From NCBI GenBank assembly GCA_026168455.1, contig CM047426.1, positions 89,989,986-90,053,985 on the forward strand: DNA of 64,000 nt. The letters are read 5' to 3'. Origin of the DNA: Theocolax elegans (lineage: Eukaryota; Arthropoda; Insecta; Hymenoptera; Cerocephalidae). Of the stretch, positions 1-64,000 are shown piece by piece. The notes below the pieces were generated by a model that did not search any database, was not told where the DNA came from, and saw nothing but the letters and a program-made list of their open reading frames with translations. The first letter of the stretch is position 1. Each line of letters begins with the position of its first letter. The position numbers were made by a program, and so were the translations under genes.

Positions 1-1800
1 GTGCAATCGGTGGCGCCTAACGCGATCTCTGAGAAAATTTCTTCCGTCATTGATTGGTTTACCTTAGTTTAGTTTCTCTATCTGTTCTAAAAATTTTAAT
101 CTTTACTATAGTCTTTCAACATGTTTTTACACGTGGATGATCATTTTTAAGATTTATCGATCGTTAAAGGTTGGTTGTTAATTAAACGGAAAATGTTAAA
201 CGAAAAGATCGTTATAGGTATATACTAGGATTTTCTGTACAGTAAACTCGAGGATTTATTTGTACGCATTAATTGAGATTTAGTGTGAAGTACCCCCACA
301 CACGTATACGTATACACTAGATCTTGGATCACGCAAAAACGTGGACTATAAATTCAAATTATTGGAGAATGTAGCTTGTGATTTTTTAAAAATTTTACCG
401 GAGATTCACCTTAAGAAGGAGGTAATAAATAAGGTAACGGCGATGGCTACTACATACCGGTATTGCACGTTGCGTTTTATTTACTTAGAGACTTTACCTT
501 ATACCCTTTTTAATGCGTTTCCTCATTCCAAACGTTTTCCTTTTTTTTCTTAATTATTTTTAACCTGTAGGAGGTACCTGTTATTTTGTCGTGAAGATGT
601 TTTATAATTAACATTCATTTTCATTGGTATACAAGTTGTTTTAAACATTCAAACGCGGGGAAACTAGATATTTCTTTTTCTTGAGTTTAGTATACATAAA
701 ATTAGTGTTGTGCAATCAATTATGATACTTAATTAAATGTATATTTTAGTGACCTGAGCAATTATTATGGATAAAAAAAGTAATTTTCAAGTTCAGTGTT
801 TTATATATATATTATCAAATGGGTATTATTTCACTGCAATATCTATAACTTCGTCATTTCTTTGGCTCACATTCAACAGGTCGCGATTCAATTTTATTGT
901 ATAGAAATCTAATCGAATATAATTAACTTTTAATTTTTAAGATATATTTTATTACCTAAAAACGTCAAGCATATAATGATATTTACTTAATAATATAATG
1001 AAAGTTTTCATTGCGAAATATTCATAGAAAGTAAATGTGTAGAAGAAATTTTAATTCTTGTAGGAAATTCATACCGGACTGTAATTATAAGAAATCTTAG
1101 CGTATTATCATTCGTAGATAGGTTTATCTACATTTCCCGCAATGATATACATATATGTATAGTTTGCAATTTATTTCACATTTAGCGATGTATATTTTGG
1201 TTAAAAATCATGCTTTGTTATTATTTTATCAATTATTTTGTTATTGCATTTCGATGGTATCAGCGTGTTTAGATTTTTACTAAATAATTATTGAGAATGA
1301 TATTTAGAACATTGATTTCACAACTTAATAACATACAAGAAAAAAGTAGATAACAGTTTAAACGAGATATAAGTTTTTTTCTTCCAAGTCAAATTATTAC
1401 TTAGCAGAATAAAAAATAAGTATGAAAACATTATCTCTACTATTATACATCAGATGCTGTTCGGTAAAACATGGATAATGATTATCGTATTTTCAAATTA
1501 TTTAAAACATTAATATACATTATAAAAATAACTTCATCAATTACCACAAACGATGAAATTTTCTTCGTGGATGAAAAATAACCCATAAAAATCGTATAGT
1601 TTGAAAATCCTCATGCAACGATCACAAGGATCGAAAGAGTAAAGTATAAAAGTAACCAGAGAATCGTATCAATAAAAGAAAATCCATCAATCTTAAGTAT
1701 ATAAAACCATTGAGATCGTACAAAATCGACGGCACGTCTGTTTATACCAGGGCGAGCCATCAATTATTAGCACGGGTGAGCGTAGTTGTACACGTGTACC

Positions 1801-1861
1801 GCGTCCGAGGTGCGACACCGAGAATTTCTTATTCTCGGGTTACGGACTGCACGAGAGTGCA
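1801..1861. other. Two-part hairpin cluster
   Basis: CCGAGAA (1818-1824) pairs with TTCTCGG (1832-1838) across a seven-base loop. The outer GCGTCCG (1801-1807) pairs with CGGAC-T-GC (1843-1850) with one bulge, making a nested stem-loop. A second stem-loop, TGCAC-GAGA-GTGCA (1848-1861), follows immediately and overlaps the first by a few bases. The patch is GC-richer than its surroundings. It could be a structured intronic RNA element or a protein-binding palindrome; it matches no known microRNA I recall. Confidence 0.35.
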
Positions 1862-3698
1862 CGTAGGCGAGGTCGGGTCACTGCACCCCGTAACCGCTGT
1901 CGTTGTCCTCGTTTTCCGTCGCACGCGGAATTGCGATTCCATCGGCCGACGTTTTTCTTCTAATTAACTGATTTAATAATGTGTATATATTCCGTATACA
2001 CAGTTGGTTAGATCTATCGTCGATGCTTATTTCGCGATATAACTATTAATTTTATGAATTTTAAATTTTTTACTTTAAATATAGTAATGTTTAACGAAAC
2101 AATTTTATAATTCGCTTGACATATAAATTCTAATTGCCAAAAAGAAGATTAAATTTTTTTTAAATATAGCGTCGTTAATTAAAATACTCGTCGAATCCCA
2201 AGAAAATTTAGTCGTATGTACAATCGTTAAAGAGGAAAATAATTACATCAAAACACAGAAAGAAATAGCTTAATCAGCAGAATTTCAGTAGTAGTCTGTT
2301 TCTTCGATTAAATGGCCAATTGATATTGCAAACAACGCGTTCAACGTCCCCATCCGACTTACAAATCGAGTTCTTTTCTCACTTTTTTTTCGCTTCGGTC
2401 TCTTCCCCATTGGATGACGCATCCTAATGGCTCGCGTTTCCATGTCGAGTGCAAATTAAACTTCGAGTTACTAAGAAACAATATTTGGTGGTTTTTCCTT
2501 TTTGTCAAGTTTACGAGTTCCGCTCGAGTTTCGAAGATGATCTTCCTTTTTTTTAGTGGAATTTTACAACCACGAGTTTTAACGTAAATTATAGATTATT
2601 TATTTAATTAAGTTTTAATGTGAATTATACTAATTAGTTGGAGTTTTTAAGCGTATCGGATATTTATTATAAGTAATATTACTCGCATTTTCGAGATTCG
2701 AGTCTTTGGAATGTGTGCAGAGATAATATTATAATTTTTATGGAATACAAATGTCAACTCGCTTATTTATTGTCGTAAATAATTTAATTTATTTTATTTT
2801 ACATTGAAATATCACCGTATTGAATTCCCAAATCGCAACAGTGTTCAGTATTTAAATTTAAAATATTTTGTTAAGTAAATAAAATATTAGACAATTATAG
2901 TTAATCCCAATAATTAGAAAATTATCCTTTCAAACAAAGTTACAAATTGAATTTACTATAAGAATATAAAGCCATCAACGTTGTACTCGCATCTTTACAC
3001 TACTATTTGAACTATAAATTTAAGATTTAGGTAATAATACGATAGCATGATACCTTGAGCTTAGATCGAGGTTGAGGTATGTAACACACTTGACAGTAGA
3101 CGGCCGTATATATACATCAACCTTTAAGAAAGTCTCTTTTCTCTGTATTCGCAGACTTTATTGCTAAAATAATGTCAATTGATGCATCTTTATAGTCATA
3201 ATAAAAACATAATATTTATGTTGTAATATTCGTATAATAGTATTGTTTTCATTCTGGACTTTATACAAAGAATTTTTTTTAATTTTACATGTACTATTCG
3301 ATGTAGAAACCAGTTAATTTGGACATACCGTGTTCAACGTATAAATATTCATTAATTCTTTATATAAAAAATAAAAAAGAGGAGGGAGCTATTTGAGTGA
3401 CAAGAAAATATTCTTACCAGTTAGTAATATATTTCTATCTACTTAATATGGATTTGTTCTTAACACTTGAGTGACCAAGCGGTAGTCACTCTATGAAGTA
3501 AGAAAAAAGGAACATCTAATAACTGACGAATTTCCTCGTTCACCCATCTTTTCCTTCAGGTTGAATTCCAATTTATTTGCAAACGAAAGGTTCTCCCCTT
3601 CCTTTTTTCGGCAGCTCGTGTTTGACGAAGTGTTGAAACCTCGAACGAAAGCGTGAATTGGAACGGAAAAACATTCTCTCCCTTTTACGCGAGCCTGC

Positions 3699-3728
3699 GT
3701 GTGTATGTGTGTGTGTGTGTGTGTGTGT
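3699..3728. repeat. GT microsatellite
   Basis: About 30 bases of GT/TG dinucleotide with one interruption (GTAT). Confidence 0.95.
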
Positions 3729-6700
3729 AGTTGCATGCGAGTGTGTGTTTTTGTCGCCCTACACCCTTTTGCATTTTCCATAGCGGTGATTTTCACGCGA
3801 CGTTGATTACTATCTTATTTTAAAGCTTCGACTGCGATATGAATATGTATTAGAAAAAGAAGAAGAAAAAGAACAGGTATATCCTTGGTAATGAAGAACG
3901 AAATTTACTTTTATACCGAGCAGATGTGTTTACCTATTCATAATCTAATTACTTAAAAATTGGTTTGTTTCTAGTCAAGATTTCCTGCCCAAGGACTCGA
4001 TCAGTTTAAACTCGAGTAGAGTTAATTTATTCAAATTCGATCGTTGCGTTTATAATATATCTTTTTTTTTCTACTATTATAACAGAAAATATAGTTAGAT
4101 TAGATAAAAAAAGAAAAATATCAGTACGGTTTTACAAATATCATGATATATATTTGAAACTAGACAAAGTTGGTCTTGGTACACGTAAATCGTCACATCG
4201 TGCTGTTTTCGCGTTTCTGTCCCTTTTGATGTCATCAACGTTTTCTCGTCACTGGGCTTTCTAGTTCTCTTCGTTTTTTGCGTTTTATAGACTAGTTCAC
4301 TGTCGCCAAGAAATTCATAGAGAATTTTGTTTTAATTATTATTTGTTTTTCTTTTGGTGCATATATCTTGCTTTTAATTTAAAGTTATTTTTACTGCAAA
4401 CAGATAATTGCTAAACAGAGGTTTGGTTTTTCTTTTGTAATTAAATTAAAGTGTTATACATTTTTATTGTAAAAATTATTTATAGTGTTCAACATTACTC
4501 TAATGATTAATCAGCTATATTTTTCAAATCACACCTTCGGGGGCTTGCGCAATTTTCACCAATTCCAAGTCGCACAATATCATAAAAAAATATTCAACGA
4601 ATAATAAAATGGTTAAATTGACTAACACTCACGCAAATAATCACGCAGTTGAATTATATATAACGAGCATGCAAATAATATGGTTATAAAGAAAAAATTT
4701 TTTTAAATCTGTATGTGTATATTATAACGTATATGCAATACATAATTTGAACGCCTAAGGATAAGTCTAATCAATCTGATGCCCTTGCATAAAAATTTTT
4801 CGAGAAATAATAGAGCTCCTTGGAGAAACAAATAAATACGTGAAAAAGCATCGAAAACGTAAGAGAAACAGCAACGGAGCGTGTGCATTGGTTATACACC
4901 CACAGACATACGCACACTCGGTTTTACATTCTCGTAACCGAGGGGACCGAAGCTAATGCGAGAGAGAGAGCGGATGTTTGCTCGACGAAACAAAACGTTT
5001 CTACGGCGCTTTGCGTTCACGAGCTTCTACTCTCGTTCTTCTCGCGATTCCATATGTATATAAAAAAAGAATATCAATGCTTCCGTACGAATTTATAGTT
5101 TTTATTTAGTAATAAAAATTGAGCATTTTAAAGTCAGTGAAAAGCATTTTTAACCATTAAATGATGATTTAAAAAATGCGCGCAAATTATTACATTTCGT
5201 TTGTATTTATTTAAGCTATTAAAAATTACCTTTAAAAGAAAAGTTTTTTTTTAAATTGAGTGTTAGTTGATTAGCATAAAGTAAGATATGATATCTAATT
5301 AGAATGTATTATTATAACTCGATACGATTGTATCTGGTAATTTATCAATATCTATTTATTCTATCTGTCAATGGAAAAGTATCAAATATTATTACTACGC
5401 CTTTCACGCGAGTGTTATAATTTTGTCTAAACATATTAAAGATAATATACTGCGAATTGTATTAACACAATTTATTATACAAAATTCTTATTCGATCCGT
5501 ATTGTATTTAGTATTACTGGTTTACGAGCGATATTTGTTTTAACAATAACGCCCTACAGAAAATCGTATGCCGACTTAAAATCTAACGCAACTGTAATTG
5601 TTAGGTTATTATATTCCGAATATAATTGTTAAATTAGTTGACTTACCGATATTGCTTATGTAATGATACCTATTCATTATTATACACCCAGATATATTCT
5701 ATACACATGAGTAAATATTCAATCGCACAGTATAATTATTGGAAATCATGATTAATGTCTAAATAAATCAAGGTTCCCCGAAACAATTCGCTTACGTATA
5801 TACGAATTAAATAATTGGCATTGCATAATTCATTAAGTCATTCAGCCTTGCATATTTTGTATGTTACGTGCTTGTGTGTATGTATATTTTATTTTTCCAC
5901 GATGTAATTTATCAATAATGACAGACACAAACGAAATTTTAATACACTATTCGACTTTCAGATTATTGGTTTATATAGTATTTCGATTCGAGAAGAACGT
6001 TACAATAATTTTTTAATTTGCTGTCTTTATTTTCCATTGAAAATTCATTTCAACACAATGGAAATTCGCCTTTTGGTATTTATGAATATTCGCGAAATAT
6101 ACGAGAAGAGAAGAGATATCCCCGGCTTAATAATAAATTTTGAATGCTACATTTTAAAATATTTTCAAGTACTTCGTAATTTAGTATTTATCCGAATGAT
6201 ACTTGTAGTTTATATTATTACTTTTTTCCCTTCCATTGTATGCAAAATATTTAATAAGTATAAAATAATTAAGTTTAATTAAGTACAAATAATAAATGTT
6301 ATTGTTAAATATATTCATATTTATCATGATAAAAGGATGCAACTCTGTTTATTATATTATTCACATTTCCTGTCCTACATTTAAAAACACCATCGTCAGA
6401 CCCTTCGTTTTCAACAATAAATTCCAATATTCGAGAACCCGATTGTACGAGTATTCGTTCGAAATTACAATGTTACATTTTCCAAGGACGCGTAAAATAT
6501 TTGCTATTCACAATGCACCTTTTTTATTCGTACGGTTGCTTCTTACAAGGATCAAAATTCAGAGATCTATAACGTGCAGTCACAATTAAAAATAATGGAA
6601 ATGTAAACTATTAATTGGCTATTTAATATTTAACTTGATTATTCAAATGATTTTGAACAATAAAAAATTATTTGCAATGGTTGTAATGAAATTTTCATCG

Positions 6701-8673
6701 ATGCGCATAAACACGATGGCAAGCGGACTTGATGAACAGCAAATGAACGGAAGTCAAGGAATCTCTAGTATGTAGCGCAAACTGAGAAATTCGTCTCCGG
6801 TCGCTGCTATATTGGTAATTAACAGGTTTAATTTCCTGATGCTATCTTAATTCTTCGTTTTCATTACTACTTCAAGGTTATTTTCGTTTACCCGACCCGT
6901 GTATTAAACTTTATATTTTTAACTACTCGATCTAAAAATACTAATGAGCGATTTGGTAGTTGTTTAATACTATATATATAATGATAAAATTGATTAATTT
7001 TAAATACAATTTCCACTAATATTGTGGTCAGTATAGACTCCCTACACAACGAATGATTAAATTGTAATAATGAGATTCAATTATTTCACTTGATAGATAG
7101 ATACACAAATTCCACCTCGTTAAATTAAAATTAAATCTCTTCCAATAACCCCTTGATACATAAATTAACGATTCGTCGTATTATATAATTTCATTATTGT
7201 CCTTTATTCGATTCCGAGAGGCTTACCCTCGAACAGTACTACATACGTGTATTATAAACATTGAAAAGTTGCTGCGTCCCAGGTCGAGTCTTTGAGAGCA
7301 AAATGTATAGGAATAAAATAGAAGGAAACATGTGTATTTGACAATAAACGTGAAAATGAAGGGAAAGAAAGAGTGAGTCTGTTTCTTGTAATAAGTGTAT
7401 AGCATCGGTCGTCGCACTTGCTCCCGCAAACGTCGAGGTGGGTCCGTAAGATGTCAGGAACCGGCTGAGAGAAAGAGAGCCTGAGTCAAAGCGCGAGCGC
7501 CTACACACACACGGGCACATACATGCATGCTGAAAAAACAGTCGAGTCCGGAACAAAGGAGGCTCGTGTGTTGAATATATGTTGGAGATGCGAGAGGCAG
7601 ATGTTGTCGCGGTCGAAACATTTTTTTCCTCTCTTCGTATATATATATATGTATAAATATATGTATACTTGAGAGATCTAAGATTTCAGGGTCATGTGAT
7701 TTTCTACGAATGCAGGTGGTTGGGAAACTTCTGGTATATGATTAACATTATAATTTTTCATGCGCGCGCGTATTGTACCGCAGCTATCTTTTTAGTTAAA
7801 GTAACATTAAATATTTATTCGTTGAATATCGAAGCAGGAGACTCTTCATCGAAAATCGTTAACATTAAAAGTAAACACCGAAATTTGTAGGAAAGGAAGT
7901 AAAAAAAGAAGGATAATTTACGAGGAAATTCGTGTTTGTACGTAATTAACCGTGTAATCGCATGAGAAAATAAATAATTATTTACATGTAAACAGGTAGC
8001 TTCAAAGTGCATACATTAGCCGGTGGTAGGTACAAGCTTAGGACTTATTAGCCGAGAGTTTATATCGGTTAAACCCATAATTATCAGTAAAATGGTATCG
8101 CCAAGCATACATACCCGACTAAACGTTATTTTAAAACTCAAATAAAATAAAACAAACGCGAATGTTGTTCGAAGTTATATATACCATTCTACAGTGTAAG
8201 ACATTCGCGTAGGCCGAGGGATATACGGTACACGTATACACGTATCTATACCCTATTATATCTGATTAAGAAATTGTTAATTGAACGTCTACAGAGGGAA
8301 GGGGATCGTTTTGAAATGAACTTGCTCGGGACAGCATTAATTATTATCAAGACCATTTGATTATCTACAAAAGTGAATTATTGAGCAATAAATTTAGCAG
8401 ATTTAGCGTCTCGTTGCACAAGATAATGGGGTTTTATTACCATGTTGCTCTATAGGTTTTATCCCCCCTCCCCCCTTCTCTCCCCATTCGTGTAACGAAG
8501 ATACTCTTCTTTAAGTACCTTTCGCGACTTCGTATCGCAGATTACGATGATAACGTGGTTCAAGGGTTGTCGCTCCGCATACTCTCGACACTTTCGTTTA
8601 AAATGCAATTTTAAAAAGTAACAACATCGACTCGATCGTACCTGTCCTTTTTCTACATTGCGCATTCGCGTTG

Positions 8674-8703
8674 ATTATTATTATTATTATTATTATTATT
8701 ATT
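8674..8703. repeat. ATT trinucleotide microsatellite
   Basis: Ten uninterrupted ATT units. Confidence 0.95.
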
Positions 8704-9464
8704 TTCATTACAAACAACGTAACTTTTATTTAATCCACGTTAATTCAATGTTTTCTTTAACCCAACCTTATATTATTTTGCATACTGAGAATCTAACAAA
8801 TGTGTGAAAAAAAATTTACACGCTCATTGTAATATTTTATCGGGACAGGTCTAAAAAAAATTCACTGGAATTCCATGTGAAATGTTATATCTACTACCGT
8901 TATCAATTATTATTAATTAAAATTGTCAAGTTAATATAACCGTGAGACATATATTTCTTGGAAAAAAAAGAAACACTCCGCTATATTATTATTACTCGAT
9001 TCTCACGGTAAACTTTGTTGACACACAGCTATATGCGATAAATGCAAGAAAAAAAATAAGACACCCGATATGTGTTTAACATTTATTATTTATAAACACG
9101 TTGAAAAATATAATTGACAATTATTCTCGGTGGAAAGTGGTTAAAGTCGCGTTGAGCAACGACTTTACAAATATTCAACGATGAAAGTTAAACATGTATA
9201 ATTAAAAATTACAATATAATAAAAAATGTATTGTATAAATTATATTATTAAAATATATGTGAAAGTTTACACAAGTGTAAATACGTGTAACAAAAAAGGT
9301 AAACACAAAGTACAATAAATGTTTTAGAAATAAAATTTCTCTAAAATATTATAATCATATTTTCTCTACCATCGCCATGTACGCGTAAGATTTTCGCAGT
9401 GTTGTCACGGTGGTAAGCACATTTTTTTTTGGTCTTACGTTTTAAGCCCTTCCTCTGGTATTAT

Positions 9465-9690
9465 TTTACGAGCGCGCGCTCGGAGACAATACCGAGTTAA
9501 TTAGGCCTCGTTGCCACGACGAAGACGTGGTTCAGCAGCTGCTCGAGGAGGAGAAGAAGAATTCCTAGCAAATTTTCGACTGGTCTCTCGCGTAAAGCGT
9601 TAACTCGGTAAATGCGTCTAGCGTCGCGTCTTATCACGCGCTCCCTCTTCTTTTTTCGTCTGACCCGGCAAATGTACTTACTTAACCATT
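9465..9690. promoter_or_regulatory. Complex GC-richer patch, possible enhancer
   Basis: A compositional island in AT-rich intron. It has a perfect 12-base palindrome GAGCGCGCGCTC, a TTAATTAGG homeodomain-type motif, and CAGCAGCTGCTC containing an E-box (CAGCTG). It carries no sustained open frame. Regulatory function is inferred only from motif density and sequence complexity. Confidence 0.2.
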
Positions 9691-11058
9691 GACGAACTTT
9701 ACGTTTCTTAATTAACTAAAGAATTTTAAGCTTTCTCAACTTGCATCCTTGGAATTTAATGAAAACTTGTTGGTGATTCGAATAGATTCGTTAAGTATTT
9801 TACCAACGATTCGATCTTCCCGATTATTTCTTAACGGAAACAAATTCTCAATATTTTTACAAACTTTCGTCGTACTTGAAAAGTATGAAATTTAAACAAA
9901 CGCAATTGCATGTTGGCCAAAACTCAAAAGAAAAACAAAATAAAAAAGGAGTCACCGGTATAACATGCATTTTCAAAGATTGCATAAATATTGACGAAAC
10001 GACTACGCGAAAAAAAACACAAGTGAAAGAGGATGGGGGGGGAGGGTGGAGAGAGGGTTAAAAAAAACGAAAGAGTATCAACAGATCTGTCATTTGGGTA
10101 ACGCACGCAGTCGGCGGTCCAGAAAAAGCAACTAACGTAATTGCAAACTCGCGGTGCATTTAAACGTCCGAAACAAACGAACGGTCCACAGGATATACTT
10201 GAAATGTTTGCCCGGGAAAATTCTTATTTTTCCAACTCATTTTCCTCGCCGCGTGCGCAGCAACTAACTTTTCCATTGTCCCTGGCGTTCCAGCGACAGC
10301 CACGTAATTACGTACAAACACAAGGGAGAGGCGCGTGCGGTTGCACTGACCTCCCTGCACTGCTCTATACCTACTACTCCCCTCTGGACGCCGAAAATTT
10401 ATTACGAGGCGTTTCCCTCTTTCTCTTGGAAACCCCAGGAACCGCGAGATTGCGTGCAATTACTTTATTTGCATTGTACCTTACACTGTATGTGGACACG
10501 TATACACATCGAGTGCGATGATACTCACGGTAATCGGGTTTCATACGTTTTCATACGTTCATGTACGTAAGATATTGATGTGGTCTTATCGGGGGCGTTG
10601 CCATGGAATTTGTGTTGTTTAGTGCATCTACCGTTCCCATCTAAAAAATTTATTATACTTCCTTCAATATTTTACATGGGAAACGAGAAACAAATTTGAC
10701 AAAGGAAAATTTACTTCAAATTTTCGAAAATATAACAGAAAACATTAACTAATCTGTAGTAAATTTTTTCTATAAAACATAGTAATTTTTACTACATTTT
10801 TTATCTCCATGAATTTTTATTTTCTGCTTTAATAATTTTCATAAAGTCAGGAAAATGCGTGTTTAACGTTAATCAACTCTGTAGATGCATAAGCTAAACA
10901 CGAACTACAAGTTCGTAAATAAAAATAACAAATCTTTAAAAGAAAAGAAAATTAAGAAAAGTTCAAAAAGATAGAAAAACAACCCTTGATCGCCAGTACG
11001 CGCATATTTCACATAGTAAAACGAAGATGATCCCGGGGGCGAGAAAAAAGTCAGTGTG

Positions 11059-11080
11059 TATATATATATATATATATATA
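11059..11080. repeat. TA microsatellite
   Basis: Eleven TA units directly beside a GC-richer patch. Confidence 0.95.
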
Positions 11081-12354
11081 ATATGTACAGGGCGGTAAGG
11101 AGAAACACCTCGCGATCAGCCGCGAAAGCGTTCCCATGATTTCCCGCTCCTCCTGCGCCGCAGGTACGTTACGCTTCCTCGCGGTCGTTTTGGCCCCAGC
11201 GGCAGTTAGGCCGAGGAGCTTCCTTTTTTCAGTTCCTTTTGCATTCTCGACGGCATGAGAACGCTGAGCCCCCAGAGCTCTCTCGCCTACACGAGCGGTC
11301 ACTGTACCACCTCTCGACGGGACAAAGGAGTCGAGTCTAGTTTGCCGATTTACTTTCAAACGACAGCTTTCACGTTTTCCGAGGATTCCAACATTTTATA
11401 CTCTATACTTTTTTTCTTTTAAAGGGCTTGATCGAAGGGTTAACCGATGCTTCTCCGCGGAAAGAGAGATCGATGCAATGATTATTTACCTCAGAAAATT
11501 TTATTTTTCTCATGCCTTTCGAGTATTTAAAAGGAGAAATAAGAAGGTAGCTTTAACGTTGAGTAAAATTCTTTAAGATTATATGTTATGTTAGTACTTT
11601 ATTTTATAAATGTTAATTTGAACTTTTATAATCTATATGATATTTATATTTTACTTTTTACTTTAAAATTATTAAATTTTTATAAATACGTATTATTATT
11701 CATCATTCCGAAGAAGAAAATGTAGAAACTTTTTTCACAATCGATAATAGTTGATAGCAGAACAGATTAAAATAATAAACCAAAAAATTGATTTATATTG
11801 AGATCCGACATCGAAGCTAAATTGATGGTTTGTAAACTTGATCTCACTATGTTATCAAAACTAGAGTTATAATTTGTAATAATTTTGTTTGTAATTTTCA
11901 ATCTCTGATATCAATAATGTAATTTGTATTTTAAATACAATAATAACTACACAATTTCTCTTAAGTAAAATATATTTTAAATTTTGTATTATGTAGACTA
12001 AATTATTAAACTGTCGTTAACGTAATGCGCGCTATCAACTTACGTCAACTTGAATATTACGTTACTTCAACGTTACATGCCGCTTGACAAAATTTCCCTT
12101 TACAGTTTCTTAAATCACGAATTGCACATTACATCGTCAGTTTTATACGTGAAACTCGCGCAATTACACGTAATGTAATATTGCACAAACGAAATATCGA
12201 ATTGCGTCAGATTCACGAAGATAAGCATGGAGAGCGTTTAAAAAAAATATATCCATGTATACATGTATATCTATTTATATATGGGTATATGTATATATAA
12301 ATTTCAATGTAAGCATGTCGCAGCGTCTTACTATTATTTAACCACGCCTTTGCA

Positions 12355-12560
12355 TGGTCAGAATGAAAGCGGTGCAACGAGATTGTTATGAGTATCGGTC
12401 CGATCGTAATACCCCCGGCTAATTAGCGTCCAGGTAAATTGAAAGGAACAAAGGAGTTCGAATAACCCGCGCAAAACGTCCGAGGGTCGATCGACACGCT
12501 CGATCGATTTTATCGAGGATGAGAACGAGACTCGGTGCTCTCAATGATGCTTAGCTCCAG
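12355..12560. promoter_or_regulatory. Complex patch, possible conserved non-coding element
   Basis: A high-complexity stretch with a CTAATTAG homeodomain-type motif, GAACAAAGG (SOX/TCF-like), and repeated TCGATCGA palindromes, between AT-rich blocks. No coding potential is visible. Conservation cannot be tested here. Confidence 0.2.
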
Positions 12561-14590
12561 ACTCACACTTTTCTCTCTTTCTCTCTGCTCTCTTCTCCAA
12601 TCCTTTTATTTTCTTCCGTGCGCGCCAATTGTTTTTTCTTCTCTATACATTCGCGTTAGGAAATCGTTTTGCTCGGCATTTATTTTTTAACTTTCATTAT
12701 TTTATTATTATTTTTCTATTGAACTATGTCAAATCGATCGTTATGAAAATAAGAAAAATATTTTTCTATATAATTATTCCGTCGTTATTTTGATTGAATA
12801 AATCAAAGGCTCTTTTGTCGGGAAAAAATTGATTTTTGAATGACTTGTATAAAGTCGTTGAAAATTACTTCAACATTGTTTTGATACCTTTTTTTCTCAC
12901 AATATTCTTTAATTCCTGTCGTTAGTGCTTTTTTATCTGGCTTCGTCTTTCATCTTTTATAAAGAGACAAGTTCAATAGCGCTCATCGAAAAGTTTTTTT
13001 TTTGCAATTGGCATAGCCATCGACGCGAGACAATCAGGTTCAAGCACTCTTTATTTTGCAGCGAGTTTCTTGCGCATGCGAGGCTTCGGGCAGTAGAAAC
13101 TGCGAGAAAAAAACAAGGATAAGAGGAAAAACAACCAATACGATTTATCCGTTCAAAATTTTGCCTTTTTTCACAGTTTTATTCCAACTAAAACGAGTTG
13201 AATGCGTGCTTAGAAAACTAAAATTTATTCTTTTAGATAAGAATTGTTCGAAATAAACTGAAATGTTTGCGATGCACAAAAATAAATTTTACAATAAATG
13301 TGTACAATGAATTAAATACATAATTGCTGTAATTCACAGTAATTACTAAATAAAATAGGATTAATTGTATTTTATAAAGCTTTTTTTTCTATTTACTCGC
13401 TGTAAGTACATTTTACCATTACTCGTTTTTATCTCAAAAAATTTGATAAAATATATTTAATTCATTAATCTTACAAAAACATTAAAATTTTAATCTCAAA
13501 TTATCGAATGTTTGTGAATAAAAATATTATATAAATTTTGGATAACGTTCAATATTATATAATTAAGAAGCTATATGAAAAATAAAAATTCCACTAAATA
13601 GTAGAAACACGTAACTCGACGAGTTTTAAAATTATTCTTTACAAGCATGAGAGAGTATTCGAAAAATTACTATGAAAGTACCTAGGATTATTGTAAGAGT
13701 TATTTCTATGATTACCACAATCCATTCTTCTTTCGCGTGCAACTTGATTGACGTAAAGTATTTCGAATCACCAGAGATTACACAGGTTTTCTTAAGGTTT
13801 TCAGTTTTGCAGATCGTTGCGGAAGTTATTGTATGAAGATATTATAACAATATGGTGCTAAATAAAGATACTAAATTTAGTTCTATTCAACCGATAGTTA
13901 TTTTAATTTAAAAACTAAACTTACATCACTTTAATTTGTTTGTAAATTTAACAATCCCAATATATTTTATGTAAATATGATAAATCTTTTTACTTTAGTT
14001 ATCTTTTAATAATAATAGGATTTGTTGTTAAAATAAAATTCAATTTCCAATATGTGTTCAGTCAGCGATAGAATATTTTTAAAAATTTGTATATACAACA
14101 AAAAAAAGTATTTGTCTGTTTCTTTTCTGTAGCACTTTCCACTTGTTGTTACACAGACTTCCCGTCTGTGTTAGGACTTCCTTTGCCGCATCGAGTACAC
14201 GTGTTCGCCAGTCCGGTTCGACTCGATGACGTGAACGCTGCGCTTATCGAAAGTGACGGCGTCGATGTAATTAAGCGATACAAGAGGCGCGTCTCTTCTT
14301 TTTTTGCGTCCGTTGCTTCCGGCGTGCAACGCGTTTTTTTTCTTCTTTTGCATGCGCTAAATCAATTAGGTGTAATCATTTTTGGTGCAAGGGATGTACA
14401 TCGAAATTGAGAGAATTTTTCAGTGTTCTTTTTTTGTAGGGTAGGGAGGGAGAGGAAGGTAATTGAGACTTGTTAAATTTGGCGCTCATTGATTTTGTAT
14501 CTTATTTTTGGTTGATTGGATATATATGTAAATATAGACCATGTTTTAAATGAAGTATTATATGCGATCGTTGTAACGGTGTAACGTCAT

Positions 14591-14636
14591 CGATATTTAA
14601 TACTTATATTTTTCTTCTTTATGATTTCAGGTGAGT
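14591..14636 (+). other. Recursive splice site 1 (ratchet point, zero-length exon)
   Basis: A complete 3' splice site is fused to a complete 5' splice site, with the junction after 14630. Upstream lies a pyrimidine-rich stretch (14607-14620), then TATGATTTCAG, then GTGAGTC. No AG dinucleotide occurs between 14591 and the acceptor AG, so a branch point near TTTAAT (about 14596-14601) would use this AG first. In known recursive splicing, the upstream exon is joined here, which recreates a strong donor at the junction and allows the next intron segment to be removed. No exon sequence remains in the mRNA. The same 17-mer recurs at the second and third sites. The structure is seen directly; use of the site in splicing is inferred from the known architecture. 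The host gene is unknown. Confidence 0.8.
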
Positions 14637-14719
14637 CAAACGCAAATCCCTGGCTTTCCAGAGATAAAAGTTTATCGCACGCAGGGAATAAACATTGTAT
14701 TTTTCATTCTACATACTGG
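14631..14719 (+). other. Possible recursive-splicing exon after site 1
   Basis: After the ratchet point the sequence has higher complexity and GC for about 70 bases, then returns to AT-rich intron. A possible second donor, CTGG|GTATTT, would close an 89-base exon. Reading frames beginning GTG and GAG (offsets 0 and 2) stay open across it, while offset 1 hits TGA at once. In known cases such an exon is defined first and then normally skipped because the regenerated donor outcompetes the second one. The donor is weak and its choice is uncertain. Confidence 0.3.
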
Positions 14720-17700
14720 GTATTTACTTTTAAAATTTATATATTTACATGTATTCGTATATCTTTTTTAACATATGTATTTTTTTAAATTATAACATTT
14801 TCTAGACAGTTAAATTAATTCTTTCCTACTATTATGTGTTACAAATTAAAATATATAAACAGTAAAATATGTAGAGACGATTTTACTATATGTGACTGCT
14901 TATGAAATATAATTCAATTGTCTTTTGCCTTGTATAAAAAATGTTTAAATAGTACCTAGCATAATATAATTAATATAACAAAATAAATACTTTTTGTAAT
15001 AGTCACATTGAATTATATGGAAACAAAAATTAATTTTAAAAAATGATTTGAATGGTAAATAATTAATATAAAATTTTTTGATATGATATATTGTAACAAG
15101 AAATGAAGTTATCAAGTTGCCTGAGGATCGATCACTTTTTAACATCTTTGTTTTTAAAAAGTTACCTATACCGTTTCGAAGTATTAATTATTTTTGCCAA
15201 TGATCGATGAAACGGAAACTGTACGTTCAGTAAATTAGCAATTACTAACATAATACTTAAATTTTTATTTAGCCTATTAATTATTTAACTGGATTAATTG
15301 TATTAACTCCAAGTAAAATAATAATATTTCAAAAGTAGAAAATCTATTTTACTTTATATCACCTTATTTTATTTACGTTAATTAATTCACTTCTCGAAGA
15401 ATGAAGTAAGGAAAAACAAAAGAGTTTGCGCAGGTACATTAATCTTTCTAACAATCTCACTTGTATAGGCTACCCCACAATCATGGCGATAAAATACTGA
15501 AAAGAGCCACTTATATCAATGAAAAATGAACTGTATAAAACAATATCGAGAAAGAGAGAAAGAGAGAAAGAGAAGGCCCTTATATACATCAGCATTAAAG
15601 AATTCAGGGTTAAGAATAAGAAGCGCGCGAGCGTAAGAAGAACGAAAAGAGAGAGAAAGAAGGGAGGGACGAAAAACCTGTTTCGCGTAGCCGCCCACGC
15701 GAGCATTATACACTCTCTCTTTCTTTTTTCTCTTGCATATTCGGCACGGAAGAGGAGGCAAAACGATGGCAACAAAACCGCGACGCGATGCATCCGGTCC
15801 GACGCGGTTTCCTTTGCTCGTACTCGAGCGTGTGTTTGCGCGCGCGCGTGCGCGTCTCTCTCGTTATTAACGACTTTGGAAATTAACCCAAGCGGTTTCT
15901 TCTACCTGAGCTCTTTTACGACACCCATCGAGTTTCGGGAGTCAGGAAACACTGCGCTCGCGCTCCCAAATAATCCCGTAAAATTATTGTCATTTTAAGG
16001 ATTTCTATATGTCACGTTTACATCGTAAAAGTATATATAGCTTTACGTTCACCGATTTTATGCGTTAAAAATTTGTGCTATAAAGTTGTATAAAACAGCT
16101 ATTACCAGTAATTGCGGTATGTTACACTTTACACTGTGTATTTGCATTAACCAAATGATATTTTGAGTGTGATCGTTGTTACTGTTCAAGCAAACGATTA
16201 AAATAACTAACAAATTTCGTATCTTCTTTCGACAATAAACTTCATGTTTTATCATTACTTTGAAAAACTAAGACAGAGGGAGAAAATGAATTAAGTATAT
16301 TTATATTCGCGAAATAAAATGATAGGAGGTTAAGTGAAACAAGTTTATGGAAAGCATAAGCCACTCGATTGGACCTATCAGAAAAATCCACTCATGTGCG
16401 AGCGCGCGTATAACTTTTATCGCTTCGAGACTCGTGTGTAGGGTGTATATGTGTGTACGTATAGCCGCAAAGCTTGGACGATTCATCTCTCGGAACTCAA
16501 AACTACCGCGAGTACGCGCGAGCCTCAAGACAGCCTTTTTCCCCCCTCCTATTTATCACAACTTTCATTTATCACTGGTACGAACCGCTTCGCGATATAC
16601 ATCACGGTGATATCTACCTTCCTTCTCTGTACCATCCTTATTTACCATCCTCTCTCGGACCAGCGGCGATCCTCTCTCACTCCTGACGTAAGACCGCGGA
16701 ATTACGAAGCGCGGGAGAGAAACCGTCGGTATTTTATTTTGTATTATTTTTTTCTCTCTGGTGTTATACCCACATGGTCACCATAAACATTCTCAGAAAC
16801 GAGTATATGTAATCCTTTTATTTTTGTTTATAATATTAAATTCCGTTGAATAATATCTTTTTCTGAGTTATAGTCGAATTAAATTATCTCCTGTGTAATT
16901 ATTGGGATTGCTGGTCGTGTTTATTTGATCGTGCGATATTTACACCTTGGATTTAAATTTACATACGAGATGTCGATTGATTTCTCTCGATTTTGTTTTT
17001 AATTGTGTTAAAAATTGTACAAACGATTGTAGTTTTCTAAGTAGTTTTAATTTTATTAATAAGAGAAATGAATTTATATTATACGCGACTTAGTTTAACC
17101 AACTATAAACTGAAAATAAATTTTTTTGGCTAAATACTAAAACTAATAATCAAATCAAGCCAAGTACATGGGGTAACACAACTCTAGGATAGGACATCAT
17201 ACCAAGGGAAAGTTATACAACAGGGTCGAGGTTCAGGTTGTTTCGGTCTTGCCTCAAGTTTACCTCGCTTGTTGCATAATTCCTTGCGCCACGAGATAGG
17301 CAAGACTATAGAGTATGTAGGAAATCAGAATCGCGAAATCCGTCTGTTAAAGTTTGCCGTTGAACAAGTTTTCGGTAATCCCTTTAGGGTGCGATATATA
17401 TCAGGGAAGGATTTTTATCTCTTTCGTCTACTCGAAAGGGTTTCATTCAAAAGTGGACGAATCAACTTTCCTACATTTTAACCGTATACGTTACCAATCA
17501 TTATTTCTTTTCTATTTTTGATAATTACGCTATTTAATTAATGTTGAGCAATTTATTTTATTGAATTTCTCTGGTTTCCTTAGTAACATATATATTTTTA
17601 AATGGTGTACTTTGGGTTAATATTTATAACGTATATCGGATTTTGTTAATATTACAATATTGCGCGAATCGACTGAATTTGTAAGTTTTTATATAAATAA

Positions 17701-18275
17701 TTCACTATCACGTTTTGCATTTGCGAATAAATAATATATTTCGAGAATCACATAATATAAAAAAAATCCATACGTTTGCTTCACTTGCACGATCCAGTTG
17801 AATATTTAAGAAAAAAAAATGGAAGTCTTTTATCAGAGATCAATAAATATTTCTTAGTAAAGGATGAATCGTAGGAAATTGAGTCGCTCCAGTTTCGAGA
17901 ACATTAAATAATGCGAAACGACGAAAAATCCCCGTATAGTCGATCGAGCGCAAACTTTTTCAATTCGAGCGGATCCAGTCCCGTTAAAAATAATCCGGAT
18001 CGGCGCGAGCCAAACCACTTCTTGGTCCCAGCGCTTGTGTACCGATAAGAAGCCTATATGTCCAAAGGAGAAAGAGAGAGATAGAGAGCTTGCAGCTTCG
18101 TCGGGAAGAAGGTGAATATCCCTTAATGTATATATCGGCGCTCGCGTGCAGTCGCGTGCCAAAGTGAAGAGACTAAAAATATCCGCGCGCAGACTCGATA
18201 AAAGCCCGATTCGAGAGCAGACCCGCAGGCTTCGACGGTTTTCTCGCTTCAACATATTTTCTTTTTTTTTACTTT

Positions 18276-18280
<5 letters not shown>

Positions 18281-18340
<60 letters not shown>
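18281..18340. repeat. Perfect (TC)30 microsatellite
   Basis: Sixty bases of uninterrupted TC, the longest perfect dinucleotide tract in the window. It is a GAGA-factor-type sequence on the other strand. Confidence 0.97.
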
Positions 18341-18346
<6 letters not shown>

Positions 18347-19489
18347 CTTTATAAGCGGAGTGGTGTGTATCGCTTCTCATATTCCGTGGTGATGCTTTGT
18401 GCGAGATTGTCGGATGGGTACTTCTTCGGTGCTTACTTTTTGAGATGTTTGGTTCAAAGATTGCGGTGGCTTTTTGTAGAAGAAATTTTACAAAGCCTAC
18501 TTTTGCTATACAGCGAGATAAAGAAAATACTACCTCTTATTCATAAGAAGAAAATTAAACTTATTTAGATAAAAATAATTAAATTCATAAAAATTATTTG
18601 TTTATTCAGATATTTTTTATCGACATTTTGATTACATAATCGAACAACGGTGCATCTTTTTAATTACCTTCTTGTCGATCGTATTAAATAGTTATTTCTA
18701 TATGTCACTTAAATGTATCAGTTTCTTTTCAATAATAATTAAGCAAAAACACAAAATGATACGAAACTTAAGCAGAAAATAATCTGAAGAAAAAAGCGTT
18801 AATATACTATGTAAAATATTATTATTATTGACATATATTAGTCACATTATATCTTTTCTAAAAGTAATATTAATAAAATAAAACTGCGTTACCACATTAG
18901 TAAACTTTAAAATGTACAACAAACGTATAAAGTTGTGATACGACACTAAATTGCATTATCGCTATAAAATACACAAGATATTTTTATCCTTAAGATTTTA
19001 TAAGAAATGCCATGTCTCTTGCGTTAATAGAATGTAAATGTATTCACTTCCTTTTAAGCACGCAACGTTTCTACGTTCGCGAGATGTATTAAAATTTCCG
19101 GAAGTCATTTTTTGTTAACTAAGTAAATTAACATTACGAAAAAGAAAATGTAATTCTGCTCTAGTTGTTGCAGAATTTTTTTTTCACACCAACTTTTTAT
19201 ATCACGTTAAAAAGGGAATATCGATACGTGGTAATCAGAAATAAAATGATGAATTAATAGAGAAAAAAAAAGTGTACATGAATAATAAATTACTTTATAC
19301 ATTGTTAATACTTATAAAAATAATTAACGCGCATTTAGTTGCATTAAAAATTAACTGTCTGTACTATACGTAAAATATGGAACAAGAATATTGACTTTTT
19401 AAATTCAAATGAAGAATAATTGAATTAACAAAAGCTACATTCTTTTAGAGTGTCGAATTGTGTGTAAGTATAGCACATATGGAACCAGA

Positions 19490-19735
19490 AATTTGAAAGC
19501 TCATATTCGTATGGACACAGGGGAGTATTCGCAAGCTCATTCACAAGTGGTACCAAAAAAATGATAGCATTCATTTGCATATGCGTATACTCCTCGATGG
19601 AATCAATTTTTATACTGAGCGCATCGTCGCTCGATCGTTTCGGTAGATTAAGCTTTCGCGCAATTACTCGACGATAAACTTCAATGACGTGTTTGCTATG
19701 GTATATCCGGTTTATCGGCTCTTAATTTCTAAAAG
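19490..19735. promoter_or_regulatory. Complex patch with POU-octamer motif
   Basis: It contains ATTTGCATATGC (octamer-type POU site at 19573-19580), a TGACGT core (CRE-like) near 19684, and a TAGATTAAGC bicoid/Otx-type motif near 19645, in sequence more complex than the flanks. Single motifs like these are common; the clustering is the only support. Confidence 0.2.
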
Positions 19736-20718
19736 GGGAAAAAATTATTTCATTGCTTCAATGGAGATTAATAATTTGAATTCGTCAGGTTATTTTTTAC
19801 AAGATTTTTTTGTTAATTGAAATAACAAGAATTACTCGGTACTTAAAATAACACTCTAAACTCTAGACAAGATTCTTTGTTTATATTAATGTACAATATG
19901 ATACTAAATAAATAATAAAATTATGTTTATAATTGGTAAGAGTAGATTTTTTAAGCGAATCCATTATTTTACAATATATACGAGGTAATTATCAATTCAG
20001 TTTTAGAAAATGTTGCTATAAAAAAATTATGACACACGTAATCAAGTAAATAAAGTAAATCTTATTTATAGGTCTAGTTTACGCGCATTTATAGCTTAAG
20101 ATTATTTTTATATCTAAATAGCTTATAAATTAGCAATGTAAAAATTATGTAGTAGTAAAGTTTATATTTAACATGATATTACGTAATTATATATAAATCT
20201 ATAAATTATAAAGTATTAATAAAATTATATTTTTATCAACGTTATCAACTTATTCTGTTTTTCTTTGTAAGATAATTTAAACGGAAAATTATTTTCGCAA
20301 TTAAACAATTTATTTAATATTTAATCTTAAGTATCTAATAGTTTTATATATTTTTATTTATTATGAAAGTCCAAATGTAAATCATTAAAATCAACTAAAC
20401 TTTTCTTACTCTTATCAAAACATATACGTATAGAACCTGTGCAGGGAACAAAAAAAATAAAGAATAGCGATCTTCTCATAGTTGGGCGTTAGGTCAAGGC
20501 CTTCGAGACAAAAGGTATAAACGTCGCGTGACTTTGTAATTTTTTTCTCAACTCGTGGAAAGTCGTCGGAAAATTCATCTTCGACTGTATCGCGTGACCC
20601 TTGCGATCGTTTTCCGGACGCGTGCGTGAGCCTAATGTTCGTGTGGCTTTTTTTTCGAGAATCCCGTAATATCCAAAATTAATATTAGCTTTGAGAATAC
20701 AAGTGGCAAGACCAAGAT

Positions 20719-20777
20719 TACTAATCACGGAATTTTTCGGCATTTTTCCGAGTATTCAGCAGTAGTCATCGGTGAGT
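20719..20777 (+). other. Possible 12-base microexon with branch site
   Basis: A perfect TACTAAT branch-site motif (20719-20725) is followed by a T-rich tract (20731-20749), an acceptor TTCAG ending at 20759, twelve bases (20760-20771), then a strong donor CG|GTGAGTT at 20772. The exon length is a multiple of three. One frame contains TAG, and another would insert Ser-Ser-His within a split-codon context. A nearer AG at 20751-20752 could instead give a 19-base exon. The site lies almost midway between ratchet points 1 and 2. The order of the elements is seen; use as an exon is a guess. Confidence 0.3.
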
Positions 20778-23700
20778 TAAAGAAACATTTTTCTCATGCT
20801 CAGTACGATGAAGGGAGTTGTAACGGTAAGAAGTACCGTGCGTCATAATTGTTGGATATTCTCGTAGATATGAATATTACCGGGTGTTGTCGTAATAGTT
20901 ACTAAATTTTGAAATTTTCTTAACTTGTCTTCCATGAGATCGGAGGTTACGAGTTTCTGTAATTAGTGCCTTATGCGCGTTTACTTACAACTTGCCTTAT
21001 TTTTGTGAATATTAAGAAATATTTGCTCGCTCGGGTCGTTTTACTTTACAAAAGCAAGCATGAATAGTTTAATTTAAAAGTTTCAAGTGCTGCATTTACC
21101 ATACTTTATTTGAATTGTCACCGCATACAAATTTATTGTATAATATTCTAACTCTACATGACATTAATCGTCTTAGTCCTATGTAAAATAAAATGAATAT
21201 CTTTTTATTGTTGAACATTTCAGGGAAATACATCACTCTAATGTATCCATAAAACTCTAATTACTAATCAAGTTTCATTTTACCTAAATCTCATCACATA
21301 TAAATCGTACGCACGGTCGAAAATAAAGAATAAAAAAGTACATAACGTATCATTAAAATTTTAAATAAATGAATGTCCAGGAAAAATTTTCTGGAACAAC
21401 GAAACATTCCTCAAGTCCTCGAAATCATTTTCTCGAACGCACAAATTGACGGTTACCCAAGCCACCGCCCTCTTTTCTCCATACACGCATATACATGTAT
21501 AAAAAAAATACATACGCCGTATAATAAAACGACTGTTTACGAGCGGTTAATGCTTTCGGCCCAGAGTTCGCGATAAATTAGCCTAGTCGTCGACGACTTT
21601 CTCTCCACAGATAAAGAGTGACTTTTCGCACGTGCTTCTAACATGACCCTCTATGGGTTCTCCTTTTTTGGTATATATCTATATATGTGTACTGGTACAT
21701 GCAAAAGGCTGTGATTTTTCTAAACATTGTTATCGAGTATCGCGAAGGAAGTTTAGCGCGCTTCGAGTGTATGGAAATTTCGAAAGTTACGTGCGACAAT
21801 ATGGGCGCTATTAGTTCACTCTTGATACAGTACGAGTTGACAGGTTAACCTGATCATTCATTTTTATTAGACTTGCTGTAGTTGATACGTTGAGTTTAAA
21901 TATTTCGAAGTTACATAATGCACCACCGTTTTGAAAATATAATATAGAATTTATTTATAAATTATTTTTCCATTGCCCTTAGTAAATATAAATATAATTA
22001 AGTGCAATTAAGTATAAATTTTATAATTATTTTTTTCTTTCTAACACAATTTCGATGTACATATATTAACTTTTTCTTTTAATTATTGTTCTTAATTTGG
22101 TAATTAAAAAAAAACACTTGCGATCAATATAAATATAATTTGAATTATTTTTAATAATATTCTTGAGATATAAAAATAAAATAAACGAGGTCAATCAAAA
22201 AGTCCATTACCAGTAAATTGAAGTAGTATAAAAAAAGTGTTTAATCTTATTTTCGAATGAAGGTACAAAATTTAGTTAAAATTTTTCAACCAATAAAATT
22301 TTTGCGAAACGATATGAAGTAAGTTTGAAAAAGAGGTCACCTAAAAATGAAAAAATATGAAAATTAATCCTCGCGTAGAATCCGTAAAATTTAATTTTAC
22401 AGTTAAACACAATTTAAAAAACTATATGATAATGAATTGTGATCAAATCTAATAAAAAGTAGAGACAAAACGAAACGCGTATAATAGTCCAAGGTCGATC
22501 ATTATACGTATGATAAACATTCCACAACAAATATTTGGACACAACGAAATTGAGATAAAACTGATTTTAGTCAACACTACCGATGAAAATCTCGTGATCA
22601 TCTCGTATGAATTTTCCCCGAAGTTCGTCGTGGAAAAGAGAGAAGGTGGTGGAGGAGGTTTGACCTTCCCCTCGCGACATTTAATCAAGGAGGGCACGAC
22701 CGTAGGTGTTAACCCCATTTCCACCCGACTCGGCCGAGCGGTTTTCATCTCTTGCGAGAGTAGTATGTCCTCGCGGAAAAACAAACTTGTCGAGTTGATT
22801 GTATTATCGGTGTGAAATATATTCGCCCTGCGAAATTGACTCGAGTGGCAACGATGACGTTGAAATTGACTTGATTTACTCGGGCTTACGCGCGTACTTT
22901 CCAAGCTTTTATCGTGAAAACGCGCCTCTGGATATATAGAATTATGCTGTTTATTTTACGCGTATAAATAAAACGTTTCCTGGATTTTGTAACGCAGTTT
23001 GTTAAATTATCATTTCACTCGGTTTTTTTTCCGATAAATTTTATAATGTACGTAACATTGGAACGTTGTTTATTACGTGTTATACAGAAAAATATATTCA
23101 CGTCTCTTTTATCCAAGATAGAAATTTTATAACCTATTTTTAGCACGCTTTATTAAATTGTTTCGCGACATTGATAATCCAATTATTTTTATTATTTAAT
23201 AGTTACCTAGTTTATTCGTACCTTTTTATTTCGAAATAAATTCTAGAAATTTATTTACTAATTTCAAGTTAAGCGCGTCGATTCTCTGTCCGTGACATTT
23301 CAACCTTGTTTAACAAAAATTAAATGTTAATTTGTAGTTACAGGACGCTTTCAAAAATCAAATTTTATCTCTTTGTGCCGTTTTATAAATTAATTTCTTT
23401 TATAATACGAACATTTTTTTAAATTATTTTTTATATTATATAAAAAATGTAAAATATTGCATTTGCGAAATGCGCGCGGTGTTGTATAAAATGATTATAT
23501 AACTTTAATTAGTTAAAATGTATGTTTGACAAACGTGAAATTACTAATAAACACAGTTGATCAACAATAAATAAATAAGAACTGCACACTGCATTCTAAT
23601 AAGTAATATTACATATACCCTATAGCTTAACAAAATTTCCCGAGAATTTCCCTGGAACTTTAGAGAAGGGGAGAAGAAAAAGAAAGGAAAGTTCGTCACT

Positions 23701-23999
23701 TAACTCCTTCGTTCGATTATCACTTTGCGAAGCACAAAAGACTCGCAGTATGTATGTGTGTGTGTATATATATATACATCCCGTACAAATATTTACTTGG
23801 CACACATACACATCAGAAGCAAAACTTGGCCCGTACCGATATTTAACTCTTCTTCTTCACGAGCCAGTATCCACGCTATAAGAACCAGGAAGCAATCCGT
23901 TATTCGCTACTTTTCACGTCAATCTATATAGATATACACACCGAGGTTCGAAAATGTAGATAGCTATAAATGTGTGGAATCCCAGAGGGTCGTCGTCGT

Positions 24000-24240
24000 C
24001 GTTGATTCTCAAATTGAATTTCGCAAATTGACATTGGGTGTCGCGAGGATGCATCCCAGATACGGAAGAAGGACGATGTAGAGCCGATTGCTTGTAAATA
24101 ATTATCGTCCCTTCGAGAGGAGACTACGTTTATTAGATAGGCTGGTTCGGTCGATGTACTTGCCCGAATTACGCTGGGACTCGGGTTCGGATGAATTTAG
24201 TTTACCGAAGCTCAGATAAACACCTGGGATGCTTAACGAA
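24000..24240. promoter_or_regulatory. Complex patch, possible enhancer
   Basis: A short GTC triplet run (about 23989-24003) is followed by about 230 bases of high-complexity, GC-richer DNA. GATA-type motifs (TTAGATAGG, CAGATAAAC) and a homeodomain-type AATAATTAT motif occur within it. There is no useful open frame. Confidence 0.18.
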
Positions 24241-27220
24241 TTTCCACTTTCTTATCTTTTAACTTTGCCATCAATTTCGATTCCGAAATTGTTTGTTTAT
24301 CTACACGTTTACGATATAACTACGTGATTATACACACAGATAATTGCAAGTTTAAACTTTGTCATTAGTATTGCTAACTTTAACGAATGACTGAAAAAAA
24401 AGGTTTAATTGATTAAAGTTAGCGTTTTAATACGACTTTAAATTGTTACTTTAACAACAATAAACTTTTTTCCTTTTTCTTTAAATTTGTTCGATTTCAC
24501 GTAGAAAGGTTTACGCAACATTTACTTTCGACGAAAATAAATGTACGTGCAAGTAGTTTACCAGATTTCTATTTACGATACGTGTAAAATAAGTAACGTT
24601 TAAATATTTATTGTAAAAACATTTTATTATCGTATTTACTTAATATTGAACAAAATATATTCAGGTATTTAATCTGTAGATTCGTAGATGTAATTCAATG
24701 AAAATACCAGAAAAGTCAAAAGAGAAGATCGAGTGATAAATGATGTTCGGATTCGAATCGTCTCCAACTTTTCGCAAATAGATCGACCGATCCGTTTAAT
24801 GAGGTTTATCGCCATTCGAATATATACATATATACACTGCGCCTATATCTGCTTCAACTTTTCCGAAAAATTCCTTTGAAAAGGGAACACTTGTAGAAGG
24901 CATCTCTTGATGGGCTTTTCAACTACTTCCCCCTCGTTTATTTCGTTGCGTTGCCTCCACCCTCTCGCGTTACTCGGACTTGAAAAGCCAAACTCGACGG
25001 ATCTCCTTATAATTTGCTCGACTGGAAAATGTTGTGAAAGAACACTTTTTTCCTCGTCATTCTTTTTTTTTCTACACCCTTGAGTGTATTTTGTATAGAT
25101 TATCTTCCCTTTTTTAGACTCATTATCTTGCGCTAATCGATATAGAGGGAGTGTAAGAATAAATGATCTCTGGATTGGACGTTCGCTTTGTGGAGGTATA
25201 ATAAAACTAGGTGTATTTTGTAAGCATCATTCGTTATTTAAATGTAAAAAGCTCAAATATTTTCTTTTAATTCATATTAAAGTTGTTCTTCTAAAATTTT
25301 AGTAGATTAAATTTGTATTTCAATTTGTACAATCGATCGAATAAACTCGCCCGCGGAAGAGAATAATTAACGAAAACAAACGAGTAGACAAATTCTTACT
25401 TAATCTCACGAATTAATCACCAAATCTGCATAAACTATTCCGAGAACCGAAAATTCAAAACACAACTTAGTATTGTAAATATTTAACGAAACGAACGTTT
25501 CCAAATGAAAATGAGTATAAGTACAAAAAAATTAGTCAAAGCGTACGTATGTCAACAAGTATCGAATATAAAATCAACAGTACAACAGTATTTAAATAAG
25601 ACGAAAATTTATATTCCGTAAAACAATGTAAAAGTGTCCGCGTGGCGAGATTTATGAATCGACAGGTCGAAATTGTTCACCTATATAAAAGATCCCTATT
25701 GTCCGTGATTAGCGCGAGTAAAAGCTCGAGAGCGATGCGTGCCTTTAGACGCATATCTTTGTGCATGTGACGATCGTAAATCACAATCAGCCCAGTTTCG
25801 AGGCAAGAAATTTCTCTTTGTCTCATTGTGATTACGGGAAAATGACACGGTTGCGATACGGTTTCAGAGAGAAGCAATTAGAATCATCCTCTACTTTATC
25901 TATCTCTCTTCAACAAACTTCTCTTAGAATTTCACGAAATTATATAGGCGTAATTTTCGATTTCGCTATCATCTCCTTGTGTGAGAAACGTTTCTTTGTT
26001 TATTTATTAACTTTTTTTTAAAACTCTCGTTATTAAGTAATTGTTTACATAGATATACAATAATTATAGTGCAATTTTAATGCGTGGGATACTAGGTACA
26101 ATGTTTCCAATGCAATATTTTAACTTATTATGCATTTTATTTATATTTTCCTTCTCTGTAAAAAACGTTGTAGTTCTCTATAGAATAATAATGATCGCTT
26201 TCTATGTAGTTTGTTAAATTTAATATTAGTTTATCTGGAGATTTAAATATTCATATTTTTACATTATTTTCATTGCAAAATATTCCACGGTTTACTAATG
26301 TGTGTGGTCTAATTATGGATTTAGAACAAAATCAAAATGTGTGCAGTTTGCCAGATGAAAGTTATACAAAATTTCAGATAACTGGATAGAAAAAAATGTG
26401 ATGCATTCAATAAATAATGATTAATTACAATAAATAAATATTTTTATCAATTAAAATTAATGAATTATATTTAATAATAAATATTATTTAAATTTAAAAT
26501 TAAAATAAATTATATTTTATAATAAATAATTAAATGATTAAATTTGAAAGAAATTAAGTAAAAGACATTGTTATTACCAAGATTGTACTGTCCGACATCG
26601 TAATTCGGAAATTAGATGTTTAATCATCGGTAATTACCAAGAGACCGTAATAATCGAAACGATTGGTAACACGAACATAATATTTTTCCCCCAAACAACC
26701 TCGTGAAAATCATAATACGCGTGAACCCATAGGTATAATACACGTTGAGATACACGCGATAACCGCGTCACCGCCTCACCCGTATAATTCGCCAATTTGT
26801 ATGCCGTACGAATAGACGTTCCTTTCCCCCCTTCTCCCTCTTTCTCTCCCTCTCTCCCTCTGTCTCTCTTCTGAAGTACAGATCGTAAAGTATGTTATAA
26901 AACGCGAACCTCGCCAGCCTTATTCAATTAAAACGGATCGCTTGCGTCACAGCAGAACAGCCTCTCTTTTTTGTCTTCCAATGCGTCTCGTCACAGAAAA
27001 ATCGTGTTTTGGTTTTTAAGCACGCATCTCGCTTTTCGTTTTGTAGGGAAGAAACGAAGGTCGAAACTACTGGTTTTTTAAGAGGGGTATGAAGCTTTTG
27101 CTTTATCGACGTCAATTAGCGTCATGCGCGTTTATTGCTAATACGAGAGTTAGAATTTTATTTGTAAGAGAGAAGCTGGAAAAAGTGAAAATACTTTGCT
27201 TCACATTTCACGGAGTTTCT

Positions 27221-27265
27221 GCATTTCAAAATTAATTGTACGCTTTTGTATGATTTCAGGTGAGT
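27221..27265 (+). other. Recursive splice site 2 (ratchet point, zero-length exon)
   Basis: The junction lies after 27259, where TATGATTTCAG meets GTGAGTC. The upstream 35-40 bases are T-rich and contain no AG, and TTAATT at about 27232-27237 is a possible branch region. The 17 bases around the junction match sites 1 and 3 exactly, and the match to site 1 extends one base further into the donor (GTGAGTC). The site lies 12,629 bases downstream of site 1 on the same strand, so it would end the second segment of a stepwise-removed intron. A lone AG|GTGAGT could be chance. A 17-base identity at three places, each with a proper acceptor context, is not credible as chance. Confidence 0.8.
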
Positions 27266-27349
27266 CGCATATAGACGTAACGAGGTTGTTACTCGTGGTC
27301 ATCGTTGTTACGGACGACTATTGATTTCATCCCAAAAAAAAACTACACG
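27260..27349 (+). other. Possible recursive-splicing exon after site 2
   Basis: Ninety bases of mixed-complexity sequence follow the ratchet point and end at CACG|GTAATA, a moderate donor. All three frames hit a stop before the donor (TGA immediately in one, TAG about five codons in for another, TGA near the end for the third). If retained it would be a poison exon. Site 4 has a similar donor ending (ACACG|GTATAT), which gives slight support to the pattern. Confidence 0.35.
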
Positions 27350-29129
27350 GTAATAATGGCTAAACTATAAATATTTTTAACGTATAAGGTTTTAAAACTT
27401 TTTAAAAAGATCTTGTTTGACTCTGCAAACTCTTTATTCAGCAAATCCTTTATATTTGACCAATTGCATTTTAACAATTATAACCCAGATCAATCACCTA
27501 TAAATAACACCTAAAAATTTCATGCTTTACAATCTAATCAACTGTATATTTTAGGTAAAGTTAATTCGCAGAAAAAGAAAAACAAATGTAACGTAATTTT
27601 CATCGTATTATAAACCATTTATAGCGACATTCCAAAACTGCAATATCCACATTGTCTCGCTAAACTAGAATTTGCGCGAAGAGATTATAACGAGCTGGAG
27701 TTATATCCATAAGGCAATTAAGGCAATTAAACGAAACGAAAACTCGCGCGCGAGACACAGACTTTCAATAATTTTACGATCTCCGAGATCTCCGATAAAA
27801 TCCCCCAACGTTGAACTCGGTTCAACAAGACGCAAGAGAAAGAGACCGAGAGCGGGTGCAGATCGATGGTACGTAGCGTAAAAGCGCAAAGTGAAAAGTT
27901 AAACCTTTCAAAGCAGAAGAAGAGGAAAGAAAAACTTGTCGCTCCCTTTCTATTTTCACGTGGAAAAAAAAACGAGTGAAAAGTTAGTTGAGATTTATGA
28001 TTGTACCTCGGCGGAAGTTACGACGATAACACGTTATACATACGAATATTTGCGAGCGGAAGATTCGCCTTCGCTGATTCGATAATTTCGCGTGGAAGCT
28101 GAGCAAATTGGTGCCACTTGGAATACGTGCACACTAAGTCTGCGTAATTTTTGGTATTACTTTGGTAAACTAACCGAGAGATAAACGTTTCCTTGAATAT
28201 GTACAAATTTTAGTAGTGTTGTTAGATTTAATTGCTAGAATTAACAATTTTGCTTTGTAACGTTTCCAAGTGGCTGTTATACGCGAAAGAACGGCTTTCA
28301 ACCTATCGATGATATTATAATATTCGAGAATTTAATTGAATTCTCAACGCTGAAATTTTAAAGTTATTTCTTTAATTGTTACACTTTTTCGGCTCCAAGA
28401 GATATTTCCTCGCGTTAGAATCGATATAAATCAAATGAGAGTAAAAAATAACTTAATTTTCAACAGCGTAGTCTCGTTTGAGTTGTGAAATTTTAATTGA
28501 TGTTTCAAAATGCTCTAAAATAATGGTACTATTAACGTTTGCTGAACGACTGTTTATTGCATAAAGAAGTAATTAAAATGTTACATTTCAAAACGTTAAA
28601 TCACCGTTCCTTTTTCAGTACAAAAGAACATTTAATTATTCCATGAAAGAAACATCAATCAGAAACATTGTATTATAAATTAAGATTGACACAAGGAAAT
28701 GCAATTATTTGATTATAAAGAAGTTTTCTTCGCTTTACTACAATAACTTTTATAACACGATTAAATTTCTTTTTAATATTATAAATAAAATATAAAATAT
28801 AATATAAACGAGTAACAATATAAATAAATTCCCTTTTAAATCGATTAAATAATTTTCCGATGAAACGTCAAACTCGAAGTACGCAAAGAAAATGAACCGA
28901 TATGAAGAGAAACTGATGCGTATCCGGATGACACGGTAATCGATTCCACACGGACCACTTGAAAATTCAATCAGCAAGCGTGCGAAATATAAAAATGTTT
29001 GAGAACTCGGAAGATCCTCTCGAGGCTCAAACGAGCTAATTCCCAACACTTAATTTGCGAGGGAAGGAGGACTGTTTTATCGGATGTGCGTGTATAATAC
29101 ACATAGCGATAGACACACACACACGCAGA

Positions 29130-29450
29130 CACATAGAGTTATTCGAGTCTCGGCGCGGGAAAGCAACAGTTTCGCGCTAGCGCGGCGTATACACAGAAAC
29201 GCGCGGGGGCACAAGGGGACTGTATAGTAAACCGAGTGGCTTGTTTATGGCGGGCCGCAGTTGCTCTTGGTGCGGAGTCGAGTTTATAATGCCATAACGA
29301 TGCCTTTGTGCACTACTGCGACGTTGTCCTTTGTTGGCTCGCACTGGTTTACCGATTTCTGATTGTCGCTCGGTACTTCCATTTTCCGGGAGCTTCTGAT
29401 AATGCCGTTGTTTAATTTCAAACAGCTTTTTCATGGCGTTCACGTGTGAG
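29130..29450. promoter_or_regulatory. Complex GC-richer patch with Hox/Cdx-type motif
   Basis: It holds GTTTATGGC (29243-29251), a posterior Hox/Cdx-type core that recurs in the 38.2 kb patch, and CCTTTGTTGG (SOX-type). A CA repeat lies at its left edge. The minus-strand open frame across it (29177-29443) is Gln/Arg-rich and unrecognised. A conserved non-coding element seems likelier than a gene. Confidence 0.2.
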
Positions 29451-29932
29451 CCTCTTCGGTTTAATTGCTTTTATTTTTTTGTTTATTTCCTCTACACCTC
29501 CGTCATCTTTCTTTATGGAAATTTAGACATCGTAAATATGCAATTCGATTCGCTTGTAAGAGCCAATAAATATCGCGTGCAATTTAAGTTTCTTATATCC
29601 ACATTGAAGCTATTACACATTATTAATCAATTTCTCGCCTGTGTGTACGTGTATAAATATAAATCCGGGTATAGCGCACCGTGCATCGAAGTGAACGAAA
29701 GCTCGATTAAATATTACAAGGATTTTCCTATATATGTATACCTATATAAATCTTGGCAGCCGTATGATACGGAAGCTTAATCATAAATTCGACGGCACAA
29801 GTTTAACGTAATGAAGCAATTACCTAGCACAGAGAAATTCATCTCCGTTATAATACTTGTTTAGAACAAAGTCCTCTGAAACGCAGTAAAACAAGATCTA
29901 ATCGATTAGGTTACGGTTCATCGGCGCACACC

Positions 29933-29940
29933 TTTCTCTA

Positions 29941-29975
<35 letters not shown>

Positions 29976-29988
29976 GCTCTTCTCTCTG
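29933..29988. repeat. Interrupted CT microsatellite
   Basis: CT dinucleotides with a few T, A and G interruptions. Confidence 0.95.
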
Positions 29989-30190
29989 TTTATATATACG
30001 TATACGTATATACATAGAGGTGCACACGATGCTTCGTTTTCCGTTGATTGTGAAGCGGCCGTGAAGGCGCGGGCGGCTCAAACTTCGCTTTTCCCGCTCC
30101 GGCGAACCTGCGCCCGAAAATGGATGGGTATCCGACCTGTACGAAACTTGCCTATCAGACGCGCATAAATAAATCGCTTCGAAGTAAATA

Positions 30191-30211
30191 CCCCCCCCCC
30201 CCCCCCCCCCC
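30191..30211. repeat. Poly-C run of 21
   Basis: Twenty-one consecutive C, followed by CT-rich sequence. Long C/G homopolymers are unusual in AT-rich DNA; the complementary G-run can form a G-quadruplex. The exact length may be affected by sequencing slippage. Confidence 0.9.
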
Positions 30212-33002
30212 GTCTCCCACTCTCTCGCTCTCGCTCTCGCTCTCTATGTTTTGTCCTGAAATTCACTCCAAACTATTTCCCGATTAATAAACGTTCGCGT
30301 AACTAGGATGCTGTTGTAGGTGCTGCTGCGATATCGATTAACCCGAGAAACGAGGGAGATGTTCTCTCTTCATCTCTAAGTACGTAGGCAATGTAATTAT
30401 AACCTCGGGGTTCTTGAATCTAAATGTTCATCATTTCGCTGATGAGAATATTCATTTCAAAGTTTTACAAGTTACAACTGTTACCGCATCAATTTCTTTC
30501 ATTTTTTTTTTCAAACAGTCACTATAGAAATTGATCAGGATTATCATTTTTATTTTTCGGTAGAAAAGAAAATAGATAGATAATTTTGAACCGAGTGGTA
30601 AAACTCGACATACCCGATAAACTCGTAAATAACGCAGCAATACGAACAATTAAAAATCCTTCCATCTAATATCGCGCAACGCAAAACTCCTAAATTTCCT
30701 GTGAAATTTCCCATTGCCGTAAAAAATGGGCAACACTTTACCAAAAAAAGTACGAAAAAAAAATGAAAAAAAAGAGAAATATTCGTAGCCTTCTAACTCC
30801 ATTTGTTCCCCAATCAATGTAACACCCAGCACGGACTCGTTTTATTTACAGCTACGCTTGGAGATACAAAGTTTTTATCCATCGGTGCCGAGCGAATAAA
30901 AATTTATCGGTACCGAGTGCAAACAAAAGGTTCGAGTACAGTCACCCTAGCCCTCTCTATACATATAACGTTATACACACGCGCACACGGATACTCTCTC
31001 GTAATGAATTTGCGCGCGCGAGTTTGAAGATCATTCGCAAAGTGGTACGTCCCTCTCGCGCGTTAATTTAAATCTCGTGTTTTCGTGCCTCGTTAAAATC
31101 AGCTGGTACTTTGGGTTTGCACGCGCGGCTGCGTTTCTCGGTATGGTTTTTGTTGCACGAGAGAGAGAGAGTGAGAGAGAGGGAAAGGGGGTTGGACGGT
31201 TAGTTATGTGCTTTTTGCACAGGGACAAAATTTTCAGCGACAGTATTATTTTGGATACTCGTTTAGCGCTTGTACGCGCTTAATGGTTTTGAAGTACTCG
31301 GTCATTTGTCTTTATAAGGCTTTTGTTTAAATGTTTCGTGAGTTATCGTTGATCCCATCTGTTGATGGTAACTTTAATCATACTTTTTGAAGGTTCAAAC
31401 ATTTTTCACTGAGACGCCTATGTTTTTATTTAGAGAAAATACGCGAACGCGTTCGTATTTATTTATTTTTTTCTTTTTCAACGTACTAGTTGCATGTTAC
31501 TATTTTTATTTTATCCATGGTACTGTTTTTCGTTACAGTATTTTCGTTTTGGTTATTTAATTGGATTCCATGTCAATTCATGCTTTTCATTTTTCAAAAT
31601 TTTAAAAGAAATTATATTGTTAATATTAGAAAATTTTAATCTTAATAATATGTACATTTAATTATTAAATACGTAGAGTGTAAAATTACGATAGTAAATA
31701 ACAACAGTTTTTTATACGTATGAAATTTAATTCCACAAAATAAGATCACTCAAAACTCACATAAAAAGTATTCTAATTAAACGAGATCGAAAGAGGGAAA
31801 AAAGGAAAAAATAAATTAAACCATCGCTAGCTAAACCGTCAAAATGATCCAATCCACCCTCTTAACTATTTGCACACACCCACGCAGTGGGTATACCAAG
31901 ATGAGGCTAGTAGAATACGATAATAGATCGATAATGGAAGAACGGGGGGTGTGCGAAGGTGCAGGGAGTCTGATAAGACCGAATGAGAGAGAGAAAGACC
32001 GAAAGATGCTGGTAATCGGAGAGGCCATTGTAGGCGAGCCCGGGGTGTCGCAGGAAGTGAGCTTCAGTTAACCCCGTGTCATCGACGAATCAATAATGCT
32101 CCATCTCACTCTCTATCCTCCTTCAACTGCTCAGTGCTCTATATATGATATACATATACAAGATACTTTTTTCTACATTTTCGCATTCGGTTGAGGACGT
32201 ATTGAATTTCCATTGGGATGGTTTACTTTGCAGCACTTGCACGTTGAGTAATTATTTTAACGGCAAAACGAAAATTAATTTAATCTTAACACTTTGATAA
32301 GCTTCGTTTGATTTAAAATAATTATGGTTACTTTACTTTAAAAAGAAAAAGTTGCTTAACGAAACCTTGAAATATCGTATCGTATCGTATCGTGGCAAAC
32401 CACACTTGCAGCAGAAAAACTTCCGTGCGAAATTTTTGCGATTTCCGTTCACGAGAAGCCTCACACGACACCTTCAAGGGAACGGACATGACGTCATACA
32501 CACCACCTCTTTTACTTGGTCCTCAGGTGATAGATGTGCGTGTAGTTCTATACGTGTCAAATTACACGAGAATGGGTTAACCTATTAGTTTCTTAGCGGA
32601 TATTTTATAGTCGATTGATTTTTTTTTACCTATTAAAAGAAAAAGAGAGATAAAATGACGTGAAAAATATGAAATATTTATAGTTTCTTTTGTAACAAAA
32701 GTAAAAATTAATCTTACAGAATTAAAGATTGAATTTCTACAGTTAGTTGTCTCTGTTATTTGTTGTCGCGCAAGATTAGCTTTTAAGATAATGTTTATTC
32801 ATTAGTATTAAAAGGATAAACAGTAAAATATTATTTACCAATTTGAACTATTAAAGAGTAGCTCAACTTTTTAATCGAACATCAATGGCTTTACGAACTT
32901 TTCTTATTAGTCGAAATAATGGACAAGTTTGGTTTGAAAATTTGACCGTAAATATTGGGATTTCCAATGTCTGCAGTGGAAATGAAAAAGAAGTATCTTT
33001 TT

Positions 33003-33025
33003 TATATATATATATATATATATAT
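33003..33025. repeat. TA microsatellite
   Basis: Eleven or so TA units. Confidence 0.95.
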
Positions 33026-36000
33026 TTAAAGTTTGTCGCAAATATTTTAATGGACGGGCTGAATGGAATCCTTTCTGCAAATAAAGTATTTAAATGAAAC
33101 TCGGTGGAATCGTGTTGACACAACACAGAATACAGTGTATAATGCGCATGGACATTTGTTGAAAAAGTACTTTAGCTAAACTAATTTTGTTAATTTCAAT
33201 TATTTACATGTTTTCAATTAATTCATAAATACATTCGAGTAATTGAATAAAATTGCGTATTAATATTTTTTTATTTATCTCTTGTCGATATAAATAGTCC
33301 CTGATTTTTGCCACGTCAGATCAAATTATCAAACATTTATGTACGCGTACCGTTAACATTTTAATTTACAAAATATATTGGATTTTTTAACCGACCTACA
33401 TGTAAATCTGTATGTACATCAAACTGAAATATTAAACGAAAATACTCCAACATCCAATTAACATCTGAGTAAATAACTTTTGCCATTTAAAAATACTTTC
33501 AAAATTTCGAAGTCAGTCTAGCTTATAAAATAAAAAGAAACGGAATGATGCATAAGGAATATATGTCAACCATCGAACAAACTCTTGTACCACCCGAGAT
33601 TCTCTTCATTCTCGTTCTATTTTCAGTCAACTTACGCGTCACCTTCCCCACATTCTTTCATTTAATTTTTATAATTCCTTCCTTTTTCCTCTCTTTGTGT
33701 GTATGTATGCATTTATCACGACCCTTGACCCGACCAACTAATAAATTCTCTTTATCTTGTTCTCTATTTAGTTCTCTAAGCTCGTGTTTTGGCGGTTCTT
33801 TCTTTTTATCCTTGCGTTTTTCATTACTTACACGTTTTGTTCTTATTTCCATTTTTATTCCTTTCATTTTGTATTCCCTAAGTGACAAAATTCTACTCGA
33901 ATTTTGATTTTCCTTTTCCCTATTTAGAGACATTAAAAATAGACAGGTAAAAATGAGGTCATTTATTTGGTTTTTAATTCCATAGCTGATTGATAATTCT
34001 GAAGTTGATATACGAAATTTTGGCATTAAGTCAAATACATTCGAATTCATTTGTCGTTGAATGTATTAAACAAATAAATAAAATTTAGTAGTTTGCGCGT
34101 AAATATATTTTCATTTTCTCGTAGAAATATTAGAAATAGAAATAGAATATTAATCAATTTGGCGAAATTTTTAATATAAAATTACTTGAATGTAATCAAA
34201 TGTACGTTGGACAAAATATATAATATACTTTGACAAGATAATTAAATTTTACGAATATTTCAATTTTCTAAAATATATTTTACGATTCAAGTATAAAGAT
34301 TTAATAAAAACGCTCTTATAATAAGCCTTGGAGCAATTCGAAAAATTCCGGAAGACTTCCGTTATTGCAAACCAGAAGAAAATAGCCAATAAAAAAATAT
34401 CTCATAAAGAGCCCGAAACCGTTACATTAACAATTCTCGAGAAAAGTTTCTTTTTTCATCCCTCTTCGTCGTTGAGAAAAAAAGATAATAAAAATTGTAT
34501 ATCCCTTCTCCCAAAGGGTGCTCGTCTTCACCTCTCTTGTTTTACACTATAGCGCTCGTTACTTTTATTTATTTACCTCAAACGGCCGAGACTTTCAGGT
34601 GCCGCGACGCCTTTACAGCCCGTTTATGATGCGCGACTACTTGGCTATACTTTTTTTTCTTTTATACAGGCCATCTCGTGTACATTGTACATTTGAGTAG
34701 TAAACGCGCGTCTTTCTGCGATAACGGATATTGACGTGCAAGGATAACGATTGCCGATGTTTTGCCGTTTGCACTTGGATAGAATGCTAAATGTATCGAA
34801 AAGTTTGAGTACCGCCAATGAGGATATGGTTTATTGGATTTTAGGCAATGCAAATATCCGTCGTGTTGAAATTATGTTTCTGATAAAGGAAAATATTTAT
34901 GAAATACATCCAATAGTTAGAAAATCAATAAATCAAATATTAACATAAATATTTGTCGGTCGCACCTCGTAAATGCAACGATATACGTAACATTTTATTA
35001 CAAATATCGATGCGCACACCTATATCGCTCGATTGTTTCTACGTCCAAGTGCAAAATTCAGATTAACAAGCGCATTAGGAATTCGGGAGAAGGCCTACTT
35101 ACCAATGATTTACCGGTATTTTTAAGCTCGTGACAGTTCACCGTACGTGTAGCTCAATTTCCATACACAAATCACTTAAGAAATGTATACCAATAAGAAA
35201 GATAATAAGAACACGGCGGAAATAACGAAGAGTAGCGCTTCCATCCATGTGGGCAGGACAATGTTCCCCCATTTTTCTCTTTTTTATTCATCCTCGCCTC
35301 GATGCACGCACGTCTTTCTCTTGATCGGCTCTTATTTCGCCTCCTTATATTCTCTCGCGTATATCTTTATACCTTTTCTTTCTGCCATCGCATTGCCTTT
35401 TCTTTTCCGTGCTTTTAAAGGCGTGCGGATCGTCTTTCTTCTTCGGAGAGAAATCAAACGTGCTCTTTTCTAGATTTTAAGAATTTATTGTCGAGCCGAG
35501 ATTTGCATACTATTATACGGCATTGTACAAAAATTTTATAAGCGCACTTATTTTTCGGTTTACTTTTAATTTTTCGTTTGTTACGTCACGACTATATATT
35601 ATATGCGTACAATAAAAACTGACGTCTATAAAATAAATTTGGATGCCTTCGTTCTTTTTTGTACCTACAATTTTTATAATTTTGACAAATAAAATGGTAA
35701 ATTAAAACAAAAGAATAACGTACATTATTTCGCAATATACGTTGAAAATAAAAGTATTCATATCCACACGCGAATATTCTCGCAATATTATTCGGCTGAC
35801 GCAGCGTTCATTTTTGGTCGCATTACTGAATTATTCAACTGCCCAGCAAATGTCAGACTCTGGGAAGCTCGAAACATCTTAATCCTAGTTTTGTTACTCG
35901 GGTGTCTCTGCACCGAACCTCAGCTGCATTTTGCACGATAATAAACTTATTATTATTCTCTTCCGTATAATACTAGTTTAATTTAGTACTTTATATGAAT

Positions 36001-36040
36001 ATTAAAAAAACACTTTTCATTGATCAACGAACAAATTTAT

Positions 36041-36089
36041 AATGAAAATATTTGACAATGGCTTCATTTTTTTATGATTTCAGGTGAGT
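36041..36089 (+). other. Recursive splice site 3 (ratchet point, zero-length exon)
   Basis: The junction lies after 36083. The acceptor has an unbroken seven-to-eight T run (about 36067-36073), then TATGATTTCAG, joined directly to GTGAGTT. There is no AG for more than 60 bases upstream, giving a long AG-exclusion zone, and TTTATAAT at about 36034-36041 is a possible branch region. The 17-mer is identical to sites 1 and 2. It lies 8,824 bases from site 2. In known recursive splicing such a site is used once the previous segment has been removed, and the regenerated donor (exon end plus GTGAGT) then attacks the next acceptor. The sequence shows the site directly; its use is inferred. Confidence 0.8.
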
Positions 36090-36136
36090 TCGTTTGGCGA
36101 CCGAAAAGCATCTAGAAATGAAATTTGCGTTTTATC
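36084..36136 (+). other. Possible recursive-splicing exon after site 3
   Basis: Fifty-three bases separate the ratchet point from TATC|GTACGT, a moderate donor inside a run of alternating GTAC/GTATAC sequence. One frame stays open, one hits TGA at the junction, and one hits TAG. Beyond the donor the sequence becomes (TA/CA)-rich low-complexity intron. The exon is predicted only from position and a donor-like hexamer. Confidence 0.25.
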
Positions 36137-37955
36137 GTACGTATACGTATACACACATATAGATATATATACATAAACAAATATCTACATATGTCTATAT
36201 GTATTTGTAATAGTATTTAATAGCAGTTTTATGTTCTTTTATTTTGGCTTGTCATTAATTTCGTTTGACATTTTAATTAAATAGTTGATTGTTTTACGTG
36301 AAAAAAAAACCAAAAATATAAATGTCGTTGTAAATATAAATAACTCTTAACGATGAGAAACAGTAAACACAAATGGTAAAACAATTTTTTTTATAAATTT
36401 TGTTTATTGAAATGTTATACGTTAAGTACGTATAACCTTAAAATAAATAAGTATACCGAATAAGTAACGTAAAAAAAATGAGCATAATCTAGGAAAAAGG
36501 AAAGAAAGAAGCGCGAGTTACACGCAGGAGAATCTCGTAGTTAAGCCAGGACAGGTCAGCCAAATTAGCGTAGGTCAAAAAAGGTCGAAAAGATAGAATT
36601 CGCGTGTGTCTGTGTGTTTTACGTGTCTCTATCCATACCGGGGATAAACTCGCGCTAGTTTCGTGCACACACAAGCGCCATCGGAAGACCAACGACTAAT
36701 CGCAGAGAGCCGCTCGGTCAAATATTTACCGAAGCCTCTCGCCCGTAAATCGCCCGTCGTACGTGTTATCCTCCTCGATTGCTCGAGTCCCCTTCTCGCG
36801 TATATACACCAAGGTAACCCTCTTCCTCGCACGTGTGATACTTACTATACGTTTTGTAGGTTAATTTTGATTAGACGTATACGCGCTGATAAAACGGATA
36901 ACGTAAAAATCGAGCGGTCAGTTATTCCTTTTTTCTGTTTTTCATTTCTACGCGACTCTAAAAGTCTGTGTAATATTTCGTTGAATTTAGGTTTAATTGG
37001 TTGTAGATAAGAATTACTAATATTTAGGTAAAATTTAACGTGTGTAAGGCAACACATAATTACGTAAGCCGTTCATATATATCACTTTGGTGCATATTTA
37101 AGACACGTGTTATTTCCTATTAAATATGTAATAATATATAAAATATAGTATTATTACCCAACACGATATTACGATCTCGAGTTATTTTAGATACGAACAA
37201 AACTTTTCTAATCACGTAGCAAAACTAATGTTTCATCAAGATATTTCTTTATTTTGCCTCTTTTAGCGTAATTATCTTGGTAAATTTCATCATTTCGTGT
37301 GGGATTTCAATCTAAATCCAATTTTATCTACGCGATACGAGTTAACATCGCTGTAGATTCCCATCCCCTTATTCTGTGAGCTCGCAACACCATACTTACT
37401 CGTCATCTCGTTAATTTACTTTTTCTTCGGTTATTTCTAACTTTTCCCAGATTGTTCTTTACCCTTTTAATTACGGAGCTCTCTTTACCTCTATACGTTT
37501 CATATCTGCGCGTATAACACGTCCATTTCGAAAAATAAAATTTCGTTGATGTACGAGGTTCTTTGTCTCGCATCTTGAATTTAAAAGCTACCTGATAAAC
37601 TTCTCGATCTAATCCAACGTCAAAGCGCATTTTCCTCCATACCGGAATAAAGTTCGATCAATCTTCCGATGGTGAAATTGCGGAAAACCGCATTCTCCAT
37701 ATTCTCGCGCGCTCTCGTCCGCATTATAATATTCTCTTGCGGTGAGAGAAGGAGAGGAGCATCGACTCGTAAATTCATCCCTCGTTTTCTTTATTATTTC
37801 TTTTTTCGCCAAGTCTATTGTTCGCCAAGATCCCTCAATTTTTATTCCGCGATATTATAGCTTTTTATCTAGTTTATTCAAATTTATATTTATCGCGTAA
37901 GTGCACATATATATATATATGCTCGGGAATACCATTTTAATTCAATAAAAATCAG

Positions 37956-38042
37956 TTGGATATTAATATGAGAAATTCAAGTTATAACTCGGATAATCTT
38001 CTGTCGCAAAATCTCAAATTTACTTACTCCAAAAGACGGCTG
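37956..38042 (+). CDS. Possible small coding exon (unrecognised, low confidence)
   Basis: An 87-base stretch is flanked by ATCAG on the left and a strong donor CTG|GTAAGTGAG on the right. It is open in one frame for exactly 29 codons (beginning Leu-Asp-Ile-Asn-Met, ending Ser-Lys-Arg-Arg-Leu), so it would be a phase-0 cassette exon. The predicted peptide is rich in Ser and Asn and matches nothing I know. The acceptor is poor because the bases before the CAG are A-rich. A chance match of a good donor to a short open frame is the main alternative. Confidence 0.15.
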
Positions 38043-38149
38043 GTAAGTGAGAAAGAGAGAGAGGGAGAGAAAAATCTCTCTCCCCCTGTATATATATATA
38101 GGTTTGCCGATAACGAAGCGAGCGCGGAAAAACGGTTTAGTTGAAATCC

Positions 38150-38290
38150 GTGATTAACTCGCCTTAAAATAACATCGCCCGGGCTTTAGTCGTCGTTTAC
38201 GTCGTTTATGGCTTTATTTCGCGCACGAGCCGCGCATTGGATTAAGCCGACCTGCGGGAAATGAGCTGCTTTAGGCAAAAACTAAATATG
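38150..38290. promoter_or_regulatory. Complex patch with Hox/Cdx-type and Otx-type motifs
   Basis: It contains CGTTTATGGC (about 38203-38212), GGATTAAGC (bicoid/Otx-type) and a CGCCCGGGC palindrome in about 140 bases of non-repetitive, GC-richer DNA. It lies just downstream of the possible 87-base exon at 37.96 kb. Function is inferred from motifs only. Confidence 0.2.
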
Positions 38291-40349
38291 GATAAAAGGT
38301 TAAAGGATAACGAAGAAAAATGCGATAGATTTTTCAATATAGTATAGTGGTTAACAAATTTTTCTTTCCCTCATTTTCATTTTACTTTCTTTTTAATTTC
38401 TAAGAGAGTTACGGCTTAATCCTCCTATGTATTAGCATGATTTTTAAATGCGCCCGTCAGTATTTATTAATAGGTAGATATTTCATTAATGTAAAATTAA
38501 TATCCTGGATATTGTACAAATGTTGAAAAGTGATATTATACTTTTATGTTTTATTGCAAAATCAAATGTATAATTAAAAAAGTTAATTAATATCCTCAGT
38601 AGTGCAGAGGATTTGCGTATTATACAAGTATATACATAGATGTATTAAGTGAACACGAAATTATTCCCTTCAAATTAAAAATTTATAATTATGATAATAA
38701 TTTAATATGCCGAATTATTACGTGTGTATCGAAAGAAAAATAGGTCATCAATGAATAATAATGTAATGATTTGCAAAGATGTTTTCTAATACAAATGTTG
38801 TACTTGCAACATCCAGATTATCTGTAAATTATAAAATAAACGCCTATATACTGCACGAGAAAGATACTTCAAAATGTCTTACCATTAATCGATATAAATT
38901 CCTGAGATAAAATATAATTTATGTACATTGAAAGACGTCTTAATATACGCGAGTTTTAACGTAAATATCAGTACAGGTAGTATAGTATATATAAAATATT
39001 ACAATTATCAAGTACGACAATTGAGTAGGCGAAGATATCGGAATGCCTCCACACGACGGTCGTTGTTACTTCGGGCCTCAGTTTGTCGCTTGCTACGATC
39101 GTCGATGCTCTACAGGTGTGCACTTTACGCCTCTTGGCAAAGCCTCTGCATTAACTAACCCTCTCTATTTTTTTTCGCCTTGCGCTTACACAAGCGTTTA
39201 CTGAAAAGCCTCTTTGTCGAACCGGTCGAGCTTGCGAAACAAGCTTAAACGATAATTTCTAACACTTTAACAATTTTCATACAACACGTCGATAATCCTT
39301 ATTGAATTTTAAGTTTTACAACTAGTCTTAATTATAATAATGTAAGCTACACATTAATGTCTAAACTTCTTTTTCATACTCGGTATTATTGTTACGAAAA
39401 TAAGCTATAAATCATCACATTTTCATTTAAATTGTATTTCGTTTTTGAGTTTAACAATAAAAAAGTAATTTCGAACGTGTAATTGAAATTTTGTCTTACA
39501 ACCATGTTACAAGGAATTTAATTTATATTAACTATATACAATGTGTATTATTTAAATACTGTTGCTTAACATTCCTTGGCGTGAAACAAATACTTTTCAT
39601 TCGGAGAATCTAATATAACATTCTAAAGTTAAGTATTTCATTATACAACAATGTATTCAATGAATCGTATATAGAAACATAAAAAGCTACTCTTTAAATC
39701 AATTAGTAATAGCAAAAAATTTGCATTTATATAATTAATTATGCGATTAGATAAATTTTTTGAACATCATAATTATACGCGAATGTCTATTGTTCAAAGA
39801 TTTAGAAACATATAGAAAAAACTGATTAATACCGGAACAAAAGCACAATAATTGTAGGCATATCAAACCAAGCGTGATGCATTAAAACCTCATTAGAATC
39901 GATAAACCACGTGGTCCGTAATTACTGAAAAGAATAAATGACGATCGCTTCCTCGTTGTCATTTGTTGTTATTGTTGTTATTATTTTTTTTCTTCAATCC
40001 TACCACTGTTCAATTCGATACATATATGCATATATATATGTTTATCCACACATACACACATCGTACTTCCGCGTTTACGAGGAATATAAAAGTGTTTTAT
40101 CAAATATTTACACATGTCATCGTTTACAGTACGGGCCCGTTTAAATTTATACGCATTTCCTTCGACGCTCATGCGAATAAACTTCCCGACGACTTATCTC
40201 GCAAGCAATAAACTGACGGTTTCAAGGTTACGTGAGGTTACTAACCGCAAGAGAGGCTAAAAATTCAATTTTCCCGAGAGACAAATTCTTCTTTTTTCGG
40301 TTTTTTTTTCAACTTCTTTTTTTTAATCAGTGGATATAGATTTGGTCTT

Positions 40350-40570
40350 AATTGATGAATCGCGCCCGGGTAAAAACTCTCAAACTCAATGGTGCGCTCG
40401 CGGAAACATTAATTACTTTAATGAGCTTAATGGAAATCCCGCCTTTAGCGTCACTACTTGATGCTCCTTTTGGAATTGCCCATTTCCGTTGGATAAATTT
40501 ATTTTATTCTCTCGCGAAAATCGTCGATTTAATTCGTTTTTTTTTTGCTTCGAATATTACCTTTGTAAAA
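40350..40570. promoter_or_regulatory. Homeodomain-motif cluster
   Basis: Within 26 bases (40408-40433) there are three TAAT-core sites: ATTAATTA, TTAATGAG and TTAATGG. They lie inside a 200-base patch of higher complexity. The 82-residue + frame across the patch resembles no known protein. A homeodomain-bound intronic element is the reading offered. Confidence 0.22.
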
Positions 40571-43240
40571 GTGACGATTAACACTTGTTTCTTCGATTAA
40601 TCGATAATAAATACATTTTTTAATTGGTTTCATAAAACCCAAAATTTATTAATTAAATGTAATTGTACAACAGTGTTATCTTTTATATAAAAACGGATGA
40701 AAAAATGTATTTATAGTATTAAACAAATTTTTTGTTTGTTGATACACAGCACTACTAGCATGGCGTTGCAAATAAAATAGATTCTGTTTGTATCAATCAG
40801 AATCCTGGATGTTATTTTTATAAAATCCGTCTGACTGATAGCTATGTTCATCTTTCTGGACCGACTAGTTTGATAAAAAAAATTTAAGTTTGAAGGAATG
40901 TATTTTTAAAAAATATATATCTGCATATGATGTTTAAAGAAACTACTTTTATACTTTAAAGTTAACAATTCTCTATAGTCATTAACGCGCTCAAATAGTA
41001 AATTGTATTAATTAATTTAATAATAATAGTTTTGAATATGTTATACTTACGAACCTCACCTCCCACGTTTATTGTAACAGAACAAAATTTGAATACGACA
41101 TTAAAATTCTTAGGTAATTCTAATCAAACAATGAGAAACGATTTCAGAATAAAGAATAACTCTCGTAATACTTTGAGGTACAACACTTTAAAAATTACTC
41201 GAATATACGCAAAACAATTTGAAATTCTTAACCGAGGACAATGCGTCAACTTTTACATACATACGTTCTTACAAAGCACAGTTGATTTCCACGTTACCGT
41301 GCGTATTTTCAAAGCAAAGTTCAATAGCGTCGGAAGTGTTTGGAGTACAAAAAAAATCTGGAAAGAAAAAAGGAGACGAGGAAGTGTAAAAAAAAAGAGA
41401 ATGAAATAACTCGTATACTCGCGGTCACGTAACCCTGCGAAACCGTTCACCTTGTGTAGCATGATGATTCACTCGTTCCATCTTCTTTCTTCTGTATGGA
41501 CACATCGGTTACGTTCTCTCGCAAATACCAAACAATTTGTTTTCACACAATTTTCGGTACGCTACGTGGGTTGTTATATAAAACATTCTCGCAAGCGTGT
41601 AATGTTCGCTCTTTTTTTGTATTTTCTTAAATTAAGTTGTTGTAATAATTTATTAAGATTGTATCTTTAAATTGGTCGTTAAGTATAATTAAATGTATTT
41701 AGATAAATGATAATCTGTGCGTCGTCTGCAATCTTAAAAAGGCGGTTTTAACCACTCTTTTTATACACACCCACACATCCAGCTATAATTCAATTATAAC
41801 ACGTTAAGAATATATACATATATACATCGTATAATCGGTTTTCCAAATATTTACTTTTTAGTCAATATGTAACTTGGAAACTTTGCACGTACTCGCAGTT
41901 TCCACGATCAGAATGTTACAACTTAATCTATAGTGTATCATTGAGAAATTGGTTCTTAACAACTAATACGTTGACTTGATTAACGTGTTGTGACTTGTTA
42001 AACGTGTGTGCACTAAATTCAATTATTATTATCACTGACAAGGTTTATCGAGATCCAAATTACTTATTGTTACTTTGATATTTATTCTTCAAACAATACG
42101 ATACTATAAAAAAACGTGTACAATTTGATTAATTATACAGTTTACGCGTGTAACATTAACCAAGATTTGCAGATCACGTTGTACAAAAAAAAATTGTTGT
42201 TTCAATCCCTACGTGTAAACATATTGAATGCCTGAACGTCAAGGGTTGGAATACAAACCGATCGGTAGTAGAGATCGGTGAATAGCTAATTTTCAAAATT
42301 ACAGACCATCAACGCGAGCTAACAAAACTAAACGCATAAAACAAATAGAGAAAGGAGAGTAAAAAAAAAAGAACAACAAAAATGAAGTTTGTTAAACCGA
42401 CGAGTGTATACGCAAACGCTATCAGTCGTGTGATCGTACAACCAATCGCGTCTATTACCTTGTCACTTTGCTTACATATACGATAATATAGTCTTTTTGC
42501 GTGAACGTTGACCAATTTAGAAAAGAATGTTGAGAAGCGAATAAATTGCCGAGTCTCGTGTGTTGCCGTCGTTGAGCGTTTACGCGAATTCTCATGACGC
42601 TAAACGGTATCTAAAAAATTGACCTTTTTTTAGTGTACACACACAGAGAGAGAGAGACACGAGTTAAAGTAGTGATTGATCATCCTCTGGTAAAATCGTT
42701 CGTAAGCTATTTCTATGAAGCAACGTTATACGGTGTAAATAAATCGTTACACTTATTTATTTCGCGTGTTTAAGAATGATACTGATGTTTAGCTCGCGTA
42801 GTCGCTATAAATTACATGGACTTTATGTACGTGTTCTATAAAGTTTTATGAAAAAAAGGAAGGATGTAATATATATTAAATTTCTTTTTGTGCGCTAACA
42901 AAAATAATATTTTATACCAAAATAGACCGACAAAACGGGCGAATAAATTCATCAGACAAGAGATTAGAAAAAATTAAAAGGTAAAAATAACAAACCATGA
43001 GAGTTCACCGTAATAATACCTCTACAAACGCGCGAGAACCACGAGAGGTTCTTTAATTCCGAGCATCAGCTGTTAGGTGCGAGAGCAACAAAAAAAACGA
43101 ATGAACGAAAGAAAAAGAAAACAAGGAACAAAAAATAAAAGAATCGGGAAATCCACTTTGTCTATTCGCTAAGTGCGAGGTGATGTTTAATTCATCGAAC
43201 TCACCGCAAAGTCGTCCGATGGTACAGAAGCACTCTCCCG

Positions 43241-43271
43241 CACGCGCGCGCGCGCGTGTGTGTGTGTGTGT
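43241..43271. repeat. CG-to-TG alternating purine-pyrimidine tract
   Basis: A pure CG dinucleotide run continues without a break into a TG run. Such alternating tracts favour Z-DNA; the CG-to-TG transition also fits CpG decay by methylation and deamination. Confidence 0.93.
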
Positions 43272-44517
43272 ATACGAGTATACAGTAGTCACGCATTATG
43301 AATATTTATAAAATTCGCCAAATCGAAGTAGTAAGTAGAGTTGCCCCTCGAAACGAAACGTTTTCCATTAGCACGTTCATACAATGTTATATCAATTGAG
43401 GAAATGATGATTTACTTAAATCAAATGTAACGCACATTTTAATCGTTTATACGTACAAGTACGTAGGTAAAAGTAAGAAGAAAAGTAAAAAAAAATGTTA
43501 GATATATTTACCGAGATTCGATAAAATTACGAAAACGTTCGATCATTGTTTGTCCGAGCATAAAGGATTCGGTTTAATTTATTAATGTTCCACTATTTGT
43601 CATTTCCCACGTGTGTGATGCGGTGGATATATCTATATAGGAGCAATTAAACGGGATCGAACGATCCATCATTCTTGGTATTTTTCTATACCGTGCAGAT
43701 ATCTCAATATAAGACGTAAACGTTGCGACGATTAAAAAGTCACGACGGAAAATACGTGCTCGTTCGTTTTGGATACAAAAAAAATTGTATATATATATAG
43801 AAACGTACGAAACAATGATTGATTGAGTTAAACTCATGGTATTACTTACTTTCTTTTTTTTTCGGGGATGTTCGCGATAAAGGGTGATTCATAATTATCG
43901 TTTTCAACGGCTGTCTCAAGGTGTGTATGTGTATGTGTGCGCGTATGTGTGTCCACGTTTTAATGAAATCCATCAATCAGTAGTCCATCGATCAATATTC
44001 CAAATCACCTTAAACGCGGGAAACCGAGAAGTTCGAATAAAAAGTCGAGGGTACAATTCGGTGTGTCTTGAAGAAAAAAAGGGGGAAAATCCATTGTTGT
44101 CTTTTGAATTATCGATACATATACATGTTTTCTGAAAATATTGTAAGCCCTGTGTTAGTATTCACGAAATGATTTTTTTATCAATTAATAATTTATGAAA
44201 ATATTGTTGTTAGTGCAGAAGAAAGTTACAATAAACGTAAAATACGTTGAAATACTTATTATTACTCGATGAAAAGATTATTTTAAATCGCTTTACAATA
44301 CTTATAACGTACGAATTTTATTTCTCGTATAAGGTTCGTTGTATATCGAATTCGTATGAATCACCTATGGCTGTAAGTATTATACGTTTAACCGCAAATT
44401 AAACCACTGTAAAACTTTTATAAATCTTGTTATTAAATAATATATTGATTCCAGTCAAACGAAATAAAATACAGCTAAAATTTATACACATATACGATCT
44501 TCAATTCATTTCGATTA

Positions 44518-44536
44518 AATTCAATTTAATTGAATT
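44518..44536. repeat. Perfect short palindrome
   Basis: AATTCAATT and its exact reverse complement AATTGAATT are separated by one T. Confidence 0.85.
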
Positions 44537-45259
44537 GCCAATTTTACTGTGTTTATATATACAATTTAAGAGATTCGAGGAAAATTAATAATTACTCATT
44601 TTTTTATGAATTCGTAAATGTCGGAAGTAGATAGTTAATAATAAATTTGGTAAAAAAAATTTGAATAAATATCGATTAATAGGATGATACTGGACTATTT
44701 TAAATAGTTGTATTATTAGGGAAATTTATACGCTCTAGTGGAATTTCAATCCAAATAAATAAGGAGAATTAAGTAGTTACAGACGCAGCACATAAACGAC
44801 AGAGATATACCACGGCGAGACATTAAGAGAGAAAGATAGCGAGGGCTTTAGATTTAAATTTAGATAGCTTTATTAATGTCGGGATTTTAATGTACCTAAA
44901 CACAATGGTTTTACATACTAAAGTATATATAAAGTATTAAATATGTCAACCAACTGATGGCCATGATTTATATTGATGTGCATCACGCTGACGTTAATAC
45001 GTTTTATTTATGTTATTTTTTTTAACGTTTGCGTATCAGTCGATAAGAATTTTATTAAAAATCCACACGACGCCAACGCAGATCTAGATGAGAAGAATTA
45101 AATAAATTATTATTTATGTATTAATGATCTTTCAAAAAAATATGTGTATCATTAAAAAATAAAAATAACATACCGATTAAACGTATAATAAAATACGAAA
45201 TACAGAAAATTCAGCTACCATAACAGTTCGCACCTTAAAATGTCGATTCACCGCGTTGT

Positions 45260-45655
45260 GCGTAGGGCTTAACTTGTACAAGGGTAGAGGTGGAAGAGGA
45301 GGAGGGGAGGTGTAGAACCGAGAAGCGCGGGGGAGAGAAGTTCGCGCGACCCGATCAATATCGCGCTTAGGTTGGGGAGGCGGTGAGGGGAATAGGGGGG
45401 GAGGCAGTACGGGCATGGTGGGGGGAGGGGGAGGAAGTCCGCCTACCAGTCGGGGGGTGCGCGCAAGAGCGAGAGAGAAAGGGAGAAGAGGAGATCGATG
45501 CCGGGTGAATCGGCCGGCGACAGAGAGCGCAAGCGGTGACCTTCCGCGCCTGAAGTTCGCCCAAGTACACTGACCTCGCCGTCGTCGGTCTACTCTCCCC
45601 CCTCCCCCCCTCTTTCTCTCTCCCTCTCTATTTCTCTCTTTCTCTTCATACTCAG
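45260..45655. promoter_or_regulatory. GC-rich island with G-rich and CT-rich tracts
   Basis: A sharp GC-rich block in AT-rich DNA. G-runs and AG-rich sequence fill 45290-45500, and C/CT-rich sequence lies at 45590-45645. The G-rich + strand has several runs of three or more G and could form G-quadruplexes. The 181-codon minus-strand open frame across it encodes only Pro/Arg/Ser low-complexity sequence and is a product of composition. Confidence 0.35.
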
Positions 45656-46868
45656 GGGTTTGAAAAAAATCGTCGGCGATGTGCCCTATGTAAGAGGGGG
45701 GATATAAGAGGAAAAGTTTCAAGTTTTTCTGATTTATCGGGTCTAGTAGTTTGGGTGACTGGTTGTTTTGGTTATCGAATGGACATTAGTATAGAGAATA
45801 TGTCTGTATATATACGTGTTTAGTTTTTTAAATTTATGTTGTTTTATGGGTGCATATCGCAGGTTGTTAATACTGAGGAAGTCAAATTTGTCTATTTGTA
45901 GTAATTAAACGTTTAATAATTAATGGGTTTAATTAGTATACGTTGTGTATTCGTAATTAGCGAGTAATTAATTATATTTATTATTTTAAGGATTATTAGT
46001 TTTGCACGTTACTTTTATTGCTTAAAATTGCATTTGTCACTGTCGCAATTAAAAGTTTATTGTGTATGCTATGTGTACATATGAAAGTTCTGGTACATCA
46101 ATTATTGAAATGATTTAATGAATATTACCGCACGTGAAAAGCATTGTACAAATTATTTTCAACAAGATCATTTTCTAATAGTCCATAAAATTTATACTTT
46201 GTTTATTCTAATTTAAAGTACTCCCGAACATAAAAAATACAATATATATTAACCAAGATAAAATTAGTTTTATCAAATATGACATTAAAATAATTTTCTA
46301 GCTACAAGGACTAATTTTATAAATTCATTTTATAAATTCAATATCGTATAAATTAATTTTTTAATTAAAATTAGAATTATATTAAGTATAATACCACTAT
46401 ATTTAAACCCATAAATTTATTGATTCTATATCGTCTAATGAGAAGCTAAATACCAAAAATTTTAAACATGCACGGAATATATTCAATTGAATCGTGGAAA
46501 CTTAGTAAAACGAGGTGAAATTGAGGATGACGTTGATTTCGAGAACGCAGTGACAATTGTATATACCTTGACTCGCTATCGAGATTTATAGGAAATAACA
46601 TGTTTTATCATAAATCGTTTTAATTTTATGATAATTTTTTTTAATGTACTTGTCAAATTAATTAAATAAAAAATCGGAGATCATTATTTATTTAAATATA
46701 AGCGATCAAAAATTTAATCATATTAAATTTCCGTAATTCTTTTTTTATTTAATTAAAAATCATGTACGTTATATTCAACTTTTAATTAAACAAAATTTTT
46801 CATAGTATAATGACTAATCATTATTTATCAAATTAAAAATTTAGCGATGAATTATTTGAAACATCCAT

Positions 46869-46914
46869 TCGTTGCCTCTTAATTACCATCTATTTTATAT
46901 TTTTTCAGGTGAGT
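46869..46914 (+). other. Recursive splice site 4 (ratchet point, zero-length exon)
   Basis: The junction lies after 46908: a T-rich tract ending TTTTTTCAG is joined directly to GTGAGTGAGG. CTTAAT at about 46878-46883 is a good insect-type branch-site candidate, about 25-30 bases upstream, with no AG in between. This site differs from the other three in the acceptor (TTTTTT instead of TATGATTT) but keeps CAG|GTGAGT. It lies 10,825 bases downstream of site 3. The purine-rich bases after it (GAGGAG, GGAAGGGG) resemble exonic splicing enhancers, which fits exon definition during recursive splicing. The next acceptor in the chain was not identified with confidence in the remaining 17 kb. Confidence 0.75.
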
Positions 46915-46975
46915 GAGGAGAACCACGGCAGCTTCTGAGGCAAAGTGATCGTCCAGGAAGGGGCAAACAAACACG
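46909..46975 (+). other. Possible recursive-splicing exon after site 4
   Basis: Sixty-seven bases lie between the ratchet point and ACACG|GTATAT. The stretch is distinctly purine-rich and GC-richer than the AT-rich DNA on both sides, with GAGGAG and GGAAGGGG motifs of the SR-protein enhancer type. All three frames contain stops, so inclusion would truncate a protein if the host intron lies within coding sequence. This is the clearest composition change after any of the four sites. Confidence 0.4.
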
Positions 46976-49199
46976 GTATATAAAACATTTAATATATAAA
47001 TTATTTTAATTACTATACATATAAGTTTCTTATACATTTTCATATATACTCACAGTCACAATAGTAATTTGAATTCTATATTAAAATTTTTTAACGTATA
47101 AGCATATGCATATAAAATAAATTGTTTAATCATTTTTCTTCATTCGCATAATATTATATTCCGTAATTTGACGTTTATCTACATTTTGCCAGCTGTTTTA
47201 TTTTTGCCGCGCATCTCCAATGGAAATAAAGATTTCAAGTCCGGTAAGCGTTAATCGCGTACGAGATTATGTCATAAGATACTCAATCGTCTATATATAT
47301 ATAAGCGCGTCGTTATAAGAGCACGCAACTATCATTACGCGTGAAACACGAAATTTCCGAGAAAATGAGAACGCGCGAATAAATGATAAACGAGAAATTT
47401 GTAATGAGAGTTATATACACTAAAGTTCAGTAAAAAGATATTTGCTCTTTGTTATAAAAATAAAAAAATTCTTGAAAGGTTTGGTTGAAATTACTAAAGT
47501 TGGTGGAAGCGATAAAATAGATAGTGTATGCGTGTATAGGTAAAAGTCGATTCGACGTGTAAAGTTAAAACCTAAGATTACCTATTATTTGGTTCAAAGG
47601 AACACTTATGACTAAAGTTGGGTAGTGCCGTGAGTAGTAGACGTATCGATGTGAAAACCGCCTACAAACGCAGTGATTTAACGAGAAGTTAAAGTTTCTT
47701 ACTTTGCGGGATGGTTAACCAACCCGATGATCCTCTACTATTCTATTACAATTTTTATTTTGCTTAAAATCGCAATTTTAATATATATATATATATATTC
47801 GATAATTAATGTATATACGATTTACAGTCTTATATTGAAATTAGTTTCCAGCTAATCTGTACGCGTAGAAAAAGAAATTGTTACAATTACCGGCTAATTA
47901 AACAAAACCAGAATGAGATCACGATAATAACTTATTCAAAGAAAATAACAGTAATGGTTAAAGGTTAATGAGCATACAGGTGAAAAACGGAGTACAAGTT
48001 TAAAAGGATAATCATTGATTAATATATTTTCTGAAAATGTTAAAATTCTAGTTAGATAACGATAGAGTATCAGAAATATTTGTATAGACTGTGGATACTC
48101 TGATACACTAGATAAAATTTCACTCGGTGCTGTAATAACAGTTGTACGTGCCGTACGGTGTGTGTTGCGCATACATAAAATTAAAATTATAATTTGTTTA
48201 TTCCTATTATTATGATCATCGGAAATACCAAATAATATTCCATTAAATAAAAGTTTAATATATACTTAGATCGAAGATAATTAAAATGTAAAATAAAACT
48301 AAAAATGGATAATAAAGTACACAAACAGAAAAGTACTGAGTATGAAAAGAATTTTATATAATTTTAGTGAGTATAAGATTTACTATGCAAGCGCTTGTAA
48401 GAATAAAGGAGAAACTTCGCCAAGCACGTAAACCATCTAGATGAAATGAAATTCTAAAAAATGTATATACGTACGTATATATGAATTTAATGAAATAAAA
48501 AAATAAATAAAGTCAATTTGCAAAAAATAGAGATTATCCTGATAAACGAAGAAAAGTAGTATACAACACAAGGGAAATATATAACTTAATTAAAAAGCTG
48601 AACTGCGTTAAAAGTATAGACAAAGGAAAAGAGAGTTTAAAAGAGTAGTTAAGAAAACATACTATTTAAACGTGCGGAATAAAAGTCGTATAAATTATTA
48701 AAAAGTCATTGACTACCTTGCATTAAGCTATAGGTATAGTTCCATTCTTAACGTTTACACTTGCAATCAATTCAAACGTTGAATATATATATATCTATGT
48801 GGAAAATAATAAATATTGACTTTATGCTTGGAATAATAGATCCTAAATCGCAAAATAGAGTGGATAAACTAAACACACGCGTGTACATGTACTTTGATAT
48901 ACTTAATATTTAATTTACTTCCTGAAATTTGTAAAATTAATGGTATTTCAACGCGGTCTAAATATTATCATATCCGACTTATCAAAAATAAATAATTCGC
49001 ACTGAAAAAGCTTAGTAGCAGCGCGCACCACATGAAAGAATAAAGTCAGTATACCTATGTTATTGAGTCATCTCAATGCTCCTCATCAAAACCCGTAAAT
49101 ATCTAATTACCGCAGGTGCACTGGAAGAAGGAAAAAGAAATAGAAGAGGAAATAACGAAGAAGAAAATAATGTCTTTCTATATAGCGATCGACACAAGA

Positions 49200-49560
49200 A
49201 CGATTAAGATCACGTGAAAGCTTTCTCGTCACGCGCGCACATCCCAACGCGCGGGAAAACAATAAAAATAATTGCGGTTTAGGGGGGAGTTAGGTGGGTG
49301 GTTGGATAGAAACGGTATATAGGGAGGAGGGCGCCGGCTGCGCGGGCGCGCGTTCGTCTGCGTGCGGCTCGATCGATCGAGCGTCTAGCCAGCCTCCCTC
49401 CGCTACGTTTTCTCCCTCCCTCTCGATTTCGCTTGTTTTTACTCCGACGGCGTCCTTTTATATCGATTAGTCATCGCCGCTCCAGAACTCCACATGCTCG
49501 CCGCACCTATATATACACGTACGTGTGTCTGTGTCTCTGCGGTATCGTACATATGACTAT
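49200..49560. promoter_or_regulatory. CpG-rich island with TATA-like box, possible promoter
   Basis: CGCGCG clusters, a G-rich run at about 49280-49305, a TATATAG box (49316-49322) followed by very CpG-rich DNA, and a palindromic CGATCGATCG block near 49370. This is promoter-like in the sense of insect CpG-dense, TATA-bearing islands. No matching initiator or first exon could be fixed, and the strand is not certain. Confidence 0.3.
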
Positions 49561-52500
49561 CTTCGTTTGATCATCGATTCTTATCGATTGTCTTTGATGT
49601 GCAATTTCTTTCTTCTTTTCATTTGTTTGAGGGGGGAGAATCGATGTTGTTTTTTCTTAAATTTGAGATAATGATTTAAAGGGTGTTACTGGCTTTGTTT
49701 TTTTTTTATTTTGGATAGTGTGATGAAAATTTCGATGATTTGTAGGGTGAAAAAGATGGTAATTTCCCGAGACAATTTGCTTGCAATTGAATTTATGGTT
49801 AGAATATGAATCAGAAATTATTACATCATCGTTAAGTTATACATAGTGTAAGTTTTTACATAAATCATAAGTATGAAACGTGTGAAAACGTTTGCTGGTA
49901 AACGTTCGACTTTTAACACTATCGATATTCGAATAGTAAATTCAATCAGAATAATACATCGAATTATGAAGAAACTTTTTAAAAAACTGAAAATTAACTC
50001 GATTTAATCGAATAGCTTTTATCGCACTTTATAAGGTTTTGAAGAGAGTGAGAGAAGATCTACTTTGATACCAATAAAATAATTCACGTGCTCGTGCACA
50101 CGTTGCGTCTTAGCCGTTCGACGGTTTTTAAGTGACATTCGCTACCCAAGTGACGTTTCACTGCAGTAGTCGTAAATTGAAGTTTAATAAGTCCGAAGTT
50201 TAAATTAATATCGTGAGCCAGATTACTCTTCAAAGTTTTTTTCACAACCATTACTTTGCAACTTTAACTAAACTCAAGCCTTTATAGCGGTGAAGAAAAT
50301 AAAAACGCGTAAAATTCAAACTATGCAATAAAAACTAGGTCTCTTAATTTAGAATTTTTATCTCTCTCTCTCTCGTCCCCACCTTTATCTCGCTCTCTCT
50401 TTTCCCAGTAAATTAATGAGTTTCTATATTTTAATTATAAATTTTATTAACTTTTTTTTTCATGCACATTTCTTGGAATTTATTCGTGTATATTTTATTA
50501 ATATTTTTAAGGTGAATTAATATAATTGATATACCTACCGAGAAACATTTTTTAATTTAACGTTAGTATTTTTATAATTACGCGCACATATATTTTTAAA
50601 ATTTATTTGAAAGACATTTTGATTTATACTAAGAGCATCCAATTTAATTAATTTAAAATACATCTTCCAGTTTTTGTAATATCAAGTTATGAGAATTTGT
50701 TTGTATTTTTTTTTGTAAAGTACACCAAATAAACTTGCACATCCACCGCATGCCATAAATAGAAAAAAATGATATATAAATTAAATAAATCAAGATCAAT
50801 GTAATCGTGACGAAAATAACAGCTCGCAATCTTTCTTGATATAGATCCAATTGATGATTTCATCGTATTATATCATAACACATAAGCAATGTTTTCGTTT
50901 TCTCTATCCATGAAGCAAAGCCAGAGAAATGAAACAAAGCCGGATGATGATCGTACACTCGATTTATCCAAGCGTGAAAATCGCCGGACGGTCTTGCTCT
51001 TTGCCATTCTACCGACGCGAATGACTTTAATGATCGTTGGCGTTATTGATTTTGTCACTCGTCCGTAACACACCGGAACCACTTGTCCATCTCTTTTATT
51101 TCTCTCGCGTAATCCTACGATAGCCTTGAACGTGCGGTTTTTCTTATGATTATTTCTTAAATCGATTTCAATGGTTCATTGCCATGTGAAGGATAAACAA
51201 TTGATAATTATTTTACAGATCATCTCTCTCTTACTCTCTTTGTTTCATTGATCTTGAACAATGGCTTTACGATAGAAAAAAAGAGTTGCGGTTGACGATT
51301 GAAAAATCTTCTGGGTCGTTTTTTTTTCGCGTTGGAGTGGGTATAGAATTGATACCTATTGTAAACTAGCAGCTATGATATTGTCATTTATTTTTAATCA
51401 TTTACTCTGTAGATTATTTTATTGTTGTACAATCTTGAGTATTTGGAAAATGGATTAGGTCGAGCGAAACCAACTCGTAAAATCCTTCAGGCTGTACAAT
51501 TTTAGTTTAATCTTCTAATTTTTTGTCTAAAACGTATAACGTACCAGCGCAAATGCGTCACTAAATGACAATTTGAAAATATTTACAATTTTTATATTAT
51601 TCATACTCTGAAGATTAAACATTTTATTTTAAATTTTACGAGTATCTTTTTAACATTCTTTTGTACGTAAAATATGTAATAATATTTTAATTAAGCTTAT
51701 ACATTAATGTATACTAAAGTAATTGAAAGTTAAAATAAAAAGATTACAACTAATATTACCGACACTTCGCTGCTTATCTTGTGTATTACAAAAATTCCCG
51801 GCTGTAAACGAGAGACCGAATGAATACTCACTCGACACAGTTCACATGAAAATTTATACCAAATTTTTCCAAATTAATTTTTTAAACGAATATAATTACA
51901 AAGTTTTAAACATAAAGAAAGAAAAGAATACTATTTTTACTTAGATAAAACACCATCGTTCACCGAATAATATTATCTCTAATATTATCTACTAACACCA
52001 TATAATCAATTGTATAAAACAAAAATTAGCGGATAGAAATTTCACAAACATCAATTAAATTCAACAAATTCATAACCTCGAGCATTCAAATCTTTAGAAT
52101 CTTTATTCATACAACTATTACGCAAAATATTGGTTCTATAAGGTGAACGAGATGGATATCAAAATTACTCGAGTAAAGGCGCGTGTATTAGTAATATATA
52201 TAATAATCCTAGGTTATTTTTCCGGGATATAATTCCCCATTAAGACCGCCCCGTACTCGCACGCATTAATCACACACGCGTCTTGCTCCTCCCACGTAAG
52301 AGCATGCAAACAAAGGATCTACAACAGCTTGAGTCTCTTGACGTATCCTTCGTTCTCTGCAGCACCGGTATCTCAAAATTGGAAATTATCCTTGGGCTAC
52401 TGTTAAATGTTCGAACGCATTGATATTTTCGATAGATTTCACTACAGATAATAAATATATAAATTTGCTATTTATTACCTTAATCCATAGTAAAATAACT

Positions 52501-52719
52501 ATCATTACATCAATTCGCGTATATAATCCGTGTCGGAGATTATTTCATGTGTTGAGTTAAAGTAAATCTTAATTCCACTTAACAATCAACTCTGCAATGA
52601 ATTCAATGTTAAAAAGTCATTCACCTGTAAACGCAGTGGTAACAAAATTTTCCAAATAGCGTGGAATAAATAAATAAATATATAGATATAAATGCATGTA
52701 GAAGCTCCCGCATCCCGTA

Positions 52720-52880
52720 TCTATGTAACGAAGCGCTACAGGCTTACGAGTGTGTTAAAGTAAGAGAAAAGGCTGCCAGCAGAATGGCGGAACAGCGTGA
52801 CCCTGAACCCGCGAGAGGCTTCCAAGGTCCGCGAGTGTCGATATGACGTCGCCCGCCTGCAGCAACCGGGAAGAGATTAT
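52720..52880 (+). other. GC-richer patch with a 20-codon ATG frame
   Basis: A small compositional island in AT-rich DNA. An ATG at 52784 in a fair context (AGAATGG) opens a 20-codon frame (Met-Ala-Glu-Gln-Arg-Asp-Pro-Glu-Pro) ending at TGA (52844-52846). No good splice donor follows. It could be a small peptide, the start of a cryptic first exon, or only a conserved element. Confidence 0.12.
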
Positions 52881-54099
52881 CGTTCACTCGTTTGTTTCAT
52901 TAAACCTACTTAGCTACTATTTTAAGTCCAATCGTTTACTTAACTCCTATACTTGTCCATACTTATCTGTCAAGTTTTTTAAATTGAAAATTAAAGACGC
53001 TCTTGGTTCGCGAAGGTTTGTGTGTATTGGTATAACTAACTGCATGTACTTTAATAAAAAATTAGTCTATAACGATTTTATTATGTGATCCTGCTGATTA
53101 TCGAACAAAAATATTTGGGTACTTACTTATAATAATGCAAAAATATATTTAAGAATGATTTAAAAACGATAATTAAACATTTCTGTTTAATTGAGCTATT
53201 AAAAAGCGTGTTCAACCTTTGAGCTTTATGACGTTCTTTCATCGAAAAAAAAAGTTTCTATAAAAATGTTTTTTTTTCTCCGTAAAATTTAAACTGTTTA
53301 TTTTTTAAACTTACATGTATTTATAAAAAATATTATCAATTTGTAACGGATTTAAATTAATAATTATTTTTTCGAGAACGCAGTTAAATATAATGCAAGA
53401 ATACCTTGTAATAATCCTCGTTCATATTCAAAATAAGAAAATATTTGTATTAAGAACCAACCCTTTTTTAGAAATATAATTTCTGGGTTAAACGATTTTA
53501 GATTGAAATTGCGAACAATTTTATGTTGATATAGTAAATGGTTTACAATTTATATCATTACCTCAATAAGTGGTTTAATCGTATTATGTTATTTCAGAAT
53601 ATTAAAATGTTTCAATGACTTTAATGTAATAAAATGTTTAACTAGATTTGTTAATTAGGAATAAAAATAAATATTTTAAATCTTAGACGGATGTTAAAGT
53701 ATTAGTACCGGAATAAAAATTATTAATACTATAAAATTAATAATCTGTAATAAAAGGTGATTAATATATCAAATAGAAATCTATGTTTCTATTAACATTA
53801 TTCGCTTTTTGAACATTTTTCTACGTTAAGAAAACAATCGTTAATTCCAACACACCGAAATTTTGCTAAAAATGAATAAATACCCATTTCTCTACATTCG
53901 AATGAAAGGTTTTTTTTTCGCAATGTAAAAAAAACACATAAACAAAATATCCCCTTGTCCTCGTCAGACCGGAAGAAAAAATAAAACATACGTATACTTG
54001 CATAGTGGAAGGAAAAAAAATATATTCGAAATCGGTCGTACAGAAAAAAGAAAGAGAGAGAAGAGAGATAAAGAGGCAGAAACGACGTATACATAGAGA

Positions 54100-54480
54100 A
54101 TGAGAGTGAGAGAGAGAGAGAGAGAGAGAAAGAGTCGTTCGATGGAGGCGGAAACGTAGAAGCGCGAAAGGGGCGATGCACCGGTGTTCTCCAGGGGACG
54201 CGTTGGAGCGCGCGGGGTTCACCCCCCGCAGACGCCGGCAACCCGGTCGATGTGCAGTACCGTCGCCATAGCAACGAGACGCTCCGTCCCCCGGCACCCT
54301 CTATATACACTATATACCGTGCAAAAAACGCCGCCGCCGCCGCCACCACCACCACCACTGCCACCGCCACCGCCGCCGACGGTCTATCTATCTTTTGAGA
54401 GCGCGACGCCGATGCACATTCAACCAAGTTATACTTGCGAACCGTACCAATTCGGGGGTGGAACCGGTTAACCGAGTTAT
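54100..54480. promoter_or_regulatory. CpG-rich island with AG tract, GCC/ACC repeats and TATA-like boxes
   Basis: An (AG)n tract at about 54101-54130, then CpG-rich DNA, a double TATA-like stretch (about 54300-54318), and an imperfect GCC/ACC trinucleotide run (about 54329-54380). The open frames here (209 and 143 codons minus, 95 plus) are low-complexity Ser/Leu, Pro or Ala/Val runs and are not taken as genes. Confidence 0.3.
54101..54134. repeat. AG microsatellite
   Basis: AG dinucleotides, slightly interrupted, at the edge of a CpG-rich island. Confidence 0.93.
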
Positions 54481-54890
54481 ACGTGTGGACCCCTAATGGA
54501 AAATTACTCGGTTTTTTTTACCCGTAAAGCCAGTTCTTTAGGGGACTTTTTTTACATTTTGTTTCAGTTGTCGATTATCGAAGCGTGAAGACGCATCTAC
54601 GAGAAGACTGGCGGGAATGTTTTACCGAATTTGTATGGATATAAACATTATAATATTTTATAAATATCACTGGTACACGCCTATATGAAGTAGGTGTCTG
54701 TTTATACGTGTTGACTCAACACCAAGTTACTTAATTCGTCACCCTGCGTACTCTGGTCATTTGGCGACTAAGTATCTCGTAAGGAAAAGTGTCTAAGGTG
54801 TCACACCTTCCAGTTAAATTCCCAGTACACCGTTTAAAAGTCCAAGTATTTTAGCCGCGAAAATCGAGCGTCCCTTGGAAAAGCCTACAT

Positions 54891-54920
54891 AGAGAAAGAG
54901 AGAGAGAGAGAGAGAGAGAT
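54891..54920. repeat. AG microsatellite
   Basis: AG dinucleotides with one interruption; a CT-rich tract begins about 100 bases further on. Confidence 0.93.
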
Positions 54921-54989
54921 ACAGATACGTATATACGGATACTATTATACCTCTATCGAAAAATTCCGGACTCTCGCAGCTGCACCCCC

Positions 54990-55290
54990 GAAACCATTAA
55001 ATCCCGCCGTCTGGCCCGTCCCTTCTTTCTCTTTCTCCTCTCTTCTCTCTCTCTCTCTCTCTGTTTCTCTCTCGCTCTCTCCAGGGTTTCGGCGCGCGCA
55101 GGGTCGTCGCGCGCCAGACTGTGCCGCTTTCAAGGTCTCTTCCGCCGCGCGCTCGCAGAGGGGAGAAGCCGGCTGCGCGCGTGTGTGTAGGTCCTGTGCT
55201 ACTTGTTGGCGCACCACTGTATATATATTTGCCGGCACCGGCGTCCCCCTCCACTGCCACTTCTCTCTTTCTCTCTTCTCTTTTTTTTTC
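54990..55290. promoter_or_regulatory. CpG-rich island with long CT tract
   Basis: CT-rich DNA (about 55018-55084) runs into a CGCGCG-rich core (55090-55190) and a TATATATAT stretch near 55220, then another CT-rich tract. Arg/Glu-rich or Ser/Leu-rich open frames on both strands reflect the repeats. It could be a promoter or only a GC-rich repeat cluster. Confidence 0.28.
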
Positions 55291-56529
55291 TCTTTCTCTT
55301 TCGAGAGTTTTTCTCTTCGGTTGCAACCTGGACCTTTACAATTTTTTTTCCCTCTCTCTGTCTTCTCGAGCCTCTTTTCGGCGGGGAAAATTTTTGGTAG
55401 CACCGTCGAACCGAAAAAAAAAGAGGGAAAGTCAATTGAATCGTTGGTCAGATCCAACTTTAATTTTTTAACGGTACACGCTTACACGTATAAGTGATAT
55501 AACTATTAGATAATAATTCTACGTAATATTTTTACGTAATACGCTTCGGGCTGATAATGACGTTTTCTTTATATTTCTGGCTCTATACAGATATTTATAT
55601 TTATTAATCAATATTGTTAGAGTTATGATCCTGAAGCACCGTAAAATTCAATTCGCTGATTCGTTACGTAAATAACAATTGATTATTAATAGAAAAATGT
55701 ACTTCACAGCTCGCGGTTCGATTAAATATTTTAAATTTCAGACTGTGCCTAGTAGTCACGCATTGTACACTTATGATACTTGATAAAGTATATTGTTTTT
55801 CTTCCAACTTGGCTTATCAAAACGAATACCCGGAAAACAGATGGGTATATAAAAATAGTTTGTTTTACGAAGAGACGGGAACCATGTGTCTCTTCAAATT
55901 CTGGATACATCAAATTAAAAAAAAAATTTCATTCATGATTAGTGTATCCGTGAGCAGTGCGTAACGTCGTAAACTAAATGACTAAATTTAACCTAATACT
56001 CCGAAAGTTAATAACGTTATATATTCAGGCTATTTTAACATTATTTAATTTAAAGTTCAATCCACATTTAGTATAATTAATTAACTAAATCAATGTCTTT
56101 CGAAATTTTCAATAAAATTACAGTCACTCGTGGTTTTATAAATATTATAACACTATTTCCTTGATGAATATTATACACTATAAATTATCATGTAATATTA
56201 ATTCACGAATCCCAATGGTATAAATAATTTGTAAATAAAATATCGCGCAGAATAAATGAACTAGATATCGGTGCGAGTATAAAATGATCAATAAGTGCCG
56301 AAAATTCAAAGTAAAAATAAAATAACCGGCATAAGAGTTTCTGCAAAAACATCAACACAAATTGTAGATAATTAACAGAGAAACGTTCAACGTCGATAGC
56401 TCACCTATACACCTTTCTGTCTGTTTCTCTCTCTCTCTCTCTGCCTCTTTTCCTCGGAGAATAAAAAGAAAGAAAGAAAGAACGAAGAAAAAAAGGAAGT
56501 CTGGAAAAGCAACGTTCCGGCAATATTCC

Positions 56530-57130
56530 CCGGTCAGGCATACACAGAGCATTTCTCATGGGCGCTCTCCATCGAGAGAGCGCGCAGCGCTCGGTCGAAC
56601 CTTCCAGGTCCCTCTCTCTCTCTCTTTCTCTCTCTCTATATCCATCCAAGGTCGCTCGTGCGAACCACTCTCCATCTCTCTCTCTTCTCTCCGTCTATCT
56701 CTTTCTGTTTCTCTCTTTCGACTCAACCCCCTCCCATAGACCGACAGTTGTTGCAAACGGCCGATAGGAGTGAGAGAGAGACAGAGCGAGGAGTAAGGGG
56801 GGTTAGCGGTGGGACGAGGAGAGAGAGGGAAAGAGCGAGAGGGAGGGAAGAAGGGAGTCTACGCAGGGGTGACGCGAGCAAGCGCGCAAAAGACAGAGAG
56901 AGAGAGGAAAAGCCCGACGGCGAACGTTGGAACTGTTCGTATATATATGTATACGGCTACGGGTAGGGGAGAGAAGCGCCGCCGTCGCCGCCGCCGCCGC
57001 CGCTGCTGCTGCCGCCGGGGTGAAGGCTTCGACGAGAGTCTCGTTCTCTCCCGCTTTGCAGTTCTGTGCCGTACTCGGCGCGCGCGCGGTATATACACAC
57101 ATTGTACTCTCTCACTAACGAAACAGTGCC
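56530..57130. promoter_or_regulatory. CpG-rich island with CT/AG tracts, GCC/GCT repeat and TATA-like box
   Basis: The longest such island. It has CT tracts at about 56610-56720, AG-rich DNA at 56770-56900, an imperfect GCC/GCT trinucleotide run (56977-57018), CGCGCGCG, then TATATACA (57090-57097) and TCACT (57112-57116) resembling an initiator. The TATA-to-initiator spacing is a little short. A donor-like AAAG|GTGAGG lies at 57360, so a first exon of roughly 57114-57359 on the + strand is possible. Confidence 0.3.
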
Positions 57131-57539
57131 GGCGCGCTTAAGCTTTTTTTTATACTCGCGATTATACATACATAGATATATAAATAAGCTTTCGTACCTG
57201 GTCGATGGTACGACGATTGTTCATGTGCTTGTACATCAAGATCGAGAGGTGATAGTTGGTTGGTTTTTATTGTAAAAATACGTGCATTTTTATTGAGGAA
57301 ATAAATATTAAAACAGTGCTAGTTGGACCGTGCTCGAAGGATACTTTTGGCTTTCAAAGGTGAGGGAATTAAGAAAATTGTGAAAATTCGCACATACGGT
57401 TCTTGAACGTAACACTTTGGTGTAATCCAAGTCTACATTTACTCGGATGTAATTTTAAACAATCGTTAGCATAGGCGAACACGAATACGCCGACAAACAA
57501 ATAATCGGCGTTTATAAGGTAGGAGAGGGAAGAATAAGA

Positions 57540-57905
57540 GGAAAGGTATAATACGACGAGCGTCGCGCGCATCGATCGAGGGGTGCACGCACCCTGCACA
57601 CGCACAGATGCTCATGTTGGTGCGGCGAGGCGGGTTTTCGTAGTGTGCGTGCGCATATGTCCGTTATACGCGTATACCCGGCGTGTGCCTGCCGCCGCCT
57701 TTTCAAAGCCTCGATCTCTCTCTCTCTCTCCCTCTCTCTCTTTCTCTTTCTCTTTCCCTTCTCCCGCCGTTGCAGCTTCGGTTATATATTTTTTTTTCGA
57801 GGGGGACGCGCCTGCCTTCGAGGAGAGGTTTTTCTTTTTACGGCCGATGAATTTTTGGGTATATACGGGTCTCTCTCTCTCTGCCTTTCGACGACGGATG
57901 TTTAA
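57540..57905. promoter_or_regulatory. CpG-rich island with CT tract
   Basis: CGCGCGC, palindromic CGATCGAT and GCACGC clusters are followed by a CT tract (57714-57757) and a second, short CT tract (57870-57882). A donor-like GTGAGT occurs at the right edge (57916). Overlapping open frames are repeat-driven. Promoter function is possible but unproven. Confidence 0.25.
57714..57757. repeat. CT microsatellite
   Basis: CT dinucleotides with C and T interruptions inside a CpG-rich island. Confidence 0.93.
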
Positions 57906-60589
57906 CCGTAGTTTGTGAGTTTTATAAACTTTTTTTATTCTATAAATCCATTTATTATACATTTCGTTTTTACTGGAGTTTCTCTCTATCGTGTCTGTGG
58001 GTTTTTATTATTTACAAGTTAGTTTCAGTTGTTACTATATACTCCAACTGGTTCATTTTACTTATTCCACTGTTTTCATTTTGATACCGATGTACTTGCA
58101 GTTTATGTGCTTTGCCAACGTAATACAGTTTCACTCACAATTTTCCAATTAAAAGGTATATTCGTGTATTCAAATAATCAATTATTCAGTTTACATTCAC
58201 ATACTTTTCATTGTTAATTATGTAGTTTATAATTAACTATATGCAATTTTATGTTTTCTAACATTAAAATGCGCATTGTTATGATATAAACCAACGCAAG
58301 TACTCTAATTCATATGTACAATAACTCATGATGAAAATTTAATGAAACTAACGAAATTAAATTAAACAAATTAAATGTTATTCAAAAATCGTTGGTACGA
58401 TAATTTAAATAACTTTTCGGAAATTTTACCAATACATATACCTTATACCTAATTATTTATCACGCTTAATGTAATTACTCTGAAAAATATTGAATCATCG
58501 GGAACTTTTTTAAAACCATTCGTTAAAAATTATTTTCGTTTTGAATTTCCTATTTTTTTCAAAGTATCCTCGTATGAATCACTATTTTTTCCGGAGTAAC
58601 TGTATTATTAACGCTACCAAAGGAAATATTGATTCTAATATTTGTATAATAGATACGAAAAATACATTTTTTAGTACTGTGTTTACACGTAATAAAATAG
58701 TTTGCTCCGATTCATAAAACTGTGTCTTGATATAAAATATAATAATAGTAAACGACAAATTTAAATTAACAGTATCTAATAATGAACATTTCCATGCCAT
58801 TCGACGTAGCGAATAAAAGAAAATTGTAAAATACGTATGAACACGTCATAACTGAATTTTCCAGCGCGAGACGAAAAATAAAAAGAATAAAGATCTTAAT
58901 TAGGAAGGTACAACAGCAGCGCTCTCGGCGGGAAAAAGAAATTTCGACGGATATATATATATATATATACACTTATATTCCCGGCGAATTTTTGTACGCG
59001 GCATTGCGCAATACGGCACCACACGAGCAAACTGGTTTTCTCCCTACCTTGCGGAAGCGAGAGGTCGTTTTGGCTCTTTCTTCCTCCTCCTTCCTCCCCT
59101 CCTTACGATATTCTCACGAGCGTCTATGGCATAGGTATAGAATAGATAAAGGATGGATAAGTATATACATATATATATGAAAGTTCAAAGTTCGGTAATG
59201 GAAGCCGCGTCGCGAGGGTGTCTATCGGTTGTTCGGATGAAATTGAAATAGTTGTGGCTTTATATCTAGTTGCACAAGTTTTTTTTTCGTTCTAACAAGA
59301 CTTATAAGGATAGATTATTTTCTCCATCATAATTCAAAATGTGCATTTTTATTTCATAAATGGTATATCGGTTATTAAATAATAATTGTTCGTTTGTAAA
59401 TGTTGTTATACGGCTTAATGAAGATGATCATTAAATGTAAAGTAAGACATTCCTTCTTTTTTTTTGAACGTTTCACTGTAATCTAACCATGTGAACATCA
59501 AAGACTTTTCAAGTATGTACGTTCTCCTTTGATCTTTAACAAGTTTTTCCGAAAGCTTTCTTCCGTACTCCTGGGATTATAAATGTTTATTCAGTCATGC
59601 CCGGAAGATAATGGTACAATTTTCAGTGTTGTAATCTGTAATAACAATAATATTGTGTAAGAAAGGTCGTTCACATCGTTTAGTATAAATATTTACAATT
59701 TTAAAATGTCATTAATTTAACGTGCTCAATACGTTTCTTTATTCATAACGATTAGCTTCGTATTAAATTATTAAAATGAATAAAATCTTTTTAATAGCGT
59801 AGGCTAATAATATTTGCTCTTGATTAAGACAAAATTATTATTACCGCATACTTCTATATTTTTTTTCGTAATTTTGAAAAAAAATATTTTTTTTTATCAT
59901 TTGTGTACAAGTAGACTGTTGGCCCACAATTAAAATAAAAATTTGTAGACTTTGTCTATCTGAAGTTTTATCTATTCTGTATTTGTGTCGCAAGCACCGG
60001 AAGGAAAGTAAATGTTCTCTCAGAGGATTATGACACTGACTTATCTTGAATGAAACAAAATATAAAAAAATGATAATAATTTGTCGAGAATGCGTATGGT
60101 TAATTATGTTCTTAGGGGTGATCGGAAAAAAAATAATAAACTTTAATAGACGATTAAATAAAAGGCAGTAATGTATACAAATGCGCGATTGAAATCACCG
60201 TTTAGTATACGGGAAGGTTGGAGCTTAACTCACAGAGACAACACGAAAGCATCCGTTTTATAGTTACATATTTTACCATTCGCAATCGAATAAGAAAACG
60301 AGGGAGGTTAACGTCGTAATTTTGTTCGGAGAGCCGTTTAAACAACGTCCCCTCGATATATGGAGTCATGTAAATAGCGCGGAATCCGCTAATTAAATAA
60401 ATTTGAAAAGGCGGAACTGTAAGACGAAGATCGGGAGAAGGTGAGCGAAACGCGGATTAATAAATAGAAGTCGGTAAGAGAGAAAAGAGAAGAGATAGAG
60501 GAGGGTTATACACGTAAATGTAGGTATATACATAGGCGCATATACATACGGAGAGGGCACGGAAAAGGTGAGGTTATGTAGAAGCAAAG

Positions 60590-60905
60590 TTCCCGCAGGA
60601 GAGGAGCGTTAACCTCCCTTATCGGCCGCTCGCGATCGGAATTCCAGCACGAAGCCCGCGCGAATATCCTGGACGGTTCCCTCGGCTCTCGTTTCCTCTT
60701 CTCGTAGGTACTCTCCGTCTATACGTTTGCCACTCTCTCTCTCTCCCGCGCGCATAGTCTCTTTTCTTGGGCCGCGAGCTCGCGCTCTTTGTCCTGTCTC
60801 GAACGAATGAAGCGCCTCGTTTTCCGCCTCGAGCCGTCACGGATCCGATCCTTGATCGGCTCGAAGGGTATATATACACTTTATAAACGCCAACTATAGG
60901 GACTT
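60590..60905. promoter_or_regulatory. CpG-rich island with TATA-like box
   Basis: Non-repetitive CpG-rich sequence, rich in GGATCCGATCC-like and GCGAGCTCGCG palindromes, ends in TATATATACACTTTATAAA (about 60869-60887). The minus-strand open frame across it (102 codons, Arg/Gly/Ser-rich) is not recognised. A promoter reading in either direction is possible. Confidence 0.27.
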
Positions 60906-61135
60906 CGTGACCGTTCTCGAGGTCCATCGCTTTATTAGTTTTTCTTTATACCTACCCTATTTCCTTTTATTCTTCCTTTTCTCGAAACTCCACTTTTGGG
61001 GCTGGGATCCTGAGAAATCGTTCAACAACTTCTGTTTTTTTTTACTTATTTTTTACTCATTTTTACAGCTCGTTTTGAGTGACTTTATTTATCGGATTGA
61101 CCAATGATAAATGTAACTCGTAACTTTGAGCGCAA

Positions 61136-61228
61136 ACATTCTTATAGTTTTGACTTGTCATTCCATATCGTTCATTTATTATACACACATTCCTACAGTT
61201 TTGATTTGTCATCCTACATTATTTATTC
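61136..61228. repeat. Diverged tandem duplication, period 51
   Basis: Two direct copies of about 45-50 bases, starting at 61136 and 61187, each begin ACATTC, contain AGTTTTGA-TTGTCAT and end near TTTATT. They differ by several substitutions and a small indel, so the duplication is not recent. Confidence 0.75.
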
Positions 61229-61869
61229 GTTAATATATTTTAAAACATGTTATAACTACAACGTATAAAGTTTCTTTACTAATTTGTCGCGTTATCACTA
61301 AATAATTAAAGAAATTCGGGGTTTCGGAGCGTAAAGTAAACTTTGGTACTTAAACCCGTGAACCTTGAAGCGGTCACGAAACCCTACCTATGAGTAACTA
61401 AACTAAAGGGCGACTGCTCGGTATGGTTCCCTTGCTTTACTTTGGAAAATTCCACTGTGGTTTCACGTCGTTATTACTAACGCTCGCTCGGCAAGAATTT
61501 ACTTTTATGCTCATCCTACTACAGGATTCGTATATGTTAATATTCCTTCTAACTTTTATTTTTAACACTTATAAAAATTAATTGAAAGTCTAGTTTTATC
61601 CAATTATTTCGTTCGTAGTAACCAGGTTTAACTCTTAAAAAGTGTAACAAGAAACGATCCTCTTATGTATAAAATCTTAAGATATTCCAAAACGCTCCGC
61701 TCGTTTTAACGAAAACCCATTAATCTCGTAACATAAAACTATTTCGCTATAGTCAAACTATATGCGCAAACCTCGCAAATATAACCTTGTACGAAATGAA
61801 AGAAAAAAAAATTAATCCACCCAAAGTTTTACGGTTCGTCGCGTTTCCGCGAACAGGCGGCTTCCCCAT

Positions 61870-62087
61870 TCTTTTTTTTTCTTTTTCTTTTTTTTTTTAT
61901 TATCAGGTGGACGTATCTGTTTACGCGGAGCGGAACCGAGAGAGCGGACGAATGCTAATTTTCACGGGCGAAGTTGGTCGCGCGGGTTTCTACGAGGTTA
62001 CGCGGATGGTTTATAGACTCGCCGGAAGGGGAAACGTTTCATTAGGATACTGGCTTGTTTAAGAGCTCGATGTGCTAGCCGAATAAA
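61870..62087 (+). CDS. Possible 3'-terminal exon (unrecognised, low confidence)
   Basis: An unusually long T-rich tract (about 61870-61898) leads to ATTATCAG ending at 61906, a strong acceptor by sequence. The following 51 codons (61907-62059, starting Val-Asp-Val-Ser-Val-Tyr, ending Gly-Tyr-Trp-Leu-Val) are open and more GC-rich and codon-like than the surroundings. They end at TAA (62060-62062). An AATAAA hexamer follows at 62082-62087. Acceptor, open frame, stop and polyadenylation signal in order would make a short terminal exon. The peptide belongs to no family I recognise, and each element alone is common in such DNA. Confidence 0.2.
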
Positions 62088-62699
62088 TTTTCAATTTCGT
62101 GATTCGAAACTTTTCTAAGTGCAAAGTTTTTCATCTATTTTAAATACACAGCTTCTGATTTTGACATTAACTGAATTTTCTTACGCGTGTATAGACGCGT
62201 GTTAAGACGAGACGTTAACTAATATGTTATAACGGATAATAAATACACGTAACACCTCGTGCGCGATATTTGATGAAGTTTAGCAAATTTACACTTAAGC
62301 TGCTTGGGAAAAAAGTTTGATTAATTACTTATTTAGAAACGTGAAAAAAGATTAGTTGATTATATCGCTAAGATCACATTGATAGAAAGACTGGGAAATT
62401 GATTTATCGTTTCGACAAGAAGATAAAATTAAATCGTGCACAAGAAGCTTATTAAAATTCTATTAGAAAAAAAACTAATTTCACAACAACTTACACGTAT
62501 CGACTATGACTAAAAGTATAAACAAAAAAAAAGCGATATTTCAATTAACTGTTGTAGAACATTGGTCAGAACCTCGTATCTCGGTAATAATTCGAATGAT
62601 ATAAAAGAATAATGATTATACTACATATAGTTAAAAATAGTAAATTACGAATATTTTAATAAGCCAAGTGCTGAGAAACGGTTACCCCGTCAGTCTCTC

Positions 62700-62800
62700 A
62701 CATCAGGTATTCAAAAACTCGTTCGCTGACTCACCTAGATCAAAGAGCGTGTTGACGATTAAAAAAAAAGAAGAAGAAAGAGAGATAGAAAGAATGGAAG
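62700..62800 (-). other. Possible minus-strand ratchet point
   Basis: Read on the minus strand, a long CT/T-rich tract (complement of about 62761-62800) is followed by about 25 bases without AG and then GATCTAG|GTGAGTC, with the junction between 62735 and 62734. This has the same fused acceptor-donor form as the + strand sites, but with TAG instead of CAG and on the opposite strand. If real, it belongs to a different, antisense transcript. A purine-rich microsatellite creating a chance acceptor is the alternative. Confidence 0.25.
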
Positions 62801-62897
62801 AAAGAAAAAATAAAGAACCGACGACTAAAAGAAAAGCGGGAAAACTCATTCGGGATGACTAATCGAAAAAACGTGTGAAGAATGCGATTCGAGAAAA

Positions 62898-62925
62898 CAC
62901 TCACACACACACACACACACACACA
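62898..62925. repeat. CA microsatellite
   Basis: About thirteen CA units, followed by a CT tract at 62949-62986. Confidence 0.95.
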
Positions 62926-63943
62926 TATGCATACCCTACATCAGCTTCTTTCTCTCTCTCTCTCTCGCTCTTTCTCTCCCTCTAGCGAGCAAATTTTCAC
63001 CGCGCACGGCATTTAGAGTGTAACAACCTCGGCTGGAAAAAGGCAAAAAAAGACACAAACTCCAAGGTCAAAAGCCTTCCCACGATATAATTTTTCTAGT
63101 TCCTCGCACGCAACGTAAACGCGTAATCGATCACGTAAACGAGAAGTCGACGGAGGTCATTAACGACTTATTAGACAAGAGGTAAAAAAAAAGAGTAAAA
63201 TAAAAAAATAAGAAAAACGCGAGGTGCGGAGAGGTGAGGAATCGGGCTACGTCACGATTTCCTTTGTTACACCTGGCTCACGCGCGGAATATCACCGTAC
63301 AATGAACGTCGCGCTTCAAAGATCACTAAATAGTCTGGTGTATGGGAAGGGGAGAGGAAAAGAGAGAAAGATAGAGTGAAAGATGGATACGCGCGGGCAA
63401 GAGGAAGTCACTTATGTGTATATACACGGTTTCGTACATCTTTCTTATTTTCGGGGTGAATGTTCTTGTAATTTTTTTTAATATTATTGGTAATATGAAA
63501 AAAATATCGACAATTGATGCTTTACGCCTTACACGTGATATTGCTTGGTCGAATAGGTATTCAATCGGTTTTAGTAAACATGTAAATCCTTATGTTTAAT
63601 CAACAAAATTTTCTTGTCAAGTAAGAAAAAAAGATCGAAAAATAATAAAAGCGCATGAAGTGTATACCGAGTAAAAAGAAGCCAGGCAAATATAAATGTA
63701 CATACATATAAGCTGAAACACGTTTAATAATAACGAACGTCGCATCGATTTATCCAAACGCCATCCTAATACCTACAATTTAATTCCATAAGATGGTGTA
63801 TATGTATGTATCTCCACTACATGTACCTTGACATACCAAATACAGCACAACTCAAGATTCCAACATCAGATTCATCATGCTCGACGTCATCTTAATTATC
63901 GAGTTTTAACGTCTTACAAAACGAGCACCTTAAACTCGTGCGC

Positions 63944-63944
63944 G

Positions 63945-63975
<31 letters not shown>
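63944..63975. repeat. CT microsatellite at window end
   Basis: CT dinucleotides with one T interruption. Confidence 0.94.
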
Positions 63976-63977
<2 letters not shown>

Positions 63978-64000
63978 GGTCGATCCCCCTTCTCCCGGTT

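Follow-up and report, generated by a model that had tools for sequence, protein, structure and literature searches.

Four fused acceptor-donor sites as putative ratchet points for recursive splicing on one strand of a 64-kb window

A fused acceptor-donor signal, CAG/GTGAGT (the slash marks the junction), lies four times on the plus strand of the 64-kb stretch of DNA that we analysed (hereafter the window), raising the question whether these sites are ratchet points for recursive splicing. The sequence-only reading that drew attention to them had claimed four such junctions on one strand, 8.8-12.6 kb apart, and an exact search recovered them at the claimed positions (Table 1): exactly four exact matches are found in the window, all on the plus strand and none on the minus strand, with CAGGTGAGT at 14628, 27257, 36081 and 46906 and no other copy on either strand. 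Neighbouring junctions are separated by 12,629, 8,824 and 10,825 nt, an evenness that has a P value of 0.03 in a post hoc test. Dinucleotide shuffles of the window (n = 100) held a mean of 0.06 matches to CAGGTGAGT and three at most, and four or more were seen in 0/100. Relaxing the motif to YAGGTRAGT added one match, at 62737 on the minus strand, and the six intron bases alone (GTRAGT) occur 47 times in the window, 19 times on the plus strand and 28 times on the minus strand, the four sites being among these. The (Y)nNCAG/GTRAGT architecture, in which an acceptor tract is fused to a strong donor, is present at all four sites, with a weak tract at site 2.

Table 1. Coordinates of the four putative ratchet points and of the candidate elements on either side of them.
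Feature	Position	Strand	Description
Putative ratchet point 1	14614..14636	+	pyrimidine-rich tract, TATGATTTCAG/GTGAGT, junction after 14630
Putative ratchet point 2	27243..27265	+	TATGATTTCAG/GTGAGT, weakest pyrimidine tract of the four, junction after 27259
Putative ratchet point 3	36067..36089	+	TATGATTTCAG/GTGAGT, junction after 36083
Putative ratchet point 4	46892..46914	+	TATATTTTTTCAG/GTGAGT, junction after 46908
Candidate branch-point motif TTAAT, site 1	14597..14601	+	A at -31; motif match only
Candidate branch-point motif TTAAT, site 2	27232..27236	+	A at -25; motif match only
Candidate branch-point motif TTGAC, site 3	36052..36056	+	A at -29; motif match only
Candidate branch-point motif TTAAT, site 4	46879..46883	+	A at -27; motif match only
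Putative cryptic RS-exon, site 1	14631..14719	+	GC 0.44 (nt 7-60); best-scoring donor at +89, weak; far end uncertain
Putative cryptic RS-exon, site 2	27260..27349	+	GC 0.48 (nt 7-60); downstream donor acg/GTAATA at +90
Putative cryptic RS-exon, site 3	36084..36136	+	GC 0.39 (nt 7-60), least marked; downstream donor atc/GTACGT at +53
Putative cryptic RS-exon, site 4	46909..46975	+	GC 0.57 (nt 7-60), most marked; downstream donor acg/GTATAT at +67

When all 302 AGGT sites of both strands were scored with a combined acceptor and donor matrix (the splice matrices are approximate, general ones, not trained on this genome), the four sites took ranks 1, 2, 3 and 5. Rank 4 went to a site at 11164 on the plus strand, which was considered as a fifth member of the chain and dropped, its surroundings being broadly GC-rich and without the block contrast described below. 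Random sequences from Markov models of order 1-4 (150 each) contained a mean of 0.09-0.25 sites per strand matching the weakest of the four, with a maximum of 2. A nine-base score (-3 to +6), which includes the CAG that is part of the acceptor as well, placed the four sites as the top four of 3,461 GT sites on the plus strand and above all 3,300 GT sites on the minus strand, in a scan that omitted 200 bases at each window end. As acceptors alone, the four sites are unremarkable: in a ranking of 2,928 on the plus strand, site 4 comes 13th and site 1 comes 14th, sites 2 and 3 lie outside the best 22 of 2,928, and site 2 (27260) has the lowest acceptor score (2.6 vs 5.5-6.8 at the other three).

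A U-rich tract and an AG-free zone had been ascribed to every site. The AG-free zone is indeed found at all four (73, 42, 95 and 62 nt at sites 1-4), and the tract is evident at three of them and weak at site 2, the pyrimidine fractions in the 20 nt 5' of CAG being 0.80, 0.65, 0.75 and 0.80. Between -31 and -25, all four sites also carry a motif resembling a branch point, as a motif match only; YTRAY falls within -42 to -16 at 4/4 sites, the background being 37/170 for acceptor-like sites, among which the four are counted, and 22.6% for sampled positions, in a test that was framed post hoc, like those on GC below, after the sites had been inspected. A branch point within TATGAT was rejected: its A, at -7, is too close to the AG, and candidates exist further upstream.

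On the other side of each junction, a GC-richer block with AT-rich flanks follows immediately, clearly at sites 1, 2 and 4 and less so at site 3. Ranked by the GC contrast of this block among 169 acceptor-like sites (the four included), sites 1-4 come 2nd, 3rd, 10th and 1st, and the mean contrast of the four was reached in 0/100,000 draws of window positions and 0/20,000 draws of acceptor-like sites. Plain block GC, taken without local contrast, exceeds the background only slightly (for the mean of the four, P = 0.018 when compared with window positions and 0.034 with acceptor-like sites; for single sites, 0.07-0.40). The donors that would be rebuilt at the junctions score 9.05, whereas the best donors downstream of the blocks score -2.2 to 0.5, a difference that fits the donor-competition model as described in the available text of Joseph 2021. 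In Drosophila Bx and kuz, weakening of the donor at such a junction is reported to cause inclusion of the block. Control acceptors are followed by donors that score just as well as the downstream ones here (P of the mean 0.57), and the position at which each putative RS-exon would end is therefore tentative.

We consider it very probable that recursive splicing uses the four sites as ratchet points (probability of about 0.85, from the DNA sequence). The same identification in the sequence-only reading is upheld by what is read directly from the letters, namely the fused signals, their strand, their excess over chance and the AG-free zones, and also by features that it had not used: branch-point-like motifs at 4/4 sites, the GC blocks and a fly-like spacing. 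It is plausible that a single intron of more than 46 kb covers all four. We infer that the plus strand is transcribed, in which case an exon further upstream, either beyond the window or unrecognised within it, would be joined to the acceptor at 14630 first. Exon definition acting over the short, GC-richer block 3' of the junction, as a cryptic exon, may aid this step. Joining would recreate a strong 5' splice site, exon/GTGAGT, that would beat the weak donor closing the block on its 3' side; the upstream exon would then move on to 27259, to 36083, to 46908 and to a final exon, and the GC blocks would be absent from the final mRNA. Four such sharply defined sites would offer an easy test case for fly-like stepwise removal of giant introns, and for the motif that they share as a recognition code.

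The window was also searched for exons and genes. It holds 688 open reading frames of at least 40 codons, 347 of which passed an entropy filter (at least 3.75), and Pfam gave no convincing match for 300 of these 347. At E values up to 0.01, four families were hit by one member each, Cornichon (0.0026), Fuz_longin_1 (0.007), DUF3915 (0.001) and CUB_M02D8_5_2nd (0.0095); they were discarded as evidence of a gene, their number being about the chance expectation for 300 queries. A codon-composition scan returned frames scoring up to 61, where the best frames in 10 random sequences reached 12-18, and the top frames, GC-rich and mostly of low complexity, were judged not credible as exons. The search for splice-bounded open exons yielded seven frames at four places in the window, all weak and none convincing, and a search with the open frame at 61724-62059 turned up no relative (three candidates, none with an E value of 0.01 or less). 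Rfam (gathering threshold) and tRNA searches of the window returned nothing. The claim that no recognisable exon lies between the junctions agrees with the Pfam search (300/347 frames) and the splice-bounded exon search; open reading frame, Pfam and splice-bounded exon searches of the window revealed neither a bounding exon nor a host gene. A GC-rich region lies at 54-58 kb of the window.

Could the sites be ratchet points that belong to more than one intron, either in two transcription units or in a long non-coding transcript? The exon searches did not turn up a bounding exon, and the region of high GC at 54-58 kb might be a promoter, but the single orientation, the alike spacing and the lack of a convincing exon between the sites make this arrangement unlikely. 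We see a still smaller chance that each site is the acceptor of a short expressed exon, with GTGAGT as its first bases and retained in a part of the mRNAs, either as an alternative exon or as an RS-exon like Ubx m1 and m2. Such exons would account for the GC-richer block 3' of every junction, and two of the blocks, at sites 1 and 3, are open in a reading frame if their assumed lengths hold; at sites 2 and 4, however, on the same assumption, stops interrupt all three frames, the block lengths (89, 90, 53 and 67) are mostly no multiple of three, and the downstream donors are weak.

That acceptor-like and donor-like words were joined by chance in AT-rich DNA is very improbable: single AGGT fusions of like score do arise randomly at the rates per strand given above, and the site at 11164 outscores site 2, but four exact matches stand against 0.06 expected, no shuffle equalled them, and branch-point motifs and GC blocks accompany the sites. 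The word might instead be a protein-binding DNA element of intronic or intergenic enhancers and no splice signal, CAGGTG being an E-box core, and the window contains 14 copies of this hexamer (11 on the plus strand and 3 on the minus strand). An E-box does not require a fixed AGT 3', a T-rich tract and TTT 5', an AG-free zone or a single orientation, and TTT 5' together with AGT 3' is found in just these 4/14 CAGGTG, leaving this explanation hardly credible.

RNA evidence demonstrates recursive splicing in both flies and vertebrates. In Drosophila, zero-nucleotide recursive splicing is described in the available text of Pai 2018 and Joseph 2021, which cite Hatton 1998, Burnette 2005 and Duff 2015. 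As far as these texts go, the sites here resemble fly ratchet points in having a fused acceptor and donor in long non-coding DNA, a strong rebuilt donor and a short block like a cryptic RS-exon (about 50 nt and variable in flies); several ratchet points are possible per fly intron, comparable to the four here, and the gaps of 12.6, 8.8 and 10.8 kb are close to the typical 9-15 kb of fly recursive-splice segments (Pai 2018). They differ from the Drosophila consensus GTAAGT in that all four use GTGAGT. For vertebrate RS-exons, the available text on Sibley 2015 and Kelly 2015 describes definition of the RS-exon and then a contest between the rebuilt donor and the downstream one, as proposed here. 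Human recursive sites, by contrast, are described as being without the Drosophila consensus.

The chain had also been presented as a strong case outside flies and vertebrates, which overstates its novelty, since the DNA appears insect-like and the accessible text of Shepard 2009 (PMC2773006) already reports that, by computation, large introns are enriched in RP-sites in bee, beetle, mosquito and sea urchin. According to the same source, RP-sites per 100 kb on the sense vs the complementary strand number 0.484 vs 0.122 in bee, 0.807 vs 0.101 in beetle and 1.029 vs 0 in mosquito, and large introns of vertebrates are without enrichment (ratio 1.5 or less). Among the titles and abstracts seen, we recognised computed enrichment only, and no RNA-level study of recursive splicing in other insects. 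The window shows the same signal and the same excess over the complementary strand as those RP-sites, and its four sites in 64 kb correspond to a density of 6.25 per 100 kb, roughly 13-fold the bee mean given there, with the caveat that the scoring differs and the window was chosen for its sites.

What stands out is the density of sites, together with a possible extended motif. Sites 1-3 have TATGATTTCAG/GTGAGT in common, their flanks being otherwise unrelated, and the fixed TATGATTT 5' of CAG in these three is a departure from Drosophila. That this lineage has a ratchet-point code of its own, extended and fixed as UAUGAUUUCAG/GUGAGU and unlike the generic pyrimidine tract and GUAAGU of flies, is a tentative idea that we doubt more than we favour; if true, recursive sites would be read by a dedicated factor or by a lineage-specific grammar, beyond a strong acceptor-donor fusion. 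An origin of the sites from a repeat or a duplication was rejected, as the best local alignments of 500 bases on each side stay within about -17 to +7. This confinement holds for sites 1-3 and for the pair 3-4, the pairs 1-4 and 2-4 aligning best elsewhere, and all pairwise alignment scores (29-39) are of a size that random pairs also give (5-95% range, 23-43).

From its sequence, each of the four CAG/GTGAGT junctions of the window (sites 1-4; the slash marks the junction of a fused acceptor and donor) is very probably a genuine ratchet point, a recursive splice site at which the rebuilt donor permits stepwise intron removal, and all four probably lie within one intron. The sequence-only reading had claimed four same-strand junctions of this kind, and this was borne out: the window contains four copies of CAGGTGAGT, always on the + strand, at successive distances of 12,629, 8,824 and 10,825 bases, versus a mean of 0.06 and a maximum of 3 copies in 100 dinucleotide shuffles (0/100 reach four).

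Positions and local anatomy of the predicted ratchet points and of a candidate exon (offsets in nt from the junction)
Feature	Position	CAGGTGAGT at	Strand	AG-free zone (nt)	Pyrimidine fraction, 20 nt 5' of CAG	A of YTRAY	GC, nt 7-60 past junction	Best downstream donor	Remarks
Site 1	after 14630	14628	+	73	0.80	-31	0.44	+89	
Site 2	after 27259	27257	+	42	0.65	-25	0.48	+90	
Site 3	after 36083	36081	+	95	0.75	-29	0.39	+53	
Site 4	after 46908	46906	+	62	0.80	-27	0.57	+67	
Candidate exon / intron end	61887-62087		+						strong acceptor, open GC-rich frame, AATAAA

Using matrices that are our own approximations drawn from general knowledge, the four sites ranked 1, 2, 3 and 5 by combined acceptor and donor score among the 302 AGGT sites of both strands. 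By a nine-base donor score, which takes in the CAG that is part of the acceptor too, they were the top four of 3,461 GT on the + strand and exceeded all 3,300 on the - strand; by the six intron bases only, they are 4 of 47 GTRAGT (both strands), and a YAG precedes GTRAGT in 4/19 cases on + and 1/28 on - (at 62737). Taken purely as acceptors, they are good, not exceptional, with sites 4 and 1 ranking 13 and 14 of 2,928 on + and sites 2 and 3 not among the best 22. The AG-free zone ascribed to all four was indeed found (42-95 nt). A branch-point-like YTRAY lies within -42 to -16 at 4/4 sites, compared with 37/170 acceptor-like sites (these four included) and 22.6% of sampled positions, a test that was not blind because the motifs had already been seen when the interval was set.

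Each junction is followed by a GC block: GC stands at 0.23-0.32 over the 60 nt before the junction and at 0.13-0.23 beyond the block, over nt 61-120. The blocks' local contrast was matched by 0.45%, 1.1%, 3.6% and 0.01% of window positions (sites 1-4), ranked 2, 3, 10 and 1 among 169 acceptor-like sites including the four, and its mean was reached in 0/100,000 draws of window positions and 0/20,000 of acceptor-like sites; block GC without contrast was only mildly raised (P of mean 0.018 and 0.034, respectively). In this the blocks would match the cryptic RS-exons that accompany ratchet points in Drosophila, which are reported to be short (~50 nt), variable in length and equipped with a downstream donor outcompeted by the rebuilt one (Joseph 2021, PMC8605326). 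Counting against this, donor quality at the far ends of the blocks showed no gain over control acceptors (P of mean 0.57). At the lengths set by their best donors, the blocks of sites 2 and 4 contain stops in all three frames, which disfavours coding exons.

Sites 1-3 share TATGATTTCAG/GTGAGT, identical throughout, and TATGATTT occurs on + exclusively at these three sites (2x on -). Eight nt before YAG were in common in 3/13,695 pairs of the 166 other acceptor-like sites. Site 4 carries TATATTTTTTCAG instead. The donor half is GTGAGT at all four sites, whereas the published Drosophila consensus is GTAAGT, and CAGGTAAGT has zero copies in the window. Since the four loci do not align past about -17..+7, origin by a longer recent duplication is unlikely.

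The sequence-only reading had also presented the chain as a strong case outside Drosophila and vertebrates, which overstates its novelty. Shepard 2009 (PMC2773006) gives RP-sites (ratchet points) per 100 kb of large intron versus complement strand for bee (0.484 vs 0.122), beetle (0.807 vs 0.101), mosquito (1.029 vs 0), sea urchin (0.540 vs 0.066) and fly (2.196 vs 0.101), so such sites were already predicted beyond Drosophila. The chain is of a known kind; what is notable is its density, cleanness and unexplained extended motif, in a host insect that is probably not a fly. Four per 64 kb far exceeds that bee mean, although scoring differs and the window was chosen for its sites. In flies, 63% of introns > 40 kb reportedly hold a high-confidence recursive site, and segments typically measure 9-15 kb (Pai 2018, PMC6110457). 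Giant hymenopteran introns are real, given the muscleblind introns reported at > 180 kb in Nasonia and > 700 kb in Apis (PMC3315501). Judged by titles and abstracts, no RNA-level recursive-splicing study of a non-dipteran insect was recognisable in searches of an open literature library.

Rfam at gathering threshold and a tRNA search gave no match in the window, Pfam nothing convincing for 300 of its 347 filtered ORFs, and a splice-bounded exon search no good candidate. This dearth of exons and RNA genes is consistent with a deep intron and would suit intergenic DNA as well. In composition and microsatellites the window resembles insect DNA, possibly that of a hymenopteran. The 3' end of the intron, or a real exon, may lie near 61907 (+), at a distance of 15.0 kb from site 4, where TTTTTTTTTATTATCAG/GTGGAC ranks fifth among the acceptors on +; the GC-rich open frame behind it, for which no relatives were found, runs to TAA at 62060, before AATAAA at 62082.

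Elsewhere, CTCCTCCTGCGCCGCAG/GTACGT (11147-11169, +) is the window's fourth best acceptor-donor fusion, in broadly GC-rich surroundings without downstream block contrast. The region 54001-58000 (GC 0.44 vs 0.27-0.39 in the remaining 2-kb steps), with many CT/GA and CGC repeats, could be the promoter region of another transcript. At 43204 (-), a good donor, gacgactttgcg/GTGAGTTC, behind a GC-rich stretch (GC 0.67, contrast 0.31), may mark where an exon ends on that strand.
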